Positions 1 to 64,000 of a DNA stretch of 64,000 nucleotides are shown in pieces. The stretch is from Hydrogenovibrio thermophilus (lineage in GTDB: Bacteria; Pseudomonadota; Gammaproteobacteria; Thiomicrospirales; Thiomicrospiraceae): NCBI RefSeq assembly GCF_004028275.1, contig NZ_CP035033.1, positions 1,302,001 through 1,366,000 on the forward strand. Direction: 5' to 3'. The notes below the pieces were generated by a model. The model was not told the DNA's origin, searched no databases, and saw nothing but the letters and a program-made list of their open reading frames with translations. Made by a program: the position numbers and the translations under genes. Every line of letters begins with the position of its first letter. The stretch's first letter is position 1.

Positions 1-10
1 AAAAAGAAAA

Positions 11-36
11 AACCACCAGGCCTGGTGGTTTTTTAT
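11..36. terminator. Bidirectional terminator built on CCAGGCCTGG
   Basis: A perfect 20-bp palindrome (11-30) has the 10-bp core CCAGGCCTGG at 16-25. A-rich sequence precedes it and a T run follows, so it can end transcription in both directions. It lies about 30 bases past the stop of the minus-strand yebC gene. Confidence 0.85.
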
Positions 37-64
37 ACGTTTGAGAGCGATTAGAAATGCAGCG

Positions 65-784
65 TTACAGTTCGATGTCGAAGTAGACGTTTTGGACGTC
101 GTCTAGGTCTTCGAGCATTTCCAACAGTTTTTCGAACATTTCGCGGTCGTCGTCGTTTTCCAACGGTTTGGTCATTTGTGGCAGGAACTGGATTTCATCG
201 ACTTCGAAATCGATTGAGCCGAAGGCTTCAATCAGTGCAGTTTTGGCTTTGGCGTATTCGGTGTGCGGGACGAATACGCTGATTTTGCCGTCTTCATTTT
301 CAATGTCGGAAACGTCGACGTCGGCCATCAAGAGCGCTTCCAAAACGGCTTCTTCATCCTGACCGGCGAAGACCAGAATCGCCGAATGGTCAAACATATG
401 ACTGACGCTGCCTTGAGTTCCGATTTTACTTTTGGTCTTGGTAAAACAACTGCGCACATCGCCGAAGGTGCGGTTGGGGTTGTCGGTCAGGCATTCGACA
501 ATCACCATGCTGCTGCCCGGTCCATAACCTTCGTAACGGGCCACGGCGAAGTCTTCACCGCCACCGCCTTTGGCTTTGTCGAGCGCTTTGTCGATAACGT
601 GCGCGGGCACTTGAGCTTTTTTGGCGCGTTCGATCAGGCCTTGCAGGGCCAGGTTGCTGTCGGTTTCCGCGCCGCCGCTTTTGGCGCAGACGTAAATTTC
701 ACGACTGAATTTGCTGTAGACTTTGGCTTTGGCGTCAGACGTTTTCGCCATGGATTCTTTGCGGTTTTGGTAAGCTCTACCCAT
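65..784 (-). CDS. yebC: YebC/PmpR family regulator, YeeN type
   Basis: This 239-residue protein belongs to the YebC/TACO1 family, whose members act as DNA-binding regulators or as translation factors that relieve ribosome stalling. The N-terminus (MGRAYQNR, then a [11 protein letters not shown] segment) matches the YeeN-like branch rather than classical YebC, which starts with a GHSKW motif. The middle carries the family signature around [17 protein letters not shown] and a GYGP motif. The C-terminus is acidic ([11 protein letters not shown]). Length is typical. The ATG at 784 follows a GGAAAG ribosome-binding site. A strong terminator follows the gene. The family is certain; the exact role (transcription or translation) cannot be read from sequence. 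Confidence 0.93.
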
Positions 785-1142
785 CTTGTCTTTCCGTTAT
801 CGTTTTTTGAAAAGTGGAATTTTACACAATAACGTTTTGATGATGCAGGGAATTTAAGACTTCTTAAGTTTGAAAAAGGCGAGAGTAACCCGTTTTTACA
901 TGGGAAACGGTCATGGAAGGGGGTATAATTATCCGCATTGCTTTTACAGGGACGTGAGAGGAAGTTCGTTGAAGGCCCGAAAGCCGGGTGGAAAATTTTA
1001 ACTGTTTCATTTTCAATGAAATTTCGTTAATATTGCCGCCAATTCATCAACCGGCGTTGAGTGGTTCGTGGTAGGCCGCTCCGTAAAGAAGAGTTTGAAT
1101 GATTGATTTAACCGCAAAGCACATCGGGGTTGGGTATAACAC
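785..1142. other. 358-bp intergenic region, divergent control region
   Basis: This separates divergent yebC and the GGDEF response regulator. A TATAAT at 924-929 could be a -10 box for the plus strand, but no good -35 sits 16-18 bases upstream. GC-rich short inverted repeats occur near 970-990. I checked for a c-di-GMP riboswitch because the downstream gene makes c-di-GMP and found no convincing GEMM pattern. No small gene is supported. Confidence 0.4.
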
Positions 1143-2510
1143 ATGAAAATTCTAATTATCGACCCCTCGTTGAGTTATCGGGAACTGATTAAAGAAATTT
1201 TGTCCACCGAGGACGTCACCGTCATCGAGGCGAAAAGTGGTGAGGATGCGCTCGCTTACCTGAAAAAAGAGATTCCGAATGCGATCAGCATTTCTCATGA
1301 ACTCGGGGATATGGACAGCTTTAAGTTTCTGCGTAAGTTGAAGCTGAAAGAGGTGCTGAGCAATATTCCGAAGTTTTTGCTCACGTCCAATGCCTCTCAG
1401 GATTTCAAACGTTCGGCCTATGATGCCGGGTTTACCGAAATCTTTTTGAAATCCGACATTCAAACCTTAAAGCGCGCGTTGCGCAGCTTGATGCTGTATG
1501 CCACCACCAATATTTCCGCTCGGGTGTTGTACATTGAAGACACCCAAAGCACCGCGGATTACACCAGTCACATCATGGCTTCGGCCGGCTGGGAAGTTAC
1601 CCACGTTAAAAGCGGGGAAGCCGCCGCCGAGATTCTCGATAAGAAAAAACGCTATTTTGATTTGGTGGTGACCGACCTGGTATTGGAAGGTTCCATCAGT
1701 GGTATTGGCCTCATCAACCTGATTCGTCAAGGGCATGAAGACATTCGCAATATTCCGATTCTGGCGGTCTCCGGCTGGAACGATTTGTTGCGGCAGGTTT
1801 ATGTCCTGAAGCATGGGGCGGGGGATTTTATCGCCAAACCGTTCCATGAAACCGATTTTCTGGCGCGGGCCATCAACCTGATTCTGAACAAAAAACGTTT
1901 CGACGAATCCAAAGCGGCTCAAAAAGCGCTGTATTTAAAAGCGAACCTGGATGTGGCCACCGGGCTGAATAATCGTCACTTCATCGAAGAGTTCGGTGAC
2001 AAAATGGTTCAGGAGTCCATCGAGAACAACGAAGGTGTCTCCTTGATGATTCTTGACATCGATTACTTCAAAACCATCAACGATTCCATGGGGCATGCCG
2101 CAGGGGATTTGGTTTTGAAGCAAATTTCGACGTTGGTGAAAAGCATGTGTCGCTCCACCGACATTGTCGTCCGTTACGGCGGGGATGAACTGGTGGTATT
2201 GATGCCAGGCTGCAATCACGATGAGGCGTTTGAACGGGCCGAGTCGCTGCGTCAGCAGGTTTCCGAATTAAGTCCGGGCGGCATTGATGTCTCTGTCAGT
2301 GTGGGAGTGGCCAGTCATGATAAGCGGGTGGCGATGGAGTTGGTGGCGTTATTGAAGAATTTGAATCAGACGCCGCATGATGAAGTGGTATTGGATTACG
2401 AGACGTTGTTCCGTGCGGCGGATCATTCTCTGTATGCGGCCAAGCAAGCCGGACGCAATAAAGTCTGTATGAATAACTTGCTGGAACGGACTGAGTCGTT
2501 TTCGTCCTGA
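1143..2510 (+). CDS. Two-receiver response regulator with GGDEF domain (diguanylate cyclase, PleD-like layout)
   Basis: A 455-residue cytoplasmic protein with REC (1-120), REC (126-250) and GGDEF (265-445) domains, the layout of PleD. It should make c-di-GMP from two GTP when phosphorylated. The second receiver is complete: E132/D133 acid pocket, phospho-acceptor D178, S210 and K232. The first receiver has no aspartate at the expected site (the strand ends ISISHEL, residues 48-54), so it is probably a pseudoreceiver used for dimerisation. The catalytic loop is GGDEL (346-350), a tolerated variant, and an intact RxxD inhibitory site (R337-D340) lies five residues before it, predicting product inhibition. 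No histidine kinase is adjacent, so the partner kinase is unknown. Confidence 0.92.
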   Translation: MKILIIDPSLSYRELIKEILSTEDVTVIEAKSGEDALAYLKKEIPNAISISHELGDMDSFKFLRKLKLKEVLSNIPKFLLTSNASQDFKRSAYDAGFTEIFLKSDIQTLKRALRSLMLYATTNISARVLYIEDTQSTADYTSHIMASAGWEVTHVKSGEAAAEILDKKKRYFDLVVTDLVLEGSISGIGLINLIRQGHEDIRNIPILAVSGWNDLLRQVYVLKHGAGDFIAKPFHETDFLARAINLILNKKRFDESKAAQKALYLKANLDVATGLNNRHFIEEFGDKMVQESIENNEGVSLMILDIDYFKTINDSMGHAAGDLVLKQISTLVKSMCRSTDIVVRYGGDELVVLMPGCNHDEAFERAESLRQQVSELSPGGIDVSVSVGVASHDKRVAMELVALLKNLNQTPHDEVVLDYETLFRAADHSLYAAKQAGRNKVCMNNLLERTESFSS

Positions 2511-2543
2511 AACGTCAAAATGGAAATATAATCGGTATCAATG

Positions 2544-2570
2544 AAAAACGCCCAGGCCTGGGCGTTTTTT
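2544..2570. terminator. Terminator between convergent genes, with CCAGGCCTGG core (2552-2561)
   Basis: AAAAACGC, the palindrome, then GCG and a T run form a perfect symmetrical hairpin with A and T tracts on both sides. It serves the GGDEF regulator (plus) and phnA (minus). It is one of the cleanest extended versions of the repeated palindrome. Confidence 0.9.
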
Positions 2571-2615
2571 GGTTTTGAAGAAAAGCGTTTTCTCTGTGTT
2601 CGTTTCGAAACGTCT

Positions 2616-3185
2616 TTACGCTTTCTTCAAATAAGCGGCGACCAGAACGATTTGGGTGCCGTTGACTTTCCCTTCAATGTGCAACGGGTTATCGGTCAAG
2701 TGGATGTTTTTCACCAGGGTGCCGCGCTTTGCGGTGAAGCCGGCGCCTTTGACATCCAAATCTTTAATCAGGGTGACATCATCACCTTCCTGCAAGGTGT
2801 TGCCATTACTGTCTTTGTGGACGATGGCATCGTCGTCGTCATCCGGCAAACCGGCATCGGCCCAAGCCTTGGTTTCTTCTTCCAGATACATCATGTCTAG
2901 CAAGTCCTGCGGCCAGCCTTCGGCACGCAGGGCATTCAACAGGCGGTAAGCCATGACTTGAACCGCCGGAACCGGCGACCACATGCTGTCGTTCAAGCAA
3001 CGCCAGTGGTTGGCATCCATCGTGTCCGGCGATTCGATTTGGCTTTTGCAGGTGCCGCATACCAAAATCGCCTGATCGGCGGAACCGTCCGAAGGCGGCA
3101 CTTCATAAACGCTCAGGTGGTCGGTTGCGCCACACAGTTCACATTTTGAACCGCTTCTTTCTTGCAGGGTTTGTTCAATGCTCAT
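2616..3185 (-). CDS. phnA: PhnA/YjdM family zinc-ribbon protein
   Basis: This 189-residue protein belongs to the PhnA (YjdM) family, historically linked to alkylphosphonate use but without an established enzymatic role in most bacteria. An N-terminal zinc ribbon is visible (CELCGA near 13-18, CGTC near 45-48). A central acidic DDDDD stretch is followed by the conserved C-terminal SH3-like domain (DSNGNTLQEGDDVTLIKDLDVKG). The start at 3185 is chosen because AAGGAA sits 5 bases upstream; an in-frame upstream start would add 12 basic residues with no ribosome site. There are no phn genes nearby, so a phosphonate role is not supported by context. Confidence 0.9.
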   Translation of the reverse strand: MSIEQTLQERSGSKCELCGATDHLSVYEVPPSDGSADQAILVCGTCKSQIESPDTMDANHWRCLNDSMWSPVPAVQVMAYRLLNALRAEGWPQDLLDMMYLEEETKAWADAGLPDDDDDAIVHKDSNGNTLQEGDDVTLIKDLDVKGAGFTAKRGTLVKNIHLTDNPLHIEGKVNGTQIVLVAAYLKKA

Positions 3186-3511
3186 TTTGTTTCCTTTTCT
3201 AATTCGGGGCTTATTATGCACAAATGCGTTGTTTTTGAAAGAGAATGTCTGAGAAGAGTCACGTTAGGTATGAAAAAAGACGCCTTTTGAAGAGGTCATC
3301 TCGAATTGAAAAAAATTTACTGAAAACGGTTTGAAAACCCGCTGATTTTCGTGCTAATGCTTATTTTTCATACGCTTATTGAGGGCTTTTGACGGTCTGG
3401 CTTAAGGCTTTTTTTTGGACCGGAAAACCGTTAGAATAAAGTCTAACCAAAACCGCATTTCGGGTGAATTTCGTTGTTAATCCTAACGCTTCAGAGTGTG
3501 ACGAATATTAG
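3186..3511. other. 326-bp divergent intergenic region
   Basis: AT-rich spacer between phnA and the J-domain gene. A perfect inverted repeat, GTTAGA-N6-TCTAAC, lies at 3430-3447 and could be an operator or part of the downstream promoter. No convincing sigma-70 pair, RNA gene or small ORF was found. Confidence 0.35.
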
Positions 3512-4294
3512 ATGCTGAATAATCGTTACGATACATCCAAAGACTACTTTGCATTGCTCGGTGTTCATCATCAGGCTTGTGATAAAACGATTAAGCAAGC
3601 TTATCGAAAGATGGCTCGACGCTACCACCCCGACGTCTCCAAAATTCACAATGCCACCGAAAAGTTTCAAGAAATTTCCGAAGCCTACGAAGTGTTGACC
3701 AAATTCAAGGATGCTTACTGGCGGGATTTCTGCCGCCAGAACCGCAAATCCTATTCATCGAGTCAACCCCATTCGCATAATGCATCGCAACGGCAGCGTT
3801 CCGAGTCGAGCGGGCCTTATCAATGGCGAAAACAGCGCCCGATTCGAGGTAAGGATCGCATCATCACTTATCCGCTGACGTTGCGTTATGCGATACGGCT
3901 GTTGAAAATCGGTTATTTTTACATTCCCGGTTTGAAAGTGAAAATGAGGTTCACCCGAGAAGCGTTCATGAATAAAACCTTCCGCTTGAAAGGCAAAGGC
4001 TATCAAGGTCTGTTCGGTGGCGAACCGGGAGATTATCTGGTGAAATTCCAGCTTAAACTGGATTCGCTGAAATGGGAGCTCAAAGGGTGTGATATCTACG
4101 GTACCATCCAGGTGCCGAGCACGTTGCTGGTGCCGGGTACGAAACTCGATCTGGAGTCGCCCGCCGGCAGCATGAAAGTGACCGTTCCGGTCAATTATTC
4201 TCCGCACGAATACATTCTGATTGAAAACATGGGGTTACCCGGCGATGAGGCCAATGTCCCCGGTCATCTCTATGCAAAATTGATTGCCGCATAA
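3512..4294 (+). CDS. J-domain co-chaperone (DnaJ/CbpA-like, no zinc finger)
   Basis: A 260-residue protein with an N-terminal J domain (about 11-75) carrying the HPD motif at 39-41, which stimulates DnaK ATPase. A short basic/serine-rich linker (about 80-110) replaces the Gly/Phe region. A single DnaJ C-terminal substrate-binding domain (about 115-255) follows, with [15 protein letters not shown] typical of that fold. The cysteine-rich zinc finger is absent, and the protein is shorter than CbpA (about 306 residues), so one C-terminal barrel may be reduced. It lies 35 bases upstream of clpS, which suggests a shared proteostasis transcript. It is not the main DnaJ. Confidence 0.88.
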
Positions 4295-4329
4295 CGCCGG
4301 CTCTGTTAAATTAAATCTAAGGAACTCGA

Positions 4330-4644
4330 ATGGCAAGTCAACCTTTTCAAGATGACGGCGTGGTGCTGGAAACCGAACGCCCGGCCGTCAAACCACCGAA
4401 ACGTTATCAGGTGGTGTTGTTGAATGACGACTTTACGCCGATGGATTTTGTAGTGGACGTATTAATGCGCTTTTTTGGCATGGACGAAGCCAAAGCCAAT
4501 GCCGTGATGTTGGCGGTGCATACCCAAGGAAAGGGCGTCTGTGGCGTATACAGTCGGGAAGTGGCTGAAATGAAGGTGATGCAAGTGAATCAATATGCGA
4601 GAGAGCATCAACATCCTCTGCAGTGCGAAATGGAGGTGGTTTAA
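4330..4644 (+). CDS. clpS: ClpS adaptor for the N-end rule
   Basis: This 104-residue adaptor binds the ClpA N-domain and delivers proteins with Leu, Phe, Tyr or Trp at their N-terminus to ClpAP. The flexible N-terminal tail (1-22) is followed by the core fold with the [17 protein letters not shown] signature (26-42) and the helix around [17 protein letters not shown]. The stop codon abuts the clpA start without a spacer, giving tight co-expression. Aat, which makes N-end-rule substrates, is encoded only 2.7 kb away. Confidence 0.97.
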
Positions 4645-6894
4645 ATGTTAAGCAAGGAATTGCAGTTAACGCTTAGCAATGCGTTCAGCTTGGCGAACGA
4701 ATACGAACACGAATATGTGACGCTTGAGCACCTATTGTTGGAGTTGCTCGGGTTGCCTTCTGTGCGCGAAGCCATCGAAGCTTGCGGTGTCAAGCCGAAC
4801 ATGATTGAAACCGAATTGGAAAAATACCTGGACGCGGAAGGCACCGGTCACAAAGTAGAAGAGTTGCTGCCGACCATGGCGTTCCAGCGCGTGATTGAGC
4901 GCGCCATTTATCTGGTGCAATCCAATGGCTATGCCGAAGTGACCGGTTTGCACGTTTTAGCGTCGCTTTATTCCGAGCAAGACTCTCAAGCCGTGTACAT
5001 TCTGGAAAGCTGCGGCGTGCATCGTGTCGATATCCTCAGCTACCTTTCGCACGGCGTGACCGCGCAACAGCAGGAAGATTTTCTGTCCAGCTCGCCAACG
5101 GAAGAAGGCGTGGAAGACACTCAAACGGCGGAGCCGGAAAATGATCCGATTGCCAATTTCAGCTTGAATTTAAACGCCGAAGTCGAACAAGGACGCATCG
5201 ACCCGATTATCGGTCGCCAGTGGGAATTGACGCGGACGCTGGAAGTGTTAAGCCGCCGTCGTAAAAATAATCCACTGTTGGTCGGTGAACCGGGGGTCGG
5301 GAAAACCGCCGTGGCGGAAGGCTTGGCGCATAAAATCGTCAGCGGTGATGTGCCGGAACAACTGCTCGACGCGGAAGTGTTCAGCTTGGACATGGGTGCG
5401 TTGTTGGCGGGCACGCGTTATCGCGGGGATTTCGAGAAACGTTTCAAAGGCCTGCTGAAAGCGCTGGAAGAAAAACCTCACGCGATTTTGTTCATTGATG
5501 AAATTCACACCATTATCGGTGCCGGAGCGGTGCAAGGCGGCGCGATGGACGCATCCAACCTGATGAAACCGGCGTTGTCGTCCGGTAAGTTGCGTTGTAT
5601 CGGCGCGACCACCTATGAAGAATACCGTGGTATTTTCGAAAAAGACCGCGCTTTGGCGCGCCGCTTCCAGAAAATCGACGTACGCGAACCGACCAATCAG
5701 GAAACCTTTGATATTTTGAAAGGGCTGAAGTCGCAGTTCGAATCGCACCACAATGTCAAATACACCTTGCCGGCGTTGAAAACGGCGGTGGACTTGTCGG
5801 CACGTTACATTACCGACCGTCATCTGCCGGATAAGGCGATTGATGTGATCGACGAAGCCGGCGCGAAACAGGCGCTGATGCCGAAAAGCAAACGCCGCAA
5901 ACAAATTTCCGTGGCGGAGATTCAACAGATTGTCGCCAATATTGCGCGCATTCCCGTGTCGCAAATCACCCAAAAAGAAAAAGACAAACTGTCTTCGCTG
6001 GAAAGCAGCTTGCAACGGGTGGTCTTTGGACAGGATGAAGCCATTCATAAAGTGGTGGCGTCCATCAAGTTGGCGCGTTCCGGTTTGAACGAACCGAATC
6101 GTCCGACGGCGTCCTTCCTGTTTGCCGGGCCGACTGGGGTCGGGAAAACCGAGTTGACGCAACAGTTGGCGAAACACCTGGGCATCGAGTTGTTACGTTA
6201 CGATATGTCCGAATACATGGAAGCCCATTCGGTGTCGCGCTTGATTGGGGCGCCGCCGGGGTATGTCGGGTTTGACCAGGGTGGTTTATTGACCGAAGCG
6301 GTCAATAAACATCCGCATTCGGTGGTGTTACTGGATGAAATCGAAAAGGCGCACCCGGATGTGTTTAATTTGCTGTTGCAGGTGATGGATAACGGCACCT
6401 TGACCGACAACAACGGCCGTAAAGCTGACTTCCGAAACGTGATTCTGATTATGACGTCGAATGTTGGCGCGGAAGCGGCTTCGCGTGCCAGCATCGGCTT
6501 TACCGAGCAGGATCATACGCTGGACTTCCAAAGCGAATTGAAGAAGGTGTTTACACCGGAGTTTCGAAATCGTCTCGATGCGGTGGTGCAGTTCAATCGA
6601 TTGTCGTCCGAAATCATGGGCTCGGTGGTCAACAAGTTCATCTATGCGTTGGAGAACAGCTTGCAGGATAAGAAAGTGTCCATTGAATTGACGTCTGCGG
6701 CACGTGCCTGGCTGGCGAAAGAAGGTTACGATCCGTTTATGGGTGCGAGACCGATGGGGCGTCTGGTGCAGGAGAAAATCAAACAGCCGTTGGCGGAAAT
6801 GCTGTTGTTTGGTGACTTGCAGGACGGCGGCCGTGTCATCATCGATATCGAGAACGACACGATTCAGTTGAAAGCCGATGAACTGGTTGAGTAA
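4645..6894 (+). CDS. clpA: ClpA, ATP-dependent unfoldase of ClpAP
   Basis: A 749-residue AAA+ unfoldase that threads substrates into ClpP. Visible are an N-domain (1-145), a first nucleotide-binding domain with Walker A GEPGVGKT and Walker B AILFIDEIHT, and a second with GPTGVGKTE and SVVLLDEIEKAHPD. The GYVG pore loop is present (GAPPGYVGFDQGG). Length matches E. coli ClpA (758). The start directly follows the clpS stop, with a GGAGG-like site in the clpS tail (AATGGAGGTGG). clpP is not in the window. Confidence 0.97.
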   Translation: MLSKELQLTLSNAFSLANEYEHEYVTLEHLLLELLGLPSVREAIEACGVKPNMIETELEKYLDAEGTGHKVEELLPTMAFQRVIERAIYLVQSNGYAEVTGLHVLASLYSEQDSQAVYILESCGVHRVDILSYLSHGVTAQQQEDFLSSSPTEEGVEDTQTAEPENDPIANFSLNLNAEVEQGRIDPIIGRQWELTRTLEVLSRRRKNNPLLVGEPGVGKTAVAEGLAHKIVSGDVPEQLLDAEVFSLDMGALLAGTRYRGDFEKRFKGLLKALEEKPHAILFIDEIHTIIGAGAVQGGAMDASNLMKPALSSGKLRCIGATTYEEYRGIFEKDRALARRFQKIDVREPTNQETFDILKGLKSQFESHHNVKYTLPALKTAVDLSARYITDRHLPDKAIDVIDEAGAKQALMPKSKRRKQISVAEIQQIVANIARIPVSQITQKEKDKLSSLESSLQRVVFGQDEAIHKVVASIKLARSGLNEPNRPTASFLFAGPTGVGKTELTQQLAKHLGIELLRYDMSEYMEAHSVSRLIGAPPGYVGFDQGGLLTEAVNKHPHSVVLLDEIEKAHPDVFNLLLQVMDNGTLTDNNGRKADFRNVILIMTSNVGAEAASRASIGFTEQDHTLDFQSELKKVFTPEFRNRLDAVVQFNRLSSEIMGSVVNKFIYALENSLQDKKVSIELTSAARAWLAKEGYDPFMGARPMGRLVQEKIKQPLAEMLLFGDLQDGGRVIIDIENDTIQLKADELVE

Positions 6895-6928
6895 GGCGAA
6901 TCGGCGTTAAGTCATTACTTTCAGATAT

Positions 6929-6957
6929 AAAAAAACCGCTTTTCAGCGGTTTTTTTA
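6929..6957. terminator. Rho-independent terminator between clpA and infA
   Basis: A AAAACCGCT/AGCGGTTTT stem with a TTTC loop has A and T runs on opposite sides, so it can stop both clpSA (plus) and infA (minus). Confidence 0.9.
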
Positions 6958-6990
6958 GTTTTTACATTGGGCTGTCAAAGTTTGCGGGAG

Positions 6991-7209
6991 TTATTTCCCG
7001 CGGTAAGTGATGCGACCTTTGGTCAGGTCGTAAGGCGTCAATTCAACCTTAACTTTGTCACCCGCCAGGATGCGGATGTAGTTCTTACGCATGCGTCCGG
7101 AGATGTGCGCCAAGATTTCGTGGCCGTTTTCCAAACGAACTTTAAACATGGTATTCGGCAAAGTTTCAATGACTTCACCATCAAATTCGATGACATCTTG
7201 TTTTGACAT
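6991..7209 (-). CDS. infA: Translation initiation factor IF-1
   Basis: The 72-residue OB-fold protein is near-universal in sequence ([37 protein letters not shown] end). It binds the 30S A site during initiation. The clpA-infA-aat neighbourhood is conserved in gammaproteobacteria. A perfect-spacing sigma-70 promoter lies just upstream, so it can be expressed apart from aat. Confidence 0.98.
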
Positions 7210-7252
7210 AGAGATTATTAGCTTTTAGTGCCCCTGTAAAAAATAAGCGGCG

Positions 7253-7281
7253 ATTATAGCAGAGGGATTGTTTTTATTCAA
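7253..7281 (-). promoter_or_regulatory. Sigma-70 promoter of infA
   Basis: On the minus strand TTGAAT (7276-7281), a 17-bp spacer and TATAAT (7253-7258) match the consensus closely, about 45 bases upstream of the infA start. Confidence 0.8.
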
Positions 7282-7313
7282 GATTTTGTCATTTTTAGAA
7301 TCGCCGGAACGTG

Positions 7314-8069
7314 TTAGGGCGCGTCGACGCTGTTCTCGGGAAGAAAAGCACGGTCCCAGGCCTGGTCGAATTGCCATTTTCGGGCCGGAAATGGTTTGGC
7401 CGTGTCTTCCCGGAGCAGGCTTTCAAAGTGCTCGCGTGAAATCAGGCGGGCGCCGAGTGATTTGAGGTGTTCGGTTTCCATCTGGGTGTCGATGATGCGA
7501 AAGCCCCAGGCTTTGAGTTGCTGGCACAGCGCCACCAAGGCGACTTTGGAAGCATCATTCATTTTGGCAAACATGGATTCGCCGAAAAAGACCTTGCCGA
7601 TGGCGACGCCGTAAAGTCCGCCGACCAGTTGATCCTGGTGCCAGACTTCGACCGAGTGGGCATGACCGGATTGATGCAGGCGGCTGTAAGCTTGTAGCAT
7701 CTCGTCGGAAATCCAGGTGCCATCCTGACCAGGCCTGGGCGTTTCCGCGCATTGGCGCATGACGTCGCCGAATGCCTGATCCAATGTGACGGTGAATTGT
7801 TGTTTTCGGATGGTTTTCACCAGGCTGCGCCGCACTTTGAGTGAATCGATAAATAAGACCGAACGCGGGTTTGGCGTCCACCATAAAATGGGGTCGTCTT
7901 CATTAAACCAGGGGAAAATGCCTTTGCTATAAGCGGTCAACAACCATTCGGGCGTCAAATCGCCGCCGATGGCTAACAAACCGTCCGGCTGTGCCAGCGC
8001 ATAATGGGTCGGCGGAAAGACCACCGGTTCGGTGTCGAGCCAAAAAGGTTGGTGAATTGACTTGGTCAT
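7314..8069 (-). CDS. aat: Leucyl/phenylalanyl-tRNA-protein transferase
   Basis: This 251-residue enzyme adds Leu or Phe from charged tRNA to proteins starting with Lys or Arg, creating N-degrons for ClpS-ClpAP. Conserved blocks are present: FPPTHYALAQPDGLLAIGGDL (19-39), YSKGIFPWFNEDDPILWWTPNPR (47-69), and HSVEVW with GGLYGVAIGKVFFGESMF. It completes a functional set with clpS and clpA nearby. Two exact copies of CCAGGCCTGG lie inside the gene (7356 and 7729), unusual for one short ORF. Confidence 0.97.
   Translation of the reverse strand: MTKSIHQPFWLDTEPVVFPPTHYALAQPDGLLAIGGDLTPEWLLTAYSKGIFPWFNEDDPILWWTPNPRSVLFIDSLKVRRSLVKTIRKQQFTVTLDQAFGDVMRQCAETPRPGQDGTWISDEMLQAYSRLHQSGHAHSVEVWHQDQLVGGLYGVAIGKVFFGESMFAKMNDASKVALVALCQQLKAWGFRIIDTQMETEHLKSLGARLISREHFESLLREDTAKPFPARKWQFDQAWDRAFLPENSVDAP
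7356..7365. repeat. CCAGGCCTGG copy inside aat
   Basis: Exact 10-bp palindrome in the 3' part of aat; flank continues TCG as in several intergenic copies. Confidence 0.95.
7729..7738. repeat. CCAGGCCTGG copy inside aat
   Basis: Exact palindrome, second copy in aat, flanked by GA on the left and GCGTTT on the right, which matches the extended consensus. Confidence 0.95.
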
Positions 8070-8199
8070 TGGAAATTATCTGAATTCAGCATGCGATTTA
8101 TCATAGAATATGCGGCTATTATAACCAATGAAATCAGGCCGTGAATTCGCAATACCTCTTCCAGGGTGCGAAAACGCAAATATAAAATGCGGAAATGAA

Positions 8200-8209
8200 C
8201 CAGGCCTGG
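8200..8209. repeat. CCAGGCCTGG copy between aat and dnaE
   Basis: Exact palindrome in the divergent spacer, 53 bases before the dnaE start. It is one of the few intergenic copies not placed after a stop codon. Confidence 0.95.
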
Positions 8210-8261
8210 TGAAAACGCACTGTATTGTTGAGATAAAAATAACGGTTCCCTTAGTTTATAT

Positions 8262-11200
8262 ATGACCCAGTTCGTTCATTTACATGTTCATTCGGAATAT
8301 TCGGTCGTGGATGCCACCTTACGGGTGAAATCGGCGATTTCGAATGCCGCCGGTCACGAACAGCCCGCCCTGGCTTTGACTGACCAGATGAACATGTTCG
8401 CGCTGGTCAAATTCTATTCTGCCGCCATCGGCGCCGGCATCAAACCGATTATCGGTTCCGACCTGTTGATTGAAGCCGAAGACGGTAATGTCTTCAAAGT
8501 GGTGGCCTTGTGTCAGAATGACCAAGGATATCTCAACCTATCCCATTTGATTTCGATGGCGTATCTGAAGAATCAGAAGATCGTCGCTACCGAAATGCAA
8601 CCCTTGATCAAGCAAGAATGGCTGAAAGCCTACAACGAAGGCCTGATTATCCTGTCCGGAGGCAAAGACGGCGATATCGGTCAGGCGATTCTCGCCCAAA
8701 AACCGAACTTGGCGGCGAAGCGAACGGCCTGGTGGCAGGAAACCTTCCCGGATCGTTTTTATCTGGAGTTGGTTCGTACCGGCCGTGATAATGAAGAAGC
8801 CTACCTGGTCGGTGCCGTGGAAGTGGCACAGCGTTATGAGTTGCCGGTGGTGGCCACCAATGACGTACGATTTGAATCCGAGGATGACTTTGACGCGCAT
8901 GAGGTGCGGGTCTGCATTCATGACGGTTACATTCTTGACGACCCGAACCGACCGAAACGTTATTCTGAAGAGCAGTATTTCCGTTCCTCGGATGAGATGA
9001 TCGAACTGTTTGCCGATTTGCCGGAAGCCATCGAAAATACGGTGGAGATTGCCAAACGCTGTAATGTCACCCTGACATTGGGCACTTACTTCCTGCCGGA
9101 TTTCCCGGTGCCGGAAGGCATGACAATGGACGAGTATTTTATTCAGGAATCTCGGAACGGCTTGGAAGAGCGTTTGAAGTTCCTATTCGGGCATTTGTCC
9201 GCCGAAGAATTTGCCGAAAAGCGTAAAGAATACGACGATCGTCTCAAGTTCGAACTCGACATCATTATCCAAATGGGGTTCCCCGGGTATTTCTTCATCG
9301 TTGCCGACTTCATTCAGTGGGGTAAAAATCACGACGTACCGGTGGGACCGGGGCGGGGGTCCGGTGCCGGTTCCCTGGTGGCCTACGCGCTGAAAATCAC
9401 CGATTTGGATCCTCTGGAATACGACCTGCTGTTCGAACGGTTCCTGAATCCGGAAAGGGTGTCCATGCCCGATTTCGACGTCGACTTTTGTATGGAACGA
9501 CGCGATGAAGTTATCGATTACGTGTCGCGTCAATACGGACAGGATCACGTGTCGCAAATCGTGACCTTCGGCACCATGGCGGCGAAAGCCGTGGTGCGCG
9601 ATGTGGGCCGGGTATTGGGCCACGGTTACGGCATGGTGGACGGTATTGCCAAGTTGGTGCCGAATGACTTGGGTATCAAGCTAAAGGATGCGCTGGAGCA
9701 AGAAGAAATGCTTCAGGAACGTTACGATAATGAAGAAGACGTCCGTATGCTCATCGACCTGGCCTTGAAGTTGGAAGGCACGGTGCGGAATACCGGTAAG
9801 CACGCCGGTGGGGTGGTCATCGGCCCGAAACCGTTGGATCATTTCTGCCCGGTATTGTGTGAACCGGACGGCACCAGTGTGGTCACGCAGCTGGATAAAA
9901 ACGATGTGGAAACCGCAGGTCTGGTCAAATTCGACTTTTTGGGCTTGCGGACGCTCACCATCATTGATTGGGCCTTGCACTTTATCAATGATGGCAAACA
10001 ACCCGGCGATGACGGCTTTGTCGACATCGCGCGCATTCCGTTGGACGATACCCAAACCTTCGACCTGATTAAAACCGGTAAGACCACCGGGGTGTTTCAG
10101 TTGGAATCGGCCGGGATGCAGAATTTGATTGTCCGTTTGCGCCCCGACTGTTTCGAAGACATTATCGCCCTGGTCGCTTTGTTCCGCCCCGGACCGTTGG
10201 AGTCGGGCATGGTGGACAACTTCATCGCCCGTAAGCACGGTAAGGAAAAAGTCTCTTATCCGGACGCACAGTATCAGCACGAATCGCTGCAACCGATTCT
10301 GGAACCGACCTACGGGGTCATTCTGTATCAGGAACAGGTCATGCAGATTGCACAGGTGTTGGCCGGTTATACGCTGGGCGGCGCCGATATGCTGCGTCGT
10401 GCGATGGGGAAAAAGAAACCCGAAGAAATGGCCAAGCAACGTTCGGTGTTTAAAGAGGGCGCGGAAAAAGGCGGCATTGACGGCGACTTGGCGATGAAAA
10501 TTTTCGACCTGGTGGAGAAATTCGCCGGGTACGGGTTCAACAAATCCCACTCCGCTGCGTATGCGTTGGTGTCTTATCAATCGGCCTGGCTGAAAACGCA
10601 TTACCCGGCCGAGTTCATGGCGGCGCAGATTTCATCCGACATGGACAACACCGAAAAAGTGGTGCACATGGTCAACGAATGTTATGCCATGGGCATTGAT
10701 GTTCGCCAGCCGAATATCAATGAGTGCGAAATCCATTTTAAGTCGGTCAAAACGGAAGAAAAAGTGGTTCGTTACGGCTTGGGTGCGATTAAAGGCGTTG
10801 GTGAATCGGCGCTGGAAGGCATTATCGCCGAGCGCAAGGAAAATGGGCCTTATCAGGATTTGTTCGATTTCTGTTTGCGGGTGACCAAAAAGGTCAATAA
10901 GCGCGTTATTGAAGCGTTGATTCTGGCCGGCGCGATGGATTGCCTGCACGATAACCGACAAGCCATGTTGGACAGTGTCGGTTTGGCCTTGCAGAAAGCG
11001 GAACAAAAGCACAAGGACGAAGAAGCCGGTCAAGGCGATTTATTCGGTGATGCCATGTCGTTTGAAGCGGAAAATGCTTCGGAGTTGGTCGATGTGCCGG
11101 AAATGCCCGAGAAGCTACGTCTGAAAGGCGAAAAAGATGTCTTGGGCTTGTACATGACCGGCCACCCGATTGAAATTTATCGAGAAGAATTGGATAAGTT

Positions 11201-11741
11201 GGTTGAGCAGAAATTATCCGCCTTGCGTCCGGAGAAATGGGCTAAGAAATGGGCGGCGGGTTTGATTGTCGAAGCGCGCAGCAAGGTGACCAAAAGCGGC
11301 AGCCGAATGGGCTTTGTCGCCATCGACGATCAGACCGCTCGTATGGAAGTGGTGTTGCGCCCGGCGGTGTTCGAGTCGTGCCGGGATATTTTGTTGCCCG
11401 ATACGGTGGTGTTGATTTACGGCGAAGTGTCGGAAGATACGTTTAACGGCGGGATCAAGCTGGATGCCGAACAGGTGGTGACTCTGGCAGAGTCACGCGT
11501 CGAAAAAGCGCGGGCCATTAAGGTGTTCGCCGATGCGACGTTACAACCGGATCGTTTACAGAATTTGTCATCGGTGTTGACGCCTTATCGGGTGGAGACC
11601 GGCTTGCCGTTGGTGGTGGATTACCGAAACGACCAGGCCAGAGCGCAGATGATTACCCAGGAAGGGATTGAATTTTTTCCGGACGACGAGTTACTGGAAG
11701 TGCTCAGAAGTCACGGTTGGCAACCGGAAGTGGTTGTCTGA
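8262..11741 (+). CDS. dnaE: DNA polymerase III alpha subunit
   Basis: The 1159-residue replicative polymerase matches E. coli DnaE (1160) in length. The N-terminal PHP domain starts FVHLHVHSEYSVVD. The catalytic aspartates are in the PDFDVDF block near residues 402-408, with GPGRGSGAGS just before. The fingers region has RRAMGKKKPEEM and YGFNKSHSAAYA. The C-terminus has the helix-hairpin-helix (LGAIKGVGESALEGI) and the OB domain. No oddities were seen. The ATG at 8262 follows AT-rich leader sequence without a strong ribosome site. Confidence 0.98.
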   Translation: MTQFVHLHVHSEYSVVDATLRVKSAISNAAGHEQPALALTDQMNMFALVKFYSAAIGAGIKPIIGSDLLIEAEDGNVFKVVALCQNDQGYLNLSHLISMAYLKNQKIVATEMQPLIKQEWLKAYNEGLIILSGGKDGDIGQAILAQKPNLAAKRTAWWQETFPDRFYLELVRTGRDNEEAYLVGAVEVAQRYELPVVATNDVRFESEDDFDAHEVRVCIHDGYILDDPNRPKRYSEEQYFRSSDEMIELFADLPEAIENTVEIAKRCNVTLTLGTYFLPDFPVPEGMTMDEYFIQESRNGLEERLKFLFGHLSAEEFAEKRKEYDDRLKFELDIIIQMGFPGYFFIVADFIQWGKNHDVPVGPGRGSGAGSLVAYALKITDLDPLEYDLLFERFLNPERVSMPDFDVDFCMERRDEVIDYVSRQYGQDHVSQIVTFGTMAAKAVVRDVGRVLGHGYGMVDGIAKLVPNDLGIKLKDALEQEEMLQERYDNEEDVRMLIDLALKLEGTVRNTGKHAGGVVIGPKPLDHFCPVLCEPDGTSVVTQLDKNDVETAGLVKFDFLGLRTLTIIDWALHFINDGKQPGDDGFVDIARIPLDDTQTFDLIKTGKTTGVFQLESAGMQNLIVRLRPDCFEDIIALVALFRPGPLESGMVDNFIARKHGKEKVSYPDAQYQHESLQPILEPTYGVILYQEQVMQIAQVLAGYTLGGADMLRRAMGKKKPEEMAKQRSVFKEGAEKGGIDGDLAMKIFDLVEKFAGYGFNKSHSAAYALVSYQSAWLKTHYPAEFMAAQISSDMDNTEKVVHMVNECYAMGIDVRQPNINECEIHFKSVKTEEKVVRYGLGAIKGVGESALEGIIAERKENGPYQDLFDFCLRVTKKVNKRVIEALILAGAMDCLHDNRQAMLDSVGLALQKAEQKHKDEEAGQGDLFGDAMSFEAENASELVDVPEMPEKLRLKGEKDVLGLYMTGHPIEIYREELDKLVEQKLSALRPEKWAKKWAAGLIVEARSKVTKSGSRMGFVAIDDQTARMEVVLRPAVFESCRDILLPDTVVLIYGEVSEDTFNGGIKLDAEQVVTLAESRVEKARAIKVFADATLQPDRLQNLSSVLTPYRVETGLPLVVDYRNDQARAQMITQEGIEFFPDDELLEVLRSHGWQPEVVV

Positions 11742-11933
11742 GTCAATTGGGGGAGTTCAGCGGAGCGGAATTTGAGCGTTGATGAGAGGCCGAATTTAAG
11801 GTCATAAAATTTGGTTATAAAGTATTTTTATTCCTATTGGTTGCCCATAACCTTTAGAATGTACGGAATTCGACGAACCGTTCCCAGTGAACTTAAAAAG
11901 TTACGTAGAGAAATTGTCAAATAGGAGACATTA

Positions 11934-13895
11934 ATGTCTAACAATATCGAGTCGATCTTACACGAAGATCGGATATTTAAACCAACCGCCGACTTCAAGA
12001 GTCAAGCAAACATTACCGAAGAAAAGTACCATGCGTTGAAAGCCAAAGCGGATGAAGACTATGAAGGTTATTGGTGTGATTTGGCGAGGGAAAAACTGGA
12101 CTGGTCCAAGGATTTCACGGTTGGGTTAGACGATTCCAATGCCCCTTTCTATAAATGGTTCGCCGACGGTGAACTGAACGCCTCCTATAACTGTATCGAT
12201 CGCCACTTGGAAGAAAAAGAAGACAAGCTGGCCATTATCTTCGAAGCCGATGACGGTTCGGTCGAACAATACACTTACAAAGAACTGCACGATGAAGTCT
12301 GCCGCTTGGCGAATGCTTTGACGGCGCAAGGCATCGAAAAAGGCGATCGCGTCATCATCTACATGCCGATGATTCCGCAAGCGGTTTTCGCCATGCAAGC
12401 CTGTGCCCGTATCGGTGCCATCCACTCCATCGTATTCGGTGGGTTCTCGGCGGAAGCCTTGCGCGACCGTATTGAAGACGCCGGTGCGCGTATGGTCATT
12501 ACCGCGAATGCCGGTTGCCGCGGCGGGAAGTCCGTGCCGTTGAAAGGCGCGGTGGATGCGGCTTTGGAAAAAGGCGGCGACTCGGTTCGTAAAGTCATCG
12601 TTTACAAGCGTACCGATGATGAAGTGCCGATGAAAGAAGGGCGCGACATTTCTTGGCATGATGCCATCGCCGGTATGAGCAATTATCACGACGCGGTGAT
12701 GGTCAATGCCGAGCACCCACTGTTCCTGCTTTATACGTCCGGTTCAACCGGCAAGCCGAAAGGGATTCAACACAGCACCGGCGGTTACTTGTTGAACGCC
12801 TATGTGACCAATGAGTGGGTCTTTGACTTGAAAGACAGCGATGTTTTCTGGTGTACCGCGGATGTGGGCTGGATTACCGGTCACACTTACGTGGCGTATG
12901 GACCTTTGTCGATGGGGATGACCATTGTGATGTTCGAAGGCGTTCCGACGTATCCGGATGCGGGTCGTTTCTGGCAAGTCTGTCAGGACCATGGTGTGAC
13001 TGTATTCTATACCGCGCCGACGGCGATTCGTGCCCTGATGAAATTCGGTGATGACTTGCCGAAGCAATACGATTTGTCGAAGTTGAGATTGCTGGGCACG
13101 GTTGGTGAACCGATCAACCCGGAAGCCTGGATCTGGTATCACGATGTGATCGGACGTGGTGAATGCCCAATCGTGGATACCTGGTGGCAGACTGAAACCG
13201 GCGCGCACATGATTGCACCCGTCCCGGGTGTGACCGACTTGAAACCGGGCTCGTGTACCAAACCGTTACCGGGCATCGATGCGCACATCGTGGATGAAGA
13301 AGGCGTTGAATTGACGCACGGTGAAGGGGGTTACCTGGTGGTGCGTAAGCCTTGGCCGTCGATGGTGCGTACCATCTGGAACGACGACGAGCGTTTCGTC
13401 GATACCTACTTCGCGATGTTCAAGAACAAGTATTATGTGGTGGGCGACAGCGCTCACTTGGATCACGACGGTAACTTCTGGATTATGGGGCGTATCGATG
13501 ACGTGCTAAACGTGTCCGGACACCGTTTGGGAACCATGGAAATCGAGTCGGCGCTGGTGTCGCACGAGCATGTGGCCGAAGCCGCCGTGGTCGGCAAGCC
13601 GCACGATGTGAAAGGGGAGTCCATCTTCGCATTCGTGGTGATGAATATGGAAGTACCGCCAGGGGACGAGCGTCTGGCATTGGTTCAGGAGTTGCGTAAT
13701 CACGTGGCTAAGGAAATCGGCCCGATTGCCAAGCCGGATGATATCCGCTTCGGTTCCAACCTGCCGAAGACGCGTTCCGGTAAAATCATGCGTCGCTTGT
13801 TGCGCAGTATCGCCAAGGGTGAGGAAATCACCTCCGATACATCGACGCTTGAAGATCCAAGTATTTTGGATCAGTTCATGCAGCCGCATAAATAA
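11934..13895 (+). CDS. acs: Acetyl-CoA synthetase
   Basis: This 653-residue AMP-forming enzyme converts acetate, ATP and CoA to acetyl-CoA. The P-loop [11 protein letters not shown], the [10 protein letters not shown] block, the WWQTETG motif and the C-terminal [11 protein letters not shown] are present. The lysine in the last motif is the one regulated by acetylation in studied homologues. A GGAGA site lies upstream of ATG 11934. Downstream DUF485 and actP genes make an acetate uptake and activation module. The 192-bp upstream spacer is AT-rich, without a promoter I can assign. Confidence 0.97.
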
Positions 13896-13925
13896 ACAGG
13901 GCGCATGAGCTGAACCAAATGTTGA

Positions 13926-13965
13926 GATAGCCAGACTGGTTACAAAATGACCAGGCCTGGCTATT
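13926..13965 (+). terminator. Hairpin after acs containing CCAGGCCTGG (13951-13960)
   Basis: ATAGCCAG with ACTGGT on the left arm pairs with ACCAG and CTGGCTAT on the right. The right arm is the repeated palindrome. It is followed by TTTTCATATAA, so termination after acs is likely but perhaps partial. Confidence 0.65.
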
Positions 13966-14064
13966 TTCATATAAACGAGGCCTAAACGGTCTCATTGTCG
14001 AACAAGGGTTCGTTTAAATAAATACAACGAAACGACCCGAGTTTCATAATCAAGGAGGAAGACT

Positions 14065-14370
14065 TTGGAACAGTCTAAAATTGAGAAGATTAAAAATCTT
14101 CCGGAGTATCAACAGCTCGTCAAAGAGCGTACGGGGCTGGCATGGAAACTCTCCATTGCCATGCTGGTTGTGTATTACGGGTATATCCTGCTGTTGGCGT
14201 TTGATCCGGCATTCTTTACGATGATTGTCAGCGGTCAATACGTATCCATCGGTTTCCCGGTAGGGGTTGCGATCATTATCTTTGCGTTTTTGCTGACCGG
14301 TTATTACGTCAGAAAAGCGAATTCGGATTTTGATGAACTCACGGCAAAAATCAAGAAAGAGGTTGAATAA
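14065..14370 (+). CDS. yjcH: DUF485 inner-membrane protein (YjcH-like)
   Basis: A 101-residue protein with two predicted membrane helices (about 27-50 and 60-83) and charged ends. DUF485 proteins are almost always paired with ActP-type sodium/solute symporters, as here; their function is unproven. The start is TTG at 14065, chosen because AAGGAGG lies 6 bases upstream and no ATG fits. The gene overlaps actP by one base (TAATG), so translation is coupled. Confidence 0.9.
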
Positions 14371-16028
14371 TGAAGATGGGAATTCATAAGTTATTGGCCT
14401 TGTTGGTTTTGGTCGTCATGCCGGTATCGGTATATGCGGCTGGGATTGATGTATCGGCTCCGGTTGAGAAAGAGACCAATTGGTCCGCTATTTCAATGTT
14501 TATCGTCTTTGTTGGCGCAACGCTTTACATCACTTACTGGGCGGCGCAGCGTACCAAGTCCGCAAAAGACTTCTATGCGGCCGGCGGTGGTATCACCGGG
14601 TTGCAGAACGGTCTGGCGATTGCGGGTGACTACATGTCCGCAGCGTCTTTCCTGGGTATTACCGGGATGGTGTACTTGAAAGGGTATGACGGTTTGATCT
14701 TTGCCATCGGGTTTCTGGTGGGGTGGCCGATTATCCTGTTCTTGATGTCTGAGCGCTTGAGAAACTTGGGTAAATTCACGTTTGCCGATGTCGCGGCTTA
14801 CCGTTTCCAACAAACACCGATTCGTGTGTTGGCGGCTTTTGGCGGGATTGCGGTTGTTATCCTGTATTTGATCGCGCAAATGGTCGGTGCCGGTAAGCTG
14901 ATCGAGTTGTTGTTCGGTTTGGACTTCAACTACGCGGTTGTGATGGTCGGTGTCTTGATCATCGCCTACGTATCCTTTGGCGGGATGTTGGCGACGACCT
15001 GGGTACAAATCATCAAAGCCGTTTTGTTGCTGTCCGGTGCGACCTTTATCGCTGTAGCGGTTATGTACAACATGGGCTTCAGTTTCGAAACCTTGTTTAA
15101 AACCGCTGTTGAAAACCGTGATGGCAATATGGACATCTTGTTCTCCGGTGGTTTCGTTTCCGATCCAATCAATGCGATTTCCCTGGGGATTGCCCTGATG
15201 TTCGGTACCGCTGGTTTGCCACACATCCTGATGCGTTTCTTCACGGTTCCGGATGCGAAAGAAGCTCGTAAGTCGGTATTCTATGCGACCGGCTTTATCG
15301 GGTATTTCTACATTCTCGCGTTCATCATCGGTTTCGGTGCGATTGCGATGGTGGTGGCGTCTGAATACATGGACGGTTCCAAGCTGATTGGCGGTAACAA
15401 CATGGCGGCGATTCACTTGTCGCATGTGATCGGTGGTGACTTCTTCCTGGGCTTCATCTCAGCGGTAGCTTTCGCGACCATTTTGGCGGTGGTGTCCGGG
15501 TTGACCTTGGCCGGTGCGTCTGCGATTTCGCATGATATCTACGCGAATGTGATCAACAAGAATGCGACCGAAGAACAGGAAACCAAAGTGGCGAAAGGTG
15601 CAACTTTTGTGATTGGTGCTTTGGCGATTATTTTCGGTATCGGCTTTAAAGACCAAAACATCGCCTTCGTGGTGGCATTGGCCTTTACAATCGCCGCTTC
15701 CGCGAACTTCCCTGTGTTGATTATGTCCATGTTCTGGAGCAAGATGACAACCCGTGGTGCCGTTATCGGTGGCTGGTTGGGTCTGATCTCCGCCGTGGTC
15801 ATGGTTATTCTTGGTCCGGTCGTGTGGACTCAGATTCTGGGAATGGGCGAAGCCATCGTGCCGTATAAGTTCCCGGCTCTGTTCACCGTGATCATTGCCT
15901 TTGTTTCCATCTGGTTCTTCTCCATTACCGATAAGTCGGTACGTGCGAAAGAAGACTTGGATGGCTTTGAAGCACAGTTCGTTCGATCTCAAACCGGGAT
16001 CGGTGCCGAAGGTGCCTCGAACCACTAA
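14370..16028 (+). CDS. actP: Cation/acetate symporter ActP
   Basis: A 552-residue sodium:solute symporter (SSS family) with an N-terminal hydrophobic signal-like segment (5-24) and about 13 membrane helices. The SSS core is evident: [29 protein letters not shown] near 68-96 and the [15 protein letters not shown] segment. E. coli ActP takes up acetate and other short monocarboxylates. Together with acs this supports acetate scavenging. A strong terminator follows. Confidence 0.95.
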
Positions 16029-16055
16029 GGTAAGTTACGAGTGATTCGTTAGAAT

Positions 16056-16084
16056 AAAAAGGGGCTGTTTTCAGCCCCTTTTTT
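16056..16084 (+). terminator. Rho-independent terminator after actP
   Basis: AAAAGGGGCTG-TTTT-CAGCCCCTTTT stem-loop followed by T residues, 28 bases after the actP stop. Confidence 0.92.
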
Positions 16085-16137
16085 GTATGCCTTTGCGCGA
16101 GTGTGGCACAATGCAAAGGTCTTAAGAGGTAGAGCCT

Positions 16138-17985
16138 ATGTCCGTTCAACAACAATTGAACTTTCTCAAACAAGTCGAACCGTTTTCGGCACTGAATGAA
16201 TCGACGCTACTGTCGTTGGCTGAAGCCTTGGATGTGGTGTATTTTCCTTTGGGTGAACGTCTGGAATTGTCTTCCGGCGAAGCTGCAAACGAAAATGCAT
16301 TTCTGTATTTTGTGATTAAAGGCCATGTGGCCGAGTTCGATGAAAATCAGCGCCAAGTGGCCGTTTACGGCAGTCACACGTATTTTGGCGAAAGCTTTCT
16401 ATTAAAACGTGCGGCTTATCGCCGTTACGATGTGATTGAAGAAGCGATTGTCTATCGCTTGCCGCAGGAAGCCTTTCTGGAAGTGATGCAACAACCGGAA
16501 ATCGAGGGCTTTTTCATTGATGACATCACCGCTAAACTCAACCGAATGCATGCCCAGATTCAAGCGGAGTCGTCCAGTGAGTCGCTGATGGGGGTGGTTG
16601 AAGACGCTCCGCGCCAAGCGTTGATCGAGGTGAGTGAAACGGAAACCATTCAGGCCTGTGTTCGGCAGATGCAGGCGTTGAAAACCGATGCGTGTGTGGT
16701 GGTGTTTCAGGACGAGGCTGAAAGAGGCATTGTCACGTCAATCGATTTGCTCAATGGGTTGGCGTTGAACGAGTACGCGGTGACGGATGCGGTCGGTCCC
16801 TTGGCGACGCGGCCGGTGATGACCGTGCATCAATTCGATTATTTGTTCAATGCGTTGTTGAAAATGACCAAGTATCGCATCAACCGTTTGGTGGTGCGCT
16901 CGGATGACGCCATGTTGGGTATTTTGCATCAGAAAGACTTGATGGGCATGTTTGCCAACCAGTCAGGCCTGGTGGTTTTGAGTATTCAGCAAGCCGAATC
17001 GTTTGACGAACTGAAGGGCGTGGCGGACCGCATTGATCACTTGGTGGTGAATTTGAATAATCGCGGGGTCAAGACGCATTACATCGCCAAATTGGTCAAT
17101 GAATTGCACCGAAAGATGCTGGAGCGGGTTTTTGAGTTCTTATCGCCATCGGAAGCTTTGCAAAAAGGGTGTTTGCTGGTGATGGGCAGTGAGGGCCGTG
17201 CCGAGCAGGTGATTCGTACCGACCAGGATAATGCGTTCATTTTGCCGGATACGGTTGAAATATCGCCAGGCCTGGCGACATTCATGCAAACGTTCAGTGC
17301 CCGTTTGATCGAGTTGGGTTTTCCGCCTTGCCCGGGGAGAATCATGGTGTCGAACCCGGTTTGGACTCGGCCGTTATCGGATTTCAAACAGCAACTGCGT
17401 GATTGGATGACCGCGCCTTCCGGCGATGCGTTTATGAACCTGTCGATTTTCTTTGATGCCGAGGCGGTGTTGGGCGATGAACAGTTGTTGCTCGACGCCA
17501 AGCGAACCATGATGAGCTGGTTGGATTCGAACCGTCACTTTTTACCGCACTTCGCCAAATCCGTGTTGCAGTTCGAGACGCCCATCGGCTTTTTCGGAAA
17601 GTTGGTGACCGACAAAGACGCCAAAGACCCGAAAATCGATTTGAAAAAGGGCGGGATTTTCCCCATCGTTCATGGTGTGCGTTGTCTGGCGTTGGAACAC
17701 GGTATTTTGAAAACCAATACCCATTGGCGTATTAAAGCCTTGATGGACATGGGGGTGCTGACCGAGCATTTTGGTATTGAACTGGGGGAAACGTTGAACT
17801 TTCTGAACACCTTGCGCTTGGAGTCGATGGTTGAGCAAATGCAGCTGGAGCAGGCACCGGACAACTTAATTCGGGTGTCGGGGCTGACGCAGTTGCAGCA
17901 AGACCTGCTCAAAGACGCGTTCAATGTGGTCAATCAGTTCAAAAAGCTGATTGAGCAGCATTATAAACTTCATGCGGTGATGTGA
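16138..17985 (+). CDS. cNMP-binding, CBS-pair and DUF294 nucleotidyltransferase protein
   Basis: A 615-residue regulatory protein. Domain order is a cyclic-nucleotide-binding-like beta-roll (about 10-135), two CBS motifs (about 155-285) and a DUF294 nucleotidyltransferase domain with GSEGR...DQDNA (about 352-368), then a helical C-terminal DUF294 domain. The nucleotidyltransferase motif resembles that of GlnD/GlnE-type enzymes, so the protein may modify another protein in response to an adenine nucleotide. Such genes commonly sit beside acs/actP and a DnaQ-like exonuclease, as here, which suggests control of acetate metabolism, but the target is unknown. A CCAGGCCTGG copy lies inside at 17266. 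Confidence 0.85.
   Translation: MSVQQQLNFLKQVEPFSALNESTLLSLAEALDVVYFPLGERLELSSGEAANENAFLYFVIKGHVAEFDENQRQVAVYGSHTYFGESFLLKRAAYRRYDVIEEAIVYRLPQEAFLEVMQQPEIEGFFIDDITAKLNRMHAQIQAESSSESLMGVVEDAPRQALIEVSETETIQACVRQMQALKTDACVVVFQDEAERGIVTSIDLLNGLALNEYAVTDAVGPLATRPVMTVHQFDYLFNALLKMTKYRINRLVVRSDDAMLGILHQKDLMGMFANQSGLVVLSIQQAESFDELKGVADRIDHLVVNLNNRGVKTHYIAKLVNELHRKMLERVFEFLSPSEALQKGCLLVMGSEGRAEQVIRTDQDNAFILPDTVEISPGLATFMQTFSARLIELGFPPCPGRIMVSNPVWTRPLSDFKQQLRDWMTAPSGDAFMNLSIFFDAEAVLGDEQLLLDAKRTMMSWLDSNRHFLPHFAKSVLQFETPIGFFGKLVTDKDAKDPKIDLKKGGIFPIVHGVRCLALEHGILKTNTHWRIKALMDMGVLTEHFGIELGETLNFLNTLRLESMVEQMQLEQAPDNLIRVSGLTQLQQDLLKDAFNVVNQFKKLIEQHYKLHAVM
17266..17275. repeat. CCAGGCCTGG copy inside the CBS/DUF294 gene
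   Basis: Exact palindrome with symmetrical extension (CG on both sides: TCG before, CGA after). A one-mismatch version (TCAGGCCTGG) occurs at 16963 in the same gene. Confidence 0.95.
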
Positions 17986-17986
17986 G

Positions 17987-18595
17987 GTGTGGCGTTCGTT
18001 ACGACGTCGTTGGCATCGTCGCCAGTTGAAGGACGAGCGATTTGCGTTTTTGTTTGATGCCGTGCCGCCGGAAAATGAATGGGTGTGTTTCGACTGCGAA
18101 ACCACCGGGTTGGATCCGAAAAAAGACAAAATCGTTTCCCTGAGTGCGATGAAGATTCGTGGGCAGGAAATCTTGACCAGCGAAGCCTTGAACTTGACGT
18201 TGGCACAGGATGCAGCGATTTCCGAACAAAGCATCAAGGTGCATTGGATTCGCAACGAAGATACGGTGCATGGCTTGAGCGAGCGGGAAGCCATTGAACA
18301 GTTTCTGCATTTTATCGGCTCCCGTCCGCTGGTGGGGTATTATCTGGAATTCGATGTGGCGATGGTCAATCAGGTGCTCAAGCCTTGGCTGGGAATTGGT
18401 TTGCCGAACCCGCAAATCGAAGTGTCGGCCTTGTATTACGATTATAAAGAAGACCCGATTCCGAAAAAGGTCATCGATTTATCGTTTGATGCCATTTTAA
18501 CGGGGTTGGCTCTGCCGAATTTCGGTCAACATGATGCCTTTAGCGATGCATTGATGACAGCATTGATTTTCATCAAACTGAAAAAATTAGGGTAG
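17987..18595 (+). CDS. DnaQ-like 3'-5' exonuclease (DEDDh)
   Basis: This 202-residue RNase T/DnaQ-fold exonuclease has all the acidic motifs: FDCETTGLD (Exo I), VGYYLEFD (Exo II) and HDAFSDA (Exo III, the histidine type). It is not the replicative epsilon subunit, as it lacks the C-terminal clamp-loader region. The GTG start lies one base after the stop of the DUF294 gene, so the two are co-translated. The pairing with a CBS/nucleotidyltransferase protein recurs in proteobacterial acetate clusters. The start is uncertain because the first 30 residues are basic and poorly conserved. Confidence 0.85.
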   Translation: MWRSLRRRWHRRQLKDERFAFLFDAVPPENEWVCFDCETTGLDPKKDKIVSLSAMKIRGQEILTSEALNLTLAQDAAISEQSIKVHWIRNEDTVHGLSEREAIEQFLHFIGSRPLVGYYLEFDVAMVNQVLKPWLGIGLPNPQIEVSALYYDYKEDPIPKKVIDLSFDAILTGLALPNFGQHDAFSDALMTALIFIKLKKLG

Positions 18596-18629
18596 GTTTG
18601 ATTAAATGCGGGTAAATGAAATGCTTTGT

Positions 18630-18658
18630 TTGACAAATGCTTAAGCGTTTCATATAAT
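18630..18658 (+). promoter_or_regulatory. Consensus sigma-70 promoter of the rimP-nusA-infB operon
   Basis: TTGACA (18630-18635), 17 bp, TATAAT (18653-18658): an exact consensus pair with ideal spacing. Transcription should start near 18666, giving a leader of about 115 nt before rimP. Confidence 0.92.
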
Positions 18659-18702
18659 TCCGCTCAGTTTTTTAAATCATGTATTAAGGGAGAGGCGGGT
18701 TA

Positions 18703-18729
18703 ATGAGCGTCTTTCCGCTTAAATTTTAA
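18703..18729 (+). CDS. Possible 8-codon leader peptide before rimP
   Basis: An ATG preceded by a GGGAGAGG-like site opens an 8-residue ORF (MSVFPLKF) whose stop overlaps the first bases of the attenuator hairpin. Such a placement could couple translation to termination. The alternative is that the segment only forms RNA structure: GCGG at the start can pair with CCGC inside the ORF. The peptide itself is unproven. Confidence 0.35.
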   Translation: MSVFPLKF

Positions 18730-18757
18730 AAACCCCGTCTTTACGGGGTTTTTTATT
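18728..18757 (+). terminator. Attenuator-like terminator in the rimP leader
   Basis: AAAACCCCGT and ACGGGGTTTT pair around a short loop, followed by TTATTTTTT. It sits between the promoter and the first gene, so it should control read-through into rimP-nusA-infB. A terminator in front of rimP is known in other gammaproteobacteria and is thought to serve autoregulation by NusA or its partners. Confidence 0.85.
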
Positions 18758-18781
18758 TTTTGAATTAAGGAAAAAGCCTGC

Positions 18782-19237
18782 GTGATTCTGGAAGAAAAGA
18801 TTGAAAATTTGCTGAAGCCGACCATTGAAAGCATGGGCTTTCAAATGTGGGGCTGCGAATATTTGCCGGCGGGTAAACACTCGACCTTGCGTGTCTATAT
18901 TGATAAGGACCCGGAAGGCGTTACCGTCGATGATTGCGGAGACGTGAGTCGGCAAGTGAGCGCCATCATGGATGTCGAAGACCCGATTTCCAATGCCTAT
19001 ATGCTGGAAGTGTCTTCACCGGGGATGGATCGTCCCCTGTTCCGTCCGGAACAATATCGTGCCTACGAAGGGCAGGAAATCCAGTTGCGGACGGCGGTGG
19101 CGATCATGGGCCGTAAGCGTTTTAAAGGCATTATGACGCAAGTGAACGAGGATGGCATCGTCGTTGAAGTGGACGGTGAGGCGTATGATATTCCCTTTGG
19201 CCAAATTGATAAGGCCAATGTGGTGCCGCAGTTTTAA
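18782..19237 (+). CDS. rimP: Ribosome maturation factor RimP
   Basis: The 151-residue protein helps 30S subunit maturation. The family core LRVYIDKDPEGVTVDDCGDVSRQVSAIMDVEDPI and the VSSPGMDRPLF motif are present. The start is GTG at 18782 with AAGGAAAA about 9 bases upstream. It is the first gene of the conserved rimP-nusA-infB-rbfA-truB cluster. Confidence 0.96.
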   Translation: MILEEKIENLLKPTIESMGFQMWGCEYLPAGKHSTLRVYIDKDPEGVTVDDCGDVSRQVSAIMDVEDPISNAYMLEVSSPGMDRPLFRPEQYRAYEGQEIQLRTAVAIMGRKRFKGIMTQVNEDGIVVEVDGEAYDIPFGQIDKANVVPQF

Positions 19238-19297
19238 TCTTTTGAAATACACGTTGAATCTTTTAAAAATTTAGCCCCTACTTTTGAGGAAATAGAA

Positions 19298-20785
19298 ATG
19301 AGTAAGGAAGTTTTAGCCGTTGTTGAAATCATGTCCAACGAAAAAGGCGTGGATAAGGATATTATTTTCGAAGCCATTGAGGCTGCGCTGGCGACCGCGA
19401 CTCGCAAAAGCCACAATGACGAAATTGATGCCCGCGTTTCTATTGACCGTCACACAGGGGACTACGAAACGTTCCGTCGCTGGGAAGTGATCGAAGACGA
19501 TGTCGAAATTGAAGACAATGTCGGTTGGTACATGCGTCACATGGATGCTGTTGAAATCGAACCGCACATTGAACCGGGACAATATATTGAAGAACCGATC
19601 GAGTCGATTGAATTCGGCCGTATCGGCGCTCAAACCGCTAAGCAGGTCATTATCCAGAAAGTACGCGAAGCCGAGCGCAAAAAAGTGGTGGAAGAATACG
19701 CCAAACGCGTCGGTGAGATTATGACCGGTCAGGTGAAGCGTATCGACCGTGGCGATGTGATTTTGGATTTGGGCGACAATGTCGATGCGGTTATCCCGCG
19801 TTCCGAGTTGATTAACCGTGAAGTATTCAAAATGGGTGATCGCGTTCGTGCCTATGTGCAAGACGTTTCGTTCCGTCCTCGCGGGCCGCAAATTTTCATG
19901 TCGCGAGCCTGTAAGGAAATGCTGATTGAATTGTTCAAAATCGAAGTGCCGGAAATCGGTGACGATTTGATTGACATCATGAGCGCGGCGCGTGATGTCG
20001 GATTACGTGCCAAGGTAGCGGTTCGTGCCAACGACCCTCGATTGGACCCAATCGGTGCTTGTGTCGGTATGCGTGGTGGCCGTGTGCAAGCGGTGACCAA
20101 TGAATTGAACGGTGAGCGTATCGACATCGTGCTTTGGGATTCCAATGATGCCCAGTACGTGATCAACGCCATGGCGCCGGCCGAAGTCACCTCCATTATG
20201 GTCGATGAAGATAAGCACACCATGGACTTGGCGGTGGACGACGAACAACTATCGCAAGCCATCGGTAAAAACGGTCAGAATATCCGCCTGGCGACCGAAT
20301 TGACCGGTTGGGAATTGAATGTCATGTCCGAAAGCGACATGGCTTCAAAACACGAAACCGAATCGCAAGGCCAGATGGCTTTGTTTGTGAACAGCCTGGA
20401 CGTGGACGAAGACTTGGCGGAAGTCTTGGTGGCCGAAGGCTTTACGACGCTTGAAGAAGTGGCCTATGTGCCGACTGCGGAAATGCTGGAAATCGACGGC
20501 TTTGACGACGATATCGTTTCCGTATTGAAAGAAAGAGCCAAGGATGCGCTTTTGACTCAAGCAATTGCGAATGAAGAAAAGACAGCTATGGCTGAACCTG
20601 CACAAGACCTGTTGGATTTGGAAGGAATGACGGAAGAGCTGGCGAAATCGCTTGCCGCTCAAGGTATCGTCACTCAGGAAGATCTGGCGGAACTCGGAAC
20701 GGACGAGTTGTTGGAAATGGTCGAAATGGACGAGCAGGCCGCGAGTGAGTTGATTATGAAAGCACGCGCACCATGGTTCGAATAA
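19298..20785 (+). CDS. nusA: Transcription termination/antitermination factor NusA
   Basis: This 495-residue protein equals E. coli NusA in length. It has an N-terminal RNA polymerase-binding domain, S1 (about 135-200), two KH domains (GACVGMRGGRVQAV and QAIGKNGQNIRLA) and two C-terminal helix-hairpin repeats rich in acidic residues (about 365-490). It sets pausing and termination rates and may feed back on the attenuator ahead of rimP. Confidence 0.98.
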   Translation: MSKEVLAVVEIMSNEKGVDKDIIFEAIEAALATATRKSHNDEIDARVSIDRHTGDYETFRRWEVIEDDVEIEDNVGWYMRHMDAVEIEPHIEPGQYIEEPIESIEFGRIGAQTAKQVIIQKVREAERKKVVEEYAKRVGEIMTGQVKRIDRGDVILDLGDNVDAVIPRSELINREVFKMGDRVRAYVQDVSFRPRGPQIFMSRACKEMLIELFKIEVPEIGDDLIDIMSAARDVGLRAKVAVRANDPRLDPIGACVGMRGGRVQAVTNELNGERIDIVLWDSNDAQYVINAMAPAEVTSIMVDEDKHTMDLAVDDEQLSQAIGKNGQNIRLATELTGWELNVMSESDMASKHETESQGQMALFVNSLDVDEDLAEVLVAEGFTTLEEVAYVPTAEMLEIDGFDDDIVSVLKERAKDALLTQAIANEEKTAMAEPAQDLLDLEGMTEELAKSLAAQGIVTQEDLAELGTDELLEMVEMDEQAASELIMKARAPWFE

Positions 20786-20803
20786 TTAGGAGGACACGAT
20801 TGT

Positions 20804-23278
20804 ATGTCTGAAGTATCCATAAAACAGTTTGCTGAAACACTGAAATTATCAGTCGATAAGCTGATGTCTCAGCTTGAAAACGCTGGGGTGTCCGGTAAAA
20901 AAGAAGCGGATTTTCTGTCTGATGACGAAAAAATGACCCTTCTGAATTATTTGAAAGGTCTGCACGGCGAGAAAGTCGACACACCGAAAAAGGTGACTTT
21001 GAAGCGTAAACAGGTTCAGAAGCTGAACCTGTCCTCCGGTTCCGGTAAGCGTACCGTGAATGTGGAAGTTCGTAAGAAGCGTACCTATGTGAAGAAGCCG
21101 GAAACCGCTGAAGAGCAAGAACCGGAAGTCATCGAGGAAACGGTGGAAACACCGGTACCGGACGAAGTGGTAACGGCCGAAACGCCGGAAACCACTGTGG
21201 CTGAGACGACGTCGGAAGAAACCGCTCAACCGGAAGAAGCCTTATCGACGGAAGAAATCATCGAAGCCGTCTCGCCGGAACCGGTTGGGGAGGCCAAAGA
21301 TAAGAAAGGTAAGCACGACAAAAAAGGTAAGACCACTAAAGCCAAGGTCGACGAAAAAGACGAACCGAAGCACAAAGGTAAACCTAAGCCGAAAGAAAAA
21401 CTGTCCAAGAAAACCTTGGCGATGTCGGGTGAACAGTCTTTCGGCCGTCGTCGCCATAAAGGCGGACACAAGAAGACCTCGCCGTCCTCGAACGAACACG
21501 GTTTCCAAAAGCCGGTTGAAAAACAGGTTCGTGAAGTGCAGTTGGGCGAAACCATTAAGGTAGCCGATTTGGCCGACAAGATGGCGGTCAAAGCCACGGA
21601 AGTCATCAAAACCATGATGGGCTTCGGGAGCATGGTCACCATCAACCAAGTGTTGGATCAGGAAACGGCCCAGCTGGTGGTTGAGGAAATGGGGCATAAG
21701 CCGGTGTTAGTCAACGAAAACCAAATCGAAGACGATGTGGTGAATCAGGAATACACGGGCGAAACCGTTACGCGCTCGCCAGTGGTCACCATTATGGGCC
21801 ACGTTGACCATGGTAAGACGTCGTTGCTGGACTACATTCGTAAAGCGAAGGTCGCACATGGCGAATCCGGCGGGATTACCCAGCACATCGGTGCTTATCA
21901 CGTTGAAACCGGGCACGGTGGCGTCACCTTTATCGATACCCCGGGGCACGAAGCCTTTACGGCGATGCGTGCGCGTGGTGCCAAGGTCACCGACGTGGTG
22001 GTCATTGTGGTCGCTGCCGATGACGGTGTGATGCCACAGACTAAAGAAGCCATCCAGCACGCCAAAGCGGCGAATTTGGGCATGGTGGTCGCCATCAACA
22101 AGATGGATAAGGAAGGCGCCAACCCGGATCGTGTTATGCAGGAGCTGGTCAATGAAGAGGTCGTCCCGGAAGAATGGGGCGGTGATGTCCAGTTCATCCG
22201 TGTCTCCGCGAAAAGCGGAGAAGGCATCGATGACTTGCTGGACGCCATCCTGTTGCAATCGGAAATCCTGGAGCTGGAAGCGCCGTTGGAAGGCCCTGCG
22301 AAGGGCGTCGTGGTCGAATCTCGCTTGGATAAAGGGCGTGGGCCGGTAGCGACGGTATTGGTTCAAGCCGGTACCTTGTCAAAAGGCGACATCGCGTTGT
22401 GCGGTATGGAATATGGCCGAGTGCGTGCCCTGATGAACGAAAACGGCGAGCAGGTGAAAAGTGCCGGTCCGTCGATTCCGGTCGAAATTCTGGGGCTGTC
22501 CGGTGTGCCGGTGGCGGGCGACGATATGATCACGGTCGAAAGTGAACGCAAAGCCCGTGAAGTGGCGATGTTCCGTCAAAGCAAGCACAAGGAAATGAAA
22601 ATCGCCCGTCAGCAGAAAGCCAAGTTGGACAATATGTTCAATAAGATGGAAGAGGGCGAAGTTCAAAACGTCAACATCATCTTGAAAGCGGATGTGCAAG
22701 GTTCCATCGAAGCGATTGTGGACGCATTGGTCAAATTGTCCAACGACGAAGTCAAAGTATCGGTTATCTCCTCCGGTGTGGGCGGGATTACCGAAACCGA
22801 CGCCAACTTGGCCTTGGCCTCCGATGCGTTGATTTTCGGTTTTAACGTGCGTGCCGATGCGAAAGCCAAGCGTTTGATTGACAACGAAGGTATTTTCCTG
22901 AAGTATTACAGTGTCATCTATGAAATCGTCGATGAAGTGAAACGTGCCATCGAAGGGAAGCTGGAGCCGGACTTCAAGGAAGAGATCATTGGTGTGGCCG
23001 ATGTGCGTGATGTCTTTAAAGCACCGAAAATCGGCTTGATTGCCGGTTGTATGGTCACCGAAGGCATCGTCAAGCGTAACAACCCGATTCGCGTGTTGCG
23101 TGATAACGTGGTGATTTACCAAGGCGCTTTGGAATCCCTGCGTCGCTTCAAGGACGATGTTCAGGAAGTCCGTCAAGGCATGGAATGCGGTATCGGTGTG
23201 AAAGACTACAATGACGTGAAAGTCGGCGACCAGATCGAGGTCTACGAACGCGTTGCGGTCAAGCGTACCTTAAGTTAA
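20804..23278 (+). CDS. infB: Translation initiation factor IF-2
   Basis: An 824-residue GTPase that delivers initiator tRNA. The N-terminal IF2-N domain (1-55) is followed by a Lys/Glu/Pro-rich linker (60-240) and the G domain with [20 protein letters not shown] and NKMD motifs (about 330-495), then domains II, III and the C-terminal tRNA-binding domains. The linker is shorter than in E. coli (890 residues overall). AGGAGG lies 9 bases before ATG 20804. A CCAGGCCTGG repeat follows the stop by 6 bases. Confidence 0.98.
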
Positions 23279-23284
23279 TGGTTG

Positions 23285-23294
23285 CCAGGCCTGG
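23285..23294. repeat. CCAGGCCTGG copy just after infB
   Basis: Exact palindrome 6 bases after the infB stop; the right flank CCGTTTTT fits the extended consensus and makes a weak terminator-like hairpin inside the operon. Confidence 0.95.
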
Positions 23295-23337
23295 CCGTTT
23301 TTGACGGAACAGGCCACGACAATTCGACTATTTTTTC

Positions 23338-23378
23338 AGTGCCCCGAGAGGGGCATTGTTGTTTGGCGCAATCGCCAA
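23338..23378 (+). promoter_or_regulatory. Two tandem hairpins before rbfA
   Basis: AGTGCCCC-GAGA-GGGGCATT (23338-23357) and TTGGCG-CAAT-CGCCAA (23363-23378) are stable stem-loops with tetraloops, lying just ahead of the rbfA ribosome site. No long U tract follows, so they look like mRNA-processing or stability elements rather than a terminator. Confidence 0.55.
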
Positions 23379-23396
23379 TTATGAAGAGAAGATATT

Positions 23397-23765
23397 ATGA
23401 ACGACGAAGTCAGCAGACCGACCCGGGTGGCGTTGGAAATTCGCAAGACGTTGAGTGAAATTCTGCACCGTGATACCAAAGACCCGCGTTTGGAAAAGGT
23501 CAATATCACCGAGTGTAAGATTTCCAAGGATTTAAGCATCGCGACGGTGTACTTTACGATTATCGGAGCCAATGAAGACGATCCGGCAGCTCAGGATGCC
23601 ATCAAGGCATTGGAAAAAGCCAAAGGATTCTTCCGTTCCGAAATCGGTAAACGCATGAAACTGCGCATTACGCCGGAAATCCGTTTCTTCTATGACACGG
23701 TGGCGGAAAACGCCAGTCACATTGAAGAACTGATTTTCAAAGCCTTGCACCAGAACAAAAAGTAA
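23397..23765 (+). CDS. rbfA: 30S ribosome-binding factor RbfA
   Basis: A 122-residue KH-like protein needed for 16S rRNA 5' maturation and cold adaptation. The N-terminus (SRPTRVALEIRKTLSEILHRDTKDPRL) and the IRFFYDTVAENASHIEELI tail are typical. It sits in its standard place between infB and truB. Confidence 0.96.
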   Translation: MNDEVSRPTRVALEIRKTLSEILHRDTKDPRLEKVNITECKISKDLSIATVYFTIIGANEDDPAAQDAIKALEKAKGFFRSEIGKRMKLRITPEIRFFYDTVAENASHIEELIFKALHQNKK

Positions 23766-23782
23766 GCGTCGAGCGGGTTCTT

Positions 23783-24676
23783 ATGGCAAAAAAACAATGG
23801 CAAGCCGTTGATGGCATCGTCTTGCTCAATAAACCGGAGGGCGTCACCTCCAACGGTATTTTGCAGCAGGTACGACGACTGTACAACGCCAAAAAAGCCG
23901 GCCATACCGGCGCTTTGGATCCGTTTGCAACGGGCCTATTGCCGGTGTGTTTTGGTGAGGCGACTAAAATTTCCGGTTTGTTGTTGGATTCCGATAAACG
24001 TTACATCGCCACGCTCAGCCTCGGCGTCGAAACTGATTCCGGAGACAAGGACGGTAATCCGTTGCAAACCGTGGACGTACCGCCTCTGTCCGCCGAAAGC
24101 ATTCAAACCGTTTTAAAAGGGTTTGAAGGCGACATCATGCAGGTGCCGCCGATGTATTCAGCGTTGAAGCATCAAGGCATTCCGCTGTATGAATACGCCC
24201 GTAAAGGTGTGGAAGTTGAACGGGTGGCCCGGCCGATCACCATTCACGAATTGACGCTCATTGATTTTCATCCCACCGAAATCACTTTCGAAGTTTTCTG
24301 TTCCAAAGGTACTTATGTTCGTACACTGGGCGAAGAAATCGCCAAGGCGCTGGGAACACTCGGGCATTTGACGGCTTTGCATCGCACTCAAACCGGCAGC
24401 CTGTGCGGTGACGATATGGCGACACTGGAAACCATCGAACAGGATTTGGCCGCCCATCTGCAACCGTTGGATTTGCCATTACAGCACTTGCAAGCCATGT
24501 ATTTGAACGAAGCTGATACGCGGACGATTCAGCACGGTGGTAAATTGGCGGTGGCGAAACCGGAGACGGAGTTGGTGCGTTTCTATGATCCGCAGCAGCG
24601 TTTCATCGGCGTGGGTGAATGGCAAACGGAAAAAAATCTGCTCAAGCCGAAACGTCTGTTTAATTTGGCGGACTGA
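23783..24676 (+). CDS. truB: tRNA pseudouridine-55 synthase TruB
   Basis: The 297-residue enzyme converts U55 of tRNAs to pseudouridine. The catalytic aspartate is D46 in GHTGALDPFATG. The SKGTYVRTLGEEIA motif and a C-terminal PUA-like domain are visible. It starts 17 bases after rbfA. Confidence 0.97.
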   Translation: MAKKQWQAVDGIVLLNKPEGVTSNGILQQVRRLYNAKKAGHTGALDPFATGLLPVCFGEATKISGLLLDSDKRYIATLSLGVETDSGDKDGNPLQTVDVPPLSAESIQTVLKGFEGDIMQVPPMYSALKHQGIPLYEYARKGVEVERVARPITIHELTLIDFHPTEITFEVFCSKGTYVRTLGEEIAKALGTLGHLTALHRTQTGSLCGDDMATLETIEQDLAAHLQPLDLPLQHLQAMYLNEADTRTIQHGGKLAVAKPETELVRFYDPQQRFIGVGEWQTEKNLLKPKRLFNLAD

Positions 24677-24681
24677 TTCAC

Positions 24682-25524
24682 ATGCCTGCGTCGTTTGACG
24701 AAACGCTTCCAATAGTCGATTTGCGGCCGGCCGACAGCTATGCATCCGCTCACTTCCGTGGTGCGACGCATTTACCCTGGCCGGATTTGAAAGAGCGTTT
24801 GTCGGAACTGCCACCGCGCCCGGCGGCCTTGCAGTTGATGGGCGAGGCCGCTGACCTGGCGGAAGCCAGCGCTTTTCTGAGCGAAAAAGGTTATGACATT
24901 GTCAAAGCCTTGGATGAAACCGCTTGTTTAAGCGAATTGGAAAAATCACCAGGCCTGGCGGTTTCCGGGCTGGCCTCCAAACGGCTGTGGCAGCCGAACC
25001 CTTTATTGGTCTGGTTGGTGGAATCGTCAGAATGCTTCGCTTCGACGTCTCATTCAACTTCGACGCAACGCCTTTGGGACATCGGTTGCGGCGGCGGCCG
25101 CGATGCGGTTTATATGGGGCAACAGGGGCTTGAGGTGACGGCCATCGACCAACAGGAAGCGGTTTTGTCCCGTGCCCGGCGATTTGCCGAACGGCAGGGC
25201 GTGACCGTAGATTGGAAACGCTGTTCGTTGGACGAAACCGGTTGTTTGCCGAATGAACCGGTGGATATGGTGGTGATGATGCGTTACTTGAATCGCGACC
25301 TGTTTCCGAGGTTGCGCCAAGCGATTCGTCCCGGTGGCCTGGTGGTGATGCAAACCTTTGTCGAGGGCGTGGAAGCGTTTGGTTCACCGAAAAACCCGAA
25401 CTTTATTTTAAAACGCGGCGAGTTGGCAAAAACCTTTTCCGACTTCACGATAATTGTTGATAAAATAGACACATTGAAAGACGGGCGTCCGGTTTCGTCT
25501 TTTATCGCACAAAAGAAAACTTAA
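24682..25524 (+). CDS. Degenerate rhodanese-like domain fused to a SAM methyltransferase
   Basis: A 280-residue fusion. Residues 1-85 resemble a rhodanese (IVDLRPADSYASAHFRGATHLP), but the place of the active cysteine is taken by LMGEAADLA (52-60), so sulfur transfer is unlikely. Residues 120-280 form a class I methyltransferase with motif I DIGCGGGRDAVYM (133-145) and a TehB-like C-terminus. The substrate is unknown. It begins 5 bases after truB, inside an otherwise conserved operon, and contains a CCAGGCCTGG copy (24949). Inference: the dead rhodanese may bind a sulfur or metalloid substrate. Confidence 0.75.
   Translation: MPASFDETLPIVDLRPADSYASAHFRGATHLPWPDLKERLSELPPRPAALQLMGEAADLAEASAFLSEKGYDIVKALDETACLSELEKSPGLAVSGLASKRLWQPNPLLVWLVESSECFASTSHSTSTQRLWDIGCGGGRDAVYMGQQGLEVTAIDQQEAVLSRARRFAERQGVTVDWKRCSLDETGCLPNEPVDMVVMMRYLNRDLFPRLRQAIRPGGLVVMQTFVEGVEAFGSPKNPNFILKRGELAKTFSDFTIIVDKIDTLKDGRPVSSFIAQKKT
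24949..24958. repeat. CCAGGCCTGG copy inside the rhodanese/methyltransferase gene
   Basis: Exact palindrome at the linker between the two domains, with an A-rich left flank (AAAAATCA) and CGGTTT on the right, as in intergenic copies. Confidence 0.95.
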
Positions 25525-25534
25525 GAGACTCACT

Positions 25535-26026
25535 ATGCAAGAAATGACCCCTTCCGATCTGTTCGATTATTTCCAGAGCAACGCCATTTGCGAATCCTTG
25601 ACGCGTGCCGATGTCGAGGTGATGTCGCAGTTCTTACAGGAAAAGAACCTGAAAAAAGGCGATGTGATTTTTGATATGGGCGATGTCGGCGATTCGATGT
25701 TTTTCATTGTGAAAGGCAAGGTCGGCTTTTCCGTCAACGACGGTCAGGACGAGGCGGAAGTTGGCTATCAGGGGCCGGGCAACTTGATTGGTGAGATGTC
25801 GTTTTTCGACCGTAAGCCACGCATGTTGAAAATGTTCGCCATGTCCAAAGAAGTGATTTTGTTGGAAATCAAGCGCCCTATGTATGATCGCTTGAAAGTG
25901 GAGCATCCTTACATTGCGGTGAATCTGGTCGAAAATGCCGTGGTGAGTCTGGATCATTTGATTCGTGCCTTGAGTAACGATTTGTCGCATTTCGAACACT
26001 ATATGGTCGGTTTCGGAAGACACTGA
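25535..26026 (+). CDS. Single-domain cyclic-nucleotide-binding-like protein
   Basis: A 163-residue protein with a Crp/Fnr-type beta-roll (about 20-135: KGDVIFDMGDVGDSMFFIVKGKVGFSV, NLIGEMSFFDRKPR) and a C-terminal helix, but no DNA-binding domain. The phosphate-binding cassette reads GEMSFFDRKPR, which keeps the glutamate and arginine usual for cNMP binding. Its role is unknown; it may act through a protein partner. It lies 10 bases after the methyltransferase gene and is transcribed toward rpsO, which has its own promoter. Confidence 0.8.
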   Translation: MQEMTPSDLFDYFQSNAICESLTRADVEVMSQFLQEKNLKKGDVIFDMGDVGDSMFFIVKGKVGFSVNDGQDEAEVGYQGPGNLIGEMSFFDRKPRMLKMFAMSKEVILLEIKRPMYDRLKVEHPYIAVNLVENAVVSLDHLIRALSNDLSHFEHYMVGFGRH

Positions 26027-26055
26027 TTTTTTAAGCCTTTTCGTGAATATAAGCA

Positions 26056-26083
26056 TGGACAAGCCGATTTGTTTATGTATAAT
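26056..26083 (+). promoter_or_regulatory. Sigma-70 promoter of rpsO
   Basis: TGGACA (26056-26061), 16 bp and TATAAT (26078-26083), about 70 bases before the rpsO start. Confidence 0.75.
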
Positions 26084-26153
26084 TCACGTTTTCATTCTGC
26101 CATCGGTTGCGGAATGGGAATTTTTATAAACCGATTTATCAAAGGATAAAACC

Positions 26154-26420
26154 ATGCTAACAGCTGAAGATAAAGCCAAAATCGTTGCCGAATACGCAAC
26201 TAAAGAAGGCGATACCGGTTCTCCGGAAGTACAAGTTGCCTTGTTGACACACCGCATCACTTATTTGACGAACCACTTCAAGTCGCACATCCACGACAAC
26301 CACTCTCGTACCGGTCTATTGCGTTTGGTTAGCCGTCGTCGTAAGTTGCTGGATTACTTGCATAAGAAAAATGCACCGAGATATTTTGATTTGATCAAAA
26401 AGCTTGGTCTGCGTAAGTAA
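26154..26420 (+). CDS. rpsO: 30S ribosomal protein S15
   Basis: An 88-residue S15 with the canonical [15 protein letters not shown] and [20 protein letters not shown] segments. It binds the 16S central domain and in E. coli represses its own translation. Expression from its own promoter and a strong terminator make it a separate unit ahead of pnp. Confidence 0.98.
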
Positions 26421-26726
26421 TCGACTTCGCTGTCAAAAAAAGCCCCGCAGTGCGGGGTTTTTTTTTGCCTGAACACCGTCGAAAGCGCCCCGAAAAAGTT
26501 TTGGGATAAATGCGTTCGGTCGGTTGTTTGTCGGGGGATTTATTGTAAAATGTCTCGACTGTTTTAATTTGTAATTGACCTCCGACGACCCCCGATAATC
26601 CTAGGGCCGGAAACCGAGACAAGCCTGAATCCTCAGTAGCTTTACGCTTTAAAGTTCCTGGTGATTCAGGTTTCACTGGCTGAATGACAGGATCGATTCG
26701 GTCGTCACCTGATAAGGAAAAGATGT
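26421..26726 (+). promoter_or_regulatory. 306-bp pnp leader with promoter and long hairpin
   Basis: After the rpsO terminator, TTGTTT (26524-26529), 16 bp and TAAAAT (26546-26551) form a plausible promoter. A long stem-loop at 26621-26673 pairs AAGCCTGAATC with GATTCAGGTTT, with an inner AGCTTTA/TAAAGTT stem. The position equals that of the E. coli pnp leader stem, which RNase III cleaves before PNPase degrades it to shut off its own synthesis. Autoregulation here is inferred from position and structure. Confidence 0.6.
26435..26466 (+). terminator. Rho-independent terminator after rpsO
   Basis: AGCCCCGCA pairs with TGCGGGGTT almost without a loop, followed by nine T residues, 22 bases after rpsO. 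Confidence 0.92.
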
Positions 26727-28811
26727 ATGGCAAAGTACGTTAAGTCTTTCCAGTATGGAAAGCATCAAGTTCGTTTAGAGACCGGTGAAATCGCCCGCCA
26801 AGCCGATGGTGCGGTGATGGTCGCAATGGGCGACACCCAAGTATTGGTGACGGCGGTTGGGGCCAAAAGCGCGAAACCGGGGCAGGACTTTTTCCCGTTG
26901 ACCGTTCAATATCAGGAAAAAACTTATGCTGCCGGTAAAATTCCAGGCGGTTTCCTGAAGCGTGAAGGTCGTCCTTCCGAAAAAGAAACCCTGACTTCAC
27001 GTTTGATTGACCGTCCGATTCGTCCATTGTTCCCGAAAGGTTTCATGAACGAAGTGCAAATCATTGCCACCGTGGTTTCCTTGGATCCGGAAGTCGGCAC
27101 CGAAGTCCCGGCCATGCTGGGAACGTCTGCAGCCTTGGCCATTTCCGGCATTCCGTTTGACGGGCCAATTGGTGCGGCGGTTGTCGGTTATAAAGACGGT
27201 GACTATTTGTTGAACCCTTCCAGTGAAGAATTGTTGGATTCCGATTTGGAATTGAGCGTCGCCGGGACATCCGAAGCGGTCTTGATGGTGGAATCCGAAG
27301 CGGCCGAATTGTCCGAAGAGGTCATGTTGGGTGCGGTGATGTTCGGTCACGATCAAATGCAAGTCGCCATTGACGCCATCAAAGAAATGAAGGCGGAAGT
27401 CGGTAAACCTCAATGGGACTGGGAAGCGGCGGCAGAAAACACCGAATTGAAAGACAAAGTCTACGATTTGATTCGCAGCGATATCGAAGCGGCTTATTCG
27501 ATTGCCGATAAGATGGACCGTTATGCCGCCATCGACGCGGCGAAAGCCAAAGCAATGGATGCGTTGGAAGCAACGGAAGAGAACGCCGACGGTTACGAGG
27601 CGGGCGACATTGAAAAAATGGTCGGGAAGTTGCAGAAAGAAATCGTGCGTGGTCGCATTATTGCCGGTGAACCGCGTATCGACGGACGTGATACTCAGAC
27701 CATTCGTCAAATCGATTGTCAGGTCGGTGTATTGCCGAAAGTGCACGGTTCCGCCTTGTTCACCCGTGGTGAAACTCAGGCATTGGTTGTGACGACATTG
27801 GGCACCGAAAAGGACGCTAAGATTGTCGATGAACTGACCGGTTCCTACTCGGACCGTTTCATGCTGCATTACAACTTCCCTCCGTATTCCGTGGGTGAAT
27901 GTGGTCGTGTCGGTTCGCCGGGACGTCGTGAAATCGGTCACGGCATGTTGGCGCGCCGTGGGGTTTCGGCGTTGTTGCCGACGTCTGAAGAATTCCCATA
28001 CACCATTCGTGTTGTATCGGAAATCACCGAATCCAACGGTTCCTCTTCCATGGCCACGGTGTGCGGTACCTCCATGTCATTGATGCATGCCGGTGTGCCG
28101 ATTGCGGCGCCGATTGCGGGTATCGCGATGGGCTTGGTAAAAGAGGAATCCGGTTTTGCCGTCTTGTCCGACATTCTGGGCGATGAAGATCACCTGGGCG
28201 ACATGGATTTTAAAGTGGCCGGTACTGAGCAGGGTGTAACCGCTTTGCAGATGGACATCAAAATCACAGGTATTACCCGTGAAATCATGGAAATTGCTTT
28301 AGGTCAGGCGAAAGACGGGCGTTTGCACATTCTGAAAGAGATGGATAAAGCCATCACCGCCTCGAACGTCAGTGTGGCCAGCACGGCACCACGCTTCTTC
28401 AATATCAAAGTCAAGCCGGAAAAAGTGCGTGAAATCATCGGTAAAGGCGGCGCGACCATTCGCTCCATCACTGAAGAAACCGGTGTTACCATCGAAATCG
28501 ACGACGACGGTAACGTGAAAATCGCCGCCGTTGACGATGCATCTGCGGAAGCCGCGAAGGCACGCATTGCCGAAATCACGGCCGAGCCGGAAATCGGTAA
28601 GGTCTACGATGCGAAGGTCGTTAAAATCGTTGATTTCGGCGCGTTTGTGTCTTATATGCCGGGTCGAGAAGGCTTGGTGCATGTGTCGCAAATTGCCGAC
28701 GAACGTGTTGAAGACGTCAATGAATATCTGAAAGAAGGTCAGGAAATTCAGGTACGTTTGATTGACATCGACAAGCAAGGACGCGTTAAACTGTCCATCA
28801 AGGAAGTGTAA
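26727..28811 (+). CDS. pnp: Polyribonucleotide nucleotidyltransferase (PNPase)
   Basis: A 694-residue 3'-5' phosphorolytic exoribonuclease. Two RNase PH domains surround a helical domain, followed by KH ([21 protein letters not shown], about 562-582) and S1 (about 620-690). The second PH domain keeps the catalytic residues in the [14 protein letters not shown] and [19 protein letters not shown] blocks. It lies downstream of rpsO as in most gammaproteobacteria. Confidence 0.98.
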
Positions 28812-28849
28812 CCGTCCATAACGGTCATGGCCGTTACGTTGTATTGAAA

Positions 28850-28874
28850 GAGGCCGCATTTGTCGGCCTTTTTT
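28850..28874 (+). terminator. Rho-independent terminator after pnp
   Basis: AGGCCG, a seven-base loop and CGGCCT followed by TTTTTG, about 40 bases after the stop. Confidence 0.88.
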
Positions 28875-28920
28875 GTTGAAAGCATTTATGAAAGATCCAG
28901 AAGGCGATTAAGAAGGGACT

Positions 28921-31833
28921 ATGTCAAAGAATCATCCTGCATTTGAATTCATCACCGAGCATTTTATCGAATCGTTGAATATTACCGTTCAGCATTTCAA
29001 GCACAAGGTTACCGGAGCCGAGCATTACCACCTGGCGGCGGACGATCCGCAAAACGTCTTTATGGTTGCTTTACGGACCGTGCCGATGGATTCCACCGGT
29101 GTGGCGCACATTCTGGAGCACACCGTTTTGTGCGGCAGTGAAAAATATCCGGTGCGCGACCCGTTTTTCATGATGATTCGCCGTTCTCTGAACACCTTTA
29201 TGAACGCCTTTACCTCCAGTGATTGGACCGCTTATCCGTTTGCGACCGAAAACCGTAAGGATTTCCAGAACCTGTTGGAAGTCTATATGGATGCGGTGTT
29301 TTTTCCGAACATTGATCCGTTGGATTTCGCTCAGGAAGGGCACCGTTTAGAGTTTTCGGAGATGGACGATCCAACTTCCGATCTGACCTATAAAGGCGTG
29401 GTGTTCAACGAAATGAAAGGCGCGATGAGCTCGCCGGTTTCGACGCTTTGGCAAACCTTTTCCGCGGAAATCTATCCGACGTCAACTTATCACTACAATA
29501 GTGGTGGCGACCCGAAAGACATTCCGGAATTGACTTATGAGCAATTGGTGGAATTCCATCGTTACCATTATCATCCATCGAATTCGGTGTTCATGACTTA
29601 TGGCGATATTTCCGCCGCCGAGCATCAAACCCAGTTTGAAAGCCTGGCATTGCATCGCTTTAACGACCAAGTGGAACGCATTATGGTCGGCAAGGAAAAA
29701 CGCTACAGTCAGCCGATGCAGTTTGAAAACCGTTATGCCTTGAATGAAGACGATTTGTCGAAGAAAACCCACATCGTGCTCGGTTGGCTATTGGGCGAAA
29801 ACCAGAACCCGATGGACGTTCTGAAGGGACATTTGCTGTCCGCCGTGCTGCTCGACAACAGTGCGTCGCCTTTGCGTCAGGCATTGGAAGCATCGCATTT
29901 GGCCACGGCGCCGTCGCCGCTATGCGGTTTGGAAGACTCCAATAAGGAAATGGTTTTTGTGGCCGGGGTACAGGGTTCCGAAGCGGAACATGCCGACGAA
30001 ATCGAAACCTTGATTCTGGAGACGCTGGAGCGCATCGTACGAGACGGCATTGACACCGATCAAGTCGAGGCGATGTTGCATCAATTGGAGTTGTCGCAGC
30101 GTGAAATCGGCGGGGATTCTTATCCATATGGCTTGCAATTGATTCTGCAATCTCTGGCAGGCGCCATGCACGAAGGCGATCCGATTGCGCTATTGGATAC
30201 GGATGCGGCATTGCAAACTTTACGCGATGAAGTCACCGACCCGAATTTCATTCCGAACTTGATTCAAGAATGGATTCTGGATAACCCTCACCGTGTGCGC
30301 CTGACTTTGTCGCCGGACGATAAACTGTCGGCCGAACAGGATGCGGACGAAAAAGCCAAGCTGAAACGCATTCAGGATGATTTGAGTGACGCGGACAAAC
30401 ACGCGATAGTTGAGCGCTCTCTGGCCTTGAAAGCACGTCAGGAACAGTTGGATGATGCGTCGATCCTGCCGGAAGTGACCAAAGAGGACGTTCCATCAGA
30501 AATTAAGGATATTCAACCGGTTAAATCCGACACTGAAAGTCATTTAACGGCCTATCAGGCCGGGACTAACGGTTTGAGTTACCTGCAGATGATTTTGGAT
30601 CTACCCGATTTCACCGAAGACGAACAAGCGGTTTTGCCATTATTCAATGCCTGCATGACGGAGCTGGGTTCCGCCGGACGCGACTATCTGGAAACCCAAT
30701 CTTTGCAAGCGGCGGTTACCGGTGGCTTGAGTGCCAAATCGGCGGTACGAGCCAACCTGCATGACCGTGATGCGTTTTACAGCCATTTCATTTTGTCCGG
30801 CAAGGCTTTGAATAAAAATCAGCCAGGCCTGGCCGATTTGATGTTGGAAACGTTGGAGGAGGTGCGTTTTGACGAATTCGATCGTATTCGTGATTTAATC
30901 GGGCAAATCCGTTCGTCGATGGATCATGGCATTACCGGTAACGGGCATGGTTTGGCCATGTCGGCCGCCAACCAAACGGCCTCGCCGGTGGCGAACTGGA
31001 ACTTTAAGCGTTCCGGCTTCGCCGGCATTCAAACCATCAAGTCGATTTACAAATCGCTGGAGACCGACGGCGAACTGGAACGCATCAGTCAATTGTTCGG
31101 GGGGATTCAGCAAAAACTGTTGCAGGCCTCCAAGCAAGCGCTGGTGATTTCGGATGAAACCGGGTTGGATTCCGGCATCGCCAGCATCTCGGAATGGCAA
31201 GGCGCTTTATCGACAAACGCAATCGGTAACGGATTGCAGTTGGCGGTGCCGCACACTCCAATTCACCAGGCCTGGGTGACCAGCACGCAGGTGAATTTCT
31301 GCGCCAAATCGTATCCGGCGGTGACCGCCGGACATGAAGACGCGCCGAAACTGTCGATTCTCGGTGCCTGTTTGCGCAATGGCTTCCTGCATTCCGAAAT
31401 CCGCGAGAAAGGCGGGGCTTACGGTGGTGGCGCCAGTTACAATGCGGAAGCCGGCACCTTTGTGTTCTATTCGTATCGTGATCCGCGTTTGATGGAAACT
31501 TATGCCGACTTCGATCGTGCGCTGGATTGGGTCTTGAGCGAAGACGCCACCCAGGCGAAAGTGGACGAAGCAATTCTGAACGTCATCAGCGCCATGGACA
31601 AACCGGGTTCACCGGCCGGTGAAGCGCGTAAGGCGTTTTATCAACAGTTGTATGGTCGCACACACGCAATGCGCAAACAGTATCGGGAAGGGGTCTTATC
31701 GACCACGCTCGACGACATTCGTTCCGTGGCCGAGCGTTATTTGAAATCGGATGTCGCCTCGTCCGCCGTGTTGACGCACAGTGGCATGAGCGATACAGTC
31801 AAAGACAACGGGTTTGAAATCATCACGCTTTAG
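28921..31833 (+). CDS. M16C metallopeptidase, PreP-like
   Basis: A 970-residue clamshell zinc peptidase of the presequence protease branch (M16C). The inverted zinc motif HILEH is at 63-67 and the family block CGSEKYPVRDPFFMMIRRSLNTFMNAFTSSDWTAYPF directly follows. The C-terminal half has the substrate-binding RxxGGAYGGGA segment. No signal peptide is seen, so it is likely cytoplasmic and degrades peptides. Two CCAGGCCTGG copies lie inside (30823, 31266). Confidence 0.92.
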   Translation: MSKNHPAFEFITEHFIESLNITVQHFKHKVTGAEHYHLAADDPQNVFMVALRTVPMDSTGVAHILEHTVLCGSEKYPVRDPFFMMIRRSLNTFMNAFTSSDWTAYPFATENRKDFQNLLEVYMDAVFFPNIDPLDFAQEGHRLEFSEMDDPTSDLTYKGVVFNEMKGAMSSPVSTLWQTFSAEIYPTSTYHYNSGGDPKDIPELTYEQLVEFHRYHYHPSNSVFMTYGDISAAEHQTQFESLALHRFNDQVERIMVGKEKRYSQPMQFENRYALNEDDLSKKTHIVLGWLLGENQNPMDVLKGHLLSAVLLDNSASPLRQALEASHLATAPSPLCGLEDSNKEMVFVAGVQGSEAEHADEIETLILETLERIVRDGIDTDQVEAMLHQLELSQREIGGDSYPYGLQLILQSLAGAMHEGDPIALLDTDAALQTLRDEVTDPNFIPNLIQEWILDNPHRVRLTLSPDDKLSAEQDADEKAKLKRIQDDLSDADKHAIVERSLALKARQEQLDDASILPEVTKEDVPSEIKDIQPVKSDTESHLTAYQAGTNGLSYLQMILDLPDFTEDEQAVLPLFNACMTELGSAGRDYLETQSLQAAVTGGLSAKSAVRANLHDRDAFYSHFILSGKALNKNQPGLADLMLETLEEVRFDEFDRIRDLIGQIRSSMDHGITGNGHGLAMSAANQTASPVANWNFKRSGFAGIQTIKSIYKSLETDGELERISQLFGGIQQKLLQASKQALVISDETGLDSGIASISEWQGALSTNAIGNGLQLAVPHTPIHQAWVTSTQVNFCAKSYPAVTAGHEDAPKLSILGACLRNGFLHSEIREKGGAYGGGASYNAEAGTFVFYSYRDPRLMETYADFDRALDWVLSEDATQAKVDEAILNVISAMDKPGSPAGEARKAFYQQLYGRTHAMRKQYREGVLSTTLDDIRSVAERYLKSDVASSAVLTHSGMSDTVKDNGFEIITL
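30823..30832. repeat. CCAGGCCTGG copy inside the M16C gene
   Basis: Exact palindrome with an AATAAAAATCAG left flank and CCGATTTG on the right, closely matching the extended intergenic consensus. Confidence 0.95.
31266..31275. repeat. CCAGGCCTGG copy inside the M16C gene
   Basis: Exact palindrome, second copy in this gene; flanks are less A/T rich. Confidence 0.95.
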
Positions 31834-31884
31834 TATCGTTAGGCTTTAACACAACCAGTGAGGCGAATGCCCAAGGGAGTCAAT

Positions 31885-32604
31885 ATGCAAGCGAACCAAC
31901 GCACCGGTGTTTTGGCACTGGGTTTTTTCATCTTTCTCGGGCTGTCCTCTCTCGGGCTGATTCTGGCCAATGCGGCGATCGACGTCAAGCAATATGACCG
32001 TGTCGTGACGGTCAAAGGGCTGGCGGAGCGAGAATACAAGGCCGATATTGTGATTTGGCCGATTGCGTTCAGTGTGGCGGAGAATGATGTTCAGGCACTG
32101 TACAGTTCTATCGACGATAATTCACAAACCATCAAGCGTTTTCTCATCAAAAATGGCATTCAGGACAGCGAAATCAGTTTTTCGACGCCGAATATTACCG
32201 ATAAGTCCGCTCAGAGTTACGGCAACGGCCCTAAACCGGAGTTTCGATTCATTGCACGTCAGACGGTGACGGTCTATTCCAAAAATGTCGATGGTGTGCG
32301 TCAAGTGATGGGTGAGTTATCGGCGTTAGGGAAAGAGGGCATCGTTTTGACCGGCGGCGGTTATGAAGGCCAGACGGAGTATATTTTCACCCGTTTGAAT
32401 GACGTGAAGCCGGAAATGATTGAGGAAGCCACCAAAAAGGCCCGTCAGGTGGCAGAGAAGTTCGCCGCCGATTCGGATAGCAAACTGGGCAAAATCAAAC
32501 GCGCATCCCAAGGGCAATTCAGTATTCGGGCACGTGACCGTAACAACCCGCAAATCAAGAAAGTGCGGGTTGTATCCACGGTGGAATATTATTTGTCGGA
32601 TTAA
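31885..32604 (+). CDS. SIMPL-domain (DUF541) protein
   Basis: A 239-residue protein with one N-terminal membrane segment (about 8-29) and a periplasmic SIMPL domain (VVTVKGLAEREYKADIVIWPIAFSV and onward). Members in other bacteria are linked to oxidative or envelope stress, but the molecular role is unknown. The start at 31885 is preferred over a GTG 27 bases upstream because AGGGAG lies 5 bases before it. Confidence 0.85.
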   Translation: MQANQRTGVLALGFFIFLGLSSLGLILANAAIDVKQYDRVVTVKGLAEREYKADIVIWPIAFSVAENDVQALYSSIDDNSQTIKRFLIKNGIQDSEISFSTPNITDKSAQSYGNGPKPEFRFIARQTVTVYSKNVDGVRQVMGELSALGKEGIVLTGGGYEGQTEYIFTRLNDVKPEMIEEATKKARQVAEKFAADSDSKLGKIKRASQGQFSIRARDRNNPQIKKVRVVSTVEYYLSD

Positions 32605-32617
32605 GCCTGTTGCCGGG

Positions 32618-33550
32618 TTAGGCCGCGGTGCTTTTCAGCGCGGTTTTACGGTGTTCGTTCCGACCGTGCAGCACCAGGCCTAAGCCGCCCAGCATTAAGG
32701 CCGCGGCAATCATAAACCGCAGCGTAATCGGCTCATCAATCAACCAAGTCGCCCCGAAAGCGGCGATGAGCGGTACCAATAATTGCGTGGCGGATGCCAG
32801 ACTGGCCGACAATCTCGGCAAGGCCGTGTACCATAAAATATAACCCAATCCCGTGGTGACGCCCCCGGAAATCACCGCCAGCCAAAATCCTTTTGAAGTC
32901 ATAAATACCTGGTCTCCGATGAACAACAGGCTCAATACACTGGCAACGGCAATCAGCGGCAGGGTGCGATAAAAGTTAAACGCCGTGTCCGACAGGGGTT
33001 TCAACGATTTTTGACCATTCAACGTATACAGCGCCCAAGTAAAAGCCGACGCCATCACCATGACCAAGCCCCACCAGGAAGGCGTGGTCAGCTTCGGGTA
33101 AACCAAATACAGTAATCCGACCAACGCCACCGCCGCGCCAATCCACTCCGCCAAATGCAGTTTGTCGCCTTTGCGCAAGGCATAACCAATCATGGTGAAT
33201 TGCACCACCGCGGCCAGCACCAATGCACCGGTCGCGGTGCTGATCGCCACGTAACCGTAAGAAAACGTCAGGGCATATAAGAACAGTACCACGGCCGCGT
33301 ACCAGGAGCCGTGATTGGTTTTTGACGTCGGCTGGGCGATGGTGGTTTGACGGCGGCGGTTTGACCAATGGATCAATGTCATGACCGCAAACAAAGACAG
33401 TGCGGCGGAACCTAAACGTAAACTGGTGAAGCTGACCGGATCAATCAGTTGGTGGTCCAGCGCCCAACGGCAAATGACGGCATTGGCGGCAAACGCGGTG
33501 ACGGATAAAAAGGTCAAAAGGGCGGTTTGCATCATCAGGCTGCGGGTCAT
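32618..33550 (-). CDS. EamA/DMT family transporter
   Basis: A 310-residue inner-membrane protein with ten predicted helices in two EamA repeats of the drug/metabolite transporter superfamily. Motifs such as PVSFTSLRLGSAALSLF in the first repeat and the LLVPLIAAFGATWLIDEPIT segment in the second are typical of exporters of the RhaT/YdcZ-like group. The substrate cannot be read. It converges on the SIMPL gene with a 13-bp gap. Confidence 0.88.
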   Translation of the reverse strand: MTRSLMMQTALLTFLSVTAFAANAVICRWALDHQLIDPVSFTSLRLGSAALSLFAVMTLIHWSNRRRQTTIAQPTSKTNHGSWYAAVVLFLYALTFSYGYVAISTATGALVLAAVVQFTMIGYALRKGDKLHLAEWIGAAVALVGLLYLVYPKLTTPSWWGLVMVMASAFTWALYTLNGQKSLKPLSDTAFNFYRTLPLIAVASVLSLLFIGDQVFMTSKGFWLAVISGGVTTGLGYILWYTALPRLSASLASATQLLVPLIAAFGATWLIDEPITLRFMIAAALMLGGLGLVLHGRNEHRKTALKSTAA

Positions 33551-33671
33551 AATCGGGTTCCAAATAAGGGGACAAAAAAAGAAAAAATATTCTACGCGGC
33601 GGAGAATAAAAAGAACAGCGCGTTTTCGTAGGGTTTTTACGGTGTTGAATACAAACCGTCGGAATATAAAA

Positions 33672-33695
33672 AACGACCAGGCCTGGCCGTTTTCA
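33672..33695 (-). terminator. Terminator after roxA built on CCAGGCCTGG (33677-33686)
   Basis: Read on the minus strand, AAAACGG, the palindrome, then TCGTTTTTT make a hairpin with a U tract 14 bases after the roxA stop. Confidence 0.8.
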
Positions 33696-33708
33696 GGTTA
33701 TTTGGATG

Positions 33709-34872
33709 TTATTCGATAAACACCAGATACTGCAGCTGCCACAAATCAAATAGCAAGGCTTGATTGGCGGCGGTTTGCAAATCGTTTGGCGTCAGTTCGC
33801 TTTGATTGCATAAAGTGGCGATAAAACTGTCTTCGGCACCGTGTTTGTCCCAAATAGCGCCGTTGATGTAAAGCAAGGTCTCGTTGGCCACTTGAGCGTA
33901 AGCGAAGCGGCATACCGGGTCTTTTTCCATGCCGTCGCATTCGGTCAGAGCGGTACAGAAATCCTCGAATTCCGGGGTTTCATCTTCGCTCAACGGTTCC
34001 GGCAGTTGGCGTGAGGCTTCCTGGTCTAATTGAGTGGCAAAGCGGCCGAACCAGGTTTGCAGTAAGTCTTTATCTTGCAGCGCCGATGTCAGCAGTGCCT
34101 GTGCTTGTTCCACCGCATTGTCGGTGACTTCACCGGGATTGAGGTTGTCCGACCAGGTCGGGTCCTGATAGATGGCCTGAAAGGCGGACATTTCCGATAA
34201 ATGGTCACCAAAGCTGTCCCACAGTTCTTGACCTTGGTAGCTGCGGTAACCGATGGAAAACGTCATGCAATTGTCGGTCAGGCCGACGCCGTGGTGGCCC
34301 CATTTCGGAGGGAGATACAAGATGTCACCCGGTTGGCAAACATAATCGTCTTCCACGTCAAATTTTTTCATCAATCGTAAATCCACACCTTCGATGTAAT
34401 TTTCCGGTGTGCAATGTTGCGACGACAATTGCCAGCGGCGTTCGCCTTGTGCCTGCAACAGGAAAACATCATAGTGGTCGTAGTGGGGGCCGACATTGCC
34501 GCCGACGGCGGCATAACTGACCATGATGTCATCGATTCGCCAGCGAGGAATGAAATTAAATTTGTTCAGTAACTGATTGATTTCCGGTATTAAACGATCC
34601 ATGCCTTGCACCAGTAATGTCCAATTCTCTTCCGGCAGTTCCTGGTAAATGCTTTCCGGAAAAGGGCCTTTCTTGAGTTCGTAATCGGTGTCGCTGTGCT
34701 GGATGACAATGCGGCTTTCCACTTCGTCTTCCAGCGACAAACCGGCGAGTTCTTCGGCGGAAATCGGTGGCGTGAACCCCGGCAGGGCATTGCGAATCAG
34801 CAAGGGTTTTTTCTGCCAGTAGTGGCTTAGGAAGTCGGTTTTGCTTAGCGCATTGAAATCAATCATTGTCAT
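33709..34872 (-). CDS. roxA: Ribosomal protein L16 arginine hydroxylase RoxA (YcfD)
   Basis: A 387-residue JmjC-fold 2-oxoglutarate/Fe(II) oxygenase. The iron ligands H130 and D132 lie in GGNVGPHYDHYDVFLLQ, with the distal histidine in PPKWGHHGVG. The WQKKPLLIRNA and WRIDDIMVSYAAVGG blocks match E. coli YcfD, which hydroxylates L16 Arg81. A second ATG two codons downstream is an equally good start. A CCAGGCCTGG terminator follows. Confidence 0.93.
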   Translation of the reverse strand: MTMIDFNALSKTDFLSHYWQKKPLLIRNALPGFTPPISAEELAGLSLEDEVESRIVIQHSDTDYELKKGPFPESIYQELPEENWTLLVQGMDRLIPEINQLLNKFNFIPRWRIDDIMVSYAAVGGNVGPHYDHYDVFLLQAQGERRWQLSSQHCTPENYIEGVDLRLMKKFDVEDDYVCQPGDILYLPPKWGHHGVGLTDNCMTFSIGYRSYQGQELWDSFGDHLSEMSAFQAIYQDPTWSDNLNPGEVTDNAVEQAQALLTSALQDKDLLQTWFGRFATQLDQEASRQLPEPLSEDETPEFEDFCTALTECDGMEKDPVCRFAYAQVANETLLYINGAIWDKHGAEDSFIATLCNQSELTPNDLQTAANQALLFDLWQLQYLVFIE

Positions 34873-34981
34873 CGGCTCAGTATTTGGTTGAAAAATTAGG
34901 GCAATTATAACGGTTAAAGCTTGAGCTGACGATGATTCTTGGCGGGGACGTCATCTCCAAGGCTTATAACTTTGAATACGG

Positions 34982-34991
34982 CCAGGCCTGG
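34982..34991. repeat. CCAGGCCTGG copy between roxA and purB
   Basis: Exact palindrome, 80 bases past the purB stop, beyond the purB terminator; flanks GG and TCGAAATA. Confidence 0.95.
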
Positions 34992-35027
34992 TCGAAATAT
35001 TCGAAAAGAACCGGAAGTCGGATATAA

Positions 35028-35054
35028 AAAAACCGGCCTGAAAGCCGGTTTTTA
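35028..35054 (-). terminator. Rho-independent terminator after purB
   Basis: AAAACCGGC and GCCGGTTTT with a short loop; A and T runs on both sides. Confidence 0.9.
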
Positions 35055-35072
35055 AATGAAGACGGGCACCGT

Positions 35073-36485
<1,413 letters not shown>

Positions 36486-36647
36486 TTAATTTCATAATGC
36501 TTGAAAAATTTGCGCCCATTATAACCGATGTGACACAAAAAATTCTTCCGGATGCGCTTGATGCGGTCGAAAGCCATCGGCCATAATGGTTTGATTCATG
36601 CTTGATGCATATTCACGTTGTGCAAGCGCAACACAAGGGAGAAAAGG

Positions 36648-37079
36648 ATGGTGTTCAAACGAGTGAAAAGCTTCTGTCTGGCGGTGCTATTGTTTTCGCC
36701 AGGCCTGGCCGTTTTGCCGACGGCGCAGGCGGCCGGGTTCGAGGAAAAAAAAGGGGAAACCCACTTTGAAGGACGCAACCGCGAGTTCCGTTGGGAAAGC
36801 GATCGGGTGCATTACAAATGCAGTTCCGGTAAGAAGGTGACGGTGATTTACATGAACATCGAACCGCAAGGCCATTTGGCGGTGATCGATTACGACGGTG
36901 TCATGCGGTTGATGAAGCCGTATCGCGCCTCGGGCGACAGTGTGAAGTATCTGGCACTGGACGAGCAAAACAGTCTGCGTTGGCACCGGGTTGGCGACAG
37001 AGGCTTTTTAAGTTACTTCCCGCCCGGCCAGCAAGGTGGCGCGAAGGTATTGGAAAAATTGTGTCAGGTGGACGATTAA
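36648..37079 (+). CDS. Secreted MliC-like protein (C-type lysozyme inhibitor fold)
   Basis: A 143-residue protein with a signal peptide (about 1-29, ending AQAAG) and a small beta domain resembling MliC/PliC: VHYKCSSGKKVTVIYMN, then a Trp/Phe-containing C-terminal strand. Such proteins inhibit C-type lysozymes in the periplasm. The N-terminus lacks a lipobox, so it would be soluble. The start at 36648 is chosen because the mature signal peptide and AGGGAG site fit it; a start 30 bases upstream would add charged residues. A CCAGGCCTGG copy encodes part of the signal peptide (36699). The fold assignment is moderate. Confidence 0.65.
   Translation: MVFKRVKSFCLAVLLFSPGLAVLPTAQAAGFEEKKGETHFEGRNREFRWESDRVHYKCSSGKKVTVIYMNIEPQGHLAVIDYDGVMRLMKPYRASGDSVKYLALDEQNSLRWHRVGDRGFLSYFPPGQQGGAKVLEKLCQVDD
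36699..36708. repeat. CCAGGCCTGG copy inside a signal-peptide coding segment
   Basis: Exact palindrome encoding Pro-Gly-Leu in the hydrophobic leader; flanks TTTTCG and CCGTTTT match the intergenic form, suggesting that the element is tolerated or favoured even in coding DNA. Confidence 0.95.
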
Positions 37080-37082
37080 GTC

Positions 37083-37535
37083 ATGAAACCCAAATCGGAC
37101 TTGCCGATGAAATGGTCGCCAGTGGTACAGGAGGAGGCCACCGGGTGCGGCATTGCCGCATCGGCGGCCCTGGCGCGCATTTCTTATGCCGAAGCCAAAC
37201 GCGTGGCCGCACAAATGGGCATTTCCGCTGCGGATAAACGTTTGTGGTCAAGCACCGATTGGGTGGTGGGATTGCTGGGCGAACTTGGCATTGGCGTTCA
37301 GCCGGATCCGGTACCGTTCACCGCTTGGCATGATTTGCCGGATTGCGCTTTATTGGCGATTAAATGGCATTTGGAAAACGACCGACCGTTTTGGCACTGG
37401 GTGGTGTTTATCCGTCAGGCGGACGGTCAGGCGTATGTCCTGGATTCTAAAGCGACATTGAAACAACACCTGCGAACCGATTTCGGTCGTATGAAACCAA
37501 AATGGTTTCTGAACGTCGCTTTGGAAGTGATTTAA
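37083..37535 (+). CDS. C39-like cysteine peptidase family protein
   Basis: A 150-residue cytoplasmic-looking protein. VVQEEATGCGIAASAALA near residues 14-31 places a cysteine at the start of a helix as in papain-like C39 peptidases, and HWVVFIRQADGQAYVLDSK near 104-122 supplies the histidine and a downstream aspartate. There is no ABC transporter or bacteriocin gene nearby, so it is unlikely to process a bacteriocin. It starts 3 bases after the MliC-like gene, suggesting co-expression. The function is inferred from motifs only. Confidence 0.6.
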   Translation: MKPKSDLPMKWSPVVQEEATGCGIAASAALARISYAEAKRVAAQMGISAADKRLWSSTDWVVGLLGELGIGVQPDPVPFTAWHDLPDCALLAIKWHLENDRPFWHWVVFIRQADGQAYVLDSKATLKQHLRTDFGRMKPKWFLNVALEVI

Positions 37536-37553
37536 TGGCAAGAGGCAAACTCA

Positions 37554-37563
37554 CCAGGCCTGG
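37554..37563. repeat. CCAGGCCTGG copy after the C39-like gene
   Basis: Exact palindrome 18 bases past the stop; right flank CTGAAAACGG. Confidence 0.95.
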
Positions 37564-37743
37564 CTGAAAACGGCGATATGTAAGGCCGTATAAGGAATAT
37601 ATAAATGACTATATAAGCATTTGATAATGTTTTGTTATGCGCGAGTAAGAAAATTTAGGGTTTATCCTGATTGATAATTCCGCTCTAGGTTTTTATGCTT
37701 ACGTTCTTATCTCGAAGAGAGAGATGATTAAAAAGGATAAAAA

Positions 37744-38517
37744 ATGTTGGACTACTTGAGATACCACTTTAAAAACCTGTGGTTCCGAGATAAATCGGAA
37801 GAGATTGTTTTCATCAATAAATACGCTGTTCAAATGCGAGCGGGGTTGATGTTGATTCTGCCGATTTACATGGTCATCGTTCTGTTCACCACCGTACTGG
37901 CTCCGACCTGGACGGTATTGCCGAACACTATGGTGGAAGAGACCTTTGACGTGACCGACGATTGGCGCACCATCTTCAATGTGCAAGCCTTCCGCACGCC
38001 GTTCGACTACACCATTCCCAGTCTGATTCTGCTGTACGGCATGTTCGAAATGATTGTCGGCATGTTCATCCGCACCGCTTATTTGTCGCCGACCATTCAC
38101 ATTGCGACGTTTTTAACTCGGAATATCCGTCCGAAATGGGAACCGCTGAAACCCAAACGTTTCGCCTGGCTGATTGGCGCCACGCTGATTACCTTGTGTT
38201 TGTTGTTTTTTAACCCGGATACCGCGGCGCGTTTCGTCAACGACTTGTTCGGTTCGCAGATTCTGCCGACGGACCATAACTGGATGCCGGATTTCATTCC
38301 GTTGCTGGTGGGCATCTGTTTCTTACTGATGTGGATGGAAGCGGTGTTTGGGTTCTGTCTGGGCTGTAAAATGCACTGGATATTGGCCAAACTGGGCATC
38401 TTCAAAGAACATTGCTACGATTGCATGAACGTCGATTTCGACCAACGCGCCTGGATTGAAGAACGCAAAGCCGCCGAAAAAGCCTTGAAAGACGGCGAGG
38501 CCAAAGACAAGGCTTAA
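37744..38517 (+). CDS. DUF4395-like inner-membrane protein
   Basis: A 257-residue protein with about four to five membrane helices (about 33-55, 88-110, 140-158, 190-210). The motif EAVFGFCLGCKMHWIL near 200-215 is the hallmark of DUF4395 proteins, which carry a conserved CLGC pair. A second pair, CYDC, follows near 225. The N-terminus and the charged C-terminal tail face the cytoplasm by inference. Function unknown; the paired cysteines suggest thiol or metal chemistry, and a DsbB-like gene lies about 1.1 kb downstream. Confidence 0.7.
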   Translation: MLDYLRYHFKNLWFRDKSEEIVFINKYAVQMRAGLMLILPIYMVIVLFTTVLAPTWTVLPNTMVEETFDVTDDWRTIFNVQAFRTPFDYTIPSLILLYGMFEMIVGMFIRTAYLSPTIHIATFLTRNIRPKWEPLKPKRFAWLIGATLITLCLLFFNPDTAARFVNDLFGSQILPTDHNWMPDFIPLLVGICFLLMWMEAVFGFCLGCKMHWILAKLGIFKEHCYDCMNVDFDQRAWIEERKAAEKALKDGEAKDKA

Positions 38518-38539
38518 TCAACCGTTTGCCCTAAACCGC

Positions 38540-38549
38540 CCAGGCCTGG
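38540..38549. repeat. CCAGGCCTGG copy after the DUF4395 gene
   Basis: Exact palindrome 23 bases past the stop, followed by TTATTTTTG, so it can act as a terminator. Confidence 0.95.
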
Positions 38550-38634
38550 TTATTTTTGCTTTAAATTCATTCGTCATATTAGAATATACGTATTATGTCT
38601 GATTTAATATGAATGGAGAATTTAAAGCGCATCA

Positions 38635-39342
38635 ATGGAAGCCTTAACGGAATATGTAAAAAACCAAGTATGGTTACTTGAATACCCAATTCGGTTTGAG
38701 GGTATGGATTTGTTTGGGCGGATGACCATTATCCGTTTGGAAAATGGCGATCTGCTTATTCATGATCCCTGCAAAATAACCGATGCTATCCGGCAGCAGA
38801 TTGATGACATTGGCCCGGTGAAATACATTGTTGCACCGGGCAGTTATCACCATTTATTCGTAACCGATTTCCAAACGAAGTATCCGCAAGCGGAAACCTT
38901 TTTATGCCCGGGCTTGGAAAGAAAACGACCGGATATTCCCTTTGACTGGATACTCGGTAATAAACCGGATCCGAGATGGGCGGATGAAATTGACCAAGTG
39001 GTGGTGAGCGGCACCAAATATATGTGGGAAGTCGCTTTTTTCCATAAACCTTCCAAGACTTTGATTCTCGTTGATTTACTGGAAAATATTGGTGACGACT
39101 ACCGGCATCATGCCAATTGGGTTTTGCGATTCTGGTGGAAGTTTGTTTTCAGAATGTGGAATAAACCTAAGCCTGCACCGGAATATCAAATGGGCTGGGG
39201 AAATAAACAAATCGTTCAGACGGCATTGTATAAAATTCTGGGCTGGCAGGCGGAAAGGGCGATTATTGCGCATGGTGAAACCATTGAAGAAGGTGTCAAT
39301 GAGGTCTTGTCCGAGGCTTGGAAAAAGGTCTTAAAAGCATAA
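38635..39342 (+). CDS. DUF4336 protein (metallo-hydrolase-like fold)
   Basis: A 235-residue protein of the DUF4336 family, distantly related to metallo-beta-lactamase-fold proteins. Visible are LENGDLLIHDPCKIT, APGSYHHLFVTDFQ and a late AIIAHGETI segment; the classical HxHxDH zinc motif is replaced by a weaker SYHHLF, so hydrolase activity is doubtful. The substrate is unknown. Codon usage is slightly more AT-rich than its neighbours. Confidence 0.75.
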   Translation: MEALTEYVKNQVWLLEYPIRFEGMDLFGRMTIIRLENGDLLIHDPCKITDAIRQQIDDIGPVKYIVAPGSYHHLFVTDFQTKYPQAETFLCPGLERKRPDIPFDWILGNKPDPRWADEIDQVVVSGTKYMWEVAFFHKPSKTLILVDLLENIGDDYRHHANWVLRFWWKFVFRMWNKPKPAPEYQMGWGNKQIVQTALYKILGWQAERAIIAHGETIEEGVNEVLSEAWKKVLKA

Positions 39343-39371
39343 TTTGATTCGCATTCAATCCTGAATAAACA

Positions 39372-39381
39372 CCAGGCCTGG
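39372..39381. repeat. CCAGGCCTGG copy after the DUF4336 gene
   Basis: Exact palindrome 29 bases past the stop; right flank GCGATTTAG fits the extended consensus. This is the last copy before a gap of about 10.8 kb. Confidence 0.95.
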
Positions 39382-39437
39382 GCGATTTAGGGAATTCAGT
39401 CTATAATCAACGTTTATCCATTTTACGAGGTGATTCG

Positions 39438-39596
39438 GTGCCGGGAATTCTAATTGCGTTCAGCCTGTTGTTTATTGCGACGGTCACGGCTTGGTATCAC
39501 CGCAAAGCGGGCATTGCTTTGTTCATGGTTTTTCTGGTGGTGGCGTTGGCGGTTTTCCTGCAACATGCAACCGATCACCTCGGGTTGCATTTTTAA
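39438..39596 (+). CDS. Small DUF5993-like membrane protein
   Basis: A 52-residue protein starting at GTG 39438 with a GAGGTGA ribosome site and ending at TAA 39594-39596. It has two short hydrophobic helices separated by HRKAG, and ends with HATDHLGLHF. This matches the DUF5993 family, tiny membrane proteins that usually precede a DsbB-like gene, as here. Function is unknown; a role with the DsbB-like oxidase is inferred from pairing. Confidence 0.75.
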   Translation: MPGILIAFSLLFIATVTAWYHRKAGIALFMVFLVVALAVFLQHATDHLGLHF

Positions 39597-39611
39597 AGGC
39601 CGTTGTCGTTT

Positions 39612-40175
39612 ATGTCATTTTTTACCTTTCCCAACCTGTTCAAGTGGAAAAGTATCGTTGAAATTCTTGGCATTTGCCTGATCATCGCCGCGGCGTTTTA
39701 TTATCAACTGGTGCTGAACGAACTGCCGTGCCCTTTATGTTTGTTGCAACGCATGGGGCTGTTGGCCATCGCATTCGGTTTTATGCTGAATTTACGATAC
39801 GGCGCGCATCCCGGCCATTATGGATTGTCATTGCTGGCGGCGGTTTTGACCGGGCTCATTGCGTTGCGCCAAGTCAGTTTGCACATCAATGACCCGGAAG
39901 GCTATGGTTCGGCGGTGCTGGGATTGCATATGTACACCTGGGTATTTGTCATCGCCGTGGTGGCGGTGGTTTATATCGCCATCGTGATGAGCTATGCCGG
40001 ACAGTATGCGCTGAAGCAAAGCGCGGATACCTCTATAGCGTTTCAACGATTCAGTTGGTTGGCCTTTGTGGCATTGAGTGTGATGCTGTTCGCGGATGTG
40101 GCGACGGTTTTGTTGGAGTGCGGTTTGCAGGAATGTCCGGATAATCCGACTCAGTATCGCTGGCTTTCGTCATAA
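39612..40175 (+). CDS. DsbB-like disulfide bond formation protein
   Basis: A 187-residue protein with four membrane helices. The first redox pair is the CPLC motif in LPCPLCLLQRMG (near 40-51); the second pair is CGLQEC near the C-terminus, in the last periplasmic segment. DsbB family proteins reoxidise DsbA-like partners using quinone. A DsbA partner is not in the window. The start at ATG 39612 is preferred; TTG 39603 is possible. Confidence 0.85.
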   Translation: MSFFTFPNLFKWKSIVEILGICLIIAAAFYYQLVLNELPCPLCLLQRMGLLAIAFGFMLNLRYGAHPGHYGLSLLAAVLTGLIALRQVSLHINDPEGYGSAVLGLHMYTWVFVIAVVAVVYIAIVMSYAGQYALKQSADTSIAFQRFSWLAFVALSVMLFADVATVLLECGLQECPDNPTQYRWLSS

Positions 40176-40203
40176 ATAACGCACTGAGCCGAAAACGACC
40201 GTC

Positions 40204-40551
40204 ATGAAAACCTCCAATGATTTCCTGTCGACATTGAATGATGTGTTTGCGTTGTTCGGTGCCATTGAGGCCAAACGAATGTTCGGCGGTTACGGCTTGT
40301 ATCATCAGGGGGTGATGTTTGGGTTGGTGTCCGGTAACGAATTGTTTTTGAAAACGGACGATGAATCGGCGCAAACGTTTATCGAGCAAGGGTTGCTGCC
40401 GTTCGAGTATTCACGGGATGGGGGCCGGGTGCAATTATCTTATTATGCGGCGCCGGAGGTTATTTTCGATGACCCGGAAGAGGCCAAAGAGTGGGCTGAA
40501 CGAGCTTATAAAGCGGCGTTAAGGTCAAGCTCGGCCACAAGGGGTAAGTGA
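40204..40551 (+). CDS. TfoX N-terminal domain protein
   Basis: A 115-residue protein equal to the TfoX/Sxy N-terminal domain (KRMFGGYGLYHQGVMFGLVSGNELFLKTDD). It lacks the C-terminal domain of full TfoX/Sxy, which drives competence gene expression in Haemophilus and Vibrio. Stand-alone N-domains are common and of unproven function. Its 3' end overlaps the convergent EEP gene by 46 bp. Confidence 0.88.
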   Translation: MKTSNDFLSTLNDVFALFGAIEAKRMFGGYGLYHQGVMFGLVSGNELFLKTDDESAQTFIEQGLLPFEYSRDGGRVQLSYYAAPEVIFDDPEEAKEWAERAYKAALRSSSATRGK

Positions 40552-41204
40552 TCGGAAGCTTGTTTGGCCAACGGGCTGCGGTGGGTGTTTAAACTTTTCA
40601 ATACGGGGCGAGGAGCGGCCCATATACGATCCAATGACAACATCGGTAATTTCGTTGGCCAGGTTCGTCGAAAGGGCGTGTCCGGGAAGCGACTATGTAA
40701 GGCTCGTAACGGTCGTCCCCATAACCACCATTCATTCAGGTCACCAGCCAGTATGACAACGTCATGAGCATTATCGTTAAAAATCGTTAATAGACGTTCC
40801 ACTTGTTCGCGGCGTTCTGATGGCCGTAAGCCAAGGTGGGTCGCCACCAGTTGTAACCGAATACCGTCCAGTGTGAAAGAAACATCCATTGCCTTTCGAG
40901 GTTCGCGGCCGGTCACACTGAGATCATGCGACCGGACGTCTTCATAGGGAAGCCGTGTCAGGACAGCATTGCCGTAATCACTGTCGCCTAACTTCATGGT
41001 GTTGCCCGCCAGGGCGGTGCATTGGGTCGCTTGTGCTAAATGGTTCAGCGCGTCAAATTCATGGCCTGGGCAAGATTCCACTTCCTGCAAGATAATCAAG
41101 TCGGCATTGATTTCCTGAAGCACCGCCGCGCAACGTTCGACGGATTGCTGACCATCATGACCGATACAGCGATGCAGGTTCCAGCTGACTAATTTGATGT
41201 TCAT
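40506..41204 (-). CDS. Endonuclease/exonuclease/phosphatase family protein
   Basis: A 232-residue EEP-fold metal-dependent hydrolase. Motifs: SWNLHRCIG (N-terminal Asn), ILQEVES (metal-binding Glu), ATHLGL, LAGDLNEW (catalytic Asp/Asn) and the C-terminal SDHLPL (catalytic His). No signal peptide. It begins 8 bases after the PLD-VTT stop and is co-transcribed with it, a pairing found elsewhere with cardiolipin synthase-like genes; the substrate may be DNA, a phospholipid headgroup or a nucleotide. Confidence 0.88.
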   Translation of the reverse strand: MNIKLVSWNLHRCIGHDGQQSVERCAAVLQEINADLIILQEVESCPGHEFDALNHLAQATQCTALAGNTMKLGDSDYGNAVLTRLPYEDVRSHDLSVTGREPRKAMDVSFTLDGIRLQLVATHLGLRPSERREQVERLLTIFNDNAHDVVILAGDLNEWWLWGRPLRALHSRFPDTPFRRTWPTKLPMLSLDRIWAAPRPVLKSLNTHRSPLAKQASDHLPLVAELDLNAAL

Positions 41205-41212
41205 GGTTTTCG

Positions 41213-43387
41213 TTATTGTCCTTGCTCGCGTTTCCGGGATTTATAGCGCAGCCATTTACGCAGTCCAAACATCATCAAAACAATCGCCACCACCCAAAAG
41301 ACCAGCCAAATGAGGTTGATGCCACTTGGCTCTTTTATTGAGCGTAACACCTTGTCGGTAAACAGCGCAATGGCCGCCATACCGGGTAAAAAACCAATGA
41401 AAGATCCTAATATAAAATCCCGTAAGCGAATGTGGGAGGCACCGGCGACCACATTAATCACCGCAAAAGGTGCGATGGGAATGATGCGCATTGTAATAAT
41501 CGTTAAAACACCACGTTTGGATAACTTCTGGCTGATGCGATGCAAACGATTCCCCGCGTAACGTTTCAGCAGTCCGTGTCCGGCCCATTGTCCCAACAGA
41601 TAGGACAACACCGCGCTGAGCAGGGCGCCCGACAAGGCATAGGCAAACCCCAGCGAGGACCCGAAGACCAATATCACGGCCACTACCAACAGGGTTAAGG
41701 GCACGGCGAGCGTGGCGGCGACAGCAAATATTGGAATCACAAGCCAGGGTGCAAGTGATTGCGATTCCAGTAAGGTGATATAACGCATCATCTGGTCGAT
41801 ATTCAGCCAGTCGCTTAACGGCGTCCAGCGCCATACGGCGACCAAAACCAATAACATCGTCAATAGCAAAGCGACTTTTAGAAAATGCCGGGCCGTATGA
41901 GGCTTGTCTTTATTCGGCACGAAATGGTTCACAAGATGATCGGGGTGATACGGCTGTTCAGGGTCGATTAGGGCGGATTCGGGCACCAGTTGATCGACTT
42001 CCGTTGTGACGTTTGTATTCAGCGTCTGTAAGGTGCGCTCGGAGCCTTGGAGCGATTCAATTGCGCGGATCAACGATGGATGTTCCGCTTCACTGTTTTG
42101 CAGTGTCGTAGTGTCGATACCCAGGTGCTCACTCATCAAGGTGCGCCGGATTTTTTGAATCGCGTAATAAGCCTCTGATTCGATTTCCGCTTCAATGAAA
42201 AGATCGCACTCACTGTCCAGCCCCATCGAACGGTTGCTGAGGTTGGAGGATGCCACCCGAAGCATGCAATCATCAATAATCATACACTTGGCATGAACCA
42301 TTAAAGAGACATCCGTATCGCTTGCGAGTTGCGGATAATACAACCGCAAACGGTTTGCGTGATCCGCATCCTGCAGTTTTTTGACCAGGCGGGCACGCAA
42401 TACATCCATGGTATGCTGCTCAAGCCATCCGCCGGTTTTTTCCGGCATCACGATGATGATTTCGGGGCCGTTTTCAAGCTGTAAACTTGCAACGAGCGCT
42501 TGTTGAATCGCATTTGATGTCAGGTATTGGTTTTCGATATAAATAAAGTGCTTGGCCGCTGAAATACTGTCCAGATAAAGTTGTTTCACTTCCTGAATCG
42601 CGGGGTGTCCACGATATTGCGCCAGTGTTCGTGCAATGCCGACCGGTACATTATGGATCAATGGTGTTATGGAAGCGGGCCAAGGATCATGCTCTAGGTC
42701 ATCGTCCGGCGCATTTGGCGAATCCGGTTGAGCCGGGGTTGCTTGAGTTCCGGTCGCACGTTGCCAGCGTTCGCGTGCCAGTTGCCCTAAAGCTTTGGCC
42801 GCATCGTCATCCACCACCATTTGAACATCATGGAAAGGGGGATAAGGCTTGCCGTCTGGGTCTTTTCGTCTGGCATCGTCAATGGCATGCTCGGGGGTAT
42901 CCCAGCGCCATTTGCTCAGGTCAAAGCCGCCGGAAAAGCCCACACGATCGTCAACGACCACGACCTTTTGGTGCTGAGAAGCGCCAACCGGGTGCTGACT
43001 GTCTAAATGAAAATGAACACGCGAGTGGGTTTTCTTGTTAAACACGTACGAAGGACGGCTTTCGCGTTCCAATGTATAGATGGACGCAAAGTCCCAGGTC
43101 AGCACAAAAACATCGACATGGTGTTCTCGTGCGACGAAATCCAGTAATTCGCCCAGTTCAATCGGGTGCTCATGGTCAGAATCGTCTCGCACCAGCTTCA
43201 ATCGGCTGTGTAAATCCCACCCCAGAATGAACACCGAATCATGCGCCGAAAGAATGGCTTCACGTACCGCGCGAAAATAGGCTTCGCCATCAATGGCCAC
43301 TGCAGCACGGTTCGCATTCACTTTTTGCCAGCAATTTTCGCCAGGGGTGAGGATTGAAGTGCGCCTCTCCCCAATCATATCGTGCAT
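41213..43387 (-). CDS. Phospholipase D family protein fused to a VTT (TVP38/TMEM64) membrane domain
   Basis: A 724-residue fusion. The N-terminal half has two HKD active-site motifs (H139-K141-D146 and H365-K367-D372), with GWDLHSRLKL and IENQYLTS blocks, so it is a two-domain PLD enzyme, likely a phospholipid transferase or hydrolase. The C-terminal 220 residues contain about six hydrophobic segments and the VTT/SNARE-associated core (LSYLLGQWAG, RIIPIAPFAVINVVAGAS, GSFIGFLPG). VTT proteins in other organisms are lipid scramblases or DedA-like flippases, so synthesis and flipping may be linked in one chain. No mean hydrophobic N-terminus. Confidence 0.88.
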   Translation of the reverse strand: MHDMIGERRTSILTPGENCWQKVNANRAAVAIDGEAYFRAVREAILSAHDSVFILGWDLHSRLKLVRDDSDHEHPIELGELLDFVAREHHVDVFVLTWDFASIYTLERESRPSYVFNKKTHSRVHFHLDSQHPVGASQHQKVVVVDDRVGFSGGFDLSKWRWDTPEHAIDDARRKDPDGKPYPPFHDVQMVVDDDAAKALGQLARERWQRATGTQATPAQPDSPNAPDDDLEHDPWPASITPLIHNVPVGIARTLAQYRGHPAIQEVKQLYLDSISAAKHFIYIENQYLTSNAIQQALVASLQLENGPEIIIVMPEKTGGWLEQHTMDVLRARLVKKLQDADHANRLRLYYPQLASDTDVSLMVHAKCMIIDDCMLRVASSNLSNRSMGLDSECDLFIEAEIESEAYYAIQKIRRTLMSEHLGIDTTTLQNSEAEHPSLIRAIESLQGSERTLQTLNTNVTTEVDQLVPESALIDPEQPYHPDHLVNHFVPNKDKPHTARHFLKVALLLTMLLVLVAVWRWTPLSDWLNIDQMMRYITLLESQSLAPWLVIPIFAVAATLAVPLTLLVVAVILVFGSSLGFAYALSGALLSAVLSYLLGQWAGHGLLKRYAGNRLHRISQKLSKRGVLTIITMRIIPIAPFAVINVVAGASHIRLRDFILGSFIGFLPGMAAIALFTDKVLRSIKEPSGINLIWLVFWVVAIVLMMFGLRKWLRYKSRKREQGQ

Positions 43388-43542
43388 AGAATATCCTTAA
43401 AAACCTGATGAATGGTTCTGATGAATCATGGGCTGATTGAAACAGGATAACCGCCCAAGGTCAGAAAGCCAATCGGGAATGACCGGATTACTGGATTCAG
43501 GGTTATGAGACGACCAATGAATGGAGCTTGTTTCGGAGAGGA

Positions 43543-43608
43543 TCAGAGTGACACCGGTTGGCGACGTTCGTCGCTTTCCGGTTGGGGATATTCAAGTGGC
43601 GTGCCGGC
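43543..43608 (-). pseudogene. Remnant of a DJ-1/PfpI gene 3' end
   Basis: On the minus strand an open frame ends LEYPQPESDERRQPVSL then TGA (43543-43545). It closely matches the C-terminus of the intact DJ-1/PfpI gene at 46024 (MEYPYPESNERRINLSP) in protein and DNA. No upstream part of such a gene exists, as fghA occupies that space. It looks like the scar of a duplication or deletion. Confidence 0.55.
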
Positions 43609-43632
43609 GGAATGCCGGCCGAGGGGGAGGCG

Positions 43633-44478
43633 TTATTTTTGCGAAAGGGCCTTAGTGTGGTAGGCGATATGCTCACCAATAAAGGTGGCGATAAAGTGAT
43701 AACTGTGGTCATAGCCATCCTGCATTCTGAGTTGCAGGTTAATGCCATTATCGTCACAGGCTTTTTGCAACGCTTCGGGCTGTAACTGACCTTCGGTTAA
43801 AAATTCATCCGCCGTACCCTGATCAACCAAAATGTGTTCACAAGACGCGCCGTTTTCAATTAATTCAACCGCATCATAAGACGCCCAGTCACTTTGATTT
43901 TTTTCTCCTAGGTAGGCCGTAAAACAACCTTGTCCCCAGCCGCACTGCGTTGGGTGACAAATGGGCGAAAAGGCCGAGACCGATCGAAACGCTCCTGGAT
44001 TTTTTAACGCGCAAATTAAGGCACCGTGACCACCCATTGAATGGCCGCTGATGGATTTAACGCCAGCCATCACCGGAAAATTTTGCTCAATCAAATTGGG
44101 CAGTTCAGCCGTCACGTAATCATACATTTGATAATGCTTCACCCAAGGTTCTTGCGTGGCATTCACATAAAAACCGGCACCTTTTCCTAAGTCATAACGA
44201 TCGGGTTCATCCGCCACCTCGTCCCCACGAGGGCTGGTGTCCGGCATCACCAAGGCAATGCCGTTTTCGGCGGCATAACGTTGTGCCCCCGCTTTAACGC
44301 GTACATTGTCGTCTGTGCAGGTTAAGCCGGATAACCAGTACAAAGCCGGTACGGCTTGTGTTTCCGCTTGCGGCGGCAAATAGACTGAAAAGGTCATCTC
44401 GCACTGGCAGCTATCCGAGAAATGTGTATAGCGGTTGAGAAAACCGTCAAATTCTTTAATGCTTTCTATTTGTTTCAT
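43633..44478 (-). CDS. fghA: S-formylglutathione hydrolase
   Basis: A 281-residue esterase-D family hydrolase completing glutathione-dependent formaldehyde oxidation by releasing formate from S-formylglutathione. The nucleophile is S147 in SGHSMGGHG; LYWLSGLTCTDDN and the C-terminal GYDHSYHFI histidine block are typical. It is downstream of frmA with a 58-bp gap, so they are likely one operon. Confidence 0.96.
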   Translation of the reverse strand: MKQIESIKEFDGFLNRYTHFSDSCQCEMTFSVYLPPQAETQAVPALYWLSGLTCTDDNVRVKAGAQRYAAENGIALVMPDTSPRGDEVADEPDRYDLGKGAGFYVNATQEPWVKHYQMYDYVTAELPNLIEQNFPVMAGVKSISGHSMGGHGALICALKNPGAFRSVSAFSPICHPTQCGWGQGCFTAYLGEKNQSDWASYDAVELIENGASCEHILVDQGTADEFLTEGQLQPEALQKACDDNGINLQLRMQDGYDHSYHFIATFIGEHIAYHTKALSQK

Positions 44479-44536
44479 GTTTCATTCATTCCATTATCTA
44501 TCTCATTATTTTAAAAAAAGATCGTAATCCGCGTTT

Positions 44537-45646
44537 TTAAAAAATAATGACCGAGCGAATACTTTCGCCGCTGTGCATTAAATCAAAGGCTTTATTAATG
44601 TCTTCCAAGCCCATTGTGTGGGTCACGAAAGCATCCAGCTCGATTTCACCGTCCATATAACGTTCCACATAACCCGGTAGTTCGCTACGTCCTTTCACGC
44701 CACCAAAAGCGCTTCCTTTCCAGGTGCGACCGACGACCAAGTTAAACGGACGAGTCGAAATTTCCTGACCGGCGCCTGCCACACCAATAACGGTGGAAAC
44801 CCCCCAGCCCATGCGAGTACATTCCAGAGCATCGCGCATCACCTCGACATTACCGATACACTCAAAGGAGTAATCGACACCGCCGTTCGTAATTTCAGCA
44901 ATGTACTCGCTGACTTTGCCATCCACGCTTCTTGGGTTCACAAAATCCGTCGCGCCGAGAGCTTTGGCCATTTCCCATTTGCTTGGGTTCAGGTCCACCG
45001 CAATAATCCGTGAAGCTTTGGCCATAACCGCGCCTTGAATACAAGAAAGCCCGATTCCGCCTAAACCGAATACGGCCACCGTCGAACCGGCTTCCACTTT
45101 AGCGGTATTGAGTACGGCGCCAATTCCGGTGGTGACGCCGCAACCGAGTAAACAGACCTTATCCAACGGCGCTTCTTTATTGATTTTAGCTAATGCGATT
45201 TCCGGAACCACCGTGTACTCAGCAAAAGTGGAACAGCCCATATAGTGGTAAATTGGCTTACCATTTTTGGAAAAACGACGTGTTCCATCCGGCATATAGC
45301 CTGTCCAAACCGTTCCGGCAATGGATTGGCATAAATTGCTTTTCGTAGAGTTGCAGTATTCGCATTCTCCGCATTCGGGAATATATAACGGAATCACGTG
45401 GTCGCCAGGTTTCAGATCTTTAACACCGGGGCCGCATTCGACCACTTCACAGCCGCCTTCGTGCCCTAAAATGGCTGGAAAAACGCCTTCAGGGTCGTCA
45501 CCAGACAGGGTGAACGCATCCGTATGGCAAACGCCTGAAGCAACTACCTTTAATAGGACTTCACCCTCTCTTGGGCCTTCTACTTCAACTTCTTCAATTT
45601 CTAAAGGTTTTTTGGGTTCCCAAGCGACTGCTGCTTTACATTTCAT
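44537..45646 (-). CDS. frmA: S-(hydroxymethyl)glutathione dehydrogenase, class III alcohol dehydrogenase
   Basis: This 369-residue zinc enzyme oxidises the glutathione adduct of formaldehyde with NAD. Catalytic zinc ligands lie in SGVCHTDAF and GHEGG; the structural zinc site has four cysteines in [17 protein letters not shown]; the [13 protein letters not shown] segment is the Rossmann motif. AAGGA lies about 12 bases before the ATG. No frmR or glutathione lyase gene is visible nearby. Confidence 0.97.
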
Positions 45647-45720
45647 CTGTTTAAGTCCTTATTTTTTGGTCATTGAATATACAGTGGGAGGAGAGCTAAG
45701 GCAGGAATCAATGAATGAAC

Positions 45721-45850
45721 AAAAACGACTATCGTTTTTATCGTAGGACAAAAAAAACCGCCAATGGCTCGCCATGGCGTGTATTTTCAATCATACCCTA
45801 AAAAAATCCATACCCTCATGGGAGTACTCATTATGGGGACTTTTAGTCTC
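45721..45850 (-). promoter_or_regulatory. frmA upstream region with hairpins and AGGGTATG repeats
   Basis: The 377-bp spacer before frmA (45647-46023) holds, on the minus strand, two AGGGTATG direct repeats 17 bp apart (within 45790-45815), beside an imperfect palindrome TACCCTCATGGGAGTA, then a CGCCATGG/CCATTGGCG hairpin with a T run (45750-45779), then a AAAAACGA/TCGTTTTT hairpin (45721-45739). The repeats could bind a CsoR/FrmR-type regulator and the hairpins could end transcription of the upstream gene or attenuate frmA. I see no gene in this spacer; 45860-46023 holds nothing I can assign. Confidence 0.45.
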
Positions 45851-46023
45851 TGAATCGTGCGTGGTAGCCATTCTAACGAAATTTTCCAGCGTGCATGATA
45901 CAAGTTGCAAAAAAGATCATGGGTCTTTCCAGGTATTTCATATTCGCTGAAAGTCGGGAGATGAAGCGAGACGAGTCAAAAAATAAAATTTGGCATTCAG
46001 TGTTTATTTATGGCCTAACCTTA

Positions 46024-46656
46024 TCAGGGAGAGAGATTGATTCGGCGTTCGTTGCTTTCCGGATAGGGATATTCCATATGGCGAGCCGCCGCGCGGGCAA
46101 CGTCTTCCCCGAACTGCATGGCGACAATCTGCAAGGCCATGTCGATGCCGGCGGAAATGCCAGCTGAGGTGATTATATGACCGTGGTTGACCACATGCGA
46201 CTGCTTATCGACCGTGACGTTCGGGAAAAGTGATTGCATCCAATCCAACGAGCGCCAATGGGTGGTTGCGCTCAAACCGTCCAACAAGCCCGCATTTCCG
46301 AGCACCAACGCCCCCGTACAGACCGAAGCCAGGGTTTCAACCGAAGCGGCCGCATCACGCACAAACGCCAGTAAGCTTTCGTTGTGCATTTCCTGACGAG
46401 TGCCCATGCCGCCCGGCACCACCAGAATATCCAACGGCGGGGCTTGTTCGAATGTACAGCCGGGGATGACTTTCATCCCTCCGGTAGTGGTTACCGGTTC
46501 GGGTGACTGCGCTATCAGATGGACGTCAAACGGAGACGTGTCTTCAAAGCGTCGATTTTCATCCAATCGTGTGACGGAAAAAACTTCAAACGGGCCGCAA
46601 AAGTCGAGGACTTCGACGTCATCAAAAATAACGATTCCAAGTTGTTTGCGCTTCAT
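46024..46656 (-). CDS. DJ-1/PfpI family protein
   Basis: A 210-residue class I glutamine amidotransferase-like protein. The nucleophilic cysteine is in the elbow SVCTGALVLGNAGLL (about 110-124), and the GLSATTHW segment supplies the following conserved histidine. It resembles isonitrile hydratase-like and AraC-type N-terminal domains but has no HTH domain. Possible roles include reactive carbonyl detoxification, which would fit the neighbouring formaldehyde genes, but this is inference. A 3' fragment of a second copy lies beyond fghA. Confidence 0.85.
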   Translation of the reverse strand: MKRKQLGIVIFDDVEVLDFCGPFEVFSVTRLDENRRFEDTSPFDVHLIAQSPEPVTTTGGMKVIPGCTFEQAPPLDILVVPGGMGTRQEMHNESLLAFVRDAAASVETLASVCTGALVLGNAGLLDGLSATTHWRSLDWMQSLFPNVTVDKQSHVVNHGHIITSAGISAGIDMALQIVAMQFGEDVARAAARHMEYPYPESNERRINLSP

Positions 46657-46689
46657 AGACGGTCTCTTTTTATAGGGGGCAATTAGGGG

Positions 46690-47481
46690 TCAATCGATAA
46701 TGCCTTTGGCCTTCAGCGCTTCCAGTGCCAATTTTTGGCGCAAGGGCAATTGCGCTTTATTGTCGAGCACCATATTCAAGGCAAACAGCCAGGTGTCTTG
46801 CGATGTTTTGACATAGCCGATATACCAACCCACATTTGGGTGAACGCGTGCGGCCCAACCCGTCTTAGCCCATAAGGAATAAGAGGGTGTTTTTTTCACC
46901 AGCATGATTTTTTGCAAGGTGTCATAAGCCTTGTCATTAAAAGGAAGCTGGCGACGGACGAGTTTTTTTAGAAAATCCACCTGTTCGAATGCACTGATTT
47001 CAAGTGAGCCTTCATCCAGCCAAAAGGTGGTGACATCGAATTCGTTCTGTAAATGACCGTAATCAGTTTGTTTGAGATAACGTTTGTAAGCTTCGGTTCC
47101 GACTGCACGGGCAATTTGCTGATAACACCATACGCAGGAAACTTTAAAAGCGCTGTCCAACGTTTGGTCGTGATTCCAGCGGGCCACACTGTAATGGTGA
47201 CCATCCCATTTGAATACAGTGTGTTCATCTTGAACCACGCCATCCTCAACGGCAATCAGGGTATTCATTACTTTAAACGTCGAGGCGGGTGAAAACGGCT
47301 GCCTCGCTCTTGTTGCATTATGGACAAATGTTTGCCCGGTTTTCAGCGATTCAATGACCATGGTGCCCTCAATATTTTGTTGGGCGAAAAGCTTGGCGAT
47401 CACCGAATCGTCGGCATTCGAAACCACGGGAATCAGCGCGGTAAGCAGTGCCATAATGTAATATCGGGTGGTTTTATACAT
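46690..47481 (-). CDS. Class D (OXA-like) beta-lactamase
   Basis: A 263-residue protein with a signal peptide (1-23) and the class D motifs: STFK (S67, K70), SCV (115-117) as S-x-V, FWL (153-155) and KTG (206-208). The usual YGN/FGN box reads YGH (141-143), and two extra cysteines flank the SxV tryptophan (SCVWC). K70 would be the carboxylated general base. It is single-copy, not in a mobile cassette with an integrase, and looks chromosomal. Hydrolysis of beta-lactams is expected from the family but the YGH change makes the spectrum unpredictable. Confidence 0.9.
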   Translation of the reverse strand: MYKTTRYYIMALLTALIPVVSNADDSVIAKLFAQQNIEGTMVIESLKTGQTFVHNATRARQPFSPASTFKVMNTLIAVEDGVVQDEHTVFKWDGHHYSVARWNHDQTLDSAFKVSCVWCYQQIARAVGTEAYKRYLKQTDYGHLQNEFDVTTFWLDEGSLEISAFEQVDFLKKLVRRQLPFNDKAYDTLQKIMLVKKTPSYSLWAKTGWAARVHPNVGWYIGYVKTSQDTWLFALNMVLDNKAQLPLRQKLALEALKAKGIID

Positions 47482-47550
47482 GATGCGTTATATCTTTTTA
47501 AGTAGGGGCGGAGGTGATGAATTGGCATTCAGGCCAAAGCCTGCAACCAT

Positions 47551-47748
47551 TTATTGCGCGTTGACTTCTTCGCGTTCCCGTTCATATTGGTCGTAAGGTT
47601 TATTCGCGGCCTTCATGCAAGCATCGTATTGCGACGGTGGCTTTTTGTAACAACTGTTACGGTTATTGTGCTGAATATTGTCGTAAACGGCCTGATTGCT
47701 GCATCCGGCTAACATAAAGAGGCTTGTCAAAATCAGTAGGTTTCTCAC
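47551..47748 (-). CDS. Small lipoprotein
   Basis: A 65-residue protein with a lipoprotein signal peptide ending in the lipobox LAGC (13-16), followed by a short charged helix-rich domain with two cysteines (SCYKKPPSQYDACMKAA). Similar short lipoproteins occur in many gammaproteobacteria; function unknown. It lies downstream of the beta-lactamase start on the same strand but has its own spacer. Confidence 0.8.
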   Translation of the reverse strand: MRNLLILTSLFMLAGCSNQAVYDNIQHNNRNSCYKKPPSQYDACMKAANKPYDQYEREREEVNAQ

Positions 47749-47871
47749 CGTGCTTTCCCTTAGAATGGTTTGTGATTGAATGGATTCAAATGATACGAAA
47801 TTTTGATTAGGATTTCGCGGTAAATCATCCAGTCATGACATTGTAATGGATTTTGATGGAGTGCTTGGAAA

Positions 47872-48594
47872 ATGAATGTTTTGGTGGTCGGGGCAACGGG
47901 TGCGACGGGGCGGTTATTGGTGAGTCAATTGCTCAACCGTGGGTGTCATGTCAAAGCGGTGGTGCGTTCTGCGGAACGCTTGCCGGAAACGGTTCGAGCG
48001 CATGCGCATTTGACGCTCATCGAAGCCGACATTTTGGCGCTGTCGGAAACGGAGCTCGCTGAGCTCGTAAGCGATTGCAGCGCCGTGGCTTCCTGCTTGG
48101 GGCATAATCTGACTTGGAAAGGCCTTTTCGGTCAACCGCGCCGTTTGGTGACCGACGCCGTGCAACGTTTGTGCGATGCCATTCAAGCCAACCACAAAAC
48201 CGAACCCACCCGGTTTGCTTTGATGAACACCTCCGGGAACCGGAACCGTGATTTGGCGGAACCCATTTCGTTTGCGGAAACCCTGATTGTCGGGTTGATT
48301 CGCCTTTTATTGCCACCGCATTCGGATAACGAACACGCCGCCGATTACCTGCGAACCCAAGTCGGACAAAATCATCCCGCCATCGAATGGGCCGCCGTAC
48401 GGCCCGATTCCTTGGTGGATCGCTCGGACGTTACCGACTATGCAATTTATCCCTCTCCAACTCGAAGCGCCATTTTCAATGCCGGTGAAACCAGCCGAAT
48501 CAATGTCGCCGATTTGATGGCCCGGTTAATAACCGAAGAAGACTTGTGGGAACAATGGAAAGGGCAGATGCCGATTATCTATAATCAGATTTAA
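47872..48594 (+). CDS. NAD(P)-binding SDR-like protein
   Basis: A 240-residue atypical short-chain dehydrogenase/NmrA-like protein with the N-terminal Rossmann motif VVGATGATGRLLV (5-17). The YxxxK catalytic pair is not obvious, so it may be a nucleotide sensor or use a different chemistry. The stop overlaps the convergent HD-GYP-like gene by 4 bases. Confidence 0.82.
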   Translation: MNVLVVGATGATGRLLVSQLLNRGCHVKAVVRSAERLPETVRAHAHLTLIEADILALSETELAELVSDCSAVASCLGHNLTWKGLFGQPRRLVTDAVQRLCDAIQANHKTEPTRFALMNTSGNRNRDLAEPISFAETLIVGLIRLLLPPHSDNEHAADYLRTQVGQNHPAIEWAAVRPDSLVDRSDVTDYAIYPSPTRSAIFNAGETSRINVADLMARLITEEDLWEQWKGQMPIIYNQI

Positions 48595-49961
48595 CCATTT
48601 TGGCTTTCTGCGCCAATCGCCAACTGCGGCAAAATCTGTATCAAGGCCTCATAAATGTCAGGTTCAATGGAACTGCCACACTCGCTTTTGAGTATCGACA
48701 GCGCTTTTTCGATCGGCATGGCATCTCGATAAGGGCGGGAAGCGGTCAGGGCATCAAAAATATCCGCCACGGTGATCAGTTTAGTTTCAAATAAAATTTC
48801 TTCACTTTTCAGCCCATAAGGGTAGCCCTTTCCATTGAGCTTTTCATGGTGTGCCCCGCAGATTTTGGCAATTCGGTTAAACGGTTGGATGCGTTGTAGA
48901 ATTTGTTCGGAATACAGTGGGTGCAGTTGAACCTGTTTAAATTCATCATCCGTCAGTTTGCCGGGCTTATCCAGAATGTGGTTACTTACCCCCAGTTTGC
49001 CAATATCATGCAGCAGGGCACAGCGGTTGATTTCTCTCTGCTGTTCAAAGGAAAACCCAAAATGCTGACTGAGTTTGACGGTGTAATCGGCTACCCGAGA
49101 ACTGTGATCGTGCGTAAAAGGGCTTTTCGCATCGACAATCATGGCAAACGCATAGGTGATGTCATCAATTTTCTGTTGAGTCAGTGTGATTTTTTCGGCT
49201 TCCGGTTCGAGCGAACGAATATCGCTTTCAAGGTCTGTTTTCGTTAAGGTTTCCCAAAAGGGCGATTGTGTTTCAAGACTCAATAAGGCGTCAACCAACG
49301 CCGGGTTAAACCAGGAGCCTTTTCGGGAACGAACCTCGTTTAACGCCGCAACCTGACCACCGGTTTGAAAAAACACATCGGTCACTTGCGAAAGCAGTGC
49401 AATTTGCGCATTGATTGGAATTTGATCTCCGGCCACGCCATAGGGCTTTCCATTGCCATTCCAGTGCTCGTCTAAATAACGAATACCGTCGGCGATTTCT
49501 TCATTAAACCCGAGGCGTTTTGCGATATCCGCGCCTCGCTCGCAGCGCGTTGCGAACATTTCCGTGCTTTGTTCGTCACCGAAGCGAGCAATATTGATCA
49601 AACGTTTCGTTTTGGAAATTAAGCCACTTCCGACGGCCGTATGCTTGAGGACAAAGTCAAGCATCTGCTTGTAGCTGTCATTATCGACCAATTTAAAATC
49701 TTTTTTCGCTTGGCGCTCATCACTGCCATACAGTTCATATAAACGCGCGGCATTACTGCTGCACCCGGCATCTTTCAATAGAAGGGTGTAGTACAAATTC
49801 CAAATGTGTTTGGATTCCAAGCCGATGATCTTGCCAATGTGCATCCCAATCCAGCAGCAGCGCACACTGTGCCCGGCGGGTTGTCCTTCCGTTAAGTCCA
49901 AGGCATAACTCAAGGCACTGATGACTTGCGAAAGGCTTAAATTTTGTACTTTATCGACCAT
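48591..49961 (-). CDS. Tandem HD-GYP-like phosphohydrolase
   Basis: A 456-residue cytoplasmic protein with two HD-GYP units. The C-terminal unit (about 265-450) has HDHSSRVADYT, LLHDIGKLG (317-324) and HHEKLNGKGYP (371-381), close to the HHExxDGxGYP consensus but with Asn for Asp, so c-di-GMP hydrolysis is plausible. The N-terminal unit (about 15-200) is degenerate: LLLKDAGC replaces LLHDIGK and DEHWNGNGKPYG replaces the GYP box, so it probably only binds or dimerises. Together with two GGDEF proteins it indicates active c-di-GMP turnover. Confidence 0.85.
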   Translation of the reverse strand: MVDKVQNLSLSQVISALSYALDLTEGQPAGHSVRCCWIGMHIGKIIGLESKHIWNLYYTLLLKDAGCSSNAARLYELYGSDERQAKKDFKLVDNDSYKQMLDFVLKHTAVGSGLISKTKRLINIARFGDEQSTEMFATRCERGADIAKRLGFNEEIADGIRYLDEHWNGNGKPYGVAGDQIPINAQIALLSQVTDVFFQTGGQVAALNEVRSRKGSWFNPALVDALLSLETQSPFWETLTKTDLESDIRSLEPEAEKITLTQQKIDDITYAFAMIVDAKSPFTHDHSSRVADYTVKLSQHFGFSFEQQREINRCALLHDIGKLGVSNHILDKPGKLTDDEFKQVQLHPLYSEQILQRIQPFNRIAKICGAHHEKLNGKGYPYGLKSEEILFETKLITVADIFDALTASRPYRDAMPIEKALSILKSECGSSIEPDIYEALIQILPQLAIGAESQNG

Positions 49962-50157
49962 GGTTTGAAAGATTCCATTTAAAAATGATGACGGGAGAAC
50001 AATGGTCCCTTGATCACCACCTTAACGGAATTTCCGAATCAAAAACATTAAAAAATGTAATTCATCCGACAAGATGACCGGTGACAGTGAATGGAATTTC
50101 GAAAAGGCTTTATTTTCGGTTTGACGGTCATGCCTAAGCTTTAACCAATCAATTTGA

Positions 50158-50167
50158 CCAGGCCTGG
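50158..50167. repeat. CCAGGCCTGG copy
   Basis: Exact palindrome; flanks TTTGA and TCGATTTTT, close to the full extended consensus. Confidence 0.95.
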
Positions 50168-50278
50168 TCGATTTTTCGTGGGGTTGCGTATCGGTCAGCG
50201 GCTAGGCTATGCTTATCACTTTGCAAAACAGAAGGGCGTGGCATGCCCTTGGTTTCAACAGGCTAACAAACAAAATCA

Positions 50279-50288
50279 CCAGGCCTGG
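50279..50288. repeat. CCAGGCCTGG copy
   Basis: Exact palindrome 23 bases before the small gene at 50312; flanks AAAATCA and TTAATATT. Only 121 bases from the previous copy. Confidence 0.95.
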
Positions 50289-50311
50289 TTAATATTGAAT
50301 GGAGACCCTTG

Positions 50312-50617
50312 ATGATCAAAACCCACGAAGACTTACACCAGTTGGTGTCGACGGAAATAGAACGTTATTTAGCCGAACACCCGGAGGCTTCCATCACCTT
50401 TGAGGTGGCTGAAAACAATTCCTGTAGTATGAAAAACACCCAGAATGACCATAAGTTCGTGTTTTTGTTCGCCCGCTTCGGCGATGAATATAAAGTGGGC
50501 TTTGCTCTGTACAAAGGCTATGATCCTAATCCTTGCTGGATTGACGATATTGAACATGAAGGCTTTGACCAAAATTTTATGCAAATCCTCATCAAAGAAC
50601 ACTTAATCGGAGAGTGA
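50312..50617 (+). CDS. Small acidic hypothetical protein
   Basis: A 101-residue protein (about pI acidic by eye) that I do not recognise. It begins MIKTHEDLHQLVSTEIERYL and has a helical N-terminus, then a beta-rich middle (HKFVFLFARFGDEYKVGFALYKGYDPNPCWIDDI). No signal peptide or membrane segment. The start is set at ATG 50312 with GGAG seven bases upstream. It is isolated from its neighbours by spacers holding repeats. Confidence 0.65.
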   Translation: MIKTHEDLHQLVSTEIERYLAEHPEASITFEVAENNSCSMKNTQNDHKFVFLFARFGDEYKVGFALYKGYDPNPCWIDDIEHEGFDQNFMQILIKEHLIGE

Positions 50618-50627
50618 ATCCAAAAAA

Positions 50628-50672
50628 AACCGGGTCAAAACGCCCTGTATTGTATAGGAATTTGGCCCGGTT
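50628..50672. terminator. Hairpin after the small gene at 50312
   Basis: AACCGGGTCAAA pairs with TTTGGCCCGGTT across a 21-base loop. The A run lies on its left, so it would be a good terminator only for minus-strand transcription; for the plus-strand gene it may act as a 3' stability structure. Confidence 0.5.
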
Positions 50673-50745
50673 TCCCCGCCACCAATTGCATATCCGAATG
50701 CAAAAATACGCCTTTTGCACGCTCTATCTGTAACACTTTATTTTA

Positions 50746-50907
50746 AGAGAGCTTTGCACGGGATGGATACACGTCTAAAAATGGCTAAAATCTTCCTGAA
50801 TGTCGTTGAAAAACTCGTTAATAGGCAGCTATTAGCGTCGTTTTCCGCCTAATTCAGAAAAATTTGATCTCATTTTTTCCACGCGTCCCACCCATGCAAA
50901 GCTCTCT
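50746..50907. mobile_element. 162-bp MITE with 13-bp terminal inverted repeats
   Basis: AGAGAGCTTTGCA (50746-50758) is repeated inverted at 50895-50907, with imperfect continuation inward (CGGGATGG against TGGGTGGG). A TTA triplet directly flanks both ends (50743-50745 and 50908-50910), consistent with a 3-bp target duplication. No transposase is encoded. The ends and the TNA-type duplication fit IS5-family (IS1031-like) elements by general knowledge; the parent is not in the window. The surrounding 433-bp spacer (50618-51050) holds this element, a hairpin, one CCAGGCCTGG and an orphan reading-frame tail. Confidence 0.8.
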
Positions 50908-50920
50908 TTAACAATAATCA

Positions 50921-50930
50921 CCAGGCCTGG
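50921..50930. repeat. CCAGGCCTGG copy beside the MITE
   Basis: Exact palindrome 10 bases outside the right target duplication; flanks ATAATCA and GCATTTTTAA fit the extended consensus. Confidence 0.95.
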
Positions 50931-50951
50931 GCATTTTTAAACTTATGGCAA

Positions 50952-51047
50952 TGCTCAAGCTATGGCGGATACCACCCCGGTTTTAACGGCACAAAATGCC
51001 TGTTTGATGCGGGGGACTTTAAAGATGAATTTGAAAGGGCGAAGTAA
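50952..51047 (+). pseudogene. Start-less reading-frame tail before parA
   Basis: A 31-codon tail (CSSYGGYHPGFNGTK... ending EFERAK then TAA) looks protein-like in composition, with Tyr/Gly-rich start and charged end, but has no start codon or ribosome site; the frame stays open leftward through the palindrome to the MITE. It may be the 3' end of a gene broken by MITE insertion. I do not recognise the family. Confidence 0.35.
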
Positions 51048-51050
51048 CGC

Positions 51051-51686
51051 ATGACATCGGCACGGATTTTAGCGGTGGCCAACCAGAAGGGCGGCACCGG
51101 CAAGACCACTTTAAGCATGAACCTAGCCGCAGGCCTGGTCAATCACGGCCGTGTGCTGTTGATTGATGCCGACCCGCAAGGTTCGGCCACCCAGTGGTGC
51201 CGGTTGTCGGCCGAAGACAAACCGTTTCCGGTTCCCGTCATCGCTGTGGCCGGGCATTTGGCTCACGAAGTGGAACGCTTTGCAAACGATTACGATTTTA
51301 TTGTCATTGATTGCCCGCCAACACTGGAAACCGGCGTCATGCAAGCCGCGCTCAAAGTGTCCCAAACGCTGTTGATTCCGGTGTTGCCGTCACCGATGGA
51401 TTTATGGGCCAGCCTTCGCATTGCCGAAGCCATTGAACAAGCCAAAAGGCACAACCGGCCCTTACAGCCCTATATCGTCATCAATCAGTTGGAACCCCGC
51501 AGTGCCTTATCCAACGCCATGCAAGAAGCTCTGCAAGAGTTCGATATTCCCGCCTTGAAAAGCGGCCTGCGTCGTCGCGCCGTTTATCGCAATGCGGCGG
51601 TGGATGGGCTGAGTGTCTATTGCATGGGCAAACGTGGCGAAATGGCCGCCAATGAAATCGACGATATTATCCAGGAGGTTTTATGA
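51051..51686 (+). CDS. Orphan ParA/McdA-like ATPase
   Basis: A 211-residue ParA-family ATPase with the deviant Walker A KGGTGKTT (13-20), Walker A-prime DADPQGSA (near 41-48) and DCPP switch. It lacks the N-terminal HTH of plasmid type Ia ParA, and is shorter than Soj. There is no ParB or parS nearby; instead a small basic protein overlaps its stop. Short orphan ParA proteins of this type position cargos such as carboxysomes, chemoreceptor arrays or pili on the nucleoid. A one-mismatch palindrome (GCAGGCCTGG) lies at 51129. Confidence 0.92.
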   Translation: MTSARILAVANQKGGTGKTTLSMNLAAGLVNHGRVLLIDADPQGSATQWCRLSAEDKPFPVPVIAVAGHLAHEVERFANDYDFIVIDCPPTLETGVMQAALKVSQTLLIPVLPSPMDLWASLRIAEAIEQAKRHNRPLQPYIVINQLEPRSALSNAMQEALQEFDIPALKSGLRRRAVYRNAAVDGLSVYCMGKRGEMAANEIDDIIQEVL

Positions 51687-51889
51687 CCACCCAAAACACC
51701 ACTGCATCTAAATTAACCGACAGTCTGCGTCGTGCCAAAACCACGCAGGAAAAACCCGCCAGCAAAACAACCGCAACGCCATCGCGTCAAAAGACGCCCG
51801 CTAAGCCGGTCGTCAAAAAACCAGCTTCAAAAGAGGAATCAACAGAACGGGTTAAACCCATGATTTCAAAACGCGTTTGGCCGGATTGA
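51683..51889 (+). CDS. Small basic partner of the orphan ParA
   Basis: A 68-residue Lys/Thr/Ala/Pro-rich, probably disordered protein whose ATG overlaps the parA stop by four bases (ATGA). It ends in KRVWPD; a conserved C-terminal tryptophan is a described feature of the proteobacterial McdB carboxysome adaptor group and of some unassigned ParA partners. The basic N-terminal part could bind the ParA ATPase or DNA. No carboxysome genes are in the window, so the cargo is unknown. Confidence 0.75.
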   Translation: MTTQNTTASKLTDSLRRAKTTQEKPASKTTATPSRQKTPAKPVVKKPASKEESTERVKPMISKRVWPD

Positions 51890-51935
51890 CCCAATATTCA
51901 ATCGGGTCAAATTCGATTCATTTATCAAACATAAA

Positions 51936-52355
51936 TTAAGCGTTGGTGTTGCCGTTTTTCCGTAACAAATCTCGAATCTCGGTTAACAGTTTTTCCTCTG
52001 CGGATGGCTCCGGTGGCGCGGCTGGAGTTTCCTCGACTTTCTCGGCTTCTTCTTTTTCCTTAGCCATTCGTTCCTGCAATCGGTTGATGCTCCGTACTAG
52101 GAAAAAGACCACCAACGCAATTAACACAAAGTTAATGATGGCTTGGATAAAGTTGCCGTAGGTGATGGTCGCCGCACCGACTTGGAAGGCCAGCGCCGTG
52201 AAGTCCACTCCGCCCAACGCAATACCAATCAAGGGCATAACAATGTCATCCACCAATGATTTTACAATCGCGGTGAAAGCCGCTCCAATAATGACCGCGA
52301 CAGCCAAATCAAGCACATTTCCTCGATTAATGAACGTACGGAATTCTTTGATCAT
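51936..52355 (-). CDS. mscL: Large-conductance mechanosensitive channel MscL
   Basis: A 139-residue homopentameric inner-membrane channel that opens under osmotic downshock. The amphipathic N-helix and TM1 (FRTFINRGNVLDLAVAVIIGAAFTAIV) and TM2 (FIQAIINFVLIALVVFFLV) are canonical; the cytoplasmic tail is Glu/Pro-rich with a terminal helix. An attC-like sequence lies upstream. Confidence 0.97.
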   Translation of the reverse strand: MIKEFRTFINRGNVLDLAVAVIIGAAFTAIVKSLVDDIVMPLIGIALGGVDFTALAFQVGAATITYGNFIQAIINFVLIALVVFFLVRSINRLQERMAKEKEEAEKVEETPAAPPEPSAEEKLLTEIRDLLRKNGNTNA

Positions 52356-52416
52356 GTTTTGTTCTCTTTTACCTTTGTGTTTTCAATGAAGTGAGTGCGG
52401 CGTTATTTTTTCGACC

Positions 52417-52476
52417 CGCTAACACCAAACTCAGCGAGCGAGCCTTGAAAAACTTCGCTTGAGTGCCTTGTTAACC
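52417..52476 (-). repeat. attC-like recombination site (60 bp)
   Basis: On the minus strand the sequence opens GGTTAAC, then a 5-base spacer, then ACTCAAGCG, and closes CGCTGAGT, 5-base spacer, GTTAGCG. The two halves pair with one extra base on one side. This is the simple-site pattern (R''-spacer-L''...L'-spacer-R') of integron attC sites, though the outer boxes deviate from RYYYAAC/GTTRRRY. It lies after the stop of the P-loop kinase gene. Confidence 0.55.
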
Positions 52477-52578
52477 TTGGTCTTAGGGTACTTTTATCTA
52501 AATTGGATTGCAAATGACGTGGCGGTAAATTTGGATGAATGGGGGAACCAAACCGGTTCGATTGGATGTGTCTAGTGA

Positions 52579-53073
52579 TTATTTATTGAGGACAATGTCG
52601 ATGTTGAAGCCTTCATCCTCCGTTGGAGCCTGAAAGTAACGGTTGACCTGGTGAAACACCGTTTCGGTATCAAATTGGGCGCGTTCCGGTGATTCCAGTC
52701 GGCGTTTTTCCAGCCGCTGTAAGCACAGCGAATCGTCGGTTTGCAGATAAATTAATTTATGGGGAATCTGACTTTCGTCGAATAGCTCTTTAAACCAAGC
52801 CCGTTGTTTTGGGGTGTTGCCCGGAAAATCCATCACCACCGAAACGCCGGAATGCAACAGGCTTTGAACATGGCTTTTTAGCAAGGGTTTCAAGCGTGCC
52901 GAATACAGGATGTAATCGTCAAAGTTTTGAATTTCATCAGGATAAAGAGCTACCAACCAATCATCTTCAGACAGCAAAATCGCTTTGAGTTCGTTCGCCA
53001 GTTGTTTGGCGTAAGTGGATTTCCCCGCGCCCATTTTGCCGCTGAAAAAAATCAAAGTGCCTGTTTCGTTCAT
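52579..53073 (-). CDS. P-loop kinase-like AAA protein
   Basis: A 164-residue P-loop NTPase with Walker A FSGKMGAGKST (9-19) and a DDW/DFPG pattern of the AAA_33 (zeta-toxin/polynucleotide kinase-like) group, with a lid helix LEKRRLES. It likely phosphorylates a small molecule, nucleotide or cofactor. The start at 53073 follows AAAGGA; an upstream in-frame extension is Cys-rich and not conserved-looking. There is no antitoxin partner, so a zeta-type toxin is not supported. Confidence 0.8.
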   Translation of the reverse strand: MNETGTLIFFSGKMGAGKSTYAKQLANELKAILLSEDDWLVALYPDEIQNFDDYILYSARLKPLLKSHVQSLLHSGVSVVMDFPGNTPKQRAWFKELFDESQIPHKLIYLQTDDSLCLQRLEKRRLESPERAQFDTETVFHQVNRYFQAPTEDEGFNIDIVLNK

Positions 53074-53119
53074 TGCATATCCTTTGCAAATGGAGCATTC
53101 AATCAAATGACCAATATTA

Positions 53120-53129
53120 CCAGGCCTGG
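53120..53129. repeat. CCAGGCCTGG copy upstream of the kinase gene
   Basis: Exact palindrome inside the putative cassette array, flanked by ATATTA and TCGTTTTTACC. Confidence 0.95.
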
Positions 53130-53152
53130 TCGTTTTTACCGAAAGGTATTGA

Positions 53153-53209
53153 AGCAACCTCGAGTAATCAATCGAGTCTGACTCCATTGGTTTGAGTGCA
53201 TTGTTATGC
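53153..53209 (-). repeat. Degenerate attC-like site
   Basis: On the minus strand GCATAAC, five bases, then ACTCAA open the site, an imperfect CAATGGAGTC/GACTCGATTG stem forms the centre, and GTTGC closes it. The opening half matches attC well; the closing half is decayed. Confidence 0.4.
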
Positions 53210-53265
53210 GTCTGTTGCCTGTGGACTGATCTGTCCTAAACCTTTTCCACGATGACATACTTGAG

Positions 53266-53460
53266 TCATGTATCTCTTTCCTTATCGTCCTGTAAGCGAG
53301 CACGCCACATGGCAATGCTGATACCTAGAAAGATTAGTCCAAGCCAGAAAATCTCATTGGCATTGTTATTTGCTTCAAAACTCATGATTACCATTCCGGC
53401 ACCAGTAGCACCAAGGAGGTACCGGATTACGTCCATATTTGTCGTTTTAGATAGGCTCAT
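53266..53460 (-). CDS. Small two-helix membrane protein
   Basis: A 64-residue protein with two hydrophobic segments (about 12-30 and 37-53) and charged ends (ends RLQDDKERDT). I do not recognise it. It sits alone between attC-like sequences, as expected of a cassette gene. Confidence 0.65.
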   Translation of the reverse strand: MSLSKTTNMDVIRYLLGATGAGMVIMSFEANNNANEIFWLGLIFLGISIAMWRARLQDDKERDT

Positions 53461-53487
53461 TCCGTAATCTCCGATCTATTATCGCCA

Positions 53488-53517
53488 CCCCGTTAAGCTA
53501 ACCGGTCTTTGTTAGGT
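53488..53517 (-). repeat. attC-like core site overlapping a stop codon
   Basis: Minus-strand ACCTAAC (53511-53517) is a perfect RYYYAAC core and contains the TAA stop of the 147-residue gene; it is followed by a spacer and a short ACC-GGTTA/TAAC-GGGGT hairpin. It is the exact complement of the GTTAGGT at the far end of the two-gene module. Confidence 0.5.
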
Positions 53518-53955
53518 GTTTAAAGCTTTTGTGATTTGTTTTTTACCAGCAAAATATAATCGAATATAGACTGGCTTTTTATTCCATCCAAAATAATCAG
53601 CTTCACTGAAATTAAATGTTTTTGTATCGTAAGGTTCAATTCTGACATTAATCAATGAATCTTCTGGCGACCAAATACATTTTTCTTTTCCATCGTTTAT
53701 AACATAAAGCTCCATATACTCAAGAAGAACAGGCTTGGAAGATAGGTTGTTGATATTTATATCGTTCCCGATCTCAGGAATACTTCTGAAAACTGGGCTA
53801 ACCTCGATTCTAAAACGGTTACTCCAATACTCGTAAATTTTAAGAAATGCTAAGACTGTTGAGAGGATTGCTCCCCATACTGACATAAAGGTTGTCGCTT
53901 CTATTTCAAGTCCGAATATATTCATGTTTTTTGATTGAGTGACAGTTAGTTTCAT
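53512..53955 (-). CDS. Membrane-anchored hypothetical protein
   Basis: A 147-residue protein with one membrane helix (about 20-42) and a C-terminal beta-rich domain. No family recognised. The DNA is markedly AT-rich compared with flanking genes. It starts directly at the stop of the lipoprotein gene (TAAATG), so the two form a module; both are candidates for a transferred cassette. Confidence 0.7.
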   Translation of the reverse strand: MKLTVTQSKNMNIFGLEIEATTFMSVWGAILSTVLAFLKIYEYWSNRFRIEVSPVFRSIPEIGNDININNLSSKPVLLEYMELYVINDGKEKCIWSPEDSLINVRIEPYDTKTFNFSEADYFGWNKKPVYIRLYFAGKKQITKALNT

Positions 53956-54684
53956 TTACTCAATAAATTCAGTTCCAGACATGGTTGAAAGAATTTCATA
54001 TGTAATATTTACACTTGATGCATCTAAAATTTTTATTTTTATTTTCTTAAACGCAAATAAGCCTTGATTTGAGTTATTTAGTTCAAAGTCAAAATCTTGA
54101 GAATATGCCTCACGGATCATATTTTTAGCAAATTCTTGTACGGTGAATTTTGCAAGGTTTTTTGATTTTCCTTTATAAATGATTTTATAGCTATGCTCAG
54201 GGTAATCAATACTTTCACTTTGAACAACTTCCTTTGTATACTTAACTGCAGGAGTTAGTGGGTTCCAGTTCAACTTATTTCTAAAAGTCCACTCACTAAA
54301 TGAACCAACGCCTACAGGGTCTTTTAAGCAAATTCTTGGGGTACAGAATAAATTAGAGAAAATACCTTGTTGTGAAAAAATTGTTTTTGCTGATGATTTT
54401 TGATTTCTGCTCAAAGTCAATTTATCATCATTTTCTAGATTAATACTTGCAGGTTCAGTTAAGGTAAAAACATATCCTTTAGTAACAATTAACTCTACAT
54501 CTCTGTAAATCGAATCTCCAACAGTCGCGGTTTTTATCTCGCCTTTTTTCTGCATAACTACTTTATGATAACTTTTAGATTCACTGTCAGTTATATTTAT
54601 AATTCTTACGCCACCATTTGATGAACAGCCAGATAATATTGAAGCAGTTATTAAGAAACAACCAAATAAAATTGCTTTATTCAT
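53956..54684 (-). CDS. AT-rich putative lipoprotein
   Basis: A 242-residue protein with a lipoprotein signal (LSGC near 17-20) and an unrecognised, beta-rich secreted domain with two cysteines (FCTPRIC). The coding DNA is strikingly AT-rich. A downstream transmembrane partner is translated in tandem, suggesting an envelope complex. No homologue is recognised by eye. Confidence 0.7.
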   Translation of the reverse strand: MNKAILFGCFLITASILSGCSSNGGVRIINITDSESKSYHKVVMQKKGEIKTATVGDSIYRDVELIVTKGYVFTLTEPASINLENDDKLTLSRNQKSSAKTIFSQQGIFSNLFCTPRICLKDPVGVGSFSEWTFRNKLNWNPLTPAVKYTKEVVQSESIDYPEHSYKIIYKGKSKNLAKFTVQEFAKNMIREAYSQDFDFELNNSNQGLFAFKKIKIKILDASSVNITYEILSTMSGTEFIE

Positions 54685-54813
54685 GAAAAAATCTCTTATT
54701 TATTAATAAAATAGGACGCTACGCTTTAATTAAGGCAGGCATTACTATTTCTATTTGATTCACCAAATGAAAAAGGGTTGCGTCCAATTTTTTTGATCGG
54801 TTATCGAATTTTG

Positions 54814-54842
54814 ACCTAACTTTCTTATCAGAGAAAGTTGTT
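54814..54842 (-). repeat. attC-like core GTTAGGT with hairpin
   Basis: Minus-strand GTTAGGT (54814-54820) is a perfect GTTRRRY core and is preceded by an AACTTTCT/AGAAAGTT hairpin (54818-54839). It marks the 5' boundary of the AT-rich module and is complementary to the ACCTAAC at its 3' end. Confidence 0.5.
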
Positions 54843-54894
54843 TCGTTTTTACGATTATCCTACTCGACTTGATTTTAAAAATTAAGTAAAAACT

Positions 54895-56124
54895 CTAGTT
54901 TTCATTGTAGGGCGAATGTGCCCAGCAGTCCGCTGCATACTCATCAATCATATGTTTTTCTTCTTCGATAAATCTGGCCAGGCCTGCCGGGAAGGGGTTT
55001 TGGGCGAGCCAGTGGGTGGAGCGCATTTTGACGGGTGTGAAACCACGGGCGATTTTGTGTTCGCCGCCGGCACCGGGTTCGAATGTTTGAATGTTGTTTT
55101 CAATCGCGTAGTCGATGCCTTGGTAAAAACAGGTTTCGAAGTGCAGGTGTTTGACTTCTTCAATGCAGCCCCAATGGCGGCCGTAAAGCGTGGTGTCGGA
55201 GCGGAACATTAAGGCTCCGGCAATGCAGCGGCCGTCCAAATCGGCCAGCACCAGCAGAATTTGCTCGGGCATGGCTTGGGCGATGGCTTTGAAGAAGTCG
55301 AGATTGAGCGTGGGGGTGCTCCATTTGTCGATAAAGGTTTTCTGGTAGAAATAACTGAAATTGTCCCAATCGTCTTCGGTGGCGGTGTGGCCGTTGAGTT
55401 GACGAAATTCGATGCCGCTTTCGGTGACGGCTTTGCGTTCCTGGCGGATGTTTTTGCGCTTTTTCTTTTTGAGTTGGGCAAGAAAGTCGTCGAAGGTTTG
55501 ATAATCCTGATTGTGCCAATGAAACTGGCAGTCGTGACGGAAGTATTCGTTATCCCGTTTATGCGATTCCAACCAGGCCTGCTGTTCCGGGTTGGCGAAC
55601 AACCAGTGAACGCCGCTCATATTAAGATTTTCGGCTAAGGCCAAAGCGCCGTCAAATAACTGCGTTTGCAGTTGTTCGGCGTCGAAAGAGCCATTGCCGA
55701 TGGTTTCCAGCTGCGGGTGAATCAGAAAACGCTGTCCTTGCGCGGGGGTGTAAGGTACGGCGGAGACGAGTTTGGGGTAATAGGGCAAGCCGACGTGATT
55801 CCACGCTTGTTCCCAGGCCTGGTCAAAAACGAATTCGCCGTAATTATTGTGTTTTTCATACAACGGCAGGGCGGCCACGATGCGATCGCCGTGCGGGCTT
55901 TCATAAGTGAGGGTGAGATGGTGCGGCAACCAGCCGAAATGTTCGCCCACGCAATCGTGCGCTTCCAAAGCCGATAAAAAACCGTGTTTGAGGAAGGGGT
56001 TGTTGTCCTGCACCAAGGCATCCCATTGCGCAGCTTGCTCGGCGGAAAATTCGGTCAGGCCGTTGTGGACGTCGAGACGAAGTTTGGGGGTTTGCGCTGT
56101 GGTCGATTTTGGCTTTGAATTCAT
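54895..56124 (-). CDS. FemAB-like (DUF482) acyltransferase-fold protein
   Basis: A 409-residue protein of the FemAB_like/COG3146 group, built on the GNAT fold. Segments such as KKKRKNIRQERKAV and YGRHWGCIEEVKHLHFETCFYQGIDYAIENNI are characteristic. The family is annotated around peptidoglycan or N-acyltransfer, but the substrate is unproven. A CCAGGCCTGG copy lies at 55813, with near-copies (CCAGGCCTGC) at 54978 and 55573. Confidence 0.88.
   Translation of the reverse strand: MNSKPKSTTAQTPKLRLDVHNGLTEFSAEQAAQWDALVQDNNPFLKHGFLSALEAHDCVGEHFGWLPHHLTLTYESPHGDRIVAALPLYEKHNNYGEFVFDQAWEQAWNHVGLPYYPKLVSAVPYTPAQGQRFLIHPQLETIGNGSFDAEQLQTQLFDGALALAENLNMSGVHWLFANPEQQAWLESHKRDNEYFRHDCQFHWHNQDYQTFDDFLAQLKKKKRKNIRQERKAVTESGIEFRQLNGHTATEDDWDNFSYFYQKTFIDKWSTPTLNLDFFKAIAQAMPEQILLVLADLDGRCIAGALMFRSDTTLYGRHWGCIEEVKHLHFETCFYQGIDYAIENNIQTFEPGAGGEHKIARGFTPVKMRSTHWLAQNPFPAGLARFIEEEKHMIDEYAADCWAHSPYNEN
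55813..55822. repeat. CCAGGCCTGG copy inside the FemAB-like gene
   Basis: Exact palindrome; right flank TCAAAAACG. Confidence 0.95.
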
Positions 56125-56270
56125 CTTGTTTGCCTTAACTGTTTGAACTCATTTTAGCATTGAAGTCCGTTTACAACGAATGGGTTTGTATGTATTTGGA
56201 GTCAGTTCAGCCGGATATTCATAGTCTCTCAATTTATATTTTTCATTGTTAATGTATATTTTAGTCGTGA

Positions 56271-56314
56271 CTAATTAACAGCTAATTAATGTCTAATTAA
56301 TTATTGGTTAATGG
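56271..56314 (+). promoter_or_regulatory. 11-bp-phased repeat array upstream of mntH
   Basis: CTAATTAA occurs at 56271, 56282 and 56293, then a related TTGGTTAA at 56304: four units at exact 11-bp spacing, one helical turn, about 95-135 bases before the mntH start. It looks like an operator for a DNA-binding regulator such as MntR or Fur, but no such gene is adjacent. The rest of the 283-bp spacer (56125-56407) shows nothing else I can assign. Confidence 0.65.
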
Positions 56315-56407
56315 CTTTGAGCGGGGTTTGTGTAGCATTCGTTTTGGTATGACGCCTCTCATTATTTCTTTATTTATTTCGACAATTATTTAACAAAACA
56401 GGTTTTT

Positions 56408-57685
56408 ATGGATATTCAAGCCGCAGGGAAGCAGCCGGATCAACGTTCTATTTGGTATTTTTTAGGCCCAGCTTTTTTAGTGTCGGTGGGTTATATGGAC
56501 CCTGGCAATTGGGCGACGTCCATCGAAGCGGGTTCCCGTTATGGTTATGACTTACTTTGGGTGATTACGTTGGCGTCGCTGGTGGCGATTTTGATGCAGT
56601 TGCTCAGTGCGAAACTGGGAATTGCGACGGGACGAAATCTGGCTCAGATGATTCGCAGTGAACACCCAGGACGATGGGGGACGTTTTTATTGTCTTCGGC
56701 GGGCTTGGCGATGGTGGCGACGGACTTGGCCGAGTTCTTAGGCGTGGCGGTGGCGTTGAACCTGTTATTTGAGATTCCACTGGTGGCCGCCATCTTTCTG
56801 ACGATTTTTGATGTGCTGCTGATTCTCTGGCTGGAACGATTTGGGTTCCGCTGGGTGGAAATGACCATTTTTGCCTTTGTCGCCACCATTGGCCTGGGGT
56901 ATGTGGTGGAACTGTGGTTGGTGCAACCGGAGTGGGCTGAGGTGGCCAAGGCTTTGGCGGTGCCGAACGATACGATTATGAACACCACGGCTTTGTTTAT
57001 TGCGATGGGCATTTTGGGGGCGACGGTGATGCCGCATAACCTGTATTTGCACTCTCATCAGGTGACAACCCGTTCCAGCTTGGCAGGGGAGGCGTTACAA
57101 CGCTTTTATAAAATGATGAAGTGGGACACGATATTGGCGTTAACCGCCGCTTGGGTCGTGAACTCCGCTATTTTGATTATGGCCTCGGCGGCATTCCATG
57201 AAAAAGGGTTGTTAATTACCGATATCGACGAAGCTTATCACACCCTCGGCCCATTGCTCGGCGGTGCGGCGGCGCTGACCTTTGGCATCGCGTTGCTGGC
57301 GTCGGGCATTGCCAGTTCCGCAACGGGCACGCTGGCAGGGCAGATTGTGTTTGAATCCTTCTTTAAAAAACGCCCGGTTAATATTTTAAAAATCCGCGTG
57401 TATATCCGTTTGGCGACCATGATTCCGGCGGCGGTGGCCATTTTATTGAGCGCCAAGCCATTGAGTTTACTGGTGTTGTCTCAGGTGGTTTTGTCGATGC
57501 AGTTGCCGTTTGCAGTGATTCCGTTGGTGATGATGACTTCCGACCCGGCTTTAATGGGGGATTTGGTGAACGGCTATGGCACTAAAATGATGGCTTGGAT
57601 GGCGTCGATTGTGATTGTGGTTTTGAATATATGGCTGCTGGGGATGCTGTTTTGGGACGGGTTTGAAAGCATGGTGCTTCACTGA
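56408..57685 (+). CDS. mntH: Nramp divalent metal transporter MntH
   Basis: A 425-residue proton-coupled Mn(II)/Fe(II) importer with eleven helices. The metal-binding helix has GYMDPGNWATSI (near 28-39) and MPHNLYLHSHQV carries the second conserved block. The start follows an AT-rich leader with a phased operator. Family assignment is firm; Mn preference is by family. Confidence 0.96.
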   Translation: MDIQAAGKQPDQRSIWYFLGPAFLVSVGYMDPGNWATSIEAGSRYGYDLLWVITLASLVAILMQLLSAKLGIATGRNLAQMIRSEHPGRWGTFLLSSAGLAMVATDLAEFLGVAVALNLLFEIPLVAAIFLTIFDVLLILWLERFGFRWVEMTIFAFVATIGLGYVVELWLVQPEWAEVAKALAVPNDTIMNTTALFIAMGILGATVMPHNLYLHSHQVTTRSSLAGEALQRFYKMMKWDTILALTAAWVVNSAILIMASAAFHEKGLLITDIDEAYHTLGPLLGGAAALTFGIALLASGIASSATGTLAGQIVFESFFKKRPVNILKIRVYIRLATMIPAAVAILLSAKPLSLLVLSQVVLSMQLPFAVIPLVMMTSDPALMGDLVNGYGTKMMAWMASIVIVVLNIWLLGMLFWDGFESMVLH

Positions 57686-57825
57686 GCCGGATCAGCCTGA
57701 TGGTCGCCCGGTTTTACGGTGTGTGAATTCTTTTTTAGATTGTTGGCACCTGCGGCTTAAGTGTTTGGGTGTGTCTATGATAAAATGTCTCCAACCAAAA
57801 AAATCATAAGTACTGGAGAGAGAGT

Positions 57826-60399
57826 ATGTTAGAAGCCTATCGTCAACATGTGGCTGAACGTGAAGCGGAAGGAATTCCACCGTTACCGATGGATGCGGAG
57901 CAAACAGCACAACTGGTTGAATTGATTAAAAACCCACCGGCGGGTGAAACGGATTTTGTATTGGATTTGTTTGTGAACCGTGTGCCGCCGGGCGTTGACG
58001 AGGCGTCTTACGTGAAAGCCAGCTTTTTGGCGGACGTGGCGGCGGGCAAAGTGTCTGTTGATTTGATTTCCCCGGTGAAAGCCACCTTCTTGTTGGGCAC
58101 CATGCTGGGCGGTTATAACGTTCAGCCGTTGATCGGTTTGCTGGACAGCGATAAGGCCGAAGTGGCCGAAGAAGCGGTGAAAGCCCTTTCCAAGACCCTA
58201 TTGGTGTATGAAGCTTATCACGACGTGGTGGAGAAATCGAAAACCAACGATTATGCCATGCAGGTGTTGAAATCCTGGGCGGAAGCCGAGTGGTTCCTGG
58301 ATAAGCCTAAGATGCCGGAACAAATCACTGTGACCGTCTTTAAAGTGGAAGGCGAAACCAACACCGATGACTTGTCGCCAGCGACAGCGGCTTGGTCGCG
58401 TCCGGACATTCCATTGCACGCCAAGGAAATGTTGAAAGCGCGCATGGACGATGTGGACGGCACCATTGCCGAGTTGGAAGCCAAAGGCCATCCGGTTGCT
58501 TATGTGGGCGACGTGGTGGGCACCGGTTCGTCGCGGAAATCGGCGATGAACTCGGTGATGTGGTTCTTCGGGAATGACATTCCTTACGTGCCGAACAAGC
58601 GCCAAGGCGGCGTGGTGTTGGGCGGTAAAATCGCACCGATTTTCTTCAACACGGCGGAAGACTCCGGTTCTTTGCCGATTGAATGTGAAGTAGACAATTT
58701 GAACATGGGTGACGTTATTACGATTCACCCATACGACGGCAAAATTACCAACGAAGCGGGCGAGGTGGTTTCCACTTTCGAATTGGCGCCGGACACCATG
58801 CCGGACGAAGTGCGTGCCGGTGGGCGTGTACCGCTGATTATCGGCCGTGGTTTGACGGACAAAGCGCGTGAAGCGCTGGGCATGGAACCGTCCGACGTCT
58901 TTATCCGCCCAACGGATAAATCCCAAGCCGAGCACGGTTATACGCTGGCGCAGAAAATGGTCGGTAAAGCCTGCGGTATCGAAGGCGTGCGCCCGGGCAT
59001 GTACTGTGAGCCACGCATGACCACGGTCGGGTCGCAAGACACCACCGGTGCCATGACGCGTGACGAAATGAAAGAATTGGCTTGTTTGGGCTTTTCGGCG
59101 GATTTGGTGATGCAATCGTTCTGCCACACTGCGGCCTATCCGAAGCCGGTGGACATCAAACTGCAACACTCCTTGCCGGATTTCATGACCAGCCGTGGCG
59201 GTGTGGTTCTGCGTCCGGGTGACGGGGTCATTCACTCTTGGCTGAACCGTCTGTTGTTGCCGGATACCGTCGGTACCGGCGGCGATTCGCACACCCGTTT
59301 CCCAATCGGGATTTCCTTCCCGGCAGGGTCAGGCCTGGTGGCTTTTGCCGCAACCTTGGGCGTGATGCCGCTGAACATGCCGGAGTCGGTTCTGGTGCGT
59401 TTCAAAGGTCAAATGCAGCCGGGCATTACCTTGCGTGATTTGGTGAACGCCATTCCGTATCAAGCGATTCAGGACGGTTTGCTGACCGTCGAGAAGAAAG
59501 GTAAGAAAAACATCTTCAATGGTCGTGTTCTGGAAATCGAAGGCTTGGAGCATTTGAAAGTGGAGCAGGCGTTTGAGTTGTCCGACGCGTCCGCCGAGCG
59601 TTCCGCCAACGGCTGTGTGGTGAAATTGGGTCAAGACCCGATTATTGAATATCTGAAATCCAATATGGCGTTAATCGACTGGATGGTCGAAAACGGTTAT
59701 CAGGATGCCAAGACCTTGTTGCGTCGTCGTGACGAAATGCAGGCGTGGATTGATAACCCTGAGTTGATGGAAGCGGATGCCGATGCGGATTACGCGGCGG
59801 TGATCGAAATCGACTTGGAAACCATCAAAGAACCAATCGTGGCGTGCCCGAATGATCCGGACGACGTGAAACTGATGTCTGACGTGGAAAACGCTAAAAT
59901 CGACGAAGTGTTCATTGGTTCCTGTATGACCAACATCGGTCATTATCGTGCCGCCGGTAAGGTGCTGGAGCAAATGGGCAATGTGCCGACCCGTTTGTGG
60001 ATTGCGCCGCCGACGAAGATGGACGAGCGTCAGTTGATTGAAGAAGGTTATTACAGCATTTACGGTCGAGTGGGTGCTCGGACGGAAATGCCGGGTTGTT
60101 CCTTGTGTATGGGGAACCAGGCGCGTGTCGCCGATGGCGCGACGGTCTTCTCGACCTCAACCCGTAACTTCCCGAACCGTTTGGGGAACGGCGCGAACGT
60201 TTACCTGGGGTCGGCGGAGCTGGCGGCGGTGTGTTCGGTCTTGGGTCGTATTCCGACGGTGGCCGAGTACATGGATGCCGTGGCGATGTTGGATACCATG
60301 TCCGACGATGTCTACCGTTATCTGCAGTTTGACGAAATGGCCGACTACAAAGTGGAAGAGCCGAAGAAATTGTCGGACATCGGTGTGGCCGTCGCGTAA
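57826..60399 (+). CDS. acnB: Aconitate hydratase B
   Basis: The 857-residue [4Fe-4S] enzyme interconverts citrate and isocitrate. The bacterial AcnB order is visible: N-terminal HEAT-like domain (1-160), swivelling domain with [19 protein letters not shown] and [10 protein letters not shown], then the catalytic domain with GGDSHTRFP and the three cluster cysteines (one in the FIGSCMTN block and two in [10 protein letters not shown]). GGAGAG precedes the ATG. A strong terminator follows. Confidence 0.97.
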
Positions 60400-60417
60400 G
60401 CGTCCGCCATTTCCCCA

Positions 60418-60447
60418 TAAAAAAACCGCCTTAACGGCGGTTTTTTT
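60418..60447. terminator. Rho-independent terminator after acnB
   Basis: AAAACCGCC-TTAA-CGGCGGTTTT stem-loop with A and T runs on opposite sides; 20 bases after the stop, and usable by the convergent GGDEF gene. Confidence 0.92.
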
Positions 60448-60470
60448 ATGTCTGTTATTTGGTGTGTCGG

Positions 60471-60480
60471 CCAGGCCTGG
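60471..60480. repeat. CCAGGCCTGG copy between acnB and the GGDEF gene
   Basis: Exact palindrome in the convergent spacer, just beyond the acnB terminator. Confidence 0.95.
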
Positions 60481-60497
60481 TGACTATTGGAATTGGA

Positions 60498-62078
60498 TTA
60501 ACCGACGGTCACGCGGTTGCGTCCGTCTTCCTTGGAACGATACAACAAATTGTCGCCACGGTGCATCAGGCTTTCCGCGGTGTCTTTGTGCTTCAGTTCG
60601 GTCACGCCAAAACTGGAGGTGATGTGCAGATCGTGCGCATCAAGCGTTTCCAACTTTTTACGCAAGCGTTCCGCGACTTTCTCGGCGTCTTCCAGATAGG
60701 TTTCGGGTAACAATATCACGAATTCCTCACCCCCCCAGCGGGCAAAGACGTCCTTGTTGGTCAAGCCGTCTTCGACGGCACGCGCTACGGTTTTGAGCAC
60801 TTTGTCGCCCATCAAGTGACCGTGGGTGTCATTGATTTTTTTGAAGTGGTCAATGTCGAAAAACACCAGGCTCAGCGGCAACTGTTTGGATTTGCTCAGT
60901 TTCATCTGCTCGTTCAAGGCGCGTTTGAACACATTCCGATTCGGCAGGCTGGTCAAGCTGTCGGTCCGCGCCATTTTGTGCAACAAACGTTTCTGACGAA
61001 TCTGGTTACGCAGGTAGAAGAAGGTCAGTAAGCTGATAATGAACAGCAGGCTTTCATTTACGACGTTGATTTTCATGAAGTTTTCAGTCACGATGCGCAA
61101 GCCGGGTTCATTAATGTAATTGACGATGTAACCGACGGCTTGGCCTTCGGTATTTTTCAATGGGAAGAAGGTGACCAAATAATAGGTTTGGTTAATATTA
61201 GTCACTAAATGACAAACATTGCATTGGCCGAGTACGCCTTGGAAGTCATCGTGCAGTTTCTCGTTGATGGCGTGAATGCGTTTTCGGGAAATGCTGTTTG
61301 GGCGTTTCTCATGGTATTGCACGCTTTTGTCCACCACATAGTTTGCGGAGATTTCCGACGGTGCGTAGTTGCTTTGCTCGTTTTCGAACACCTTGTGTTT
61401 GATCAGGTCTTTTTTCAACAGCAGGTCGTGCGCTTCGTTGTGGTCGTGGGTGATGAGGTGGTAAATGGCGTCAATGGAGAAGGAAATCTCCACACTGCCG
61501 ACCAACTCGCCCTGGTAATGCAAGGGATAGACATGACGGAAGCCGTTGAAAATGCGGCCTTCCTCAAACCCGAAAATCGGCTTTTGAGTTTTGTGCACTT
61601 GCTCGATGCTGTAACGGACGTCGGATAAATCGTCCCCGAATTTCGCCGGGCGGTGAAAGCGCAAAAAGCTGGAGCTGTCCGGTAAATGGAAGTGCAGTTG
61701 TCGGATGTATTCCGATTTCAGCAGTCGATACAACGGCTCCAGACGGTTGTAGAGTGTTTCGCGCACCTCGTTGCGCACGACCGCGTCGCCATGATAAGCC
61801 TTGGCCATCAAGCTAAGAATGTCGTCCTGATTGATGGCGGAGGTGAAGATGACGTCGGCATTGATGCGCAGCGCTTTCTGGCTGGATTTGAAACTGTTGA
61901 TTTCCTGCTGACTGGCGTAGTGAATCAAATGCTGTTTCTGGGTGCTGTAATTGCTGTAAGTGGTCCAGATGCTGCCGGCACTGAGTAAAATGAATACCGC
62001 GATGGAGACGATAAGCGCCAATCGCCGGGAGGGCAGATTTTTCCAGCGTCGGAATGTTCTTTTGGCAGGTGTCGGCAT
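60498..62078 (-). CDS. Membrane diguanylate cyclase with periplasmic heme-type CXXCH sensor
   Basis: A 526-residue protein: cytoplasmic start, TM1 (about 21-38), periplasmic sensor (40-340) with a Cache-like half (LHFHLPDSSSFLRFHRPAKFGDD) and a CNVCH motif (286-290) matching the c-type heme attachment signature, TM2 (about 341-356) and GGDEF (about 365-525). The active loop is GGEEF (449-453); the position of the RxxD inhibitory site reads TNKD, so product inhibition is not expected. Inference: heme-based redox or gas sensing regulates c-di-GMP output. Confidence 0.9.
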   Translation of the reverse strand: MPTPAKRTFRRWKNLPSRRLALIVSIAVFILLSAGSIWTTYSNYSTQKQHLIHYASQQEINSFKSSQKALRINADVIFTSAINQDDILSLMAKAYHGDAVVRNEVRETLYNRLEPLYRLLKSEYIRQLHFHLPDSSSFLRFHRPAKFGDDLSDVRYSIEQVHKTQKPIFGFEEGRIFNGFRHVYPLHYQGELVGSVEISFSIDAIYHLITHDHNEAHDLLLKKDLIKHKVFENEQSNYAPSEISANYVVDKSVQYHEKRPNSISRKRIHAINEKLHDDFQGVLGQCNVCHLVTNINQTYYLVTFFPLKNTEGQAVGYIVNYINEPGLRIVTENFMKINVVNESLLFIISLLTFFYLRNQIRQKRLLHKMARTDSLTSLPNRNVFKRALNEQMKLSKSKQLPLSLVFFDIDHFKKINDTHGHLMGDKVLKTVARAVEDGLTNKDVFARWGGEEFVILLPETYLEDAEKVAERLRKKLETLDAHDLHITSSFGVTELKHKDTAESLMHRGDNLLYRSKEDGRNRVTVG

Positions 62079-62196
62079 GGTATAAAAAAATCAAATGCAG
62101 TTAGGTGAAATATTCATTATACCATTTCTGCAAAATAACACTAAAACTCAGTGGGTTATACCGTGAAGTTTACGCCAAGTCGGACATTGAAAATGC

Positions 62197-62206
62197 CCAG
62201 GCCTGG
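62197..62206. repeat. CCAGGCCTGG copy after sppA
   Basis: Exact palindrome 18 bases past the sppA stop; read on the minus strand it is followed by GCATTTTC, a weak terminator. Confidence 0.95.
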
Positions 62207-62224
62207 CGGAAAATGGAATGGCGC

Positions 62225-63163
62225 TTAGCGCAAGGAAGTGAGGTAGAGAGACAGCTTGGTCGCGGTTTCTGTGCTGATGTCGCCCAATAGCTGTTCCATA
62301 AAGCCTTTTTCGGTTTCGTAGTAACGGGTGTTGGTCTGTTTGATGACTTCACGCTCCACGTAACCCATGTCACCCAAACCGTCAATCAAACCGTTTTCAA
62401 CCGCTTCGTCGCCCAACCAGACCAAGCCGGTAAAGGTGTTTTTATTTTCTTTCAAACGGTCGCCTCGGCCTTTACGAACCGCTTCGATAAATTGTTCATG
62501 CGTTCGGTCCAGAATGCGTTTCTGGAAGAACTCGCGGCCTTCTTTATCAATCGGGCCGAACGGGTTCAAAAAGGTTTTGTGTTCTCCGGCGTGCATGGAA
62601 CGGTTTTCCACGCCGATTTTATCCATCAGGCCGGTGAAGCCGAAGCTGTCCATGCGCACGCCGATGGAGCCGACCAGCGAGCCTTTGTTGGCGTAAATTT
62701 TATCGGCGGCCACGGCAATGTAATAACAGCCGGAGGCACAGGCGTCTTCCACCACCACGTACACCGGTTTTTGATACAGGTTTTTCAAACGGGTGATTTC
62801 ATCATTGATCAGCGCCGATTGCACCGGGCTGCCGCCGGGTGAATTGGCTTGGATAATGACGGCCTCGGAATTCGGGTTCTTAAAGGCTTTGTCCAATAAT
62901 GGGTTGAGTTTTTCCGCACTGGTGTAAGTGCCCGGCATAATGGCGCCTTCCAGTTTGACGATTGCGACATGCTTATCGGTGCCGAGCATTTCCTGTTCGG
63001 ACGGAATCTGGCGAGTCAACATCACGAGGGTGACGATAATGTAGGCCACGACGGCCAGTTTCAGCAGATTGGTCCAGCGGCGGCTCCAACGTTCCTGCTT
63101 GATGAACTTTTCCGCCGCACCGGCTAAACGGTTCAAACCATCGTTTTGATTCGGATTCTCCAT
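62225..63163 (-). CDS. sppA: Signal peptide peptidase SppA-like (S49)
   Basis: A 312-residue membrane-anchored serine protease of the short SppA (S49) type that degrades cleaved signal peptides. One membrane segment (about 37-57), then the catalytic domain: SPGGSPVQSALI, the serine in EDACASGCYYIA, and the lysine-bearing GSLVGSIGVRMDSF block further on. The start at 63163 follows AAGG; an in-frame upstream start would add an untypical tail. It diverges from uvrC. Confidence 0.92.
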   Translation of the reverse strand: MENPNQNDGLNRLAGAAEKFIKQERWSRRWTNLLKLAVVAYIIVTLVMLTRQIPSEQEMLGTDKHVAIVKLEGAIMPGTYTSAEKLNPLLDKAFKNPNSEAVIIQANSPGGSPVQSALINDEITRLKNLYQKPVYVVVEDACASGCYYIAVAADKIYANKGSLVGSIGVRMDSFGFTGLMDKIGVENRSMHAGEHKTFLNPFGPIDKEGREFFQKRILDRTHEQFIEAVRKGRGDRLKENKNTFTGLVWLGDEAVENGLIDGLGDMGYVEREVIKQTNTRYYETEKGFMEQLLGDISTETATKLSLYLTSLR

Positions 63164-63331
63164 TGACAATACCTTATAATGTGTCGAAATCGCCTGACGA
63201 AAACCGGAATGCAAGCCGGCACTCCGAATGCCGAAAATCGGTCGTTTCGTTTAGAGATTTCTAAATTATCTGAATTATGACAGCCCGCCACGCGCCGGGC
63301 TGATTGAACAAGAAGCCCCATTCTAACCGAA

Positions 63332-64000
63332 ATGACAAAGCAAGTAGATACCCAATTCGACATCGATGCCTTTTTGAAGAACCTGACCGAGCGGCCGGGC
63401 GTGTACATGATGAAAGACGCCGAGGATCAGATCATATACGTCGGGAAGGCCAAGAACCTGAAACGGCGGGTATCAAGTTATTTCAAAAAACGCCACGACG
63501 CTATCAAAACCGAGGCGATGGTGGCGCAAATCGCGTCGATTGAGGTCACGGTCACGGACACCGAATCCGAAGCCTTGATTCTGGAAAACACCTTAATCAA
63601 ACGCCATAAACCGCGTTACAACATCCTGTTCCGCGACGATAAATCCTATCCGTACATTTTTGTGTCGACCGGCAAGAAATTTCCATCTTTGAGTTATCAC
63701 CGCGGCGCGAAACGCAGGGTGGGGCGTTATTTTGGGCCTTTCCCGAATGCGTCCGCGGTGCATCAGACCTTGCATGCCATCCAGAAAATTTTTCCGGTGC
63801 GCCAGTGTGCGGAAAGTGTGTTCAACCACCGTTCGCGGCCGTGTTTGCAATATCAAATCAAACGCTGTTCCGGCCCCTGCGTGGAGGGTTTGGTCACCAA
63901 AGAAGAGTACGACGAAGACGTGGCCAACACCATTGCGTTTTTGGAAGGCAAAAGCTTTGAGGTGATTGAAAACCTGGGGCATAAAATGCAGGCGGCGTCC
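63332..64000 (+). CDS. uvrC: Excinuclease ABC subunit C, 5' part
   Basis: The first 223 codons of UvrC, running off the window end. The GIY-YIG nuclease domain is complete ([25 protein letters not shown] near 24-48) and the cysteine-rich [13 protein letters not shown] segment that follows is present. UvrC makes the dual incisions in nucleotide excision repair. ATG 63332 lacks a strong ribosome site but matches the family N-terminus. Confidence 0.96.

Follow-up and report, generated by a model that had tools for sequence, protein, structure and literature searches.

Inverted pairs of sites in terminators are known for both the DUS of Neisseriaceae and the USS of Pasteurellaceae, and the AT tracts of the USS occur on one side only. 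In Campylobacter jejuni, a methylated RAATTY motif discriminates DNA during uptake; we know of no enrichment of this word as an exact 10-mer. Genome-enriched uptake sequences have been described for Pasteurellaceae and Neisseriaceae (PMC7811141), and recognition of methylated DNA is reported to be essential in C. jejuni (PMC8468864). The literature searched contained neither a description of the motif considered here nor uptake or transformation data for the Hydrogenovibrio/Thiomicrospira group.

This motif is the palindrome CCAGGCCTGG, found in a 64-kb stretch of the Hydrogenovibrio thermophilus genome (the whole stretch analyzed, hereafter the window). We consider it, with moderate confidence, to be a DNA uptake sequence for natural transformation in a gammaproteobacterial family, apparently the Hydrogenovibrio/Thiomicrospira group.

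Abundance, exactness, and extent of the site

All 24 start coordinates given for CCAGGCCTGG in the initial annotation were exact, and 100 dinucleotide shuffles of the window yielded a mean of 0.03 copies, with none reaching 24. The whole genome (2,612,894 bp, 2.61 Mb) contained 673 copies, or 1 per 3.9 kb, and no copy of the reversed control. Seven of the 11 genomes of the same genus, including this one, had 367–677 copies. The initial annotation had proposed comparing the genome count with a Markov expectation, and the count was far above it (132 vs about 1 in 464 kb).

The one-mismatch forms in the window were exactly the five named before, vs 1.1 matches with up to one mismatch expected. 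These near-copies, TCAGGCCTGG at 16963..16972 and 59329..59338, GCAGGCCTGG at 51129..51138, and CCAGGCCTGC at 54978..54987 and 55573..55582, differ at the outer base only. Across 464 kb of the genome, one-mismatch forms numbered 66 vs 132 exact copies; the outermost base pair accounted for 43 of the 66 (4.2 expected), and the inner four pairs for 23 (16.9 expected). Since mismatches cluster at the outer pair and are near chance at the inner ones, the inner eight bases come close to all-or-none, while the outer pair is softer. In the proposed test of one-mismatch against exact over-representation, inner forms were near chance, but outer forms were about 10-fold over-represented. Clustering at the outermost base is also described for HIP1 (PMC4390886, in part) and would suit a HIP-type palindrome that arises and persists through the action of a methyltransferase combined with mismatch repair directed by methylation (the Elhai model), or through Dcm/Vsr very-short-patch repair at CCWGG.

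The flanks described in the initial annotation were confirmed: with both arms of 130 copies pooled, T occupied positions +5, +6, and +7 in 68%–70%, and a weaker A/T pair was present at +13/+14. The whole site spans about 38 bp, with the strict core placed within symmetric AT tracts, which also flank coding copies, though they are weaker there. The symmetric footprint, with AT tracts about one helical turn from the dyad, has the look of a dimer-binding site. An abundant sequence-specific cytoplasmic protein (a nucleoid organizer or global regulator) could bind it as a dimer, and dialects would then have arisen as this protein and its hundreds of sites co-evolved. The near all-or-none inner core speaks against this explanation, which we regard as unlikely, and so does the spacing of CCAGGCCTGG: regularity was looked for in the first 100 sites and not found, the distances being near-exponential and unremarkable (CV 1.02).

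Placement and conservation of the copies

Among 127 copies, 63 were wholly intergenic vs 9.4% of positions, an approximately 5-fold enrichment (p 5e-31); another 63 were within ORFs, and one more straddled an ORF end. Of the intergenic copies, 53 of 63 were located no more than 100 bp downstream of a stop codon vs 45% of intergenic positions (p 2e-10). Copies occur within genes and are more frequent shortly after stop codons than near starts, which speaks against the dimer-binding protein. With regard to recently acquired DNA, in which uptake sequences would be depleted, two 20-kb low-GC stretches contained 3 copies vs 129 in 424 kb. A 33-kb gap, chosen because it is copy-free, contains a low-GC defense island, and one 5-kb bin of the window with 42% GC carries 4 copies.

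In the window, copies at 16..25, 2552..2561 (between convergent genes), and 33677..33686 (23 bp 3' of a stop) are intergenic and look terminator-like by eye; the arms of the first extend to a hairpin with A/T tracts. The copy at 8200..8209 has dnaE 53 bp downstream, that at 13951..13960 is located between acs and actP, and that at 23285..23294 has the infB stop 7 bp 5' of it. Other intergenic copies are 34982..34991, 37554..37563 (19 bp 3' of a stop), 38540..38549 (23 bp), 39372..39381 (30 bp), 50158..50167, 50279..50288, 50921..50930, 60471..60480 (between convergent genes), and 62197..62206 (19 bp 3' of a stop). Coding copies include two within ORF 7314–8069 (7356..7365 and 7729..7738), two within ORF 28921–31833 (30823..30832 and 31266..31275), one within ORF 52579–53187 (53120..53129), and one within the FemAB-like ORF 54895–56124 (55813..55822). 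The copies at 17266..17275 and, per the simple ORF set, at 36699..36708 are coding as well, and that at 24949..24958 reads CCA GGC CTG G.

Could the motif serve chiefly in transcription termination or as an RNA element? The 53 of 63 intergenic copies just 3' of stops fit such a role, as do the copies at 16, 2552, and 33677, which, judged by eye, may be extendable to hairpins with T tracts. On the contrary, half of the copies are inside ORFs or straddle an ORF end, and the exact sequence is kept, though pairing alone would do for a terminator. We therefore consider a mainly terminating function highly improbable; by analogy with Neisseria and Pasteurellaceae (PMC1852404, in part), terminator activity is more likely a by-use of the motif. 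The many copies and their intergenic enrichment could also be explained if the motif were left over from small mobile elements of the REP/MITE kind. However, the 130 copies showed no sequence similarity beyond +14, a longer repeated unit was not seen, few copies occur in low-GC stretches, and genes contain in-frame copies. An origin from such an element is extremely improbable and, judging from the flank profile, close to refuted.

Comparison with a relative of 89.2% identity (G009) showed that 21 of the 22 alignable window copies were exact vs 39.7% of random 10-mers (p 5e-8), and in the reverse comparison all 22 sites were exact. The exception is 62197..62206, which has one mismatch there (CTAGGCCTGG); the copies at 16..25 and 50279..50288 were not alignable. 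Core bases were identical in 99.1% (n = 229) vs 82.7% for bases located 16–40 bp away (n = 1,100). Some copies are retained in further relatives: 17266..17275 is exact also in G008, 24949..24958 occupies the same aligned codons in G009, G008, G005, and G004, and 31266..31275 is exact in the same four genomes and has a single outer-base mismatch in G010. The motif, whose maintenance is due to a process working at the level of the DNA, looks like a self-recognition uptake tag. Site-by-site conservation and common slots would also be compatible with the dimer-binding protein. A site-specific chromosome protein could yield similar abundance and conservation.

Dialects, competence genes, and the proposed mechanism

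Some form of the motif was found in 38 of the 62 genomes of the family. Palindromic forms are CCAGGCCTGG, CAGGCCTG with other outer bases, and ACCGGCCGGT, which has 1,025 copies in G031 and 0–15 in the other 61 genomes. The form with other outer bases is seen, for example, in G025 (900 cores vs 27 10-mers). Five relatives have one-armed, non-palindromic forms, AAAATCTRCCAGGYTGGG and AAAACTCAACAGGCCGGG: 340–419 copies in G001, G003, and G010 vs 8–12 for controls, and 355–596 in G029 and G055 vs 7 and 27. The one-armed form in G003 is CCAGGCTGGG rather than CCAGGTTGGG. By strand, one-armed copies numbered 149/191, 177/206, 206/213, 292/304, and 172/183, both strands being alike, and inverted pairs of them are also present. 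Dialects A, B, D, and E have in common CAGG after an A-tract, and dialect C has only GGCC in common with them. Dialects A and C and the core of B are palindromic, D and E are not, and E uses some of the A slots.

In a midpoint-rooted PNPase tree without an outgroup, comprising 11 genomes of one genus, G001, G003, and G010 formed one side of a branch with 100/99 support. Nineteen one-armed sites mapped onto palindrome-bearing stretches, and five of them were within 20 bp of a palindrome vs 0.3 expected. In aligned coding sequence, three of four one-armed sites were within 11 bp of the palindrome of a relative (0.02 expected), and two of these three have one half-site in common with the palindrome, the other half-site being different. 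In the gene at 24682–25524, which carries the copy at 24949, the one-armed site of G010 is 11 bp from the palindrome by ungapped protein alignment. The same genome has a one-armed site in the intergenic space of the copy at 13951 and two such sites, inverted relative to each other, in that of the copy at 34982. The common unit among dialects is the half-site, not the palindrome. For a homodimer, one-armed dialects with a single A-tract would be odd, and hundreds of sites would have to shift in step with the protein with no drive to do so.

No dispersed 10-mer of this kind was found in G012, G018, G037, G043, G047, G049, G024, G042, and G050 (40–120 kb each); tandem arrays in G018 and G042 were set aside in this search. 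More dialects may exist, since the remaining 15 of the 24 non-carriers were represented by only 0–28 kb each, partly masked. The 10-mer survey of relatives covered genomes other than G093 to G096, of which G093 and G095 are core-rich; G095 is entered as dialect A in the carrier table, and the counts used are unaffected. The word MCAGGYYGGG was above control in the palindrome carriers G036 (79 vs 12), G040 (35 vs 4), and G032 (35 vs 8).

Across the 62 genomes (E ≤ 0.001), ComEA was encoded in 37 of 38 carriers vs 16 of 24 non-carriers (p 0.0014), with only 40 of these 53 genomes passing the curated cut-off, and ComEC in 36 of 38 carriers. Among genomes at least 90% complete, ComEA was present in 33 of 33 carriers vs 14 of 18 non-carriers, and ComEC in 32 of 33 carriers. 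The association of ComEA is partly phylogenetic because whole genera lack it, and since 13 of the 18 near-complete non-carriers have both ComEA and ComEC, having these genes is no predictor of the motif. The dedicated receptor pilin of uptake-sequence systems is ComP or, according to a proposal, ComN. Candidate receptors gave no usable matches in the 62 genomes: none had a match above the cut-off for ComP (PF16732), the receptor family of the DUS, and three had one for GspH/FimT (PF12019), with no carrier among them. A script searching the sampled stretches of the H. thermophilus genome for leader motifs of type IV pilins found none.

In the H. thermophilus genome, a gene for C5 methyltransferase precedes a Vsr gene by two genes, which would favor the patch-repair or HIP-type origin. 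However, both PF00145 (C5 methyltransferase) and PF01555 were missing in 16 of 38 carriers, even with weak matches scored as present. Among these 16 are G031, with its 1,025 palindromes, and G009, in which 21 of 22 window sites persist without either family, so Dcm/Vsr patch repair was rejected, and the methylation/HIP model did not fit across the 62 genomes surveyed for the two families. HIP1-rich genomes without the CGATCG enzyme do exist (PMC4390886, in part). The dialects without a palindrome and the intergenic enrichment are further arguments against the HIP-type origin, and we consider it very unlikely. Of the roles listed in the initial annotation, methylation/Dcm and HIP1-like ones were weakened by these 16 carriers and the five one-armed relatives, and that of a DNA uptake sequence fits best, given the AT-tract flanks, the intergenic and 3'-end placement, the dialects with common half-sites and slots, and the presence of ComEA in 37 of 38 carriers.

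The uptake model starts from features observed directly (abundance, footprint, placement, DNA-level conservation, dialects, common slots and half-sites, and the presence of ComEA and ComEC) and adds to them a receptor, an uptake bias, a drive, and a direction of change, which we infer. The recognized unit would be a half-site consisting of an A-tract, about 4 bp, and then a GC-rich box (CCAGG here), and two half-sites placed head to head would give the palindrome AAAAnnnnCCAGGCCTGGnnnnTTTT in H. thermophilus. The core could be bound by a receptor at the cell surface, for which a minor type IV pilin is the probable candidate, and flanking AT tracts may aid bending or melting of DNA for entry through the secretin, after which ComEA and ComEC would draw it inward. 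Favored uptake and recombination of tagged alleles would restore damaged copies and spread new ones wherever they are tolerated. If the receptor changed, a new dialect could begin and supplant its predecessor, in part at existing slots, via one altered half-site.

With confidence slightly better than even, we propose that these marine sulfur and hydrogen oxidizers represent a third independent lineage of sequence-specific uptake, with a tag that is palindromic because the half-site is doubled. In this view, one-armed and palindromic dialects give way to each other at existing positions, including those within coding sequence, and the evolution of the self-recognition code would be readable slot by slot. 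If so, the uptake-sequence trait arises repeatedly. A palindromic tag without orientation would separate models in which the receptor reads from one side from those in which two receptors grip the site, and dialects with a common half-site at one gene slot would be a direct record of replacement of a self-recognition code. Once confirmed, the tag could also make it simple to develop genetic tools for such environmental bacteria.

Comparison with known systems

The following comparisons draw on portions of the cited papers. Like cyanobacterial HIP1 and alternate HIPs (Elhai 2015, PMC4390886), CCAGGCCTGG is a highly iterated GC-rich palindrome that is swapped for others in some relatives, and its one-off forms deviate preferentially at the outer base. 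Unlike it, HIPs generally have a matching methyltransferase and occur about once per kb (PMC4390886), whereas here the density is 1 per 3.9 kb, no such enzyme of the PF00145 and PF01555 families is common to the carriers, and some dialects are non-palindromic. The RAATTY word of C. jejuni is likewise short and palindromic and governs self-DNA uptake, as proposed here, but its action depends on methylation (PMC8468864).

The DUS of Neisseriaceae (Frye et al. 2013, PMC3630211) is likewise a short word scattered through the genome in many copies, with dialects congruent with phylogeny, inverted terminator pairs, and location in permissive intergenic regions. It differs in being non-palindromic (word in PMC1852404), with a CTG core common to its dialects, whereas three dialects here are palindromic, and in its receptor ComP, the ComP_DUS family being not found above its cut-off in the 62 genomes. 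The USS of Pasteurellaceae is non-palindromic (PMC12616744) and unrelated in its words, and its uptake bias is proven, while that of CCAGGCCTGG is putative. Co-variation of orthologous groups with dialect has been analyzed for Pasteurellaceae (PMC12616744). In common with CCAGGCCTGG, the USS combines a strict inner core with flanking AT tracts, which there aid uptake, is present in terminators, belongs to Gammaproteobacteria, and exists in more than one dialect, namely two (PMC7811141, PMC12616744, PMC1852404).

Abundance and anatomy of the 10-mer

All 24 exact copies of the palindrome CCAGGCCTGG reported for the window by the initial annotation were found in place, and the five one-mismatch forms were confirmed, each with its mismatch in the outermost base pair. 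The single 2,612,894-bp contig of the genome (G000), in which the window spans 1,302,001-1,366,000, contained 673 copies, and the reversed control was absent (0). A 464-kb sample of G000, comprising the window and 20 stretches, carried 132 copies against about 1 expected under an order-3 Markov model that included the motif itself. The first 100 copies in G000 followed a nearly exponential spacing, which included a single gap of 33 kb. Of this gap, 20 kb were read (stretch L252, G000:C1:326001-346000): the sequence had low GC content, lacked the motif and encoded Wadjet (JetA, DUF4194, SbcC-like, JetD), a SoFic-like Fic protein, a WYL-domain protein and a 37-kD nucleoid-associated protein (NA37). 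Stretches L023 (G000:C1:520001-540000) and L037 (G000:C1:2470001-2490000), also of low GC content (35-43% across the two), held just 2 copies and 1 copy, respectively. In the window, 10.8 kb at 39382-50157 were free of the motif; genes there encode a PLD/VTT protein, a DJ-1 family protein and a penicillin-binding transpeptidase-domain protein of 263 aa, and an esterase gene adjoins one for a zinc alcohol dehydrogenase.

The flank profile of 130 copies, with both arms pooled, bore out the proposed longer symmetrical site: conservation extended to +14 on either side, with none past +14. A was rare at +1, +2 was mostly C or G, +3 was G or A, +4 was mostly T or A, T occupied +5 to +7 in 68-70% of cases, and +13/+14 leaned to A or T. 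Copies in coding sequence also had AT tracts, which were weaker there. Agreement between the two arms was just slightly above the independence expectation. The view that the exact form is maintained stood for the inner positions, where one-mismatch forms were near chance (23 vs 16.9 expected); the outer pair, to which 43 of the 66 such forms belonged (4.2 expected), was softer.

Placement and conservation of sites

When coding regions were called by a simple greedy ORF procedure, 15 of the 24 window copies fell between genes, while coding sequence made up 89.7% of the window. Among 127 copies of the larger sample lying away from stretch ends, 63 were wholly intergenic, 63 were inside ORFs and one straddled a boundary; wholly intergenic positions accounted for 9.4% (P = 5e-31 for the excess). 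Of these intergenic copies, 53 followed a stop codon by at most 100 bp, as do 45% of intergenic positions (P = 2e-10), and 18 preceded a start codon by at most 100 bp, as do 48%. Where the core lacked the complete outer pair, just 7 of 43 copies were intergenic, and therefore the 10-mer is the unit in H. thermophilus.

The relative G009 aligned to 94% of the window with 89.2% identity. Of the 24 window sites, 22 were alignable, 21 being exact and one having a single mismatch, while 39.7% of random 10-mers were identical; in the reverse comparison 22 of 26 G009 sites were alignable, all 22 exact. Core bases were identical in 99.1% of 229 cases and bases 16-40 bp away in 82.7% of 1100. Most window sites were unalignable by blastn in congeners at about 75% identity; exact sites among those alignable numbered 2/8 in G008, 1/4 in G005 and 1/4 in G004 (controls 6-8%), and 0/4 in G010, which has another dialect (control 5%). 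In the gene at 24682-25524, CCA GGC CTG G occupied the same aligned codons in G000, G009, G008, G005 and G004, with adjacent codons differing and protein identity to distant congeners of 42-55%.

Dialects and the half-site

The 10-mer occurred 0 to 856 times per genome in 58 genomes of the family, including G000, and 0-35 times outside it (35 families, one genome each; reversed control 0-13). Sampling of genomes lacking the 10-mer brought to light a different palindrome, ACCGGCCGGT, with 1025 copies in G031 and 0-15 in the 61 other genomes. The core CAGGCCTG, counted in 62 genomes, was present 466-900 times in G021, G025, G035 and G053, yet the 10-mer just 15-37 times. One-armed forms with a single A-tract were AAAATCTRCCAGGTTGGG in G010 and G001, AAAATCTGCCAGGCTGGG in G003, where 160 kb held 19 copies, and AAAACTCAACAGGCCGGG in G029. 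The grouping of G055 with G029 rests on two or three copies over 7 kb of sequence. Counts of MCAGGYYGGG (control in brackets) were 340 (8) in G003, 383 (10) in G010, 419 (12) in G001, 596 (27) in G029 and 355 (7) in G055; the maximum in the other 57 genomes was 82 (G004, control 79). Palindrome carriers with a modest excess over control, G036 (79/12), G040 (35/4) and G032 (35/8), perhaps have a mixed or second dialect. Overall, a motif of this kind was found in 38 of the 62 genomes, most of the remaining 24 being thinly sampled. In a PNPase protein tree of 11 genus members, midpoint-rooted with no outgroup, the one-armed G001, G003 and G010 shared one side of a 100/99 branch. The dialect of CCAGGCCTGG was found in 4 of 7 genera and is for this reason likelier to be the older form. 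Other repeats were also seen: a longer GC-rich unit (GCCGCGGATGCCG...) that recurs some 27 times in L004-L006 (G003:C1:1-60000), possibly a CRISPR or similar array, and some 15 units of an 11-bp tandem repeat (AACCTCTTATA) at about 9899-10053 of L228 (G018).

One-armed sites of G001, G003 and G010 were placed on palindrome-bearing stretches by tblastx. Five of 19 distinct mapped sites had a palindrome no more than 20 bp away, against 0.3 expected for mapped positions drawn at random, an excess partly explained by a shared intergenic preference; in aligned coding sequence it was 3 of 4 (0.02 expected). G001 has AAA ATC TAC CAG GTT GGG opposite AAA ATC TAC CAG GCC TGG of G000, with a half-site and its A-tract in common and the other half differing. 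G010 has CCC AAC CTG GCA GTT TTT opposite CCA GGC CTG GTG GTT TTG of G004, sharing the right half-site and not the left. In the third case, in the gene at 24682-25524, the one-armed site lies 11 bp from the palindrome in another reading frame. The two aligned slots with one half-site in common show the palindromic and the one-armed word to be variants of a single element, with the half-site as its unit. The chief rival reading makes the motif the site of a chromosomal protein; both the one-armed forms and the replacement of a half-site in place make a plain homodimer less probable.

Candidate roles and known analogues

The search for a cognate methyltransferase gave no support to a methylation role: C5 methyltransferases (PF00145) and PF01555 enzymes, each present in 24 of 62 genomes with weak matches counted, were unrelated to the motif, and both were absent from 16 of 38 carriers. 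In G000, L158 (G000:C1, about 1.223-1.226 Mb) contains a C5 cytosine methyltransferase gene (1213-2445), followed first by an unassigned ORF and then by the gene for a Vsr mismatch endonuclease (3281-3697), and the PF01555 methyltransferase falls within the range of L023.

ComEC was encoded in 56 of 62 genomes and ComEA in 53, 40 of them over the curated cut-off. ComEA was present in 37 of 38 carriers vs 16 of 24 non-carriers; the sole carrier without it, G093, is 82% complete. The uptake role, one of those proposed in the initial annotation, is the probable reading: the observed features are as a DNA uptake sequence under drive would predict. The receptor family PF16732 (ComP_DUS) reached the cut-off in none of the 62 genomes. 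Among the literature matches listed, an exact-word search for CCAGGCCTGG yielded unrelated subjects and there was no description of the motif, nor was a paper joining "uptake sequence" with "Thiomicrospira" found; coverage of subscription journals was small, so an earlier description may exist. Close analogues of the putative uptake sequence are the USS, with a strict inner core and stiff AT tracts (PMC7811141), and the DUS, whose dialects can be likened to those of the motif (PMC3630211).
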